From Thuidium tamariscinum (taxonomy: Eukaryota > Streptophyta > Bryopsida > Hypnales > Thuidiaceae): DNA of 64,000 bases. Below are positions 1-64,000 of the stretch, piece after piece (within the stretch, counting starts at the first letter, position 1; each line of letters begins with the position of its first letter). The position numbers and the translations under genes were made by a program. The DNA lies in NCBI GenBank assembly GCA_947034885.2, contig OZ019759.1, positions 13,828,501-13,892,500 of the forward strand, given 5' to 3'. The notes under the pieces were generated by a model. That model had not been told where the DNA came from and did not search any database. It saw nothing but the letters and a program-made list of their open reading frames with translations.

Positions 1-398
1 ACTATTTAAATAAGGTTGAGGCTATTTGAATCACCGAATTTGAATTAAAGTTGAGGATCCCATGACAACCGTTCCCGCCCAGCATGGACACTTTCATTGT
101 AACTCTAAACCATCCATAATATGGAATTGCATAATAGTTTTGAAGGCAACCCTTATGGAAATTCCGGTATTAGTTGCTTTTTGGATAAATAATGGACGAA
201 GAACTAATTTAAATACCCATCTTGTATAAAAAGAAGGCATAATTAGAAGAAAAAATTAGTAATTATGCTTCTCAAGATTCATTTGCATGTATATAATTTT
301 TATGAATTGCCAAATTTTATAGAACGAAATATTATTGACTAGAATATGACTTTAATTATTTTGTCTTTTTTGATTCAACCCTTCACCAATTATACTTT
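1..398. other. AT-rich flank, no gene seen
   Basis: No reading frame, RNA motif or clear repeat unit is visible. The first palindromic satellite unit begins at the right edge. Confidence 0.4.
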
Positions 399-1966
399 TT
401 TTTAAGTGTTAGATTATATTAATCTAACACAGTCTGTATATTGTACAGCTAAACAGTATTCTAGGTATATATTTACATTGTTCAGGGCTCATATAGTTCA
501 TATTCTATGAGTATATCAAACTCACTACCAAAAACTTACACAATCATGACAATTACCACACATCAGATTGTCATTCGTTGAAAACATGGTGGAAATACCC
601 AGCTATCTATAAATACAAGAGTTTCTGTTGATGGTGCATATTTTGTGTGGGTCAGCGGACTTGTTCATTTCCTACATTCATGACTATATTGTTGTTCATT
701 TTGCTAGTTCATTCATATTTTTGTCATCAAATACTATATTCACAGTATCCCATTTCAATGGAAAACTCTCGTTTTAATGAATATTGTGTTACACCAACCA
801 TTCGCCAATTTTTTATTAATTTTATGTGTTAGATCATATCGATCTAACACACCAACCATTCATCAATTCTTCATTTTTTTATGTGTTAGATCATATCAAA
901 CTAACACACGGTCAACCATTCACGAATTCCAAAATTTTTGTGTGTGTAAGATCATATCGATTTAACACACACAAACCATTCACCAATTATACATTTTTTT
1001 TCGTGTTAGATCATATTGATCTAACACACCAACTATTCTCCAATTCTAATTTTATTTAAGTGTTTCATCATATGAATCTAACACATGAACCTTTCATCAA
1101 TTCCAATTATTTTTTCGTGTGAGATCATATCGATCTAACACACCAACCATTTATCAATTCTACATTTTTTTAATGTGTTAGATCATATCAAACTAACACA
1201 CGGTCAACCATTCACGAATTCCAAATTTTTTGTGTGTGTTAGATCATATCGATCTAACACATACAAACCATTCACCAATTATACATTTTTTTTCGTGTTA
1301 GATCATATTGATCTAACACACCAACTATTCTCCAATTATACTTTTCTTTTAAGTGTTAGATTATATTAATCTAATACACCAACCATTCACCAATTTTTTT
1401 ATTATTTTTACATGTTAGATCATATTGATCTAACACACCAATTATTCATCAATTCTACATTTTTTTTATGTGATAGATCATATCAAACTAACACACGGTC
1501 AACCATTCACAAATTCCAAATTTTTTGTGTGTGTTAGATCATATCGATCTAACACACATAAACCATTCACCAATTATACATTTTTCTTTGTATTAGATCA
1601 TACTGATCTAACACACCAACTGTTCTCCAATTATACTTTTTTTAAGTGTTAGATTATATTAATCTAACACACCAACCATTCATCAGTTCTTCATTTTTTT
1701 ATGTGTTAGATCATATCAAACTAACACATGGTCAACCATTCACGAATTCCAAATTTTTTATGTGTGTTAGATCATATCGATCTAACACACACAAACCATT
1801 CACCAATTATACATTTTTTTTTGTGTTAGATCATATTGATCTAACACACCAATTATTCTCGTATTCGAATTTTATTTAAGTGTTTCATCATATGAATTTA
1901 ACACATGAACCTTTCATCAATTCCAATTTTTTTTTATGTGTTAGATCATATCAATCTAATATACGA
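399..1966. repeat. palindrome-bearing ~59-bp satellite with 5-unit higher-order repeat
   Basis: One outlying unit near 399 and about 20 units from 828 to 1966 each carry an imperfect palindrome close to TTAGATCATATCGATCTAA, extended by GTG...CAC. They are separated by ~30 bp of T-rich spacer with a CCATTCACCAATT-like stretch. Unit spacing is about 59 bp. At least five unit types recur in the same order. The type with CAAACTAACACACGG starts near 883, 1175, 1470 and 1701, giving a higher-order period of ~292-295 bp with one shorter, four-unit copy. The short frames here are low-complexity by-products of the array. The palindrome resembles the other transposon-associated palindromes in this window (TTAG-N-TC...GA-N-CTAA), so the array may be subterminal or regulatory DNA of a related element. 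That last point is inference. Confidence 0.9.
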
Positions 1967-2838
1967 ACCGTTTCCCAATTCCATTTGTTTAGGGTTTAAG
2001 GTTTATAGTGTAGGGTTTGATATCCCTCACTCTAACTTTCAAATAGAGTTTAGGATTCATTGTGAAGATTAATTTTTTTATCCCGTTTATTAATCCGAAT
2101 TTGATGACCAATTTTTTTGGGTTTGTCTTTTAATTTGTATAATATGTCATCAATGTTTTGCCTTTAGGATGTACATTCAAAAACACAATATACAAGTTTA
2201 TCTATTTCGTTCATCCATTGATTCTTTACCACATATAGCTTAGGCTTTCCAAAATTGTACATAGTACAATACTATTTGTTTGAGAATAACTAGCAATTGA
2301 TTTAAAGGTTTAGGGTAACATAGAGGGAGGTTATATATTATCATGTGTTGTGCATTCTTAATAGTCTTTAATATTTATGGTTGAAGACCAATATACCAAA
2401 GACTAGATATTTCTTCAAATTTCCAACAACTAATCTTCAAATTCTAATAATTCCTTTCAATTTATTATACTTTATGAAATGGAGGTAACTACTTCAAATT
2501 TCCAATACTTAATTAAATTCTAGCACATGGAGTTAAATATAATTTTTTTAAATATACATTTATATTATTTTAATTTTACTCCTTATATTCACTTGTGTTA
2601 TAAAATAGGTGATTTTTATTCACATTTCAACATTGAACATACAAACTAAAAATTTCCATGTTGAGCTAATGTACTACAATTGCAATATCATACTATAAAA
2701 AGTATTAAATATTCACAACTACTAAGATCAACTCAATAATAAGTATATCATAAAAAGTATTAAATATTCAAAACTACTAAAATCAAATCAAAATAAGTAT
2801 ATACATTATGGTGTCACTTACCAATTAGTGAAACGCGT
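1967..2838. other. AT-rich intergenic DNA with telomere-like boxes
   Basis: About 870 bp with no supported gene. TTTAGGG-like boxes occur near 1988 and 2010. A near-duplicate of ~45 bp (AAAGTATTAAATATTCA with flanking ACTACTAA) occurs near 2699-2745 and 2755-2800. Confidence 0.4.
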
Positions 2839-2880
2839 AGTAATCATGTTTCAATCTTCATCAATTGAAACATGATTACT
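2839..2880. other. 17-bp perfect hairpin
   Basis: Arms 2839-2855 and 2864-2880 are perfectly complementary (AGTAATCATGTTTCAAT) with an 8-nt loop. It lies at the border between AT-rich DNA and the GC-richer leader of the downstream gene. It could be a solitary foldback or an element edge. No function is assigned. Confidence 0.7.
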
Positions 2881-2894
2881 TCTGAACGTATCAA

Positions 2895-3434
2895 ACCAGT
2901 GATCACCGGTTGCCTTTTTGGGGGGAACTGTTCTGTGATTGGTGACCACCGGTTGAACACCTGCAGCCACTTCCGTTTGGCGGTAGTCGTCGCGCACCTT
3001 TGCGAGACGACTACCGTTTGCTTCATTTTTTTCTTCCGCCCGCGCTCACTTGAAGTTCCGATTTTGGAATTCTGTTTGGGCGCAATTGTCGCGTTAGGAT
3101 TGGCATTGTGAGACAATGTACATTGCGTACGCGAGTCCCTCAGTGTCACGGGATTGGATTTGGGATTTCCATGAGGGTTGAGAGATTGTGATGAGTGTTT
3201 ACCGGATTCTTTTTAATTTGTGGGGGATTCATTTGAGTGTATCGTTGATTTTGTTGAGCACGATTGGATTCTTGTTTAGGCTTTGCGTTTCAATGCAGCG
3301 CAACCAAAGGCTCAAGTGTAGCAATGCAGATAGTTCAGGAGGTACCTAAGTTTTGAAGGGGAACATTCTCAGTTGTGTGGAAGTTCCACTTACTCTGCAT
3401 TGTTGCTATTAGTAGTTGTTTCAGTTTGAGAGTG
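2895..3434 (+). promoter_or_regulatory. GC-richer leader/promoter region of RING gene copy 1
   Basis: Composition changes abruptly from AT-rich to mixed. Two direct copies of TGAYCACCGGTTG lie near 2899 and 2943. A perfect 11-bp inverted repeat (CGGTAGTCGTC / GACGACTACCG) lies at 2981-2991 and 3006-3016. The stretch runs into the first good ATG of the RING gene at 3435. The promoter role is inferred from position only. Confidence 0.4.
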
Positions 3435-5249
3435 ATGGAGACTTCTAGTGGAATGCATTCAGGTAAGGGGAACCTTGCAAAGAGGATGGATTCTGCGGGT
3501 AAGGGAAAGTTGAGTATGTCGAAGTCTCGAGAGAGTGGGCGTAAGAGTAGGCCACTTGCTCCTCGAAGCATTGGCGGACAGAAGAGTAACGTTGCCCTCC
3601 CAGGCGCCGAGGAGGATGAGCATAGTGATGAAGAACGAGATGATGGCTTTGACGAAGAAGAACAGATCACACAAGTGAGCGACATGGAGGGCAAGTGGAA
3701 GAGATCCGCGGCAAAATTAAAGAAGGGGAAGGTTTACCAGACAGCTGAGGATGTGGACATTGAGATCTTGAACTTGAAGCCACCACCACGGAAGCTGACT
3801 CGGGAAGATTTTGCCGTGGAGTACCAACTTTGCAATGAATCTACTCAGAATCCTCATTACTACAGAAAGGGTTCACTACCAACCAAGTTGGTGAGGAAAT
3901 ACTTTGGGGATCCATTGGGTGAAAGTGGGCGAAATGGGTTTTCCTGACAACAATGTGAACATGCCGATTTGAGGGCAAGGATTGAAGAGCTGCACCCAAT
4001 TCTATATCGACATGGCGCTAGCGAGGTACGTGGCTTGTTGAAGGTGCATTTTGTTGAAGGAGTGGCAATGGAGTACGAGAAGGGACGGAAGGAGGTGAAT
4101 TAGTGTTTATTTGAAGAGGAAATGAACAAGAGGCAACGAAATCGATATGAGCAAGACCTGAAGAAGCTCCAAGCATTCAAGAGTGCTTTGCAGGATTCTT
4201 CAAAGCCCCTTCAAATGCAAGGGCGGCAATGGAGATCGATCAAAGTTGAGCCAGGCCAAGAAGGTGTGAAGGTGGAGGCAAGCCGGAAAGGGGTTCAGTT
4301 GGAAGGACGTGGGGGGAGTGGGAAAACTTACCCTATGGAAGGAGTGCCAGTTTCATCACGATCAAAGCTTGAGGAGACAGGTGGGGGTTCTGGGTTGTCT
4401 ACAGATTGCGAGGGTGGTGACTTCCGACGAGGAGGAGGAACGTTGTCCAAGGCAGGTTCAGTAGAGTGACTATCAAAGGTTGAGTCATTGATGAGTGTCG
4501 TTCTTATGGAAGGGGAAGTGTTAAAGATTGAAGTCAAAGAGGCTGAATCTAATCTTGAGAAGTGCCAGTGGAGGAGGAGGGAGAAAGAGTGCCTTGTAGG
4601 CACTTTCCAAGGTCAGATGGAGGTGAAATTGAAGTTAATTGAGGAGATGAAGGGCACTGGAGCAGATGTAGCCCGAGAATCGATCAAATTGAAGATGGTC
4701 CAAGAGCAATTGGCATTTGAAGAGCGAAACGTAACTAAAGCCAAGTTCGACCTTGACCTAGCAGAGACGGCCTTGTCCATTGTGCAACATAGGATTGAGT
4801 GCTACCGATTGGAGTTTGATGCCTTGCTGGCTCAGTCCTGGTCATTGAAGAGAGGCAAGGATGGAACTTCTTTTTTACCAAGGCCAATGTTATATGCCTC
4901 TAGTGAAGAAAACACCTTGAATTTGACTAGCTTTGGTAGTGACAATACGTTTATTGGGGTCACAGTTTGTTGCCTATGCTCCCTCCCATTCCCACATTGT
5001 GACATTGTGATTTCTTCATGTCGCCATATGTATCACCCTTTTTGTGCATCTGTTCTCTTCAGTAGTAGCCAGAGATGTGTGGCTAGGGGGTGTAAATCGT
5101 TGTCACATCCTGAATGGCATCGGAATTTTGGCTGGGGGAATCGAGTCCGGACCTTGTGCAGAGGGCTCTGATGTTTGGACTTGCCGAGGAGAGGAAGAGA
5201 ATTCTTCAGGATCGATCAAATGCAGCCAAAGCTAAATGTCCACTGGCTG
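3435..5249 (+). pseudogene. RING-H2-like/coiled-coil protein, copy 1 (family A)
   Basis: A single frame runs from ATG 3435 to about 5135 with three in-frame stops and no frameshift. A one-base shift near 5135 then leads to a tail ending at a GT donor (CTG|GTAAGT, 5249/5250). Order of parts: a basic, Ser-rich N-terminus; an acidic patch (EEDEHSDEERDDGFDEEE); a globular segment ending in ARIEELHPILY; a long coiled-coil stretch (4488-4850); and a zinc-binding module of RING-H2 type (CCLCSLPF...SSCRHMYHPFC...RCVARGC), pattern C-x2-C...C-x-H-x2-H-x2-C...C-x4-C. Copy 2 at 21029 is a diverged paralog with the same domain order. At two copy-1 stops, copy 2 has tryptophan (GYNWVNC and VNWCKF), so the stops are G-to-A changes of Trp codons. 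The SET gene lies downstream on the same strand, as it does in copy 2. The molecular role is unknown; an E3 ligase or chromatin-adaptor role would be guesswork. Confidence 0.75.
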
Positions 5250-6364
5250 GTAAGTTCACTTTTCTTTTTGCAATTCTCAATCTCCAAGAAATGCATACCT
5301 TTCCTCCTTTGTTATTCATGTTTCACTAAGTCTTAACATCAGAATTCATGTTTGCGGTAGGGTTTAGGGTTTAGGGTAATATTTTTTTGAATGACCGCAT
5401 TTGTATTACTATACCCTTCAGTAGTGGTTGAATGCAATGTTTGAATAGTCCGTATGTAATGCACAAGTTAATAGAAACCCGGAGAACTCTGTAGGGCATC
5501 TAAAGCAGTAATCTTAACTACTTCAATTTCCTTTATTCTACTGGAAACGTACTCAGTGGCCTGGTTCTTATTAGAATGTTTTTAAAGCATTATTAGTTTC
5601 GTATTCATAGAGTACTAGGATTTCGATACTTTATGAATGTGTAGTGTTCTATTAAGTTAGTGGCTTAGTTCATATTAGAATGCACTTAGAGTATTATTAG
5701 TTTTGTATTCACAAAGTCCTAGGATTTGGATACTTTCTAAACGTGTAGTATTGTATTGAGTTAGTAGCCTGGTTCGTATTGGAATGCACTTAGAGTATTA
5801 TTAGTTTTGTATTCACAGAGTACTAGAATTTCGATACTCTATAAATGTGTAGTATTGTATTGAGTTTCTATTAAACATACTTATGAGATTAAATATTCTA
5901 AATACTTGATTTGTATCAAACATACATGAGTATTAGCAGTCAATTTTTTTTTCTTCAGTCTTTCAAAGTACTCTTCCTGGTGCTGATATTTTTTATACAA
6001 ATTTTCATTTCTTTGTTTGTACAAATTGTGATAGATAAGAAAACGACATTGTGAAGATGGTAGTTGTAGTATATAATTCATATTGGAATGTACCTCATGT
6101 ACAATGCCTTCAGTATTATCGATTGAAATGTATTCGGTGTAATACTTTCATTTCTTAATTTCTTCTTAAGTGAACTCAATGGCTTGATTTGTATTACAAT
6201 GTACATAAAGTATCATAACTTTCCGATGATGCAACTGCTCTACACCAATATATTTTGAATGGATGGAGTTCTTTTGAATTTGTATTGTAATTAATGCCTG
6301 ATTGTGTATATGTACATGTTATTTTCTTTTGAGGTAGAGGTTAGGGCTCAGTGATTCTACTTCT
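5250..6364. repeat. RING-SET spacer with three ~104-bp tandem repeats
   Basis: No gene is seen. Three tandem copies of a ~104-bp unit start near 5561, 5664 and 5769 and end near 5867. Each contains TTATTAGTTTTGTATTCA and TAGTATTGTATTGAG. Two more degenerate traces lie near 6062 and 6180. A telomere-like GGGTTTAGGGTTTAGGGT box lies at 5361-5378. The spacer sits between the donor site ending the RING gene and the SET gene. Confidence 0.8.
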
Positions 6365-9198
6365 TTGATAAAGCTTAGGATTTGTAGTTCAACTGAAGAC
6401 AATTCGTTGTTGTTGATTGTAGCTTCAAGCCATGAGTTTGATTGTCCTGCAATCTCTCCAGCAAATTTTACAGAGGGAGCAACTAGCCAAGTTGTTTGTT
6501 CACCGAAGGCTACTAATTGGGGATGTCCTTCACTATCAAAAAAAGAAGAAGACATTTTTGCACGACAGGCCATTGACACGAATGAGAAGAAGAGAAGCCG
6601 AGGTGAGGTGGATAGTCCGGTTGTAAAAGCAAAATCGAGAAAGAAGAAAAAAATTGTGAAGGCAGCCTTGAACAAGAATGACATGGACAAAGAGCCTGAA
6701 TTCAGTTCAAAAACAAAGTCAAGTGATGATGGGCTTGCAAGGAAGGTCCTGAACCTACCCAACAACTCTAGTACCACTATTTCCACTAATGTTGACGATT
6801 TGAGAATTAAAGGCCATGTGGGTGAAATGGATACATCTGATGGGAATGGCAACTTCTTGAAATCACCTCCAGGTACTTTTTTGGACACAGTCCTCTTCAC
6901 TCCCCCTAAAACTCAATTGTCAAGGCTAGTTAGTGGACCACGGGATGACGAGACATTCCAAGGAGAGGCTTTAGAGGCAAATCCACTCGGTGAAATTGGA
7001 GGTGTTATCCAGAAGGAATACGAGGGAGTACATGGAACTGTAAGAGAAGGGGTGCACTTATTACATGGCCTGGATGCAGACCATGCAGATGTTGTTGACG
7101 GGGAGCCTGCAAGGTCATAGGCTGAGACCAAGGGAGTGTTGCCTAAGGCAACCTTGGCATCGAATCAGAAAGGCTCAGATTGTGAGCTAGATGAACATGT
7201 GACTGCAGAGGTAGGGGAGGAGATGGAAGCTGTAGAAGAAGTAATTCTTAGGGAGGGCAAGTGAAACTCTGAGGGAGATGTTAAAGACACAACTGGTTCT
7301 CATGAGGGCAATGTTAAGAATGGGAGGAGTTCTGATGAGGGAGATGTTGGAGCGGGGATGGCTGCTGATGAGGGAGATGATGGGAAGGGTACTCTTTTTG
7401 ATGTTGTGAAGGTTGGAGAGGAGATGGTTGTGGATGAGGGAGATGTTGAGGAGGGTAATGTTTCTGTTGAGGACAAATCAGGGGAGCAGATGGCTTCCAA
7501 CAAGAGAGACTGCAGTGAAAGAAAAGGTGAAGTTTGTGAAGATGGTGAAATGGGACAGAGTAGTGACGGCGGACTTGGGGATGTGATTGTTCGGCATGAC
7601 GAGCTTGTAGAATCAAAGGCAAAAAAGGAGAAGCTCGTGGAAGTAGAGCCACAGGCTGACTATGATGAATCAGAGCAGCAGGTTGAGGAAAAGGTCCCAA
7701 AGGCAGTCGCAGTGAAAAAATTCAAAAGAAAGACAAAGAAAAAGAAACCAGGGAAGAAGAATTGCATAGAAGTGGATGTTAAGGAAGCCCAACCGTCTTT
7801 AGAGAACCCAAATAGTTCAGAGCACAGTGATTTTACTCAGTCAAACAAGATAGCAGATGGGGGGGAAATAGAGGGGGAAATGGGGGGGGAGATGGAAGTG
7901 GCAATGAAGAAGCCCTTGTTACAGATCTCGCCCCAATCCCTTCACCTCCAAGCAAGAGGAATACCAAGTCTCAGCAGGGGAACTTGACATTGTCTACACA
8001 GGCAGACAAAGTTTTGTCAAAGAAGCGTCAACGCTCCTAGTGTTTTGTTTACGTTTTTGGATATGCAGTTGGGGTCAGAATTTGAATAAGCTCAATTTTA
8101 GGTCTGCAAGCAAAGCATTGTAATTTGCCTTCACAGTGAAGGTTTCTAAAATTGAGAATATTTATTTATCATCACAAATTTCTTATTTCAGTAGTTTTTA
8201 TGTATTAATGTGGGTTGTTCTTAATGTTCATGTAGGGGGACTTATACAGTATTGAGGACTTGTCTCGGGGCTTGGAGGCGCGTCCAATACCTGTAGCTCC
8301 CTATGATTCACCAATGCGTTCTTTCAAGTATATGGCTACTAGTGTGGTGTACAAGAGTGCCCAAGTGGATACCTCTATCGTTGGATTAGGAAATGGGGAA
8401 TTCTGTGTTTGTGGCAAAGATGATTGCTTGACTGTCATGGTTCCTTGTCAGTGTACAAAGTCAACTGGGGGTGAGTTTGCATACAGCCTTGGTGGGTTGT
8501 TGAAGGACCGTTTTTTGCAAAGCAGTGGTCACATACTCACATGTGTTGGACTTTCATTAGGGAGTGTAATTTCAGATGTGGATGCCACAGTAAATGTGGT
8601 AATCGTGTGGTTCAGCAGGGTATGAAGTACTTAGTTGAACTTTTCCATACTGCGAAGATGGGATGGGGGATTCGAGCTGCTGAATCTATCCCCAAAGGTG
8701 CGTATCTATTTGAGATGGGGAGATATTGACTAATGCAGAGATGCTGATTAGGAACCTTGTAGTCAATGGTGGTCCATCATACGGCTTGCAACTTGATGCG
8801 GATTGGTCCACAGAGAAGAAAGCAAATGACAACTTAGCATTGTGCTTGGATGCTACTCACTTTGGAAATGTCGCCAGATTTCTCAATCATAGGTTTCACA
8901 TCTACTACAACCTATTCAGTGTTTTTTTTTTGCTTAAGCACGTAGGTCTTTTAATTGGTAGTGCACAATGTTGTGCAGATGTGGAGATGCAAACCTGATT
9001 GACATGCCTTTTAAGATTGAGAGCGGTGGGAAGAGCTTCTACCACGTTGTTTTTTTCTCAAAACGTAACATTGAAGCCTAGGAGGGGCTAACATGAGACT
9101 ATGGTATTGATTTCAGCAATTGTGATCCAAAATTGCCTTCCTTTGTTTGTAAATGTGGAAGCGTCATGTGTAGGGATAAATTTTCAAAGGTTATTTGA
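6365..9198 (+). pseudogene. SUVR1/2/4-type SET histone methyltransferase, copy 1 (family A)
   Basis: The 5' exon (about 6365-8040) encodes an unstructured region rich in Lys and acidic DEGDV-like repeats, with several nuclear-type basic runs (KSRKKKK, KRKTKKKKPGKK). After a short intron (acceptor CATGTAG near 8235) come EDLSRGLE, a pre-SET zinc cluster (CVCGKDDCLTVMVPCQC), FAYSLGGLL and CGCHSKCGNRVVQQG. The SET core has GWGIRAAESIPKGAY, YGLQLDADW and LDATHFGNVARFLNHR. An 86-bp intron (8893-8978) splits NHR from CGDANLIDMP. FFSKRNIEA, DYGIDF and a post-SET CKCGSVMCRD follow. The LQLDADW and pre-SET spacing match plant SUVR1/2/4 enzymes, which methylate H3K9. The copy is damaged: a Trp-to-TGA change in the conserved ELTWDYG, other in-frame stops, and at least two frameshifts (near 8540 and 8718). 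The segment between the pre-SET halves is shorter than in the family. It follows the RING gene, as in the second module. Confidence 0.85.
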
Positions 9199-10257
9199 CA
9201 ACGTTAGAATCCAAGTGGAAGCCAGCTCATGATGGGCAAGATTATATAAGTGATTTGTATTTCAAAATCAGAATGTGAACCACTAATATAGTTTTGTGTG
9301 AAATGTACTTCCAGTTGGCTTCTAATGTTTTCACTCGCCTTTTGCAGACTTAATTTTAGAAGCAGAAGTGTTGAGGTGGTTGGACCTCAGTAGTCAGGTG
9401 TATATAGTTGCAACAATCTATACTTGTAGAACTTCTTAGAATACATTTCCTTGAAGTTGGAAAACTTTATATTTTAAGTACTTGCAATTTACTATTCAAA
9501 CTTGAAAACATTTGTATTGTAATGCAATTTTGACAGAGTAGTGCTTAGGTTAATTGGTGTTTCTGTCAATGCCTACAGTTGAAAGGAATGTTGGTTTTCA
9601 GCAAACCAAAGTGGCACTAGAATAGACTTGTAGAGTAAATTAGACTTGTGGAGGTGTTAGTTTGTATATTATGCAGTAGGTTGCAGAGGTTGTATTGTTT
9701 AAATTCAATGACTTCTAATGTAAGTGAAATTTTTTCATCTAGTGCTTTTTTTGAAGATTCTTTGTTAACTCGTTATCATGTTAATAGTGTGTATTTTGAA
9801 GACTTTGCTTTACAAATATTGAATCATTTAAAGGGTTTTGATATGTTTAGCCTCATAAAATAACATTTTTAAATAAAAAAATGGTCTTGAAAAACAAATT
9901 GAATATAAGCTTTATAAATTAAACAACTTCAAAAAATCACTGTAATGAGGCCAAACATAACTAAAGCTTCAAAAGCAGGAATCCAGCGTTATCAATAAAA
10001 ACTGCAATATCTAAAAATTCTGAGTAATTGAAAAATACAAAAATATTGAAATCCTATACTGATTAAAGTACTTCTACTAACCAAAATTCTTAAATCATTG
10101 TGCAATTCAAGAACTTATAGTACCTAAAATACTAAATCGTAGTACAATTCAGATACTTTTAGTATCCAAAAATACTAAATAGTAGTACAATTCAAGTACT
10201 TTTAGTATCCAAAAATACTGTAGGGAACACATAAATCCTGAAGAGAAAACTATAGTC
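9199..10257. repeat. gene-free spacer with ~53-bp repeats at its end
   Basis: No gene is supported between the SET gene and the convergent transposase gene. From about 10090 to 10220, about three copies of a ~53-bp unit (AGTACAATTCA, TACTTTTAGTATCC, AAAAATACT) are arranged in tandem. They are rich in the same AGTAC/GTACT motif found in the transposase intron. Confidence 0.6.
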
Positions 10258-12166
10258 CTACTCAGCATTGAATGCCCACCATTTTCGTAATGCATCTTCA
10301 CACATTCTTTGGGATTCAGCAGACATCTTGTACACAAGAGTGCCCTTCACTCTATGTGAGGCAAGAATCATAGGGAACTTACAAGCCCAAACAAGATGAG
10401 CATCGACATGTGCATCCACTGCCCTGTCACAAAACACGTATGTCTTGTCTCCACGTCCAAACTTTTTGTAGTACTTGCCCCTGATAACAACATCTCCGGA
10501 ATTAAAGGTCCCACCCCAAGGAGAGATAAGTGATTCTTGCAAGACAAACTTTGTCCTCTAACATTGTGGAATGTAAAACTGTACACCATCTTCATTGTCT
10601 TCCTCTGCTGGGATCATGAAGTTGTCTCCAACTTCAACCATGTCACCAATTTCTATAGATACTCCATCGTGTAGCCAATTCTCCACTTCATCCACCTCCT
10701 CAACATGTTCTAGATTTGTAGTAATGCTAACTGGTACTAGTCTTTGCACCTGCCATGGTCGCACATGTGAGGACTTGTCACAATTATCCCAGTCACAATC
10801 GACACATGGAATGCAAAAACAAGATAATGCACGAGTTTTGAGAAGAGTAGGCTCCGCCATGGAAAATCCCATGATAGAGTATAGATTCTTTGAACTAGGA
10901 ATAGTGTTGCACTTCAAGTTGTTGTTGTTGTGATTCACCTCCTTCTCTCTAATGTGCCAAAACACTCTAGAAAGAGAAGATGTCTTGGATTGAGTATAGG
11001 AACTGACAACACGCTTTATGTACTTTTCCTCCAAGAATCGCACTACTTGACTAGCATTTTGCAATGGCCGTAAAGGGTTTTGAATTTGTTCAGCTACTAG
11101 CGTTCTCTTCACAACTGCCCCTGCACCATCCCACTCCCCTTTGCCATGAGCTGATTCAAAAAAATTCCAACGCATCATACACCCCCTTGTGAGCATGGGG
11201 TACCGTGCTACAAAGTACATTGCTGTAGCACACTTGAACTGTGCGCTGCAACCATCACTGAAGACCCAATGCTCTTCAGGAGAGAACCTTGAATCAACTA
11301 ACCAATCCCAATGTAAAAGCAAACAATGTTGGACAAATGCTGAATCATGGTCCTTATCATCAGAAATATAAAAGTGAGTTTGCTTGAAGATCTCATCTCC
11401 CTCCCTCCACATGGTGATGTGAACCAATATAGTGATAGAGGTACTAAAGTAGTACAAACTTTGAACTTTGTTTTGAATGGCAAAAGAGTAATTCTCCGCG
11501 TAGTCAATGTGTGAAACAACAACTCCCTCCGGAACATTGGCCATCATTAGTTGGCATTGCTCATCCTGCCACCTTGCTCTGAAATTGTGTGTTATGAAAG
11601 TTGTCATAGTCTTCTCCATGTATGACAACAAAACATGAGCAGTAGTCTCCTTGAACACTTCCTTCAAGCGTTTCTTGGGGCTTGCCTGTGTTGGCATCCA
11701 TCCCTACCTGGTAGTACTCAAAGCACTTCCACTTCAAGGTAAATGAAGATGTACTACATAACTCCAATTCACAGAAGGTTAGTAGGTGGAATCCATAGTG
11801 AGGACAATCTCCCATGAGGCATTCTAGCCTATGCTAAAGGTCGAACTCCCCCTTTGGACAAACACATGCTTCCCACATCAAAGTAATTCGCTTGAAAACA
11901 TGTTCATGTGCATGGCAGCCTCCCTCTCCATTGCCTAGACAAAGCACACATTGACAAGCACAATTTATACTTGCATGCAACCCTCGAAGTTTGTCCCTAA
12001 GGTTACTCAAAGCAACCTTCATAAAATCCATTAGGACATGGTAAATACAGCAACAAGTATTTCTCTCCTTGAGTTTTTTCACCCACCACAGTTTCAGCCT
12101 TTCGAAAGCTCTCTGGCGCACAGTACATTCAGGATGTGCTTCTTTGAAGCGCAAGAAGAAACAAGT

Positions 12167-13764
12167 CTGCCAAAAAAATTGCACTACCAAGAAGTGAAAA
12201 CTTTGTAAGCCTTTTTGAACTAATAATACTTATTGAAATAATAATACTTATAGAGTACTATAAGTACCTTGTTAAGCTAGACATTTAGAATTTCTAACTA
12301 CATTGAGTATGACCTCCGATTTACAAATAGTCCACACCTTCTTGAAATAGACACTTAGACTTTTAAGGTCTATTTAAAACAACCAAAAACCTACATCAGT
12401 AAAAAGAGCAATGAAAACGTTCATTAATTTTGATGTTGTTCTAGAACTCTACAATGGTTACTAAAAAACAGGTAGCCACATTTAATTAGACACCTTGTAG
12501 CAGTGTTCATACTAAATATACTTGTTAAAATAAACTAATTTGATCATATTTTCACCAAATAATATAATGAGTATCATCTTCAACAATCCGTTTTGAATTT
12601 TTAACTATACTAATTACGCCCTCAAAACTAATGTAGTACAACATGTATTAAAAACATTTCATGAAACCTGCAATGGTTTTAAAACTTTGGACGTGGTACT
12701 AGAGAAAGGTATTTTTGTACTATTAGATACCCGAGTAGTACTAAAATTGTTCTCAAAATACTCTAATTGTATTAAACTCAAGAAAAATATACTTTGCATA
12801 CATACTAAAGTATTGATTAGTATAGTGCAATAAGCGGGGATAGAGATACCCGAATAGCTATTAGTACGTTTTGATCAAATAATACTTTTTCAAGGTCAGT
12901 GATTGTACCTTACTTTCGCTACAGAATACTAAGACTACTTTGTTCATTCAGAAGTGTACATTTATGAAAATCACTAAGTATTCTATAAAGTTTTGTAATA
13001 TAGTGCATACTTTAAACATCAGAATAGTACTGAAGTTGTTATTTAACTTGACAATTGGTCTTACTTCAGAGTAGTTAGAGTACAAGTACTTGACGAAGTT
13101 CTATTGGCATTGTACTAGACATATTTTCATGGTATTGACTCCACTAGAAAGGTTCTTTGTGTACATAATAGAGCATGTAGAAGTACAAAGCAAATTGTGG
13201 GAATAAAGAGGAGTTTGGATGGGGATACTTTCATAAAATATGTAGTATGTTTTGAGCTATACGTACTTATTTAAATGTAGTGTTTTGTACTAAATTCAAC
13301 CATAGATTATTATGAAGATTTTATATCTTTGGGTCTATTGGGTTTCAAAGTGTATTAAGTACTATCTTATTGTTAATACAGTACAATAAGTGTTATGAAC
13401 GTTGTTATAGTCTTGTAGTTCTTATAGAACCTCTTGAATTTATATAAAAAAGTACAAGTCTCCATTAAAGTAGTATTCACATTTTATCATGAATGTTCTT
13501 GTATTTTAGACCGTCAAAAAAAGGTACTATTTAGTTTGAAAAGAGTATAAAATATATAAAGTTCAAATTGTCTCTACATACTTATATAGTGAATTTAGGG
13601 CAATTATGTTCGGTACTTCTGAAATTTTCATTTTGGTTACAAACCTATGTTACATTAGAAGGTCTTTTCTTTCTTATACATGTGACCTATTTTACATACA
13701 CTCAAACAAACAAGTACAGAAAGCAGGAGAGATAGAAGAAGGATACTTAAAAGATGAAACTCAC
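12167..13764 (-). other. 1.6-kb transposase intron dense in AGTAC/GTACT
   Basis: The intron is bounded by CAG|GTGAGT and TTTTTTTGGCAG|ACT on the minus strand. By eye it holds roughly twenty AGTAC/GTACT pentamers, often as AGTACT or GTACTA, in ~1.6 kb of AT-rich DNA. The flanking exons have very few. The same motif is common at 10050-10220, 15380-15960 and in the RING-SET spacers. This suggests a family-specific binding motif kept outside coding sequence. Confidence 0.6.
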
Positions 13765-15072
13765 CTGAGTTTCACAAAGGTAATGTGTAGGATGAGGCTC
13801 AACCCATTGCAGACGTCCCACTCTGTGCCTTATAATGTCTTTCTGATTTGGTGACACCTTTGTTTGACCACTCCACCACGCATCAACACATTGTTTGATG
13901 TAATCAGATAAACCTGCTCTCTTTAGTCTCTGTAGATGTAGCTTTGGCACTATATCTTGTGGATCAAATGCATAAACCCTTCTTGTCAAAGCAAGGTTTA
14001 TGCTCTCGGTTGTTGTATTGAGAACCCGTGACAAACTTCTCACCCCATCAGTCCCCAAACTCACAGCCGCATCTAGTAGAGCACTCTTCCTAGCTAATAA
14101 TTCGTTAGAGTTGGCCACCTTCACTAATTGCAGTTCATGCTCAAAATTTTCAATGAAGGAATGAATCACCTTTGCTTCTTGTGGCCTGGGATAGTACACA
14201 GGTAACAAAGGTGAAACAATGTCATGGCGCAAAACTTTCTCCATGACATCCTTCCTACTGAATCGACCGGGACAACTTCTCAATTCCTCAACTATATACT
14301 GTGCTAGGTGTAGGGATCTCCGATGCAAATCCCTCACAGGTAAATAATCATCCAATTCACGATCTGGATCTAGAGGTGCAATCGCTAAACTTTGGGACGA
14401 CTCCAGTCTCTCTGTGTCACGTGCTCTTTGATGAGCCTTCCTCTCTCTTGCATTCTCTGTAACTGCAGAGAGAACCTCTTCATGCATACAAGCCTTGGCG
14501 ACCCTAGCAGCTAGATCGGGACGACTAATGCCATGCTTTGCCCGTTTTCTCTTGGCAGCGTTGCCCATTAGACTGAACCTAGCAAGGAAAAGGTTCAGGA
14601 AAACAAATGTAGTCGTTAGTCTTCTACGCAGAATCAAAGTACATAGTTGAGGAGTTGTGAAGCTCACACGATTGAGCAAAAAAACGGGGGAAACAAAGCA
14701 CTCAAAAGTTGTTTGAAAAATATGAGAACAAATTCACCTAATGAAGATAATTCATTCGAAGCACTGTCAGAGCACCATGGATTCACAGCTACCCGTACCA
14801 GGTGAAGTGCTCACGTTAGAGAGAGAAGGTGTGTAATCAAAGCTAGTAGTTGGATAACTATCACCGGAATCTGTAGATCTTGGATTCAAAAAAAGTGCAC
14901 GTCGAGGAGACTCTTTTGCAGTGTTGGAATGGCTTAAGTAAAATTCACTCTTGCCTTGCTTGGACACAGGAGTTTCTGACACGTATCCAAAATCACTAGT
15001 ATACTTAGAGAAAACAGAACCCACCTCAACTGTTGAAACAGAGAGAAGATTGAAGGACACCTCACGTGTAGG

Positions 15073-15096
15073 GAAGTAAGAGGTGATTAATTTCTG
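15073..15096 (-). other. PCNA-interacting (PIP) box-like motif in transposase N-terminus
   Basis: Residues 12-19 of the frame starting at 15129 read QKLITSYF, which fits the PIP-box pattern Q-x-x-[ILM]-x-x-[FY]-[FY] with aromatic residues at both last positions. PIP boxes bind the sliding clamp PCNA and are known in some transposases such as pogo. Function here is inferred from the motif alone. Confidence 0.5.
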
Positions 15097-15129
15097 GACA
15101 AGAACAGGGCGCTCAGTGGATTTTGACAT

Positions 15130-15961
15130 AATGCAAAACCAATCTTGTGAATGTTGTATGTAATCCTACAGATCAAACACAACAAGAAAGGAAGCGAGCA
15201 AGGAAGAACAGTGCAAAAATGAGAAAGTGTTTGAAGACTGCGCATGCAGAAAGATTCGTTGAGAGAGACGGGAGTGTGTTGAGAGACGACGTCGACGCAC
15301 AAATTTGGCCTCATCCGAATTAGCGCTCCCTGCAAATAGTATTTCCCAAATTTCTTGGCGGCGGTAGTAATTAGGGGATCTTTCTTGAAGTACTTTTGAT
15401 ATAGTAACTATAATTTTGTACTAAAAAGACAGAGGGAGGGGCACAAAATTATTATGAGCAGAAAACAGTAATTTGGAAATTCGATAGGTAGCCATCCTTT
15501 GAGACGCTTAAAGCATCTAGAATCCAGAAAGTGATTTAGAAAAAACGGTATTTTAAAACAAGTTATGGCTTTCCAAAAAATGAGCTCTATTTTTGTACTT
15601 CATTGCCAAATATGATATGTAATTAGGAATGTGAACGAAGATTTGGGTAAAGCCGCCTTCCATGTTTCATGTTACATAAGGGATGCAGAAAAAAGAATTC
15701 TGTATGGCCTCCAAACAAGTACTTTAACGTGATTTGTAGTATTGTGCCATTTTGATAGTCATGTACAAAAGTACTATTTTTATGGCCTGAATTAAGTTTT
15801 TCAACAAATTTAACCATATTCCTAGCTATATAACATCTACACGCTATAGAAAATGAACATAAATGTCTGGAAAAACAATTTTTGATTTGAGTAATATTAA
15901 GTACAAAATCATGTTTATTACCAATTTTGCATTGTGACCTCAAAAGTACAAGGGTCTAGTG
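15130..15961. other. leader and outer flank of the transposase gene
   Basis: GC-richer up to about 15360 (GACGACGTCGACG near 15282), then AT-rich with several AGTACTTTT-type motifs. No gene is seen. CTAGTG at 15956-15961 is a possible CACTAG-type element end (reverse complement); this is weak. Confidence 0.35.
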
Positions 15962-16018
15962 TACTTCAACCCCCGACTCCTATAATCCTATATGACTACG
16001 TGAAAGCTATGATACACA

Positions 16019-16040
16019 TTAGGTCGAGTCGATCTAAAAC
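16019..16040. promoter_or_regulatory. palindrome of the 16-kb paralog, past its stop codon
   Basis: TTAGGTCGAGTCGATCTAA lies about 24 bp beyond the stop of the minus-strand gene fragment. The giant element has its own version at the same distance past the stop of the paralogous gene (26893-26913). Confidence 0.7.
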
Positions 16041-16061
16041 GCCGAGTACCACATTAGAATT

Positions 16062-18686
16062 TCAACTAGAGGCACCTGCATATGCAGCCGAGTTGTTCGG
16101 TTGAGCAGATGCGTCCTCAATCTCAATAGGGACTACGTTCACCACTATGCACTCCAAGGAAGTTGTAGCCACCACGTCCTTGTCAACGTCCATTTGAACA
16201 GTGTAGGCAACTTTGATGTCATCATCCAAAGGTGGTAGTGAAGTTGTCACCTCAGTATGTTCGAAAGGAAGGAGAGGCTGCTCACACTATCCTTGCATAC
16301 TCTCACTTTCAATGTAGGTATCAACGGGAGAGGGTAGTACAATTGTTGCGACGGGAGCAAAAGATGATGCCGTTGGTATAGGTTGCGCTAAATCCACAGG
16401 TGCTAGCATTAGAACCTGGGGAGCTGCCACTAAGGTTCCTGGTCGAGGAAGACCTGATCCAAAATTCAAAAACGACTTGAAAGATCCAAAACCTGCACTT
16501 TGGATCAGCAAGGGTGATGTACCTTGCCTTGGAAGAAAAAAGCTGATTGGAGTGACGCCTTGCAAGTGGTTAACGATGGCTGCCAATGTCGCTTGATTTT
16601 CGGCATTATTTGAAAAAATCAATTGCTTGATTTCATCAAGCCGCTTCCCTTGCTCAACATGCAGAGCAAGATTTTGAGCGCGGTCTTTCTTCCAAGACTC
16701 CCTGATCTTCTCTAATTGCAACCGCATGTCTTTATCATTGTCGTCGTCATTGTCGTCTCTTCTCTTTTTCTTCTATGCCCTCCCCCGAGCAGGAATGCTT
16801 GCTGGTTGCACATCCATAGGCTAACCTAATGACATGGACGATCCGCGCACACTCTGAGAAAGGTTCATAGGTGTGTAGTGCTCCTCGTTTAGAGGAAGCG
16901 GGTCCATTACATCCATCTTGTCCTCGGTGTTGCCACCGTCGTCCGATAATTCTTCCACCTCTACTTCAAGTACCTTCCCCTTTGACGACGGCACCCGACG
17001 TCGTGACGAGGAGGGTGTGGATGAGAATAGGGGCTTCCATGGATGAAGTTCCTCATCCACAAAATAACCCTTTGGGAGAAAGTCGTCTTGGTTTAGGCAT
17101 TTGCCTGCCCCAACGATTTCAGTCCAATGTTCAGACTCATCAGATGTCCCAACGGCAAAGACTCTGAAGCCCATCATTTGCAGATAAAAAATAATTTGCA
17201 TAAAAGTAGTATATTCGTTAATTAAATACTAGAACCTCTAATTGTTTAGGTCAACTTGATCTAAAACAAAGCTCCTCAAAATGAACTCGAACTAAATATT
17301 TAACAAGTACAAAGATAGAAAAAATTCAAGGGAATTAGGTCGGGTTGACCTAAAACAACGTACCATAGTAGCTCAGGTTAACTTTGCTCCCCCAAACACT
17401 GACAGAATGTTCAATGATCCGAGTGCAAATCGTTGAAGGATATGCTAATAAAACTCCATGCGGAGTTCTGTATTGTGTATCCTAAACGCAATCTCGTTGT
17501 ACATTCGGGGCTTATTGAAGACATTTGTATCAGGTGCCCGGTATGTCTTATACGGTAATTACCAGTCCACTCTGGACTTGTCCTGAAGGAAAATGAGGTA
17601 CACATTCTCTACCGCCTTGCTATTATTTGTAGAGTAGTCTCCCATTCTCTCATTCTTAGCTGGCCAGTACTCAACATTGTCCATTCTGTACTCTTTCAAG
17701 ACAGGATTTTGATGAATGAAGGTCAGCACTTGGGTTTGCTCAACGAAATCCACGCGAATGAATAACCATGATCTTGGAATCTCCTCAAGTGTAGGCTTTT
17801 TCATCTCCTGGAAAGAGGCCATCACCATGGTAATATAAGGCTAAAGCGGGGTGCACTTCCCCTTGTTTAGAACCACAGGGGTGTAGCGGAAGTCAATCAC
17901 CCCAAGCCCAATCCCAAGTACCGTATCAGGCCGCCAAGCACCAGTTGGCCAGTTATGGTGCTTGTCCGTCTCAATCTCATACGTTCTGTAATGCGCCACA
18001 ATTTGTGGCTTCACAAAATTGTTACGGTGCTCAAGGAAGGCCTTGAAGAACTGGGCAGCGTATGGAGACAATTCCTCTGCTGTCTTGTTCTTGGATTTAG
18101 TCTGCTTGGCGTCCTTCCAATAATCTTCACCCGATTTTTCAAGAAGCACATTCATCGTAGCACTGGTTACGGAGCGACTAGTCTTGAACTACCTTTATTT
18201 TTCTACATTCAAATTGTTGAACGCATTCAGCAATCCCAAGGAAGGATCTATCATGTGGAGCTCCCTCTTAACCAAGTACTTTCTCTTATGCCGCTCAACC
18301 CAGTCTTTTGCCGAGTAGCAGCTCTCAAGCACCAAAGTAATCATCTTCACAGTCACCATCGAGTACTGCAAGTTTTGTCTCTTCGGATTTATGTGAAAAA
18401 TGTGTTGCGCAAGCTTCTTCAAGTCATCATATGAAAGATTGACCAACCACTTGAAGAACTCGTGTGTTAAGTTCCCATTCTCTAACTTCCACCCTGACTT
18501 CTCCTTGAATTTCAACAAAGTATCTGGGTCAATTAGCTCTCCATGCGCAGCACTAGAAATTACCTTGCTCCAGAGGTTATAGACGTCATCTGGTGCCATT
18601 ACTATTTTTAACTCGTTCGCTATTTTGAGAAGGACATGGCTAGATTGCCTTTTTTTTCCCACGATATAGGGATTGAGCAATTGCAT
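16062..18686 (-). pseudogene. decayed paralog of the giant element's ParB-like gene, 3' part only
   Basis: The reading order (right to left) matches the gene at 31240-26938. APDDVYNLWSKVISSAAHGEL parallels APNDVYKLWSEVIFAAAHGEL. Shared blocks continue with VLESCYSAKDWVERHKRKYLVK, FFKAFLEHRNNFVKPQIVAHYR, LGVIDFR, RSWLFI and RIHNTELRMEFY. After an intron (17170-17370) come MGFRVFAVGTSDESEHW and a Ser/acidic tail, then a coiled-coil-like segment (16287-16727) and a Pro/Thr-rich end. The N-terminal ParB-like part is absent; the fragment begins inside a 171-bp direct repeat. Many in-frame stops are present and some replace residues other than Gln, so this copy is plainly dead. Its 3' splice site also looks mutated (CAA instead of CAG before ATGATGGG). 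Function is unknown. Confidence 0.75.
17245..17354. promoter_or_regulatory. two intronic palindromes of the 16-kb paralog
   Basis: TTAGGTCAACTTGATCTAA (about 17246-17264) and TTAGGTCGGGTTGACCTAA (17335-17353) sit near the 3' and 5' ends of the last intron. The homologous intron of the giant element (28139-28306) also has one palindrome near each end, but with an AGCTCGA core. Confidence 0.75.
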
Positions 18687-19141
18687 TGTATGAAATGGAA
18701 ATTGTCATGGAACAAGAATGTCCCATGACAATCCATCCTCTACCTATTTTTTTCTCTCTTTAGTGTGTGAATTTCATGGCATTTGAGGGTTCTCCATTTT
18801 TTCCAAGAAAGTCCAAAAATGTCCTTTTTGCTTTAGTTCATAGAGAATTTGAATGATACAAGTATGAAATTGAAATTCAACATGGAAGATGAATGTTCCA
18901 CAAGTTTCTAACTTGTACAAATATTTTTTGGCATGTAATTTATGTGAATTTCATTACATTTGTGGCTTTGCGTTTTTGAAAAGGATATGGCTAGATTGCC
19001 CTTTTTTTCCCATGATATAGGGATTGAGCAATTGCATTGTATGAAATGGAAATTGTCATGGAACAAGAATGTCCTATGATAGTCCATCCTCTACCTATTT
19101 TTTTTTCTCTTTAGTGTGTGAATTTCATGGCATTTGAGGGT
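18620..19141. repeat. 171-bp direct repeat, 351 bp apart
   Basis: The stretches about 18620-18790 and 18971-19141 are nearly identical (GGCTAGATTGCC, GATATAGGGATTGAGCAATTG, TTAGTGTGTGAATTTCATGG). The first copy overlaps the 5' end of the paralog fragment. The spacing DNA is AT-rich and non-coding. Confidence 0.85.
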
Positions 19142-21028
19142 GGAAGCACACTACACTAGGTATACTTTAGGCAAAAATTTGAAGTACTTGAAGTGTACAT
19201 TTTTTGTTAAATTTACAAACTGTACATGTCATCGCTCAATGTCAGCCGTCGATTTCAATACTGCGTGCCATGCTATTTGTAGATCGAGATGGCCCAATCA
19301 CAATCAAGACGCGTACAGCCACCGGTCACTTGAGGGTTTTAACTAGCTATAGGCGATCATCTTCATCTCTCTCCTCTTGGGGTCTGCCTTCGTCCCTACT
19401 TTCTTTATTTGTTAATGAGTTTCCTTTCTTTGTTTGCCGCGCCCTCCTATTTTGTGCTTAGAGTTGTTATTTTGTCAATGGACTTTGGTCGCTATCGTTG
19501 CTCTCTCTTTCTCTAGGATATTATGTTGTTTTGTGGTCCTGGATTTAGTTAACTACTGTTGCGCCCTTTTTTTTAGGGTGGTTTGGGGTTTGTTTGTGTT
19601 TATGGGATTTAGGGTTTAGGCTACACTCTCCTTTTTCCGAGTGATTTGGGGTTTAGTTCTACTCGTGGAATTTGGTAGGTGCTGCCTTTCCTTCTAGTTT
19701 TGGGGTTTTGAAGATAACTTATCATTTGGGGTCTTAAGAGTTTGTGACATTTACGCTTTGAGGGCGTGTTGTTGTCATTGTTGGACGAGCATTTCTCTCA
19801 ATTGGAAGCTGGGGACGTGCCTCTCTTGGCCCGCGCAAGTTGTAGACTAGCTTTTTGTGGCACAGCAGTGTTGGGAACAAGTTGTTTTTTACACACGGGA
19901 GTTGGAGAGAGGTGTGTTCTTTTTTGCACCAGCTTCGTGTTGGACACGCGGTGAGGATGAGGTGGCGTAGTAGAACCAGCATTCGTAGACAAGCTCGAGC
20001 TGGCTAAAAACACTAGTCTTCCAAGCACTCCCACAGTTGCTTTGCATTTCCAGGTTGTACATCTTCTTCATCAGCTTTGTTTTTCATTAGTTTTCAATTC
20101 TTAGGATTTTAAGGGTGAAGTGTTTTGGTTTGAAATGTCTTCTTGTGGTGTTTTAGTTGACTGAAAGCAATATTTCTTTGAATGTTTTTCTAGGTTGTAG
20201 CAGTGCAGGAGGCTTCACAGCTCTGAATCCACTACATTTGCCGCCATTGTAGTTTCGAAACTGCCATTATCAAGAGTTTTCCCACGCTGGAAGTAATTGA
20301 AGCTAAAGGTGCGTGTTATTTAAGTGATTCATTTCATCGTGGATTATTGTTGCACTATCTTTTTCCCACCCTAGTTTAGGATTGTTTGGATCACTGTAAT
20401 AATTTCTGTAGTAGTTTTAGGGTTTTAGGGTTTCTTCATTTTTATTCCCTACGTGCACATCTGGCTTCAAAGTTGTCTTAAGGTTTCTAAATTGCAAAAA
20501 CAAGATTGTATTCTAGTTGGCTCATGCGGTGCATAACAAGTAATGGCTTAAAATACAGTTTCAGATTTGCATTTGCATTGACATTGTAAGTATATTTCGT
20601 CCATTCATTTGAAGTCATTAGGTTTTGAGAATGTTTAGTTCAAGCTAGTAGGCTACAATGAGAACAATGAAGTGTCGAGTAAAGGTTCACTTGATATGGA
20701 AAAGGTTCACTTCATATTGAAGCATTCTTTTGAGAATAATTGGCTGAGCAAGGTCACTACTGTGTTTATAATTTACCTCTTTTTCTTCTTTGACTGTTTT
20801 GTTTTTGCTTATCTAGAAGAAGATCTATCTGAGGTAGTGCTGAATTATCTATTGCATTGTTAGGACTACTAATTTTTGTTATTATGTGTCTGCTTAGTAG
20901 GTCTACTAGAATGTAATCCTCCATTTTGTTTTTTGTAATTTTGTTTATGAATGTTGTGTGTAGGGAATTTTCATCTCAATTAAAACTGTGAAGAAGTCAC
21001 CACATACAATGAATTTAGGTCTGCTACA
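19142..21028 (+). promoter_or_regulatory. long leader of RING gene copy 2
   Basis: About 1.9 kb of mixed composition with telomere-like boxes near 19608 and 20425 and several GT/AG pairs that could define a 5'-UTR intron. No coding frame of quality is seen. It may start at CACTAGGTATAC (19154), a possible CACTA-like terminus. Confidence 0.35.
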
Positions 21029-22955
21029 ATGACAAAGAAGGGGACCGAATCTGCAACAAGAAGCAAATCGGGACTGTCTTCTGCAAGCAAGGGCAATGAT
21101 AGCAAAGGTGACAGCCAATTTCTTAGCTTGGCTGAGATTGAGGCCCTCTTGGACAATTTAAAGCAACCTCCTGCCGTAATGCATTGGCATGATTTCAAAT
21201 CAACATACGGGCTGGAAGAAGATGGAGTGAATCCTCATAGATTGAAGAAGGACAAAGATTTCCCAGAGGAGTGGATGACCGAATTGTTTGGGAAGGCTCA
21301 AGGCGATAAGGGGCGGTCTGGATACAATTGGGTCAATTGCAAAGTCCCTGAAGTAGTTGCAAGGATCAAGTATTTGCATCCTTTGATCTATCAAATAGTT
21401 GACTTGGAAATCCCATGGACTCTGAGCTGCCAATTCGCTCGTGGAGTTGTATTTGAGTACATCAACGAGAAAAGACACAAAAAGAGAAGGTTAATTGGTG
21501 CAAGTTTGGGGAGGAGACGAATTTTCACCAACGAGCGAGATATGATCAAGACACAACAAAGCTAGAGTATGCAATGAATGAAGGTCTCAATGTGACAAAA
21601 TCCAGTTGGAGAAAGATCAAGACACCTCTCTAAGTCAAGATGGAGGTGAAGGCCGAGTTAGGAGAGGGCCCTTCTCAGAGGCTATCTGATGGTAGAGCAG
21701 TGAGTTTTTGACTTTGAATTCTTGTTTCAATTACTTCTTATTGTTTGTATTTTCTAATTGTTCTTTGTGCTCTGTTCTTCTTCCTTATTTTATATAGATG
21801 GGAATGTCCAATTTTGTGAATGAAGCTAATTACTTTCAGCTTGTATGGGTTGCAGCTAGAATGTGTCCAACATCTACCCCTCAATCCTACCAAGCTTTCA
21901 AAAGCAGAAAGGGGACCTGAATCTAATTCTTCTCGGAACAATTTGGAGTATATGGAGAATCTTTTGTGTGTATTGGCAATGGAGGTAGAAGCACTGAAGG
22001 TTAATTCCAGCAGTACAGAAGTAGAGAAAAAAGAGGCCGGAAGTAGAGTTCGGGTTTTGGAGTTGGTGTGTGATTCATTTGGTGCAAAGCTGCAATCTGT
22101 AATGAAGATGGACTCCGAATTTAAAAAGTCAGATCCCCCTGACTTGGTGGGACTCAAGAACAACGAGGTCAGGAAAGCATTGTTGGAGGAGGTTGTGGAT
22201 GAAAAGAAATTGGAGCTGAATACTTTGAGGATGGAACATTAGAAGAAAACCGTGTAAGAATGGTGTAAAATGCGTCACCTTGTTTATGTTGAAAAGCATG
22301 TTTGCAACGTAGGAAAAACGCAGGAAAACGTTGGAAAACGTGTTTTTCTACATTTTTCTGCGTTTTCTTGCGTTTTTCCTACGTTGCAAACGTGGTTTTC
22401 AACATAAACAAGGTGACGTGTTTTACACCATTCTTACACAGTTTTCTTCTAGTGGAAGCTGCTAAGTTGGAGCATGCAGTTCTTGAATGCTTGAGACTCC
22501 TACGAGTGAAGCAGATCATGCTCCAGGGTGTGAAAGCTGAGTGCAAACTACTGAAGATGGAGAAAGCAAGTCTCGGCTTCAATCCCACGCTTATTGTCTA
22601 CCCCAGCCACAAGGTTGAGGACGATGACTTAGGTGAAATCATGTTTTTAAAGATCACCATTTGCTCACTTTGTGGTTTTGGATTCCCTAAGAGTGATATC
22701 ATAGTCAGTAGTTGTAAGCACATGTATCATCCTTTCTGTGCCAAAATTGTGTATCAAAGTGGCAATAGATGTGCTGATCTGAATTGTATACAAGCTTTGG
22801 TAGATCCTGATTGGTTCAGGAGTTTGGGAGTTGGTAAAGTAAATGAAGAATTACAGTAGAGGGCTGCCTTGTTACATTGTACTGAAGAAGGTGCACAGCT
22901 GTTGGCTGAATGGGCTGAGAATGCACGGTTAAGGTGTCCAAACGTAGATATGTGA
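21029..22955 (+). pseudogene. RING-H2-like/coiled-coil protein, copy 2 (family A), disrupted by a MITE
   Basis: ATG 21029 opens a frame with a Ser/Lys-rich start and an AEIEALLDNLKQPP...HDFKSTY...ARIKYLHPLIYQI block, paralogous to the copy-1 globular segment. A frameshift near 21490 and an exon end at GCA|GTGAGT (21700) follow. The next exon (from about 21830-21890) encodes a coiled coil (EVEALKVNSSSTEVEKKE, KKLELNTLRME). It is cut by a 218-bp MITE at 22237-22454 and continues with AAKLEHAVLECLRLLRVK. With the insertion and its 3-bp duplication set aside, the frame runs straight through. The C-terminal zinc module is clear: ICSLCGFGFPKSDIIVSSC, KHMYHPFC, RCADLNC. The natural end is about 22955 after one in-frame TAG. 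Its partner SET gene lies beyond the 25-kb insertion. Confidence 0.75.
22237..22454. mobile_element. CACTA-type foldback MITE in RING gene copy 2
   Basis: The left end is CATTAGAAGAAAAC and the right end is the reverse complement of CACTAGAAGAAAAC. The element is one long imperfect hairpin (for example TTTGCAACGTAGGAAAAACG opposite its complement). It is flanked by a 3-bp GAA duplication, as in CACTA (EnSpm) elements. At 218 bp plus 3 bp it adds a non-multiple of three and breaks the host frame. It belongs to the same family as 50593-50756. Confidence 0.93.
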
Positions 22956-23287
22956 CAGTTGCTTTAAATTCTTTGTATTTTTTTTGTTGCACTAATATGA
23001 TTAAATTTGGTTTAGATGCATGGAATCACTCTCATAATATGTAGTGTAAAACTTTGTACAATCTCTATAGTACTATTAGAATTCATTTTGGCAATCTATA
23101 GTAGTATTCATAACATTTACAGTGTCCAGCAGTAGTGCATATGGCCTGTGAGTATTTGTAGTCATCATATGTACATATTTTGGGTTCTCTTACTGACATC
23201 TTTGTACTCTTAGTTAATTAGAATACATTCTTTGTAGTTATACTTTGTAATATTGCCAATTCTAACTACTTACAGTACATCTCTTCA
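22956..23287. other. AT-rich RING-SET spacer, left part
   Basis: No gene is seen. TAGTACTATTAG and TAGTAGTATTC motifs resemble the spacer of copy 1. Confidence 0.4.
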
Positions 23288-23382
23288 ATTGCTTAGAATA
23301 TATGTCTAATTGCTTAGAGTATATGTCTAACTACTTAGAGTACATGTCTAATTACTTAGAGTATATGTCTAATTACTTAGAG
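23288..23382. repeat. 21-bp tandem array, left half (interrupted)
   Basis: Four and a half units of a 21-bp repeat containing CTTAGAGTATATGTCTA. The last, partial unit ends with AGAG at the border of the giant element and continues at 48509. Confidence 0.92.
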
Positions 23383-23407
23383 AACATGATATTCATTAAA
23401 ATGAGAG
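23383..23407 (+). repeat. left terminal inverted repeat of the giant element
   Basis: Begins AACATGATATTCATTAAA and pairs with 48484-48508 with three mismatches over 25 bp. Confidence 0.88.
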
Positions 23408-23800
23408 TTTTCCAATGTAATGAGACATTGGGACAGCTTACAAATTACAATCCTAAAAAAATCTACTAATAATTACTACTAAAAAACCCATAGAACACCA
23501 TGTAAAAAAGACAATGAAGTCTCGAATATGAACAATTGTACACAAAACTTTCACAGAAGGTAGTAGCTTTTTACAATGTAATCAAGGAATGTACAAGCAC
23601 AATGTCCAAACGCTTTGGAAGTATACGTATTTTGCCTCCGATACACAAAATACCCTAAACCCTAAATTTTCCGTATCTCATACAATGTTTTTTAACTTTG
23701 TAGCGTATGAAGACAGACATCGAAGATCATGTGGGAAATGATTCTATGATTGCATACTTGAATAGAAAATGCTCGATACTATGTACAAGTGATGCTGACC

Positions 23801-24200
23801 GTCACATTCTTGATAGTCGAAGCATCTCATCTCCCCCGACTGCGTTGGGCTTGTTAGTAGAAGCTTCAGAAGACTAGCCATGGTTAGAAAAGAAGAAATT
23901 GGAGGAAAAGCTTCAATGCAATTCTTCACAGAGAAACAATAGACTCAAGAACATCTAAGTGCCACTCTACAGTTCCCTAAACGGCAATATCAAACATATA
24001 GGTTCAAATTGCCACTCATGGAACTGCTTAGAGTGGCATCTAGATGCTTTTGTTTCTACAATTTCTGTGCAAAGATCTACGTTGAAGCTCATCCTCCAAT
24101 TTTCTCCCTTCCTAACCATGACCCATCTTCTAAAACTTCTACTGACAAGGCCATCACAGTCGACGAAGATGAGATACTTTAACTACCTAGCTTGTAAATT
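23801..24200. repeat. ~400-bp imperfect foldback
   Basis: The left arm (23801-about 23985) is a diverged inverse copy of the right arm (about 24005-24200). Examples are TTCTAACCATGGCTAGTCTT on the minus strand against TTCCTAACCATGACCCATCTT on the plus strand, and TGCCACTCTACAGTTCC against TGCCACTCTAAGCAGTTCC. Both arms give short matching frames containing LLKLLLT. A hairpin transcript would be mostly double-stranded. No gene is assigned. Confidence 0.75.
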
Positions 24201-25122
24201 TTTTTACGGTTTGCATCCGAAAGCTTCAATACAACTTTGCTATATACTGTTTTTTTCTATGAGATGATCGTAGCTAACTATATCATCTACATTGTACTTA
24301 TAACTCCCGGCTATACAATAGTAATTGTCTCAAAAACTGTGGGCTAGTCAATAAACAAATGATTGCTCATATTCTATAACACAAAGCTACCAAAAAATAT
24401 TTACTCCTACTACGATGCACCCTTCAATTTTTCCATGGCCTTCATGATCTCAGGTCCCTGACTGTATCTTGCCGCAATCCTCCCTGCCTCGTGGATTTCA
24501 TCCATCCGTTGCGCCTTCAGTGACCGTTGTTCCTACAAATCCCACGATGGAGCCGAGCTCTGGCTACATGAGGGGCCATCGTGCTTCCGCTTTCCCTTCC
24601 GACGTTGGGACGACGTTCTCTGTTGGGGTAGCGCGGGCGGTTTTGGGTGGGAAACAACTCCTATGTGCTTCAGTTCCAAGCTTGAAGTAAGAGTATCCGG
24701 TGCCGCGACAGGGTAGTTTGCATCTCCGTAGAGCTTCCTCTGGGTCCCTTTCTCTGAGGCTGATGGATCCACTGAAGGTTCCCTGGAATACAGTGGCAAA
24801 GGTGATGCTGAGAAAGGCAGTCTGGTCTTCCGATCTAGAGGGCTATCCACGACCCCATAGTCGATGGGCTTTCTAGAGAAGTCCATAGAGGAATTCAGAG
24901 TAGGTGCCGATCCAAGAAAGTTCCCGGTGCTGAGGATGATGTACTGCCCGTAGTCTAGGATGGAGTCCTCCGACACTCACCAACGTAGATCCATACTTGG
25001 CTCCCGGTAAGTGGAAGTACTAATCATCTGCAACGCAAGAGCAAAGAATCAGAACCAAGTAACACGGAGCAGTAAGTTGATTCACAATAAGCAACGCAAA
25101 CAATATTTATTTCGACAAACAC

Positions 25123-25208
25123 TTTAGCTCGATTGGAGCTTAAGTGTTAAGTTACACAAACTAGTAAAGAACGTGGAGTCGCCAGATTTCAGCTCGACTC
25201 GAGCTAAA
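25123..25208. promoter_or_regulatory. two palindromes in the last intron of the HAD-like gene
   Basis: TTAGCTCGATTGGAGCTTAA near 25124-25143 and TCAGCTCGACTCGAGCTAA near 25189-25207. Both lie in the intron just upstream (+ side) of the acceptor at 25028-25030. Confidence 0.85.
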
Positions 25209-25645
25209 CCGCAGACCTCGACATGTTCCACTAACTAACAATCGGTGATCTTCGCACGACCTCCATGAACTTGTCATATTCTTTGCGACCTCTTTCGTCG
25301 CAAAGCATTCGTCGTCCAATTCTTCCTTTTTTAGCATCACGAAACGACTTCAGCCCCACGTCGCAATGGACGTATAGTTGCTGAAACCATGGAAGTAGAG
25401 TTCCGAGTAGGAAATTGTCTTTGTCGCTGTTTCCTCGGTGGCTCCAAGATTCCGCGAGCACTACGTTCTCGGACTTGTTCATAATGTGTTTCCATGGGCT
25501 GTCGTCTACTATTACGGTATTTTCAGAATTAAATCCCCCACGCGGGTGCCCGAAAAGCACATCTAAGTTCTTTAGAAACAAGTCTTTGTCAGTACCGGGA
25601 TCCTTAAAGGAGGTGAGCCTCCCAAATTTATCCCGGCACTTCAGG

Positions 25646-25978
25646 CACTATAACAAAACATGGTTTGAAAAAACCGTAGTCATTTTTGACTACGGTTCTT
25701 TTTACTACATTTTTGTGCATGCGCGCATAATGGATTTTTACGGTTTTTTGCAATTTCCTACTACAATTCTTGGAATTTCTAGGCTTGTAATATACCATTG
25801 GAAAGGTATTTTGAATAGCTTTCCAATGGTATATTACACGCCTAGAAATTCCAAGAATTGCAGTGGGAAGTTGCAAAAAACCGTAAAAATCCACTACGCG
25901 TGCATGCACAAAAACGTGGCAAAAAGAACCGTAGTCAAAAATGACTACGGTTTTTTCAGACCATGTTTTGTTATAGTG
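25646..25978. mobile_element. CACTA-type foldback MITE in the HAD-like gene
   Basis: Ends are CACTATAACAAAACATG and its reverse complement. The 333-bp interior is a near-continuous hairpin (ACCGTAGTCATTTTTGACTACGG occurs near both ends). The 3-bp duplication AGG lies at 25643-25645 and 25979-25981. It splits the conserved region between LLVLG and KCRDKFGRLTSF of the phosphatase-like protein. Confidence 0.95.
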
Positions 25979-26892
25979 AGGGTCTTGCAGGCATCCTACC
26001 CGAGAACTAAGAGAGGCCTCTGGTCGTTCCGAAAAAGATATTTGCAGATTTGGTCAGTGGTGGTTCTTTTCATGGAACTCCAAACTGAGATGAATGCTAT
26101 CTTTTCTAGCTCTCGGAGAAATGTAGAGTAGTTAGGTCTTACATAGACGGCCTTCGGTCCCACAACCGCAGCCATGGTGGCAGAGTGTGGTTCTGACTGG
26201 GCATTGAACTGTCTTATTGACCCCTTCGACTTCCAGTCCTCCGTGACACATAGGATGCCATTGAGATCCAGGATAATGTTTATCCACTTCACTACCATCC
26301 CGGACCTCAATGGTCGATGGACGTCTTCCATTGCCCCCCCACGAGCTACTAGAGGGTCGGATTCCTGTTAGAAAATAGAATACATCGCAGCCAGTTACGA
26401 ATCATCGAACTGGTACAGAGTGGAGAATACGCAAAACTGAATCATAATAGCCATACGACACCCATACATCCGGAGAGATAGGAAAAATATGTTTTTACCT
26501 CCATCTGTGTCGATTTGGAGGGCTCAGGCACATCCTTGATCGAGAGCGACCGACCAGCGGCAAAAGTGCTCTCTCCTCGTGCAGCGACTTCGCTCTCTAC
26601 TTTGTATTCTACACGAGGATTGGCTTCAAGTGTGACAATAAGAGAAGGCTCGGAGGAAGGTAGCACACAATCAACCAATTGCTCAACAACAACAATACCT
26701 ACGGTACAAAGTTGAGCGAAAAACTCTTTGTGAGAAATAATATATTACAAGCTCAAAAACTGAGTATTAATACAAAATATCAAAACAACGTTGGAAACTC
26801 CTGTGCGTCTAATCTTTACCGATGGTAAAGTACCGCCAAAACTCGATTCATATCTACAATCAAAACTCAGTACATGAGTCTGCCCTACACAA

Positions 26893-26913
26893 TTAGCTCG
26901 AGTCGAGCTAAAA
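26893..26913. promoter_or_regulatory. palindrome 25 bp past the ParB-like gene's stop
   Basis: TTAGCTCGAGTCGAGCTAA, a perfect palindrome apart from its central base. Its position past the stop matches 16019-16040 in the paralog. Confidence 0.85.
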
Positions 26914-28157
26914 CTACAGAAAAGAGAAATCGAGCTGTCATTGGGCACAACCTGCAGGTGGATCTTCCGTTGGTTGTGCACCACTTCCGGTTTCCGTATC
27001 GGAAGCATCCACGGCCAGGTTGTGCCCAACCTCGACATCTACTTTCTCCTTGGACGTCGCCTCCTACTCTCCAAGTTTGTGCTTGTCGTGAATTACATTC
27101 AGTTCCTTGTCGAAGGAGTTCTCCGGAAACTCGTCAATCGGCACCAATGTAGGCCTCTCGATGGGAGACTCTATTGACAGAGGCTCGTCTTCATGTGGCA
27201 GCACAGGCGTGGAAATCGGAGACTCCGCGGGGAGGCTGTCATCGAGTGGCGGCGGAAGAGGTGTGCAAATGGGGGACTCCGCCGGCAGAGGGGGAGCCAC
27301 ATTCACGATCATGGGGGGGGCTAGCGGCGTTGCTGTTGTTTGAGCCCGATGGATTACCCTCAATCTGAAGTTGCTGAGGGGTGGTAGCGGGCGAAATAGC
27401 GGCGAGAGGCCTGATCCCCGCCTTGTCCATTAACAAGGTGAGGATTTCACCGTTTCTCCTGCTCTCTTCCTTCCTCTCCTCTACTTGTTGCCGCATCTAT
27501 TGCCTCTGCTACTCTTGAAGCAACCAATTTCTTTCGTTAATTCTGGCCTGCTCCATGCAGTCCCTCTCACAATTCTCCCAAATCTGTTGCATTGCCAGGT
27601 CTGTCCTCCGTTGATTAGCTTGTGCGTTTTCCAACTAAAGCCTCTAGTATTCTGCCATTTGCTTCATGTAGTCTTTCATGGACTCCCGTTTTCGCTTCTT
27701 CTCGGACACATTGGCAAGTGTGGGAGTCCGGGGAGTCTGAGTAGCAAGCGGAAGCATGGAGGACGCGGTGGACTCTGGGACGTCTGAAGCTCGACGGCTT
27801 GTAGGGGTCGGCATATCGTCTAAACCACCCTCTCTGTCGAAGTCGTCATCTTCTTCATTAGATTCTTCCGTTCAAGAGTCATCCAGAGCCTCAAAGGCAA
27901 GAACAGACCTCTTCTTCTGTAAAGTGCTTGGCGAATCCTGGCTGGATCTCAACCTCCGCTTGGAAGAAGAAGGTTCAGACTCCGACCTATGCACAGCATC
28001 CGCCTGAGAAGTAGAGTACCCGCTAGGCAAGAAGTCGTTCTTGTCTAAGGTCATTGCGTTCTCGCAGATCTCCGCCCACCACGGACTTTCGATGTCTAAG
28101 CCAAAAGCATAGACATTAACACAACTCATCTGTATAGACATAGGGGAGACATCATAT

Positions 28158-28283
28158 TTAGCTCGATTCGAGTTGAATAGCGGAGATTATACAATTACAT
28201 CACACAAATCTAATTGATATCAAGTAATAATAAAAAATGACCATATTCAGAGAAAGACGCATTTTAGCTCGACTTGAGCTGAA
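28158..28283. promoter_or_regulatory. two palindromes at the ends of the last ParB-like gene intron
   Basis: TTAGCTCGATTCGAGTTGAA (28158-28177) lies near the acceptor and TTAGCTCGACTTGAGCTGAA (28264-28283) near the donor. The homologous intron of the 16-kb paralog has the same two positions filled with TTAGGTC-type palindromes. Confidence 0.85.
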
Positions 28284-29768
28284 GTGCAGCCTCGTAGCTC
28301 ACCATTGCAGCGCAAGTGAATTTGCCGCCCATAAATCCGGAGAAGACACTTGTCCCTAGAGTACAGAACTTCCCGACAAGCCACAAGTAAAACTCCATTC
28401 GCAATTCCAGATTATTTATGCGGTACTTCAGCTCGTTGTAGGCACGGGCTTTCATGTACCTTGTAGTGTCAGGGCATTGAAATTCCTCTGGAATTTTAAC
28501 TTGATGTGCATTATTTGGATTCTGCACAAACATAAGAAGCACCTTCTTTGGTGTTCTTGCAGCGGACACATCGCCAAGTCTGTCATTCTTCCCCGCATAG
28601 TAGTCAGCATACTCAATGTTCCAGGTACTGAGCTCCTCGTTCATCTCCACAAACCTTAGTACCTGTGCCTGTTCTTTTTCTTCGGCGCAGATAAAGAGCC
28701 AAGATGGGACCTCTTCAACTTTGGGATCTTTTTTGAACATGGTAATGATGACTTCAAAGAAATATGGGATGTCGACAGTCGACTTGTCCTTCTTCCCAAG
28801 ACTAGGCAACCATCGAAAGTCAACTACTCCTAGTGACATCTGCTTCGGTGTATCTGCCGTCCAGGCACACGGGGGCCACGTGGAATGAACGTTTCTGTTC
28901 TCATCATACATCCGATAGTGCCCCGTCACCATAGGCTTCACGAATTTCGCCTTCCGCTCCAAGAACAGCTTAAAGAACTCATACACGTCTTACGAGAGCT
29001 TTGCGCATGTCTTATTCTTTGACCTCACAAGCTTGGCCTCCGCGAAGTACCTCTCCCCTGGCCTGTCCAGGAGGATGTCCATTGTAGCCCTAGAGAACAT
29101 GCGCTCCTTCTTGAACGCCTTACAGTTCTCCACGATGATCTCGTTCTTCGCGTTCATCAACCCAAGCTCAGATTTAATTTGGTGCAATTCTTTTTTCACC
29201 AAATGCTTCCTCTTCCGACGCTCAACCCACTCTTTTGTCGTGTAACAGCTTTCAAGAACTGACGATATAGCTTTTATTGTCACCTTCAGATAACTGTGCT
29301 TGCGCTTATCACCTGACTAGTTCAAAATGTGCTTGGCAAGCTTTTCCAGCTGATCGTAGCTGAGATTGCCCAAGAACTTGAAAAATTCTCGAGTAAGCAT
29401 ATAGTTATTCGGGTTCTAATCAGTCCTAGCGTTAAACAACTTCTCTGTATTTGGGTTCAATAGCTCTCCGTGAGCAGCGGCAAAGATCACCTCACTCCAG
29501 AGCTTGTATACATCGTTGGGTGCTGTGATGAGTTTTAACTCATTTGTCAGCTTTCGCTTTTCTTCCTTGTCCTTCGTCTTGGACAATTTTAAATTCTTGT
29601 TGACATCGATCATGGAGAATCGTAAGTAAATAGCCTTCTCGAATTCCTGAAATGAATCCATTACAAAATTGTAAGACTTTGTGCATTGATTGCATCCTAA
29701 CAATAAATTCAAGAAGGTATTACTATAAATGTATAAAATCAATGACAAGCACATATGTTGTAGTGCCA

Positions 29769-29789
29769 TTCAGCTTGAATCGAGCTGAA
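29769..29789. promoter_or_regulatory. palindrome abutting a 5' splice site
   Basis: TCAGCTTGAATCGAGCTGA begins a few bases after the GTAAGC donor on the minus strand, inside the intron between NLKNKDKFN and EFEKAIYL. Confidence 0.8.
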
Positions 29790-31275
29790 TTGCTTACATT
29801 GAATTTGTCCTTGTTCTTCAGGTTCTCGACTGTTCTTCTGATGGCTGTCAGAGTTCCAACAGACGCTGCCTCTTTCGGATTCCTCGGCCTGTCCATGGCC
29901 TCCCAAATTGCACGCGCACCAAGAATATTTGTCGCCCACGAAGGTTGAGTCGCAATGAAATGGTTGGTTTGATTATAATATGCATCGAAGCTTTTATTCA
30001 TCGTCGAACCAAACAAGAAAGCAATTCCATTTATGGAAATCCTTTCTCACGTCCTCAACAATCCCATTGTTGTTCTCCATCATCCACTTGCTCGCTGCGA
30101 TGTTGTGCTAGCCATTTATAATGTAGAAGTTGTTGTTCTCAACCTGTTCCCACTTTGTAGGCTTCTCTTTGAAACCGACGGGCATGACGTACAATGTTTG
30201 TCTGCCACTCTTATTTGGAATGTTGAAGAGCCAGTTCACCATGTCCACAACGATTCGGTCTTCCTTTGAGCGAATGTTGAATGTCAGAGGTGCAGAGATC
30301 ATCTTTGAGATGTCGATCTCTTTCTTCTCTCCAATTGGCAGAATATATGCATCTTCACAAGTGGACCAGAATTTCTGGTACACATCACTAACCGTCTTGT
30401 AGTTAGGCTTCTTTTGTGTCACACGAGAGTGAGGAACATTTTCCATCTCCTCAACATAGCTGCCTGACGCGATCTCGGAGATCTCGGAGGACTTTGAGGC
30501 CTTCTTTGCAGTTGAAGGAGAGGCACCACTTTTCTTCGTCTGACTCTGTCTGGGCAATTTTGGTTGCCTCTGACTACTTCTTCTCTCCTTTGCGGTAGCA
30601 GATTCCACCACAGAATTCCGCTTCAAGATATCACTGCCATCGACGATTGGTGCGTTGACAAAAACGGAACGAGGATTCTGCATCTCCTGTTTCAATTTTA
30701 ATTTCACCTTCAGGGTGCTCAAATCACTGAACATGAAGCAAAGTTTTGACATAATCGTCTGCTGCTTAACGAAGCTCCATTTCCATCCTGCCACTTCTTA
30801 CTGTCCATTTTCTTTTCAAGCTCTTTCACTTCGTCGACAAAAATTGAGGTTTCTAAACTTTTTAGAAACGGTGTCATGGTGAATGGAATGAGATTTGAGT
30901 CCAGGCAAATCGTGAAGTGGTACTGATCTTTCATCGGAATGTCTTTATCAAGCATCATGCACTTGATCTTGATAGCTGGATGAGCATTAGCCTCAACGTC
31001 CTTTACTTTATCTTCGAAGGACAGCTCAATAAAGACGGGAGAATTCTTAAACTTATACGAAAAGGCGCTCTCGTTGGCATACGGGATCATCTTTAAGCTC
31101 CACGCCTCTACTTGCTCTGGGTCCTTGAGCTCCTAGAACTCTCCCTCTGAGAGCATCATGTCGCCATCTATGTTCTCATCAGGACTCTGAACTTCACATG
31201 TTTGGAAATACATTTGTAGGTTGGCAATCATTTCTTCCATCTTGAGTCTGCAATGAGATATATGTCAAGGGCTTG

Positions 31276-31682
31276 TTTAGCTCGATTTGAGCTAAAAGAA
31301 CAATCTAATCGAATGTATTTTTATTATCATACATAGTTGATTGCTGATGGATACAGAATGTCTAGAACGATATATAACAGAGAAATATTGTGGTTGATGT
31401 TGAGTTAACATTTGACTTTTATCTTGTCTTTAAGATATGCACAGATATGAGAAGGGCTTTTTATGAAGGGCAATTTTGTTCTTTCGATATCGGGGGCATG
31501 ATGAGCTTTTAGCTCGAGTCGAGCTGAATAGACAATCCGCCCGCTTTGTCTATTTTTGTTTGTGCGTATTTACTTCTAGTATATTTTAATATTCAAATTG
31601 TTTACTACTGTTATTTCATTTAATCTCTACGGTTTTCTCATTCTTGTAATGCGTCCAGCAGTTTAGCTCGACTCAAGCTGAA
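31276..31682. promoter_or_regulatory. three palindromes upstream of the left arm
   Basis: Copies at 31276-31296, 31508-31528 and 31662-31682 (cores CTCGATTTGAG, CTCGAGTCGAG, CTCGACTCAAG) lie upstream of ATG 31240, probably in a 5'-UTR intron that ends at CATTGCAG. Confidence 0.8.
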
Positions 31683-34063
31683 CTGCACTTTGGATATTGA
31701 CAAGATGTGGGGACCTAAATCGTTAAAATGACAAGCTATTTTAGTGTCTTGTACTCCGGAATTTAGATCCACACTCTCTATTCTAGGGTTTGAAGGGTAG
31801 GATTGCGTACCTCTGATTTCAATGAGGTCGGCTTCTGTTTAATGTGAAGTGCTCACAATTCTTCCAATCTGGACACATGTGCACAACGAATTGAAGTAGG
31901 ATTTAGGGTTTAGTAACAATAGAGTAGAGAATGGAATATGACTACACTTAGGGCAGAACAAGATTCTCAAACACACACAAACAACCGTAAACGCTTGTAA
32001 ACCTCATACATTTACTCACTTTAAGATGTTCTTTTTAATGTACTCTTACTACTACCCTCAACCATGAATCTTCTGAGTTCTCCAATGTCTATGTTCAGCC
32101 TCCAACAATGAGCTTTACTAAAAGACTAAATTACAAATGCATTGCACAGAAACTACCTTTAACAATCGCTAATCACCAAAACACGAACCAAACACGAACC
32201 AAACAGAAGCCACATTACTACAAACCTATTAACAATGACTCAGCACATCGAATTCAACCCAAAGCAAAACAATAAATGATCCTTAGAAGTTCTGAATTGC
32301 CCCTAAACCCCAACATTTCATGCCAACAACCTCAGCAAAGCCCAATGACAAACAAAACTTATAAGGAATCTCGAAGACAAACACTGAAATGCAATCAAAT
32401 TTATTGAACCCTGCAATGATATATGACTACCAAGATAAGGAAGCCCTGAACCTTTGAAAATAGAGGACGACCGTCAACTGAAACCTCTAAACAAACAACA
32501 CTTGTGATCACAAAATAAACAAACAACCATTGTAATCACAAAATACAACACCAGCTAAAACCAATTGACTAGGAAAGACAAATCCTTTCAATGTCGACAA
32601 CCACGACAGAAATTAATGCAGCCAAAATTAAAAGCCAATTTTTAGGATTACAACCTCACCAAAACCGAAGAACTACGTCCACTCAGATCTGCCTTTCACA
32701 CCAAAAACAGCTTCACTGAAGGAGGGGAATGCATAGGGACTCACCAGATACGCCAAGGGTAACAAGATGTCGCGATCACGGAAGCTCCCGAATCACGCTC
32801 CAAAGATACGGTACAAGAAAATTGAAGTGCCTCCTCAATCCGTGGCGAGGAATATCCTGTCCCTCCACATTGCTCCAAGACACACGAGAATGCTCAAAAA
32901 CGCAAGCTTCCAATGCTCTCAAGCTCACACTTTCAATGCTCTCAAATTCACACTTGAACACAAAAGAAGAGTACTCAAACCACACGGGGAGAGCGATGTC
33001 TCTGAGCGCGATCAGCGATGAGAGACATTGACGACAAAATCAAAACAGAGCACTATCCACAACTGAACCTGAAGGAGGGACCACGAAACCCTGGAAATCC
33101 TCACACACAAACTAAAACCAAAAAATCCTCGCTCTGTGCAATGCAAAACAACAAACGATTTGCGCAAACGGTAACGCAAAGAAGGGCAGCATTTCCTTAC
33201 ACAATCGAAGAAACGTAAGAGATCCGAAAAAAAGACTATCCAAAACTGACACGCACTTGAAAACTCACACTCCTCACGCAACCTCACTCTGAATGATGCG
33301 GCCCACAATCTCCAAAAGCCCAGACCGCAAGAAATCACCAGAACCTCGAGAATATCGTGCACAAGAGCAAGCAAAAAGCACAAAAAACAAAAACCAAGTG
33401 AATGACGGAGCGCCAAACTCTAGGCGCTTCACGACTGCTCCTGACATACCCGGTTGATATCTTGGCCTACTCGGCTGATATCCTGCCCACCAGCCCGGAT
33501 AGTTGATACCTAGCCACTCTTCCTTACCCGTCCTTAAACCCATATGCGTCCATTCTTCCATACCCATTTACTCTTCCATAACCATGCGATACCCACCTAA
33601 TACTCAGGTAGTTGCCCTGATACCCATCCGTTGATTTCTCTTCACCTGGTAAGATATTTAAGTGATACCATGCTAGATGCACTGGAGACTAGATGCATGT
33701 GTTATATGTTATTAATTTTGTTTTAGAATCCATATTTTTTTCCTATAAAATTAAAAACATGGGCCCAACCATTTCGTACATGCAAAACTTCTTCCATTTT
33801 TGTAAAATAATAGTTTAGTCTCCATAACTTTGAAGCTAGAGTATTCAATTTCATAAGATATTGTATGATGTTTTATTTTTTATAGTGTTCTTGTGAAGGT
33901 CATATTTGGGACTTCAACCTATTTAGTATAATTGCCATTTACAACACAATATAAATAACAAGGATGATAAAGTTGCACTTACATTTTAATTAAATCTTGA
34001 GACATCTTCAAATTAAAAAAAATAGTAGTTATTGTACTTGAGTTCTCTATAAATTTAAAGCTC
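31683..34063. other. inter-arm DNA without a recognisable gene
   Basis: Mixed composition to about 33650, with several short frames on both strands (for example 33012-33567 minus) that lack any domain signal. Then strongly AT-rich DNA. The 33420-33620 stretch repeats GATACC/TACCC-type words (GATATCTTGG, GATATCCTG, GATACCTAG). It may be leader/promoter DNA of the left arm or an old insertion. Confidence 0.3.
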
Positions 34064-34400
34064 TTAAAAAATTCTCTATTAATTATCTGATACGTTTTTG
34101 GATTAATGACAAAAAGTTCTCTATTAGTTACCTAATAGGTTTTTGGATTAATGACAAAAAAAATTCTATTAATTACCTAATAGGATTTTGGGTTAATGAC
34201 AACTACCTTAGCTATTATTGAAACTTTAAATCGATTAAAGATTTAAAGTAATTTTAATAAATCACAATTACCTTTTGTATTATTGAAACTCTAAATGACT
34301 TATACATTACAGAGAATTAGATTACCCACAATTGCATTTTGTATTTGAAACTTCAAATCACTTATAGATATAGCCATTTCTATTGCATTAAATAAAAGTT
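34064..34400. repeat. short AT-rich tandem repeats
   Basis: Three ~50-bp units share ATTAATTACCTAATAGG and TTTTTGGATTAATGAC (34064-34205). Three ~80-bp degenerate units share TATTATTGAAACT and a TTAAAT-like stretch (about 34210-34400). Confidence 0.7.
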
Positions 34401-35599
34401 GAACCTAATTTTAAAACATTTATTGAATAATAAAATATTCGTGTACTCTTCAAATCAAAATGTCATACAGAAATATTCAAATGATTAATGTACTAAGTAT
34501 GCCTTGACTCTAAAAATTTCAAAATATTTAGATGAAAATTGAAAGATAAAAATGCTTAACGAATCGTAGAGCCCAAACCTTGAAAATTTTGAAAAAGCTA
34601 TAAATGTTGAATATTAAACTTCATTCTGTTTATTTGAGAACTACAACTTCTGAAAAATGAATTGAGACATATTTTCAGACTCTGAAAACTCTAATCCCAT
34701 AGTTCAATTGTATTACTAAAAACTATTTCTTTATGTCATACAATTCTAGGATTATTTTGCAGAATGTTCAAACATGACAAAAAGAATAAATAATTGTTAA
34801 GTTACATATCAAAACATTGTTATTTAAACACAATATATTACATTGTTATTTAAACATTAAATTTCAAATTGGAATATAGGATTCATGACTTACTTCATTT
34901 TATTCGATTTTTATCCTTTTCCAAACAAAAGTAAAAAAAATTCGTTGTAGTTAAAGCATCTCTTTACCACTATATATGGTTTCATTATACAAATTATTGG
35001 TGAGAATAAAAACATTATTGTTGAACTGAATATAGGGTATGAAGAATCTATAACATCCTTTAATTTATTCATCTTCTTCCTTCACATAAATGAGAGAGGA
35101 AATAGAAACGATATGCACTACATCTAAATTTATTTGCAATCCGCTTAATCTTTGTTTTAGACTACTAAAGAGTAATTACATCGTCAAAAAATTCTTAATT
35201 GTCAATCTAAATACATTACATATCTAAGAGTACTAAATGTATTTGTACCTTGATTCTTACTAAACCCATTTTCTATTCTAATTTCTAGGAATTTAAATTG
35301 AACAATGAATCAATGACATTGAAAATGACAACCACTTAGGATATATATGTTTTTTTCCATATAAAGGCATGGCTAATACCAAAACATTGAGGTTGCAACA
35401 CTTTCAAATATTAAATACTCATTGAAGTACCAAAAATTGGCCACTATTTAATTTATGTATTAGCATCTTCATAATTTTTAAATGAACAAGCAATTATTCG
35501 ATTGTATATTAACCTAACCATTCATAAATTGACATTTGTACATGGCAATTAAAGTAGCATATAAATTGCAAAGCATTGAAAGATTTTAGATTCATGATT
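34401..35599. other. AT-rich DNA, nothing recognised
   Basis: About 1.2 kb of very AT-rich sequence with no long frame. Homology to the satellites on its right is not obvious by eye. Confidence 0.3.
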
Positions 35600-36560
35600 T
35601 AATGCAAATTTTCAATGTTCACTAAATCTTGTGACATCTTCGGTGTACTTAAGAGCTTTCAATCATACTTTTAAACACTTTGGCTATTTGTATTATAAAT
35701 TAAATGACACCCACAAGTTATATTATTTTCTTGAAATCCACATTAATTTTTTCATACACTTCTACACATGTTTGAATATTCCTAGACGTCATAGAATTTT
35801 CATCAAATTAGTTGCTGTACTTAAGAGCCCCAGATCAAACTTCTAGACATTTGGGATTCTTCAACCCATAAATAAATCACACATACAAGTTCTATTATTT
35901 TCTTAAAACCCGCATCAATTTTTGTGGTACATTTTTTTACATGTTAGAGTACTAATTATATCCATGAAATTTTACGAAAATTAACCGTTGTATTTAAGAG
36001 CATTTAATTTTACTCTTGAGCAATTTGGTTGTTTTTATCAAAAATTAGATGACCCCCACGAGGTCTACGTTCTTTTTTAAATCCACGTCAATTTTTTCAT
36101 ACACTTTTACACGTGTGTGAATATTAATCAATCTCATGAAATTATCATCAAATTCCATGGTATATTTAAGAGCATTAAATCAAAGTTTTAGATGTTAAAG
36201 GTTTTCAATCCATAAATAAATCACACATGTAAGTTCTATTTTTTTCCACATGTACATTAATTTTTTCATACACTGTTTGACGTGTTTGAGTTGTAATCAA
36301 GTGTATGGAATTTCTAAGAAATTATCATTGTACTTAAAAGCATTTTATTTTACTTCTAAACACTTTGGTTATTTTTATCAAAAATTAAATGACATCCACA
36401 AGTTGTATTGTGTTTTTCACACCCACGTTAATTTTTTCATGCACTATTTTACATATTACAGTACTAATCAAGTTTATGGAATTTCAAGTGAAATAACTGT
36501 TGTACTTAAATAAAAGCATGTCATTGTACTTTAAAACTGTTTGCCTAGTTGTATCAAAAA
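35600..36560. repeat. central satellite array 1, ~171-bp period
   Basis: Five degenerate units marked by AATTTTTTCATACACT. Marker positions are about 35751, 35921, 36096, 36265 and 36436 (steps 169-175). Each unit also has TTGTACTTAAGAGCAT and ATGACACCCACAAGTT-like words. Confidence 0.85.
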
Positions 36561-37480
36561 TTAAATGGCACACCTAAACCCTAAGTGTTTTAACAATATC
36601 AAATCATCACCCCTTTTCAATGATGAAAGATTTTGGATATTCAATGGAGCCCTTGGAATTTGAATTCATGTAATCGTTGTACTTAAATGCCTAAATGCAA
36701 ATATGTCATGCATTTCGTACCAAATTTCAGTACAAAATCAACACACAACTTGGGAATGTTTTAACAAAACAAAATCATTGTCCCTTTTCAATGATGCACA
36801 TTTTAGATATTTAATGGGGCCTTCAAATTTTAATTCAATTAATTGTTGTATTTAATAGGCTACATGCAAATATCTCATGCATCTTGTACCAAATCAACCC
36901 ACAATTCGGGAATGTTTTAACAAGATCAAATCATTACTCCTTTTCAGTGATGGAAGATTTTGGATATTAAATGGGGCCCTTCAAATTGTACTTTAATTAA
37001 TGCATGTACTTAATATGCCTAAAAGCAAATATATCATGTATTTTGTACCATATTTAAGAACAAAATCAATCCACAATTGGGGAATGTTTTAACAAAATCA
37101 AGTCATTGTCCCTTTCAATGATGGAAGATTTTGAGTTCTTAATGGGGCCCTTGGAATTCTCATTCAAGCAATTGTTGTATTTAATAGGCCTAAATGCAAA
37201 AACTTCAAACATGTTGTTCCGAATCGAAGAATAAATCAATGCACAACTTCGAAATATTTTAACAATGCAAATCTTTGCCCATCTTCTTAATGATGGAAGT
37301 ATTTGGGTATTTAATGGGGTACTTAAAATTTTTATTTCAATTAATTCTTGTATTAAGGAGGCATTAATTCAAATATCTCATGCATTTTGAATGGAATAAT
37401 AAGAGAAGAACAATCAACAACTTCAAAATGTTCTAACAAACCCAAATCATAGTCAATTGATAGTATGCACAAGTGTTTCA
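36561..37480. repeat. central satellite array 2, ~156-174-bp period
   Basis: Six units marked by GTTTTAACAA. Positions are about 36588, 36759, 36915, 37087, 37257 and 37431. Shared words include TTTCAATGATGGAAGATTTT, GGGCCCTT and ATGCAAATAT. Sequence differs from array 1 although the period is similar. Confidence 0.85.
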
Positions 37481-37639
37481 ATGTTTAATAAGGCCTTCAA
37501 AAATTTAATGTATATATTTGTTGTATTTAATAAATCTTAATTTAATTATATCATACGTGTTAAATATAAATCATATAACTTGAAATTTCATGAGTTCTGT
37601 TATGAATTTAACTTTGTATTGTCAAAAATCAGTCATAGA

Positions 37640-40600
37640 ATATTCAAAATGCTATTCCTACATATTATGGGATTCTATGCTAAATTCCCATGATTTTATA
37701 TGTGGTTGGGAAAGAAGTTCATTCACCCAAGTTGTTCAATTTTGACGGATTTGCAATTCTTCAGTTTCCTCCTCAATTCTGATTTTTTAAATGTCAATTT
37801 GGCAATGGATTTTCTTAAAATATAGTTGCTGTATATTGTGGTTTAAAGTTCAATTTCCTATGTATTCGATACGTGAGTGCGCAAGATTTTAGGTAATTCG
37901 AGGTCTCCAACTTTTTGGAACTCCAAAATCATGAGTTTGGCTTATGAAATTTAATTTCTATTGCAAAAATTGACTATGGAATGTTCAAAATTTGTTGTTG
38001 TATTCTGTGAGGGTCAATCCAAAATTCCTACATATGAAGTACGTAGATGTGTATGATTTTGACGCACCTAAGTTCTCCAGTTCTTTAAGACTTCAAATTC
38101 ATTAATTATTTTCATGAGTTTTGATCTTCTTTATGGTTAATTTTAAAGTGCAGTTTCTAAAAATACAGTTCCTGTATTTTTAAAAGATTCAATCCAAAGT
38201 GTCTACGTATCATGTACATGATTATGGAATGTTTTGACTCATATAGCTTGTTCAATTTTCAAAGATTTATAATTCATGAAATTACTTCAAATTTTACTAT
38301 GTGTTGGGTTTAGGAAGCTATGAAAAGTTTAAAAAATTTCTAACATTAATTTGGCCGTGGACTATTTAGAAATACAATTGCTATATTTTATCATGTTTAA
38401 TCCTAAATGTCCTTGCACAAAATATGTAATGGTGCAACCTTTTAACCCACCGATGTTGTCCAAATTTTTTGGGACTTCAAATTGATGCCTTGTTTTTCAT
38501 GAATTCTACTTTGCAATGTTTGCAATTGGCTATAGAATAATCAAAATGCAATAATTGATGTACTTCGTGGAATTCAACGCAAAATTCTCATGATTTTAGT
38601 ACGTGATTGAACAAATTTTTGGTTCAGTCAAGTTGTTTAATGTTTTGAGGCTTCAAATGGTGGACTTGTCCTCATGAATTTTGTTTGGAGGGACTAATTG
38701 GTCCTTGGGATGTATAAAAGTACAATTGTTGTACTATGTAGAGTTGAATCCAAGTTTCCTATGTATTGGATACGTGAATGTGTATGATTTTGATCCACCC
38801 AAGTTGTCTTATTTCTTGAGACTTGAAATTGATGAGTTTTGTTTGTGGATCTTGATTTTTAAATGATTAATTTGGCCTTTGAGTTTTAAAAAATACAATT
38901 ATTGTATTTTTTGTGGTTCAATTCAAAATTGGTACGTACCGAAGACATATTTGTGCAAGATTTTGGCTCATTCAAGATCCATAATTTTTTGGAACTTGGA
39001 ATCCATGACTTTTGCTTATAAACGTTGATTTGTATATGATGAAATTGGCCATAGAATATGAAAAAGTACAATTATTATATTTTATGGGGTTCAATCCAAA
39101 ATTCTTATCCATGAAGTACATGAATGTGTAAGATTTTGGCTCATTCAAGTTGTCCAATGTTTGAGAACTTTGAATTCATGAGTTTTGCTTAGGAAATTGA
39201 ATTTGTATTTGAAAAAAACAACCACGGAATGTTGAAAATATGTTGCTGTATTTTATGGGGTTCAATCCAGAATTCCAACGTATTGGGGACATGAATGTGT
39301 GTGATTTTGAGGCACCCAAGTTGTTTAATTTTTTAAGACTTCAAATTCATTATTTGTTTTCATAAAGTTTGCTTTTTGTAAAGGTTAATTTGGCTATAAT
39401 TTTGTTGTGTTTCATGGGATTCAATCCAAAATGTCTACATAACACAAACGTGATTATGCAAATTTGGGGCTTATGGATATTGTCCATTTTTTTGGGACTT
39501 AATTTCATGACTTTGTTTTTGAATTTACATTTGTATCGTTTGAAATTGGCCATGGAATGTTAAGAAATATAGTTGAATTGTTTAATACGATTCAATTCAA
39601 AATTCTCATGCATGGGGTACGTGAATGAGTAAGACTTTGGTTCATTAAATTTGTCCAATTTTTGGGGACTTCAAATTCATGAGTTTAGGGTAGTGAATTT
39701 TAATTTCTATTTGGAAAAAATGGCCAAGGAATGTAAAAAGAAGTTGCTGTATTTAGGGATTCAATCCAAAACTCCCATGTATCAAGTACGTCAAAATGTA
39801 TGATTTTGACGCACCCAAGTTGTTTAATTTTTTAAGACATTAAATTCATTACTTCTCTTGTGAATTCTGCTTTTTGTTAAGGTTAATTTGGCCATGGAGT
39901 TTTTGAAAATACAGTTGCTATATTTTATGGGCTTTTATCCAAAATTTCTACGTAACACCTACGTGATGATGTAACTTTTTTGCTCACTGATGTCGTCCAA
40001 TTTTTTGTGACTTCAAATTCATGACTTCTGCTTTTGAATTTAGGTTTAGGGTTGCGTGAAATTGGCCATGGAATGCTAGAAAATACCATTGCTGTATTTT
40101 ATGGGTTTCCATCCAAAATTCTCATGCACGAGGTACATTCATGTGTAAGATTTTGGCTCACTGAAGTTGTCCAATTTTTTGGTGACTTTGAATTCATGAG
40201 TTTTGCTCGTGAATTTTAATTTGTATTGTGGAAAAATGGCCATGGAATGTTAAAACACCATTGTTGTATTTTGTAGGATTCAATTCAGAATTCCTAGTAC
40301 GCATTGGATACATGAATGTGCATGATTATGATCCATCCAAGTTGTCTAATTTGTAGGGATTTGAAATTGATGAATTTTGTTCGTGAATTTTAAATTTTTT
40401 ATAGTTCATTTGGCCATGGAGTTCTTAAAAATGCAGTTGTTGTCTTTCCTGGGATTCAATCCAAAAATTTTACGTACCATAGACGTGGTTTTGCAAGATT
40501 TTGGCTCATTCCACTTCCTTAATTTTTCATGGTTAGAAATTAATGACTTTTGGTTTTGAATTTAGATATGTATTGCGTGAAATTGGGCATGGAGTCATGG

Positions 40601-40840
40601 ACTATTAAAATACATTGTTGTATTTAATGGGATTCAATTCAAAATTCCTATGCATTGGCTACATGAATGCGTATGATTATGATGCACCCAAGTTGCCTAA
40701 TTTCTTGGTTGCTGAATTTGATGAATTTAGTTAGTAAATTTTCAATTTTTTATGGTTCATTTGGCCATGGAGTAATTAAAAATACAATTGATGTATTTTG
40801 TGGGATTCAATCCAAAATTCCAACATATAAAGGACACACC
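37640..40840. repeat. central satellite array 3, ~173-bp period
   Basis: About 17-19 units marked by GGGATTCAATCCAAAATTC. Typical steps between markers are 169-178 bp (for example 39093, 39264, 39423, 39594, 39763, 39936, 40110, 40282, 40458, 40636, 40809). Each unit also has CCAAGTTGTCCAATTTTT, GACTTCAAATTCATGA and TTGGCCATGGA. Copies are 70-85% alike by eye, so the array is old. Confidence 0.9.
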
Positions 40841-41239
40841 CTAAACACTTTAAATTCTTGTAACGTAGAACTCAAATCCTGAACCCTAAATCCTTTAAAC
40901 CCTTAAACTGTAGAACTAAAACCCTAAACCCGTAAACCCTAAATTGCATAGCATTGGAAGATTTTAGATTCATGATTTCATGCAAATTTTCAATTTCGCT
41001 TTTTCTTTCTTCTTTGTTGTATTCTATACTTCCACTAACAAATGTATCCACAAGTTGTATGATTTGATTTTTTTCTTATTCAATGCCCCATTTGTTTAAA
41101 CTTTTTAGCAGTCTACATTAAATTTAAAGCTAACAATGTCTTTTGTAAAACTTTTCCAAGAATCTAAAATGACAAAGAAAATCGCAACTTGTATGTTTTG
41201 TTCAACAGGTTCTTTATACAACGTAAACCGTAAACACTG
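40841..41239. other. junction between satellite arrays
   Basis: Runs of CCCTAAA-like words (CCTAAACCCGTAAACCCTAAA near 40932) resemble degenerate telomere-type repeats. No gene is seen. Confidence 0.4.
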
Positions 41240-42960
41240 AACCCTAACCCTAAATCCTAAACCCATTTTGAAAATGGAATTTCATTATTCTAGGCCACTT
41301 CAACTTGCACTCATTTCCCCCCGCTATTTTGTACGTGAAATTGAAGACATTTGAGGCTTTAAACTCCTTCTCTAAGAAATGGCAGGAGTCTCTGGTGTTT
41401 GCTTTAAATTACAAATTTGCCAATTCTTGAGCATGAAAATAAATTTGGATGTACCACATTGATATTCAATAGCGTTGCAGCTTACACCTATTTTTTTTTG
41501 GTCTTTTGAATGTGGAATTAAAGACATTTGAGGTGTTGGTCCTCTTTTCCAAGAAATGGCAAGAGTTTTTATTTTTTTGGTTTAGGGTACAAATTTGCCA
41601 ATTGGTAAGCATGAAATTCATTTTGAAAATGAAACTCCATTACTGTAGGGCATTCCAACTTACACTCATTTTTTACCGCTATTTTGTACATGAAATTGAA
41701 GACATTTGAGGCTTTGGATTCCTTTTCAGGAAAATGACAGATTTTTTTTTGTATGCTCTGTATTACAAATTTGCCACAGTTTGAGCATGAAAATAACACT
41801 GAACAATGAAACTCGCATACACGAGTACCAAATTATGTGGTCTTCATTATAATCACTTTTATTGGATTTTAATCTACTCTGAAATTATTTAATGTGCTTT
41901 TTGGTAGAACATTGTAGGTACCCTTTTAACAACAAATCCCAAGATGTAACTATGTATATGAAATAAATATTCTTTGAGGACAATAGAAGCATTAAAATCC
42001 TAATTATGCGAAATTGTTAAAAACATGTATCATACTTAGGCTAAGGTTCCCAACTATGAGTGCTTTCAAATAATAATTGAATTTTAATTAGAGATAACGT
42101 CTTATATAGATTTTGAAGAATTATATAAAAATGTTTCAATTCGTCATATTTTTGAAAGTTTCTTTGTATCCTATATGTAGTGCAACCTTTATTGCATGTA
42201 ATTTCCTTTTAAGTTGACCTTTAATTACCTTTTTGGTCTTTTTAATTTGATATAATTTTAACAGAAGCCATCCATTAAGCCGTTTTAATGTCGATGTCCA
42301 CTGCATGTAATGGAAGAGTTGCATACTTGGGCATAAAGCAAACATGTACTATGACATTCTAACTACATTTTTTTCTGTGGCTATTTTGGATGTAGAATAG
42401 AATACATTTGATGCTTTCCATTTTTTTTCTTACAAAATGTAGAGTTCCTTAATATTTAGTTTTAACTTTTAATTAGGGAGAGGGCAATTTCAGAAGATGA
42501 AAATAGTATTGAACATAAAACAATACTGTTCAGTACAGTTCCAACATTCATTGCTTTTTTGGGCCATCTTGTTTATAGAATAAGTTGAAAACATTTGATG
42601 CTTTGTAATTGTTCCCTAAAAGATAGAAGGGCTGTTTATTTTGTAGTTTAAATGAGAAAGTATGCGATAGGAAACCATGTAAATAACAGTGAATATGAAA
42701 CGTGTTTGTTCTATGAAATTTGACTACTCTTTACGTGGTAATCAATTCATTTAAAGTTTAGGATATCTTTTGCAAGAAATGGCCAGGCTTTCCATTTTTG
42801 GGTTAAAATTAGGGAATGGGCTATTATGGAGCCTAGAATTAATTTACAATATAGAAAATTCTAGTTAGATGACATCCCGACATGGATTCAATTTTTTTCA
42901 ATTATTGTACATGGAATTAAATGCATTTGAGGCTTTAGACTATTTTGACAACCTCTCTAA
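41240..42960. repeat. central satellite array 4, ~175-bp period
   Basis: Units marked by GAAGACATTTGAGGCTTT at about 41344, 41520, 41698, 42411, 42588, 42745 and 42917. The 713-bp gap fits four steps of ~178 bp with eroded copies. Other shared words are AGAAATGGCAGG, TTACAAATTTGCCAAT and GAGCATGAAAATAA. Confidence 0.8.
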
Positions 42961-43980
42961 GATTTTGTATTTTTTGATATTCATTAGAGAGAGAACAATT
43001 GTAAACCATGGAAATAAACAAATCTTCTGAATCCCTTTCACTTGAAACACTAAATCCTAAACCTTTAACACCTAGTTTTGAATAAAATAGAAAACACTGA
43101 TAATTTTTGACATTATCACTAAGTAGCTCTTGAATTCTTAGTTGGAAGGAACTGGTAAATTGAAATCTTATAACCAAGATTGGGTTTAGGTTTCGTTGAA
43201 GAATGACGCCGCCACTATCATACATCAACAATAGTATATAGAAGTCAACGTTATTAATAAATGGAATCTACGGTTGTAAAGAGCCTAAAAATTGGCGGGC
43301 CCTTTTACTGAAATAAAAATTGCCGGAACTAGGACGGGTCTCCTTTTTTGGTGTACAGCAAAGACGGCTTTTGGGATTCGTGGGCCGTTTCAAATTGAAA
43401 GGGTCGACTGCAGAAGCGCGAAATAAGTTGGCGTTTTTTTTTGCCCGCGCAAGGAGCCAGGTGATCGACGCCATTGCATTTGCAAACTTCTTATTCAACC
43501 TATCTACTTGGCCGCATCGACGTTGGTGTACATTGAGATCTTGTGTTTCGTTCTTCACTTCTGTCGTTACGACTTGCGAAGTATATACACGGTTGTTTGC
43601 GGAGTCTTAGCTTGCTTTTACTATAAGTTGTAAGTTCTTGAGACGGCTGTTGGTCGCAAGTCGGTTGCGATTAGCATTTGCACCTCCTCGATAACCTCGT
43701 TGTTTGGCTGCCATGTAAATGTTTTCGGTTGTCATTTTAGTGTTGAGGACAGTGTTTTTGTGTTGTTATGATTTCTACACATCAAGTTTGGTAGCGTTTT
43801 GTTGTTGGTCGATCATCTGTCTATCTCGGAGCCTCATACGACGAGGGCAGCAGATCCCTCAGTGCCATTTGCTCTATGAAGAGTCCGGGATTTTTGGTTT
43901 TCTATTTATAGAAAGTTTTTTAGTTGTAGGAATGTCGATAATTTCCGTGAATTATGGAGTACTGTGCTTATTTACGAATA
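42961..43980 (+). promoter_or_regulatory. GC-richer leader of the right arm
   Basis: Composition rises at about 43290, with motifs such as GCGGGCCC and GGGTCGACTGCAG. No protein domain is found in the short frames. By position this is promoter plus untranslated leader for the plus-strand gene at 44754. Confidence 0.4.
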
Positions 43981-44683
43981 TTAGCTCGACTTGAGCTGAA
44001 TAGACATCGCACTGTAGTAGATATTTGACCGCATGACCATGTCCTATTGCTTACATTACTTGAACAGCAGCAAATTAGCTCGATTCGAGCTAAATTACCA
44101 TATTTATCTAGTGAGCTTATTCTGCAGATACATAATTGAGAGTCATAAAAAATCTTTTTATTTTTTGTAATCTTTTTTCATGATGACGTTGGAGATATCT
44201 TTGTACAGTCCTTCATCTTGACTCTACATAAATTACTTTGAGAAGATATGCATGCATAATATTTTAATCCATCATTTCAACTCGATTCGAGATGAAGTGT
44301 AGGATTGGTTCATAGCTTTAAAGTCTAATAAGACCTCAACATCTCAGCTCGATTCAAGTTGAACTGTTCGATTTATTCAAAACCCTTTCCTGAATACAGG
44401 ATATATCAAGAAATGACTGCTGATACTGCAGTTCAGCTCAATTCGAGCTGAAGTGATTTATCTCACTCTTACAGAGTTTTTCTTTGTACATGTCTTTTTA
44501 GGCCAAATTCATTTGCTTTGATTTCTTGAACGTCCATTTCTATTAACAACTTTCCGATGCGTAGTATGACTTTCTGAAGTCTTTCTGGAGTGATATGGGA
44601 TACTCCTCTTAACTTGTATTTGCGTCCATCTAGAAGTATTCTGTTATGTTAAAATGGTAGCATTCAGCTCGAGTCGAGCTGAA
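43981..44683. promoter_or_regulatory. six palindromes in the right-arm leader intron
   Basis: Copies near 43981-44000, 44074-44094, 44276-44295, 44343-44362, 44432-44452 and 44663-44683. The last is perfect apart from the centre (TCAGCTCGAGTCGAGCTGA). All lie before the acceptor CTTGCCCAG (44741-44747), just upstream of ATG 44754, so they fall in an untranslated intron or promoter. Confidence 0.85.
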
Positions 44684-44753
44684 GTGCTGACTGATGATGA
44701 GTACAGCTATGTTGCTTCTTATTTTTTGCGTTGGCATATCTTGCCCAGGAACA

Positions 44754-47525
44754 ATGTCTAATCCGAACATTTCAATGGATATGGTCTTCTCTTCTGAAGA
44801 TGAATTCTAGGATATTGAATCTATGAATGTTGGTGTTCTTGAGTGCGAAGGTCTTCCTCGACGACTATGGGTTACGAAGTGCGTGAGTCTTTACAATGAC
44901 AACGACATCCTTGTTGGAGATGGAACTTGCCACAGCGTCAATTCAAACTTAGTGCTTGGTGCCAATGGTCCTCTTGGAGACACACATGTTGTTGTGCACA
45001 TTTCCAAGACTCATTCTGAAGAAGACATTCCTCGTGAGCAAGTGTACTTGCTTGTAGCTTGGCCCATCAAACTTGTTCACTGCCGTGGGGCTAGTTTGTT
45101 CGATCATGATGCTCGGGACAACTTCAACCGCATATAGGCTGCTCTTCTGAACCCACCGTCTTCTACATCTGCATGGCCCTATTCAAGTGTAATAAGAAAT
45201 CCGCCTCGCGAGACTGGTCTCAAAGCAAAGGAATTGCTGACACAAGAGTCTATCAACTTGGTCTCCAGCAGACTGTGTTGTGGCAAGAATTGCATGCAAC
45301 CATTTCCAAGAGAGAAGATTCGGGCCTTCTGTGAAAGAATGTATTAGCGCTCTACATTCAAGTTTAGAGCTCACCTCAAAACCGAGGTTCACAGGACGGT
45401 TCATCATGGTGCAGACGGGAGGAAGATGGTGACGGTTGAAGGCATTAGTGTCTGCATGCGAGCGTGGATGCTTATTTCTGGAGTTCCGGAAGCAACTTTC
45501 TACCGGTACCAGACGTATGCAAAGGATCAACGTGAAGCGAGAGATCATGGTAATATAGGATTTGTAAAGCGAAGGAAGCACACTGAACAAGCCTTTGCCA
45601 CGTTAAAGTGCATTCTAGAGAAGGAGGCTGATCACATGCCTCACAAGACCAGGACTTTGAAGTCAGGAGACAAGGTTGTCTCGATGATTCTTCCGGCCAC
45701 ATTTCAATGGAAAGACTAGATTCCAAAAATTAATGAGGCAAATGCTACTTTTGGGCTGAAGGGCGTCTCCGACTCAAGCTTGAGCAAAATCAGATCCACC
45801 AAGTTCTCTGAATTCGATGTGAAGAAGCCTGGAGATAATTTTGCTCGGTGCGGAACTTGTGATGAATTGCAAGAGCTTAGGAAGAGTGCTCTGGCTGTCT
45901 CCAACAGTGCTTTGAAATGGTCAAGAAGGCTTGACAAACATCTTGCAATTGCCCGCGCACATAGGGAGTTATACTACGCTAACTAATATATGTCTCATAC
46001 TTCTCCCCATGAGTGCCTCACAATTATGCATGACAAGATGGACCATGCGAAGACCGCATCTCCAGTTTTCTCTCACAAGAGCAAGGAGACAGATGGCCTA
46101 GTCAAATTGCCCGTTTCTGTTACTAGCATGATTGCTCATGGTCATGGCGATGTTCGTTACGGGCATTACGGATTGGATATCTTTCCTCACGATTCGAATA
46201 ACACCATTGGTTCCATGGCAAAATTGTTGCGAGATTTGGAGAAGGTACCAAAGACATCCTCGCGATTGTTGTTTGAGGGTGTAGGCTCGTCCACGTTATT
46301 TTAGAGAGTTTTAAAGGGTGTAGAGATTTGCGAAGCCTCTCTACCACCTACACCGCAACCTTTAGTCCCAGTGACGCCATTACCACCCATTCTCAATGTG
46401 CAAATGGACAATGCCACTGGAGTCAACAAGAATCGATATGTTTTTTGCTTTTGGTCTTTGCTTGTGGCAAACAAGATCTTTTGTGAAGTGTTTGTGAACT
46501 TCATGATTGTGGGTCACACCCACGACGACATTGACGCATTGTTTAGGAGATGGAACATGCTATTGAAGAAGGAGAACTTTCCAACGGTTCCGGAGCTACT
46601 GAAGTCGTTCATGGATGTTCAGTCCATTCCTACTCTCCCTCACCTTATTGAGGAGGTTCCAGACTTCAAAGGATTTATTGGAGGGACTTTTTTGGATGGT
46701 AATGAGACCCTTGTTGGACACACAAAGCCGCAACAAGTAAAATTTTACTTGGATTCAAATGGAGTTCTAGTCATGAAGTACAAATTGTTGTGTACGGATA
46801 TGGAATGGTTAGGGGAAGGTGGTAGCGGTATAAAATTGTGGAAGGAGGATTCTGAGGGGCGTAGTTTGTGGCCCCGTGGAGTGCCTTTGCCCGTTCCTCC
46901 AAAACCAATGAGGGGTGTGGAGGAAATTGAGAAAGGGATAGCTGGATTCGTGAAGTATTGGGAAAACTTATGCAATGCAGATGTTACTGGTGAGTGTCGA
47001 CGGCGTTATGAACATTTGGTTTACTATTGGCATGATGTGAAGGATGCTTTGCAAGAACCAATTACTACCTCAGATGAGCTGAAGGACGGGTTTTGGCCCT
47101 CTACTCGAATTCAAGTGAATCCTGTTGATTAGTTGGGAGAAGATGGTGAGGACCGTGAGGAGTTCGGAGAAGACAATGCGTATGTTGGACCTTTGCGAGG
47201 TCGTCCACAACCATCCTTTAGGATTGGTCGTGATCTCTACGAAGGTTATTTCGTCGTAGTTCGTCCTGCAGATGGTAATTCTCAACCGGTTTGGATTGCA
47301 CGAGCGTTGTCTGATCTGAATTGTAATCCTGAAAAACCGAACTACATCCTCATCCAATACTTTTGCCCAACTTCTAAAAGCCAAAATGTGCAAGACTTCT
47401 ACACTGGATGGGACAGTGAAAGAGGTTTACGTTGGAAGGTTGATGTTACTGATCCACCAATTTGGGAAGCAACAAATGCTTTAATGATGGCGTGGAAGTC
47501 TCAGATCAAGAAAGATACTCAATAA
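44754..47525 (+). pseudogene. RNase H-like transposase-type gene (giant element, right arm)
   Basis: One reading frame of about 924 codons runs from ATG 44754 to TAA 47525 with no frameshift but seven in-frame stops (six TAG, one TAA). Parts in order: an acidic start; a segment like the domain of plant CACTA-associated proteins that ends in V-x-WP-x-x-LV (QVYLLVAWPIKLVHC); CCGKNCMQPF; a Cys pair (ARCGTCDELQELRK) with a His-rich helix; then VQMDNATGVNKNRYVF and FMIVGHTHDDIDALFRRW. The last two are hallmarks of a domain I recall as DUF7869, common in transposon-encoded proteins. A basic C-terminus (VRPADG...GWDSERGLRWKVD) follows. Acidic residues in QMDN and HDDID are candidate catalytic positions. 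This is the best candidate for the element's transposase. The missing frameshifts suggest a fairly recent insertion. Confidence 0.75.
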
Positions 47526-48074
47526 TGCTTGTTAAAGATCCCGACCGCACAAATTGAAATCATCAAGCAAAGCCTTGCTTCATATGTTTGATGTGTTTCA
47601 ATGAAGCCAACTCATGTGGTGTACTCTTTAATGTAGTGTAGTCTTTAACTTCAATTAGAAGTCTATTTAATATTTTTATGTGTTATTTGTAAGAGTTTGC
47701 ATTACAAATGATTTAAGTATTGTTTGTATTACATTCTATTTCAAATGAGAGCAAATATATGTTTTAGTTTTTAAACTTTGAATAGAAGTCTATTTAGTAT
47801 TTCTATGTATTGTTTGTAATACATTGTATTACAAATGATTATTCTACACTTGAATTAAATAGACAGTGTTTGATTTATGTGATTTTGTAGTTTACTTTAA
47901 GATACAATATTTGGATTGTACTTTTGTTTTAATAAAATGACTGTGCCTCTATATATTTTTAGTGTATTTACTAATATATTTGCGTTTGCTATTTTCATTT
48001 TGACTGTAATGGTTGTGTGCCTTTACTCTTAGTCAGGAAAACATTTGAAAATAAATTTTTTTTTGTGTGAATTC
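47526..48074. other. 3' flank of the right-arm gene
   Basis: AT-rich. Two short near-repeats contain GAAGTCTATTTA near 47660 and 47785. No gene is seen. Confidence 0.35.
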
Positions 48075-48205
48075 TAGAGTACAATCTCAATCTAGCTCAA
48101 TATTAGAATAGCGCCTATGGCTTTATAAGATGGAGGTCAACAGGAATCGAACCCGGGCCTCCAATCACACAACTATCAGTCTCTTGCACTACCTCTCGCA
48201 GTATA
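48075..48205 (-). mobile_element. tRNA-derived SINE-like sequence
   Basis: On the minus strand, a B box GGTTCGATTCC (48143-48153) follows an A-box-like GGTAGTGCAAGA (48182-48193) at tRNA-like spacing. No clean cloverleaf with a paired acceptor stem is visible. A SINE head or tRNA relic is therefore more likely than a working tRNA gene. Confidence 0.5.
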
Positions 48206-48483
48206 CCCTAACTTAATGGGGTGACAAACTAATGAAAATATTCATATATCAATCAATGTTGAACAACATAGACTCGATAAAAATTGAAGTCAGAGTCTAT
48301 AGGTGTAAAAAGTGATACCAAATAGAGACTACAATCATATTCTCTTTCTACTTCAAACTATCATTTTAAAGGAAATTATAAATTATAACTTATAAAATGA
48401 GATTAATAAACTTTAATTTAAGACAATTATATGTGATTTTCTGCTTGTGGAAATTGATGGTTTTAATTTGGGAGGTTCTTGAT

Positions 48484-48508
48484 CTCCCAATTTAATGAAT
48501 ATGATGTT
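48484..48508 (-). repeat. right terminal inverted repeat of the giant element
   Basis: Reads TTTAATGAATATGATGTT at its outer part, the complement of the left end, and is followed by the AGAG duplication. Confidence 0.88.
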
Positions 48509-48565
48509 AGAGTATATGTCTAACTACTTAGAGTATACATCTAACTACTTAGAGTATATCTCTAA
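48509..48565. repeat. 21-bp tandem array, right half
   Basis: About two and a half units of the same 21-bp repeat as 23288-23382, starting exactly at the duplicated AGAG. Confidence 0.92.
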
Positions 48566-48869
48566 TTACAATCATAGACTCTGTCAATTGGAGAGGTATT
48601 CATTATACAGTGCAACAGTAAACACCGTCAATTCACAAGTATGTATAATACTTTTGGATGTAATTGTAGTACAAGATACTACTAGAATAATACTGTTTGT
48701 ACAGCTGTGGTACTTACTTGATTTGTATCTAACTTGTTGTTTTTATAATCATCCAACTCTAGTATTTGATCTGTGTACTCCAGCACTTGTGAAGGTGGTT
48801 TTCTTTGCTTTTTATTGTTTGCTAGAATTGGGACTAACTAATTGAAATTTTGTATGAAATTCCAGATTC

Positions 48870-50515
48870 TTCTGTGAAGACCTCTTCCTACATAATCACT
48901 CCTAATGCTAGTTTAGGGGATAATAATAGTTAAGCTCTCTACAGTACTAAAGAGAGAGGGCCAGATCGTAGGAGTAAACCTAATAGGCCTATGGTGACAT
49001 TCGAGACTCAGGAATCAGTCGGGAGAGTATCAAAGTCAGGTATGTCTTATGGGGTACCAAAAACCCCTAAACCTCCTAATTTTCCAATACAGAAGAATCA
49101 AATAGTTTTGTCAAGGATTTGACTCCAACCATGGACAGTATTGCAGAAGAAACAATAGTTTTGTCAAGGATTTGGAGAAGTTTGCAGCGAAGGATCATAG
49201 GACTGGAATGAATGTCAAGGATGTTCAATTACAGTCCAATAGAAGGAATAAAAGGAAGGCTACAGAAGACTCGAGTGGAGCTTTGAAGGTTGCTGGAGGG
49301 GAAACGGGCAAAGCTAGGAGTCCTGCAGCCACAAACCCAAAAGTCATTGAACCGTTGGCCAAGAAGACAAGACCCTTACTGCCTACAGGGGTTGTAACAA
49401 GGGGTAAACGAGTTGCTCCTACAGAAGATAACCTGGGGCAAAAGTAGAGGAAGGTTGATGATCTCTTAAACTAAGTGCTCCGGGGGAACTAACAAACAAA
49501 AGTCTTAGTGTAGCATTACCTTTATCTATTAGGTAGTGTAATGTGCTCCTACAAATTGTCCATTTCCTCCCCTTACCTATGATGCTTGTATTCAGGGCAA
49601 ACATTTGATGTACACTACAATTGTATGCCCTGCTCTTCTAATTTATTGGTATTGTTTACATGTTATGTTTTATTATTGTGTATCTCTAATTTTTGTGATC
49701 TAATTCTGTTGCTTGTGGAGTCATGCCAGGACCCACAACATATAAAAGAAGATCTGTCAACGGGTCTTGAATGCCAACCAATTCCAGTGTTGAGGTCTGC
49801 AAATGGGGCATCTCCCCCTAGAGACTTCAAATATTTGACTAGAAGTATAGTTTCCAAAGTTGCTTCTGTGAAATCAACTTTGGATCAAATCGAATGCGGT
49901 TGTAGTAACTGTGGAGACTCTTGTCTTGTCGTTGGCAAATCATGCTCATGTTATGCAAAACTTAAGGAATTTGCCTACTTGCTGGGAGGAATCTTGAAGC
50001 CAAAGTATCTTCAACTAGTAATGTTCAAAGGAAAAAGTGTTGTCATGAGGAGATAGTTTAGCATAACTTCTAAAGTTTATGAATTGGTGCCTTCATGAGA
50101 GTTTCAGCATGCTTGGATATAATATAAGTGGACGTGTGAGTCAATATGTTATTCCTACTTCTGTTCATGAAGTTGGACATAGTAATTTCACGTGCTTAAT
50201 TTTGCTGTAATTCTCCTTGTCTGTAAATCACCTTCTACAAATTATGTAATCGAAATCACTTTCACTTAAAGAATTCCTTGTTCAAAACTATTTTGGGCAT
50301 GATATATCTGTCAGGGACACACACTAATCAGAATCATGTAGGGGTCCTACAAGATATTCTAATGTGCTTGTAAATTGCTACTACATGCAGGCAAATCACA
50401 GCGAAATCTTGTACTGTGCCGAAGGAGAGGGATGCTTCCATCTGGATGTGGAAGACACAACAAATTCTAAGGATGCAACGTGTCATAGCCATTGTAAGCG
50501 CTTCTAACTCCACTT
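48870..50515 (+). pseudogene. SUVR-type SET gene remnant, copy 2 (family A)
   Basis: A basic, unstructured N-terminal part (RRNKRKATEDSSG, GVVTRGKRVAP; about 48870-49450) contains a ~22-bp direct repeat (TAGTTTTGTCAAGGATTTG, near 49101 and 49157). After an intron comes a pre-SET block: EDLSTGLECQPIPV, FKYLTRSIVSKVASV, a zinc cluster CGCSNCGDSCLVVGKSCSC, FAYLLGGILKPKYLQ. A further exon-like piece (from about 50392) has YCAEGEGC and TCHSHCKRF. The SET core itself is not found before the MITE at 50593. It parallels copy 1 at 8250-8530 (EDLSRGLEARPIPV). It lies just beyond the giant insertion, downstream of RING copy 2, so RING and SET formed one module before the insertion. Confidence 0.75.
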
Positions 50516-50592
50516 TTGAGCTAAAAGTTTATCACACGGGTCCTGTGTCTAATTGAGTTTTTCTCTCTAATCGGGTGTTCAAAGAGAGCCTT

Positions 50593-50756
50593 CACTAGAA
50601 GAAAACTGCGTTTGCTTCAACAAAATCCACTTGATGTGTTTGTTGAAGCAAATGCAAAATCTGTGTTTTTTTGAATTCTTCAACACAGTTTTTGCGTTTG
50701 CCTCAACAAGTACATCAAGTGGATTTTGTTGAGGCAAACATAGATTTCTTCTAGTG
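50593..50756. mobile_element. CACTA-type foldback MITE
   Basis: CACTAGAAGAAAAC at the left, the reverse complement CACTAGAAGAAATC at the right, long inverted arms (AAAATCCACTTGATGT pairs with ACATCAAGTGGATTTT), and a CTT duplication on both sides. 164 bp; same terminal family as 22237-22454. Confidence 0.94.
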
Positions 50757-52239
50757 CTTCCAAGCAATGAATTCTTTTAGTCACGTCTTTTAAGTGTCAA
50801 TTTTTCTACCCGATTCATTGTTACTCCAAGCTTTCGTGGTAGATATTCCTAAGTCTATTTCGGTGTCTAACTAATATTTCCTATTCTAATCTACTTTGTC
50901 AATTGAAATCGTACCTAATCCTAATTCCAAGCATTCGGTAAAAAGAAACTTAGTAATAAAACAATGAGAATAAAAATCAAATGGGATCGATTTACCTCCT
51001 CTGCGTAAATCTCCATAGTCCTGTCGTCAAACATCATCATGTGAAGATATTCTCCCACGACCTCACCATTAAAATCATCTCGGCTCCCCATCTAATCCAT
51101 AGTAATTCTCATGTTATTGATCAATTAAATCTATCCTGGTTGAAAAGAAACTAAAGGTTATGTAGCACTAATTTAATTGCATAATTCTTTTTATTCCTAA
51201 TTTCCCGATAATTAGAAAATACTGCAATTTAACTTAGTCTACCTATTTGGCCAAATCCTTAGCCAATACTTTATTCTAAGAAATCAAATGGAATTTAATG
51301 GTTAGTTAGTTTTAGTTTTTCTTTTGGTTCTAGATTAATATTCTAAATTCAAGTTAATTCAAGTTGAAATTGATTATTTTGAATCAGAAATCATCATCAA
51401 ATCTTTTCAAATCTAATTAATTTTTGAATTTGCGTTAATTCCCTAAAGAAATTAGTTGTCAATTTGTGCTTTCCCTTTTGTCTTATTAAAATATTTTAAA
51501 TCAAAAACTATCATCAAATCTTTTCAAATCTAATTAATTTTGAATTTGCGTTAATTTGTAAAGAAATTGGTTGTTAATTTGTTTGTTTCCTTTTTGGCTT
51601 ATTAGGCTTAATAAAACAAAACCAACAAAATCCAAACCTTCTAAGAATCTAATTAATGACTAACTACCAAAGAATGTAGAACATTCCTAAAGAACGAGAA
51701 TAATTTCAATAGTAATATTCTAAAGAAATTAGTATTTTATTCCCAAAGGCCAAAGACCGAGAATAAAGAATCCAACTCTATAGTGTTATTCTTTTAAATT
51801 AATTTTTTAATGTTAATGTTCTCACGTGGGTCGATTTGGCCACCTTAATTCTCCTAATTCGTTGTTTCTACTCCCATTCTTGCTTCAACGACGCTAGTGT
51901 TTGAGCGTGGAGCGGTGAGCCTGTGAGCTGTGAGCGGGAAACTTGTGAGCGGTGAGCATGAAGTAGCCTTTCTTTTAGAAATTTGGACTAGAATTTTTTT
52001 TCAATCATTTTTTTTTTCCAAAAATCAACAAAAAATTAATATGTATAATAAATTTTGCTACCTATGACCGTGTCTCCTATAACCATGGATTTTCATGAAA
52101 TCTCATATTTTTGGACCATTGATAATGTCATCTATACTGTCATAGTCCGAAAATATCATGTAAGTGAAATAGGAAGATAGTTTATAGAATAGTTCAGTTT
52201 TTCAAAATCTTAGGGTTAGATATGGGGAGAAGAAGACAA
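50757..52239. repeat. AT-rich spacer with a ~107-bp direct repeat
   Basis: 51381-51488 and 51499-51606 are near-identical direct copies (ATCATCAAATCTTTTCAAAT, TTGAATTTGCGTTAATT). GTGAGCGGTGAGC-like words recur at 51905-51960. On the minus strand at about 51105-51000, a short frame (VVGEYLHMMMFDDRTMEIYAEE split by my reading limits) ends at a GTAAAT donor and could be an exon. The evidence is too thin for a gene call. Confidence 0.5.
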
Positions 52240-55200
52240 TTAGAGTCTTTTTTACCTTGGGATCCATCTGAACCGGATTGACCAAGGAAAGTTTCCGGAT
52301 TATGAGTGTAAGTTTCCGAATCCGGATTCCTTAGTATTCGGAATGGAACTTTCCGGAAGACGGAACTAGCCAAGGACGGATCCGAACTAGTTCCGGATGG
52401 TCGGCACCTACGGGTCTACGCCGCCGACCTACGGAAACTAGCGTAATGGCCGGGGAACGTCGCGCCATTCCGATGAGAACCGGGAATGCAGGGTACCGAC
52501 TGGTATATAAACCCCTCCACCCTGCTTCATTTTTCCTTTTCGATTTGGCAAATCGAGGTACGACTTGTGTGCAGGTTTTGGAGCGCGTGTAGAGAGAGAA
52601 AGAGTGGTGACCAGTAGAGATCGGTTCCGGGTTTAGTTCAGGGTCGGTGCCGACCGCACCGACAAGTTCTGACTCGAGCGGAGAAATGGCGAGCTCCTCC
52701 AATCTGGAGCGGATGGTGGTAACTGCCAAGGCAATTTTGCCACTCATCCCTTCCGATCCGCAGCATCGGAAGGAGTTAGAGGATGATTTAGTCTTCCTAG
52801 GGTGTCATGGATTGATCCGGCGCCCGTAAAGTGTGAAGAGTGATGAGATGGTGCAGGAACTCCTCACGGAAGTTTCGAATCAGTACCAACTCACGGTGAG
52901 GGGTAGACCGCCTGCCTGGTCGCCGGAAGTCTGGGCGGAAGTATACGGGTTTGAGAAAACCGGATTAGGTATGGCTCCCCGGACGGACAAGTTTAGTGTC
53001 AATAAGTTCCGGAATCCGCCCCACCCTAAGGACGGATATTCAGTTCCGGAATGTACGAACGACCGGCATAGACGGATGTTGGAATTCCTGATTCCCATCC
53101 TCTACCCGGAAAAGCCTACCCGTGTCACTGTGACAATAGCGAACACCATCTTTGGGTGTTTTGAGAAGCGGATAGTCAACTGGAGCCTAGTCCTCTAATA
53201 TATAGTTAATCGGCTAGCCGAATATGTGGGACGGGAGAAGACCAACCTTATTAGCGCCTACTTGTTCCATCTGTACCATCACAATGACGTACTAAGCGGG
53301 CCGGAAATCCTCTCCTATGAGACTGGAGTTCAGATACTAAAGTACAGCTTGACAGATGAGGTGGAGAAGGATACGGAGGAACCAGAGGACGAGTGGATGG
53401 AAGAAGATCCCTAGGAGCTGAAGCCGGCTAGCCAGGCGGAACGGAAGGCGGAACGGATGAAATCCATGACGCCGGATAAGAGGGGCAATCCAAACCCGGA
53501 TCCACCTAGATCCACCTCGGGTAAGAAGAAGAGGAACCACTTCGACACCATCATCCAACACGCCATGCTGGCACATGCGGATAGCAACCACAACCAGGCG
53601 ATACTCGAGCAGATTTGCCTCAAGCTGGGCGGAGTGAAGATTGAGGACATCCCGGAAGTCCTCAACCATCTTCCGACTCAAGAGGTGTTACGGAAGAAGG
53701 ACGAGGAGATCCGGCGGTGGGAGGACGAAGCCCGGATCCAGACGGATCGGATCCGGCAAGCGGAGGATCTGACCCGAGCGGCGGAAGAAGGGCGGAAGAA
53801 GGCGGAAGAGGAGAGGAACGGGCTTCAGAGCACGGTGAACTACCTAGAGAGTGACCTTAGTGTCGCCAACGGGAAAGTCATCGAGGCTACCGCCTTGGTC
53901 CACAACCTGAAGGAGTTGGTTTCCCAGCCGGCGGAAGCAGTGGTGAGGGCCCAACTGTTTTCCGCCCGGCTGATAAGAGAGGGGCACGTCACCGAATCGA
54001 AGCTCCTCACCATCTTAGTGGATTACCAGGCCAAGATGGAGGGGTGCTGAAGGAGATGAGGGCCTTGGATGGGGCCCTCAATCCGGAAATGGGAGAGGGC
54101 CTTTCGAGCTTGCTCAACCAGCAGGTTTTCATTGACTTCAGCCTCGGAGCACAAGGACGGATGTTGACGAATCGGAAGCTGCTCGGTAACTCGCCGGTCA
54201 TGAAGAACCTCGGCGAGTTCGGATCGGATCTGAATGTGGCCGGACCGTCAAACACACCTACGGAGCCACAAGAGAAGAGGGCAGCACTGCGACTTGACCT
54301 GGAGATCCGGATGAAGGCCCTACCGAATCTGACCAGGGAGAATTCGGAGAAGTTCGCCCACATGAACGAGCCAGACAAGGTTCCGCGCAACACAATACTC
54401 ATCCTGGACGACTCGGACAAGAAAGACAATCCGCCCCTCATCATCCATGATGAAGTTGGAGAGCAGGGCGGATTCCAGGAAGTGGAGCGGTCGGAAAGCT
54501 TAGAGGCGGAATCGGAGGAGACCTCAACGGAAGACAGTGGAACGCCACCAGTTCCGATTTAGAAGAGACAGACCCGATCCGCCACCAAGAAGGCTCCACC
54601 TCCCAAGGCAGTGACGCGTAGGAGTTCAGTTCCACCCGCGGGTACTACATCCAAGCGGGCGCGTAAGTAGGACAGAGTTGAATAGTTAGGTAGGATTTTT
54701 GAGATTTTGGGACGGAAGTTTCCTGGATGGATTTCCCAGGTGTGGGCCCTGATCCGGAACTTTAGGAACAACTGGCCGGACCTTTCCGGATAATCCGGTT
54801 GGGCTCCGATTGGTTGTTTCGGATTTTCTTTTGCCTAGTTGGCATTCCGTTTCTATTTTTAGGCTTTGACTTTCGTTTTGTTTTGAGCTTTTAAGGGGCA
54901 AGCAAGTTAGTTGGCCTGTCATTCCCTCCTAGCGCATATTCATGTATTTTCATTCCTTTCTTTAATCTGAGTCGGCAGGTGAACATTCCAGCTCTGACTT
55001 CTGTGTTTGGGATTCTCTTGGTTTATTTGTTTGAAGTGTTGGGAGTTAGGAGAGACGGGTGGGGAGGAATCCGGATTCTTAGGCAACTGAGATCTGAACT
55101 GAGTGATCAACTTCCGAGAGCTAGGATCTTGATTCGTGAGTTTGAGCGTGGAGCCTTTAATTTGCCGGAACGGTGATCCAGTGTGAGTCCAAGAGTGACG

Positions 55201-55960
55201 CGGAGGAGGATCCGGAACTGCAGGGGCGGGTCCGTGCGGAGTTAAGCAGCCGCCATAGGAAAGTTCCGTCCACCGGAAGGTCTGCCAACCACTAAGTCGA
55301 TCCGCGGAACTAGGAAAGTGTGTCCTTTCAGGTTTTGGCAGTCTTTTGATTTGTCGTTGTAGTAAGGGCAAGTGAAGTAGTCCTAAGTGACCTGCTAACC
55401 AAATTGGTTCGGAGCCATCCGGAAAGTTGTGAGGACCCGGATCTGCCTCTACTGCAAAATTAGATACATTTGGGTGTCTTTGTGTGTTTTGTGTATTTTG
55501 TTTGAGGAAAGAGAGTGTGAAGTTTATGAGTGGTAAGTCCCTACCCCTCGGAAAGATCAAGAGAGGACCCCCTGAGGGTAAAACAGGGGTATCTAAAACC
55601 GATAAATCAAAGTGACGGAACCAGAATTCGGGTTGGGACGGATCCGGGTGGAATTGAAATCCAGATCCGAGAAAGGAATCCGGCAATAGTTGAGAGACGG
55701 ATTCAGAAAGAAACGACGGATCCGGAAAAGAGTTCCGGAAAACAAGTTGGTATTCCGGATTAAGAGTAGTAACTTTGGTGTTTTGAGCTGGGAAACCTAG
55801 AAACCGGAAAACGCAACTATTAGTAACGTCTAGAATCTCCTGGGACGATATTCCGTGTCATATTATCACGTTTGGGTGTGATAAAGGTGCTTTCTGCTAG
55901 ACTGTGCGTACGACATATACATTTGAGTTTTGAGATTTAGGATCCGGAAGGGAGATTAAA
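52240..55960 (+). mobile_element. broken retroelement-like fossil, GC-rich and CCGGA-dense
   Basis: The block is sharply GC-richer than its neighbours and packed with CCGGA/TCCGG words. A TATATAAA box lies near 52503. A multi-part plus-strand frame (about 52680-54670) encodes Gag-like, domain-poor protein with a long coiled coil and a basic tail. A stretch near 55830-55920 resembles sequence preceding gag in plant LTR retroelements. No polymerase part and no clear flanking terminal repeats are seen. It looks like an old, incomplete LTR-type (possibly Gypsy-lineage) copy with several breaks. Family and borders are uncertain. Confidence 0.45.
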
Positions 55961-56207
55961 AACAGGCCAAATACTTCAAATACAAAAGTAAGTGTGCCTT
56001 GTTCTAGGGGTTAGGATTTTTTTGGAGTTAATAAAATGAAAATAGGAAACTTTAAAAACTGGATAGAATAAGAAAGTTTTCATATACATGTATTGCAAAG
56101 AAAGTCAATGTTCATGATTGGACTCCATCACTTCTTTATTTCATTTGCAGCGCATGGAGAAGAATATAATATGAATGTACTACACTCCAAATAATAAATC
56201 ATATCTA

Positions 56208-59200
56208 CTATGAAATAATGATGATCCCTGCTCGAACTAGGAGTAGCTTCAACTCATTAAAGCTATAACTAGGTGCATGAATGAATTTGTCATCATGAAT
56301 ATCCATCTTGCAGAAGTACCTATACAAATAATACAAGTGCTTACAATTCACATATTGTGCTTGGCCTCCCACAACAAATACTATCATATTGACAAAGTCA
56401 GGGCATGTGCATGTAGGGAATGTACCTATAGTAACTCGATATACGTTTTCATTGGACTCCACTCCAGTCTGCAGCACCACTATTGCACCAAGTCCAGGAA
56501 GAGGTACGAGGGTCACTCCTAATATTTCACCTCTAATATTTGAAGCACTTTCCCATTTGTTGCATTGCTCTACGGTTGGAGGATTTGCAAGTCTTTTGAT
56601 TGTTCGGTTGTTCCTCACTATAGGGTGCACATCTGCATTTGGTGGACATGGTTGGGTGAAGAAGATAGGCTCAAAAATCTTAGACATGGCAAAAAGTTCA
56701 CGTGGCAATAATGTAGGTCGTTCTTGAAGACGGAAGCCTACATGTTGTAATAGTAAGGTTTCTTCACAATTCAAATTGGTTCCTATTAGAATAGGCCAAA
56801 TTTCAGGCAGCTCTGGCCTATCAATGACCCACTTCCTCTTAGTACCTTTCACACATCGTTTGATGTCATCCCAACAAAACCAAAAATCCACGACCACCGA
56901 GCGCTTAGTTCCATACTCTTCTTTCCTACTGCAATAAGTAGGAGCAGGGGTTCCTTTTCCACCCTTGGCAATCCGTGAGGTACACTTGATGTTTGATGTC
57001 CGTTGTTGAGCCCAGCATCTTGCATTTGATTTGTGGCTGATCCTTGCAATGTGCCACTTGGATGTGTCACAATCGGTTCCACATGCTACTGTCACATAAT
57101 TGGAGGTATTGACTTCATTGCGATTTTCAATGCCTTCCATTGAATCTTCTGCAACCTTTGTAGACCTAGTTCGGACCTGGGGTTGCAAAAAGTTTACTTT
57201 GTCCGGTCTATGTGAATCTCCAACATCACCGATAGGTACATCAAGCCTCCTCTTTGTGCTTCCAAAAATTTCTTCTCCTTCTAGATGAGGTATTCGAGTT
57301 CCTACACCATGTGCTTCTGGCAATGTATTCAATGCCTCAGCTATTTTTTTTGGACACCCACTACGCCTAGCCGCCTTCAACCTCAATTCTCCCTTTGATG
57401 GTCTTGACCCACATGTATGTCCTCTAAGGTATGCTCGGTAGTTTGTCATTTGCATCCAAGCCCGAATACTATCATCACAAGTGGCGTTGAATAAGTTGTT
57501 TCCTTTTTTCCCCGACATTTGTAGCCACTTATTATAGATCGTTTCCGACAGATTACAAAAAGGCATGTCTGTCATCTCTTCTAAAGTAAGACCCTAGAAT
57601 TCCAACCACAGGCAGACATGAATCAAAATACAATTCACTATTATTATACAAATTATATCTGAAATTGCTCTCTATACTTCTAAGAATTTCAGTATGGTTT
57701 AGGGGTTAGGGATTTAGGGTTACAAAGAAGAAAAAAATGTTATTATATAAATTGCAGAATCCAAATATCTCACTTGAGAAACAAAATTGGAAACATAGTA
57801 CCATCAACTAGTACTTTAATGGTAACCAATTTTGAACCTTGTAACATTATATTTTTCTAAAATTAACTAGGTTTGGGAATCCGTCGGATCTGACGGATTT
57901 TATATATAATATCACTTTATAGTATAGTAAGAATACTAAATGATTGAAACTTCAAGCAATTAGCACTTCTATGAATGCCTTATTGTAAGATTTATAAAAA
58001 ATATACTTATAGCCGTTGAATGCAACAAGTGTCTCATTGATTCCCTACACTACTTCCTTTAATAAACCTTTCAATTCTCTACTATAAATTATCTTTAAAA
58101 TTTTTTTTAATTATTTGTATTAAAATTTTTAATTACAAAGACATTAAAAGCAAAAATAATCATCTCTTCTATATAATTGAAGCGAAAAATTGTCTAATTA
58201 AATAAGAATACAAAATATAATTTGTAAACCAAAATAAGATCCACATACCATTGTCATGAAGCCTCTCCACTGTAAATAACGAAAATGCCAAAATGCCAAC
58301 CAATGCTCCAAGTGATGAAGTGAGTCTTCAGTTGTAGCTCCAGATAATAACCACTATGACCGAATTGCAAGATAGTGCACCTCCGCTTCATCCAAAGTCT
58401 TGGATTCTTTGTATTGCTTACATAGTGCAATGTGTTGATGTTGTAATCCTTGCTTGATGTGTTTCTGTGTGTGCTTCTGAAGAGAATTACTCCAATGCAA
58501 TAGGCATGTTCTCTCACGATTCTTCATAAAGTCATTTGCGGAGCCACTACCATACACAATGCGAACTGCATTCCAATTGGCCATTGCGCTATCTACCATG
58601 AATCCTTTAAAATTTGGCTTAGAAACTCCGTGTTTCTCCATTATAGCATTCAGTGACCTCCAGAACTGTACTTGAATCTCTGTATCTTGTGATTGCATAT
58701 TGCACACTGCAATGGTCATGACCTTCTTGTACTCAGAGTCGTACACGTGGCATGCCATGGTGGTCCAGTCCTTCACACGCTTCACGTGGTCGAACATCAT
58801 CCACACATTCTGTAGATCACCTTTAGGTTGCATGTGCCTTACCAAGTCCACTCCACTTCCAGGCCCTTCAGTGAGCATCTTGAAGATGTAAACCTTCTCT
58901 TTGCCTTGGCCTGGGAAGACACTGTCGTGTATGAATTCAAACTTTGATTCCTTCTTCATAGTCATAATGTTGTCAATGGTCCCTCCTTGGTTGTTTGAGC
59001 GGAATGAGGAGATGATATTTCGTATACTAGGACTACTTAAAAACTGGAAGCGATCCATGACCTCTTCCATTTCTTCTCCCTTCAATATCTTTTTCTCTCC
59101 TTCTCTGTGGTGAAAAAGGTGGTTCGTAAGGAAATCTTTGCTAGCGGATAAAGCTATGGCGGAGTTTGTAGCTGAAGGAGTTTTGGCAACTTATTCTGCT

Positions 59201-60408
59201 ATGAGTTCGGTAATTTCTTTTGTAGAATCTTTATACATGCCTTTTGCTACTAGGTGAGTGTGGTTTCCTAGGTGAATAGCAGTCCTAGTCATATTTGGGT
59301 TATCACTGTAGCAGTAATAAATTCTAGCATCTCAGGTCCTGAGGCATGTAGGTATTGTTTTGCAAACTTTACAAACTAGTTTGCAATCTTTTGGTGGAAC
59401 GACTCCTACTGCAAAAGGAAGTATTGTAGAACCTATCCATTCTGTTTCATTTTTCCTAGAAGTCCTAAACAAGTACTCGTAGCTAGGGTTTTCACAAATC
59501 AGATGGCCAACACAGAATGACTTACGAAACTTCAAATTGTCCGAGTTGTGGATGTTTGTTGTCACTAGCTTGCACCAACCATGTCCATCGTACCGCTTGT
59601 CCATTCCTTCCAAGTTCTTAGCTGTAGATGAAGAAGAAGAGGCCCGACACGGCGGTAGTTCAAAGATGGCATCTCCGTTGTAAGTAGGTGGTAGAAACTC
59701 CACTTGCTGGTGCTTCACAGCGTACATATCTAATGTGGACAGTTCATTTCTTGAATGGTGAAGACCAGAATGTCCCTTCAAGCATTTTATTATACTAGTT
59801 ATACTAGCCACACTTGGATGACAAACTTGTTGTGAGAAGGTACGTTGCTTAGAAGTACTAGTAGAGGTGTTCTGTATAGAGTACGTAAGATTGATGTCAT
59901 TGGACTCTTTCTTGACGAAGGAAGGTTCCATGTCAGGAGTTAAAGAAGGAAACTTGCCTTCTGACTCACTAGACAGTTCTACAATAGTCCCTAACAACTC
60001 TACCTTTGCTTCAGTAGGCAATTCATTTCGTGCCAATGTAGAGAAGCATCCTACAGGAGGAGTAGGATTAGCATTCTCAGGTCCAGAAGATCTGTTCACT
60101 GTAGAATTATCAAACTGGCGACTTGCTATCTCAGTGGACGAAGCTAACATGGACAAAGGGAGATCGTAAGCCCTAAAGTTCCCGAGACCTAGATACCAGC
60201 AATGCCCTTCATCAGAGAGACATTTCGAAAGCGAGATTGATTGAAGTAATTCACTAGACTCAGAATAGAGCTCTTCTTCAACATAGATAGATGACTCTAG
60301 AAACTTGAATCGAACATGAAGCAAGTGACTGAATATAGTAGCACGACCTTCTAGGTCTAAAGGAAAGACTAACGGAACCTAATGACCATCTACGCGAATG
60401 CTTACCAT
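56208..60408 (-). pseudogene. Mutator-like (MULE) transposase with zinc finger, DDE and SWIM parts
   Basis: ATG 60408. Exon 1 runs in one frame to a donor at 58248 (ACAATG|GTATGT) and exon 2 from about 57593 (ATTCTAG|GGTCTT) to 56208. The N-terminal region is Ser-rich, followed by a zinc-finger block of GCM/FLYWCH type (GHGWCKL...SFCVGHLICEN...CKVCKTIPTC...HLGNHTH). The RNase H core has NVWMMFDHVKRV, TIAVCNMQSQDTEIQVQFW and FKGFMVDSAMANWNAVRIVYG with CLLHW, the second-Asp and C-x2-H pattern of MULEs. The C-terminal SWIM finger is CTCPDF...NCKHLYYLY. Four in-frame stops and no frameshift are seen over ~3.5 kb of coding sequence. Terminal inverted repeats were not located. Autonomous transposition by this copy is unlikely. 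Confidence 0.8.
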
Positions 60409-60881
60409 GTTGCTCACAATAGACTATAAGATAGAAATGAAGGTAGAAATGGCTTGAGAGAGTGAAAAATAAGACATATGGATTTATATAGGGTTCTCAA
60501 GGGTGCATTGATTATTTGTAAATGATGGCAGGTAGGACAATATGGGTTTAGGGTTGATGGATTAAGGGTAGAGAAGCAATAAAGTTTAACAATAGTTTCA
60601 AATGTAAACATTACATTAGAATTAGTGAATACAAGGTTTGTACTACAATCATTACTTAGTGTAGTTGAATGTAGCGCCGGTAATTTTCCATGTACAAATT
60701 AGGTTTTCAATTATAGAATGATCTTATCTATATTGAAGTCTAGGGGACTTAGATATTCTTGCATTGCATTTGTGGCGGTTGGCAAAATGATTATTACCCT
60801 GGCGACTCGATTGAAACGACTCCAAGTCTCCAACACATCTCATTCAATATTCAAATCTGTAATTCTACTGACATTGATGGT
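60409..60881. other. 5' flank of the MULE gene
   Basis: No gene is seen. Short GGGTTTAGGGTTGATGG box near 60543. Confidence 0.35.
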
Positions 60882-61040
60882 GCTGTCTCATCAAGTTGCC
60901 TCGGGTAGTGCAAATTTCAAATTTCAAGAATTGCTAGCGCTATCCCGTCAAGTTGCCTCGAGCAGTGTAAATTTCGAATATCAAGAATTGCTAGCGCTAT
61001 CTCATCAAGTTGCCTCGGGCAGTGCAATTTTCAAATTTTG
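60882..61040 (+). repeat. 57-bp tandem repeat, about 2.8 copies
   Basis: Units start at 60882, 60939 and 60996 and contain TCATCAAGTTGCCTCGGG. The period is 19 codons and the units stay open in one frame (LSHQVASGSANFKFQELLA). A coding origin is possible but unsupported by any domain. Confidence 0.8.
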
Positions 61041-61327
61041 AGAAATGCCGGCGCCGGAATTGATATGTCATAAGACACTCATGAAGTACAAAGGCAACGT
61101 AATGTAAAGAAGTATACAAGGGATTCTTGGAACACAAGAATTCATTTCATTGTCATCTTTGGAGGAGAGCGTTCATTTATGTATAGAGCAGGAGTAACTA
61201 CTTGTTCTACATGCTCATGAGTTTAGAACAATCAAGTGCACTTTCTAGCCTTTCAGAGCAAAGTAAGAGTCATAGGAAACATTGTTTTTTCTTCTATTCT
61301 TCTAGAAAAGCTTTGAGGAGAGCCAAA

Positions 61328-61522
61328 ATGACTCGTGCGAAGAAGACTGTGTCAAAGTGAGGTCGTGGTCAACCGAGTGAGTCACAAAGGTCTCATTCTT
61401 TCGAGGGAGAGGGAGGCGACCATTTGACGAGTACTGAGGTCCAAAATGGTGATCCTATGCAAGAGTACTTAGAGGAGGCGCATGCCGAGGACGAGGGCAG
61501 AAGGTCACCGGAAATGTCTAGT
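61328..61522 (+). pseudogene. isolated 5'-exon-like frame, hydrophilic
   Basis: A 65-codon stretch from ATG (MTRAKKTVSK) to a good donor (TCTAGT|GTAAGT), acidic towards its end (EEAHAEDEGRRSPEMSS), with one in-frame TGA. No downstream exon is recognised. It could be the start of a transposon gene. Function is unknown. Confidence 0.35.
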
Positions 61523-63139
61523 GTAAGTCTATTGCACACATCTTTCCAGTCTTTTGCATTCCTAGTTGTTAGAGTTGCAAGCATTGAATTAATTCAATGA
61601 ACAGCAGGTCTTAAGGTGCCAACATAGTCTCTTGTCATTAATAATTTGGTTAATAAGAGCTATTGAAGGTGATGCAGTAGTAGTAAATAGAAACAGAGGA
61701 GGCATTCTTTTGCATCATGTTTGAATGCCAACTATGAGAACATTGTCAGGACATTTCTTAGAGTAGAAATGACAGAGAAGAATGAGTTAGAAATTATAAT
61801 CCATATGAACATTAAGTTCTGATTGAGGCTTACAGTCGGAAGAGAAGTTTAGACATTCTATTGTAGAAATAAAAGAAATTTCCTGAGTACTATTTTAAAA
61901 GAGATTAGAGATTTGCCTATATTCATTGGAACCTATAGTAGAAATTGAGAGATTTCAATATCAGTGTAGGGTTTTGGGTTTTGGGTCTTACACTGGGCTT
62001 TTGCAACCACGCAAGAGGGGCTCTAAAAAGGACCTAAAAATTCTGGAAAAGTCACTTCTCTCTTGTGATGGAGCTTCATGTGATTTGTTTTTTATTCTTC
62101 AATGTATGGTTGAAGAATAATACTTCATTTATTCCTAACTAAGTGTCTAGGTGTCTAATAATTTACTTCAAAATTAAAATAGGTTAAATAACTCTCATGC
62201 TACAAGTAATTAAAAATCTGAAATAATGATAAAATCAATTATTCACTTTAGATGAAGTATATAAGATACACTTCAAGAAATCATTTCAAAGACTTTATAA
62301 AAAGAACAATGCCATTTCTTTGGATTAGACTTAATATCTTTAAAAATTTGCATAGATGCATTCTCAAGTGCCTATTATCAAAAATAGGAATTCTAGTCAT
62401 GTTTGTGTTTGAAAATTCATAACTAATTCAATAATGATTAAAAAAATATGAAACAACTTGGGTTGGATTCCTCATTCATTTCTCTTTAAGTGAAAAATAT
62501 ACTAAAAATATTTTAAGCTCAGGCAATACATGAAAAAGCCGGATCAGTCCAAAGGTGATTGGTTTGTAAGCATCCCTGATTCATCCAAAATTAGATTTCG
62601 GATTTCAAATCCACAAGAGGAAGTCTTTTACCCAAAATCAAGCATACTTAAATTGAAAATGGCGTGGATGATTAAAATTCCTCAAGGAATGTTGGGAGAA
62701 TTTCCTGCATAGTTTCTGAAATTATGAAGAGCCTAAACACGCTCACCTACCGAATTGAATACACTCACAAAATTCTAAAAGTATCCGGGAATAACACGAG
62801 GCCACCCAATCGCGTGACTTCACTGGAATCTCAAAAGTCAACCAATGCCAAAAGTGTAGCTCGGCACCTGAGCAAGAAGAGAAACTTGTGCGCGCCGCCA
62901 CCATTGTAGCGCGTCCCAGCTCATTCCCACCCTGCAACCATGAGAAACCGGCAATAAGGACTTTGAAAGGTACTTTTTGATTAAGATAGCGCTGGAATGG
63001 TGGCGGTTGAAGATTGTGCACCTTTGCGCTCCGAGCCTTACTTTTCAAAGTGTTTTTTCTAACAAAAACTGGTTGCCGCAACAAATTCTACTTACATGGC
63101 ATTCAATCCTCGCAAAGGTCTCATTCAGTCTTGTTACAG
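61523..63139. other. AT-rich spacer, then GC-richer leader
   Basis: No gene is supported. Composition rises from about 62870 to the ATG at 63140, as in a promoter/leader. Confidence 0.3.
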
Positions 63140-63208
63140 ATGGCGCGCACTACAAGGATCCGGGCGCGAGTTGGAGAGAATGCAGACGGGCTGGAGGCGC
63201 AGCGAGAG
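63140..63208 (+). CDS. possible short first exon
   Basis: A 23-codon basic frame (MARTTRIRARVGENADGLE...) from ATG to AGAG|GTAAGA in phase 0. It follows a GC-rich leader and precedes GC-rich repeats. The rest of the gene is not identified, so this is a candidate only. Confidence 0.25.
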
Positions 63209-63297
63209 GTAAGATCTCCTCACCATATCTTGTTTTCTTGAGCTCTCTTGACGTCTTGTGATGTGCACCCGTCATTAAGGCGCGCGTGACGTACATT

Positions 63298-63860
63298 CTT
63301 GTGCACGGCGGGTGTTTAGCTGAGCCTTGTGCACGGTGTGTGTTTAGTTCAACCCTCGCACGGCACCTATTTACCTCAGCCTTCGCAGGGTGCGAGTTTA
63401 GCTCAGCCTTATGCACGGCGCGCGTGACGTACATCTTTCTCCACCTGCTTGCCACACTCGTTGGACCTCCAGGCACGCTTTCTCGATCTGCATGCGCACG
63501 CCGTGGAACTCCCCACGCGTGTGCTGCACCTTCGAATTTGACGTTGGGAACTCTTCTAGCGCTACACCCCTAAATTTGTGGCGTGCGCCCTGGAACTCTT
63601 GACGCGCGCGTCTTGGAACTTGTGGCGCCCTGGAACTCGCCTCGTGGCGCCCTGGAATTCTTGACGCACTCACCCTAGAAGTTGCGGCGCCCTGGAACTT
63701 GCCTCGTGGCGCCTTGGAAGTCGTGGCGCACCCTGGAACTTGCACGCACCTTGAACTCGTGTCGGGCGCCCTAAAACTCTTGACACTGCACACTAGATCT
63801 CGTGGTGCTGAACCCTGGAAGTTTTGTGGCGCTGCACCCTGGAAGCCTTGGGTACTGAGA
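63298..63860. repeat. GC-rich degenerate short repeats
   Basis: About five ~28-bp units with GTGCACGGCG and GTTTAGCTCAGCC (63298-63420) are followed by 10-15 degenerate units around GGCGCCCTGGAACTCGTG (63590-63860). They are much richer in GC than the rest of the window. The overlapping frames on both strands are by-products. Confidence 0.8.
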
Positions 63861-64000
63861 ACAGTTGGTTTGCACTTGGCATCTCTAACACTCGAACACT
63901 GATCATGAACTATTTCAAAATCAGTTTGCTTTGATTTTTGATCTTATTGCTGATTCTTTGAATCCGAAAGAAAATGAAGGAGATTTCGTGGTAGCACGAC

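Follow-up and report, generated by a model that had tools for sequence, protein, structure and literature searches.

The 64,000-nucleotide stretch of Thuidium tamariscinum DNA analysed here (the window) is interrupted at positions 23383-48508 by one giant transposon with terminal inverted repeats, and several lines of evidence support a single insertion. It is likely an old, decayed, giant cut-and-paste element of the Sola-1-like kind, which entered a 21-bp minisatellite lying between a RING and a SET gene in a single event. The insertion and its borders are defined by the following features:

23383-48508, the insertion, 25,126 bp, one unit by its ends, duplication and array register
23379-23382, left copy of the 4-bp target-site duplication, AGAG
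23383-23407, plus strand, left terminal inverted repeat, 25 bp, AACATGATATTCATTAAAATGAGAG
48484-48508, minus strand, right terminal inverted repeat, 22/25 identical to the left one
48509-48512, right copy of the target-site duplication, AGAG
23261-23382, 21-bp tandem array, left part
48507-48569, 21-bp tandem array, right part as given by Tandem Repeats Finder; its start by register is 48509

The original prediction described a single 25-kb insertion with matching inverted ends of about 25 bp and AGAG duplications, and both statements hold. In 60 Markov random sequences of 64 kb each, the left 25-mer was matched at no more than 19 positions, compared with the observed 22/25, and AGAG is present on both sides. 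When up to three mismatches were allowed, the consensus of the ends was found three times in the window (0.00 expected), at the two ends of the element and at 766-790. The element ends begin with AACAT. The left part of the array ends with ...TTACTTAGAG at 23382, and AGAG TATATG... is read from 48509. Removal of the element together with one AGAG restores the 21-bp unit, so that the array continues from 48513, whereas a direct join of 23382 to 48509 leaves AGAG repeated. Thus, the array does resume in register, as had been claimed, but at 48509 it does so only if one copy of AGAG is also taken away. Array register and end homology fix the duplication as the 4-bp AGAG, and the minisatellite allows a 25-kb insertion to be delimited to the base pair.

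The flanking genes were also expected to mirror a RING-SET pair in the left part of the window, and the matched parts are indeed collinear. RING-like parts at 21119-21550 and 22482-22835 match 3735-4166 and 4794-5138 (E ~1e-12 and 6e-18, respectively) on the left side of the element, and a SET part at 49748-50014 matches 8254-8520 (E 9e-13) on its right side. The matched RING and SET parts are separated by 3.1 kb in the left copy and by 26.9 kb in the right copy, the latter distance being reduced to 1.8 kb when the element is subtracted. Pfam detected Pre-SET at ~49.76-50.0 kb (E 1.2e-6, just over its cut-off). Two further matches stayed under the cut-off, one to RING families at 22.7 kb (best E 0.005) and a weak one to SET in the left copy (E 0.031).

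The third match to the ends belongs to a longer stretch of homology:

740-790, minus strand, third element end, 82% over 51 nt with 23383-23433, forming the right edge of a ~360-bp insertion at ~431-790

This homology stops exactly where a 57-bp tandem array starts (791), which gives independent support for the outermost base of the element. The 57-bp array is found again at 376-431, so that ~360 bp (431-790) break it. This shows a second event of the same family, inside another tandem array. The duplication at the small insertion is ambiguous (2-4 bp), being ACAC by sequence and 2 or 3 bp by array register, and no partner end was recognised at the left edge of the 431-790 insertion. The third end, at 766-790, had not been mentioned in the original prediction.

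Several separate elements, or an assembly join, might mimic one insertion, and the element does contain nested insertions, namely a MITE and a satellite block bounded by 55-bp repeats. We regard this explanation as very improbable. The ends match, the duplication is in register, the RING-SET order is kept and the same palindrome is found in both arms (15 sites), all of which point to one unit; since the ends, the duplication, the array register, the flanking gene order and the third copy of the end concur, we refer to 23383-48508 as one insertion. Its interior has the layout that had been proposed, with two outward-facing gene arms around a satellite core:

26950-31240, minus strand, L1, a large multi-exon gene with splice sites placed by eye
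25233-26331, minus strand, L2, an NLI-interacting-factor-like (NIF) phosphatase (PF03031, E 5.2e-13) in two stretches split by a MITE
25646-25978, minus strand, nested fold-back MITE, 333 bp, with ends CACTATAAC... and a 3-bp CCT duplication
24411-24967, minus strand, L3, coding-like, either the last L2 exon or a separate gene, with one in-frame TAG
35641-42817, diverged satellite core with a period of 171-178 bp
44754-47525, plus strand, R, a DUF7869 protein and probable transposase in a single 923-codon reading frame

Exon-intron borders in the genes of the element are by-eye calls from the sequence. By our own reading, the nested MITE appears to be of the CACTA type. The denser part of the satellite lies between two 55-bp direct repeats (35562-35616 and 40940-40994).

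The Pfam match of R to DUF7869 is strong (E 9e-38, 130 bits versus a cut-off of 26), with the best stretch at 46377-46799. The frame contains seven in-frame stops, and no frameshift was seen. Three acidic motifs were read by eye in R (MHDKMDHAKT from residue 425, QMDNATG from residue 550 and VGHTHDDID from residue 586), and their spacing is possibly that of a DDD triad. R is described here as the probable transposase. A sequence search of PDB with R gave no match.

L1 is read as a ParB-like DNA-binding and methyltransferase-like protein, a reading that depends on motifs recognised by eye and that preceded the comparison with the Ectocarpus element discussed below. A GQHN motif near 30110, within NFYIINGQHNIAASKWM (with a stop read as Q), looks ParB-like, and SVFSGFMGGKFTCAAM near 28305 resembles the FxGxG of an adenine or cytosine-N4 methyltransferase. 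The catalytic motif of such methyltransferases is DPPY/DPPW, and a motif of this type was not clearly present in L1. ParB-parS systems and ParB-methyltransferase fusions exist in bacteria, and the likeness lies in the combination of a ParB-like protein with multiple palindromic sites; homology of L1 to bacterial ParB was not found by profile, PDB or phage searches. When L1 and its diverged relative H (see below) were compared with profiles and PDB, there was no match at a curated cut-off or with a meaningful E value, the lowest profile E being 0.023 for a 66-aa piece against a herpesvirus model, under the cut-off of that model. The AlphaFold model of the N-terminal part of L1 had a mean pLDDT of 36 and no usable fold.

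The present copy is dead as read. It cannot work because of stops in R, L1, L2 and L3, frame changes in L1 (at least three, as read by eye) and the MITE in L2. The coding pieces of the element contain 20 in-frame stops in 2641 codons, including 17 TAG, 2 TAA and 1 TGA, and eleven of these (9 TAG, 1 TAA, 1 TGA) are in the pieces of L1 that were read. Such an excess of TAG would be rare under chance one-step decay (P of 4e-4 or less in three simple models). H shows 6 TAG, 2 TAA and 2 TGA (n=10). We considered the possibility that TAG is read as glutamine in the element. However, the neighbouring genes are without such use (1 TAG, 0 TAA and 2 TGA in 582 codons of the left RING pieces, and none of the three in 500 codons of the left SET), and L1 has frame changes, so that decay is the simpler reading.

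To place the element, several known groups were considered and rejected. EnSpm/CACTA transposons have CACTA/G ends and a 3-bp duplication, which was not seen here, where the ends begin differently and the duplication has 4 bp. Mutator-like elements produce 9-11-bp duplications, compared with 4 bp here, and encode a MULE transposase; no MULE domain was found in the minus-strand frames of 24.4-31.2 kb or the plus-strand frames of 42.9-47.6 kb. These were the frames of the element scanned with Pfam, together with 31.8-34.2 kb (six frames) and 42.5-44.0 kb (three minus-strand frames), in which no domain was found. The KDZ transposase domain is available as a Pfam model and had no match in the frames scanned. 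Helitrons lack inverted terminal repeats and duplications and encode a Rep/helicase, whereas inverted ends and a duplication are present here and the frames scanned gave no helicase match. The domains expected of a Polinton were likewise missing in the frames scanned.

The original prediction did not recognise the architecture as that of a described superfamily. This view has to be revised, because a paper on the giant Sola-1, KDZ and EnSpm elements of Ectocarpus (PMC12477816) describes a 21.5-kb element of matching layout, Sola1-1_Ec32, and Sola elements make 4-bp duplications. Like our element, Sola1-1_Ec32 is giant and has a large gene opposite the transposase, which is read there as coding for a ParB-like and DNA methyltransferase protein; proteins of this kind in giant transposons were proposed to bind and epigenetically modify their own transposon (PMC12477816). 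The orientation and size of L1 fit this opposite-strand gene, the motifs being those seen by eye and without a profile match, and it is mainly this agreement that led us to file the element next to the giant Sola-1. According to PMC10741241, Sola elements have a DDD transposase, 4-bp duplications and inverted repeats of 11-1124 bp, are mostly 2-9 kb in size with some over 15 kb, and are known in the moss Physcomitrella patens; Sola2 elements are treated in PMC3627910. The element described here shares with Sola the 4-bp duplication, short terminal inverted repeats (25 bp, 22/25, within the published range; such repeats vary in Sola, PMC10741241) and the occurrence in a moss. In contrast to the usual 2-9 kb given in that text, it is 25 kb long. 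The placement is a provisional one, by layout, duplication and published descriptions. The giant elements of PMC12477816 generally resemble ours also in nested insertions and broken transposase genes. Unlike Sola1-1_Ec32 as described there, the element in the window has a plant-like host, an NIF phosphatase, a satellite core and a palindrome set of its own; no mention of palindromic target sites was found in the available description of Sola1-1_Ec32. Telomere-like AAACCCTAA motifs and the neighbouring transposons in the window tentatively point to a plant or a streptophyte alga as the host.

It is also conceivable, although rather unlikely in our judgement, that the giant transposon belongs to some other superfamily, or to an undescribed one, and has a non-Sola DUF7869 transposase, the ParB/methyltransferase-like gene being a shared accessory. 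No tie of DUF7869 to Sola was found here: it is a Pfam domain of unknown function, no mention of it was found in a literature search, and the AlphaFold model of R is of low confidence (mean pLDDT 32, no usable fold). However, the element agrees with the described giant Sola-1 element in its 4-bp duplication, its size and its large gene on the opposite strand, and a Sola-1-like element is the reading we prefer. KDZ, giant EnSpm/CACTA, Polinton and Teratorn elements are similar in exceeding 15 kb and carrying accessory genes (PMC6431247 and PMC12477816); in contrast, the frames scanned here gave no match to a KDZ, CACTA-type, polymerase or virus-like domain. Insertion into simple tandem repeats recalls MuTAnT, a Mutator-like family that targets TA microsatellites (PMC4486113), whereas in the present case there are two events only, in minisatellites of 21 and 57 bp.

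Both gene arms contain a 19-bp palindrome, TYAGCTCGANTCGAGCTRA, of which fifteen copies were found in the element:

25124, 25189, 26893, 28158, 28264, 29770, 31277, 31509 and 31663, minus strand, nine palindromes upstream and in introns of L1 (span 25124-31681)
43981, 44075, 44277, 44344, 44433 and 44664, plus strand, six palindromes upstream of R (span 43981-44682)

With up to two mismatches, the pattern TYAGCTYGANTCRAGCTRA occurred 16 times in the window versus 0.04 expected, 15 times in the element and once in H, and it was absent from the surrounding 38.9 kb except in H. None of the 15 copies in the element overlaps a coding piece; coding pieces as drawn make up 7,933 of the 25,126 bases. 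By-eye donors at 29797, 28302 and 25216 are each followed by a palindrome (starting at intron position 10 after donor 29797 and 21 after donor 28302), 28 nt separate another palindrome from the exon at 28129 that follows it, and one precedes an acceptor placed by eye just upstream of the L1 start codon. A looser scan (related pattern, up to four mismatches) gave scattered extra matches outside the element, inside it and in the 57-bp array; these were left out of the counts. They were about as frequent as in random sequence, where 5 Markov sequences had 4 to 8 matches on each strand. GANTC, which the bacterial adenine methyltransferase CcrM targets, is kept centrally in 10 of the 15 element palindromes and is lost in the other 5. 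Its overall frequency in the arms is mildly above expectation (41 versus 31.7 and 29 versus 19.8).

The palindrome outside the element belongs to a second gene of the L1 family:

13700-18800, minus strand, H, a diverged relative of L1 with 44-45% identity over ~420 aa (422 aa at 17361-18626)
16019, 17246 and 17335, three variant palindromes in H

L1 and H share a homologous intron, located after ...FTCAAM in L1 and ...LTWATM in H (with a stop read as W). In both genes, a palindrome lies soon after the donor of this intron and is followed by a second one, whose distance to the next exon is 28 nt in L1 and about 68 nt in H. The H intron palindrome reads TTAGGTCRANTYGAYCTAA or close to that, GANTC is lost in two of the three H palindromes, and the H acceptor at the homologous intron is CAA, not CAG. 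When the window was compared with itself (E 1e-4), no DUF7869-like stretch other than that of R was detected. Therefore, the palindromes accompany the L1 family in both of the cases in the window, although the three sites in H are a small sample.

These observations suggest that the palindromes are candidate sites of the L1 protein. As far as the available literature on intronic palindromes, introners and ParB in transposons goes, no description of such palindromic sites was found, nor were they found reported in the accessible descriptions of giant transposons, and the palindrome set appears to be new here.

Alternatively, the palindromes might act in RNA, either as splicing hairpins at intron borders or as remains of introner-type insertions, a reading we consider doubtful. 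They do lie near splice sites as read by eye, and introners with inverted repeats close to splice sites were described in Amoebophrya (PMC7789003). Pairing over all 18 sites was 88.9%, compared with 84.7% of cells for shuffled partners (2/500 as high), and the covariation score over the 18 sites was reached by 10/500 shuffles. However, the position five from the centre, which over all 18 sites pairs more than in any of 2000 shuffles, reflects a change between the element and H, and within the element there was no position with significant covariation (15 sites, lowest P 0.12). Moreover, the segment 28129-28302 (the 173-nt intron plus one exon base) folded no better than its shuffles (z 0.25, 115/200 at least as stable), the palindrome is conserved as a sequence beyond pairing alone, and six copies lie upstream of the R start codon. 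We thus prefer, with moderate confidence, to read the palindromes as DNA sites bound by a protein instead of RNA hairpins, while the 18-site pairing statistic leaves an RNA role some room.

In an intact element, R would bind the 25-bp ends, cut both strands and join the element at a 4-bp staggered target, an outcome seen in the duplication and the ends; the enzymology itself is presumed. The opposite-strand arm would supply accessory genes, L1 with its ParB-like and methyltransferase-like parts and the NIF-type phosphatase. L1 might recognise the fifteen palindromes, which lie upstream of genes or within their introns in the two arms, and could thereby mark or organise the element's own genes, for example in escaping host silencing. 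We infer these roles, i.e., R as a cut-and-paste transposase, L1 as the protein binding the palindromes and a function in marking or bridging. One tentative possibility is a self-marking system, in which the ParB-like/methyltransferase-like protein of the element binds its ~15 parS-like palindromes upstream and in introns of both arms and methylates or bridges them, keeping genes active or distant ends together, and in which site and protein diverge together between related elements. Such co-divergence is suggested by the variant palindromes of H. For ParB-methyltransferase accessory genes, the palindrome offers a concrete candidate target and, if it is bound, their role becomes directly testable.

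Relatives of these genes were also sought more widely. Searches of viral contigs with the R, L1 and H pieces and the L1/H alignment gave none, and a motif scan of these contigs returned 17 loci with no relative, the frames around the motif being judged by eye. No relative was found among phages for the N-terminal part of L1 and R (two matches, E 0.4 and 5), among plasmids for an L1 piece, or among prokaryote genomes for the L1/H alignment. Rfam and tRNA scans of the window gave no matches.

The 57-bp array is broken by a 360-bp insertion at 431-790, in which one end of the giant Sola-1-like transposon (the element) is recognisable, and the units of this array hold a different palindrome, TTAGATCATATYGATCTAA. 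Within the window, both insertions of the element's family (2/2) are located in tandem arrays.

The element's genes (24411-31198 and 44754-47522) carry 20 in-frame stops in 2641 codons, comprising 17 TAG, 2 TAA and 1 TGA, a share of TAG greater than simple decay would predict.

Gene H (13700-18800), which lies outside the element, is related to L1, a gene of the left arm, from which it has diverged, and it has a palindrome variant of its own. It is probably what is left of a second giant element; no ends of such an element were found. Additional repeats in the window were as follows.

18616-18790 and 18967-19141: direct repeat, 175 bp, 94% identical, upstream edge of gene H
35562-35616 and 40940-40994: direct repeats, 55 bp, 94.5% identical, flanking the satellite core's denser part
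25646-25978: fold-back MITE inside the phosphatase gene L2, flanked by a CCT duplication (3 bp)
22237-22454 and 50593-50756: two long inverted repeats, of 105 nt (90%) and 75 nt (88%), within or close to the copies of RING and SET

By our reading, the MITE in L2 is of the CACTA type, and the long inverted repeats are possibly fold-back MITEs as well. Near the right end of the element, a tRNA-like stretch (48130-48200, minus strand) has A-box- and B-box-like segments by eye; ARAGORN reported no tRNA for it, and it is perhaps a SINE remnant.

A further transposon-like gene was observed at 10261-14733 (minus strand), with the motifs DYAENYSF, SDGCSAQFK and WNFFESAHGKGEWDGAG, for which Pfam gave no family with a meaningful E-value. 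We read the gene at 56200-60400, also on the minus strand, as a Mutator-like transposon gene, in which the sole Pfam match is a weak one to a SWIM finger (E 0.17).
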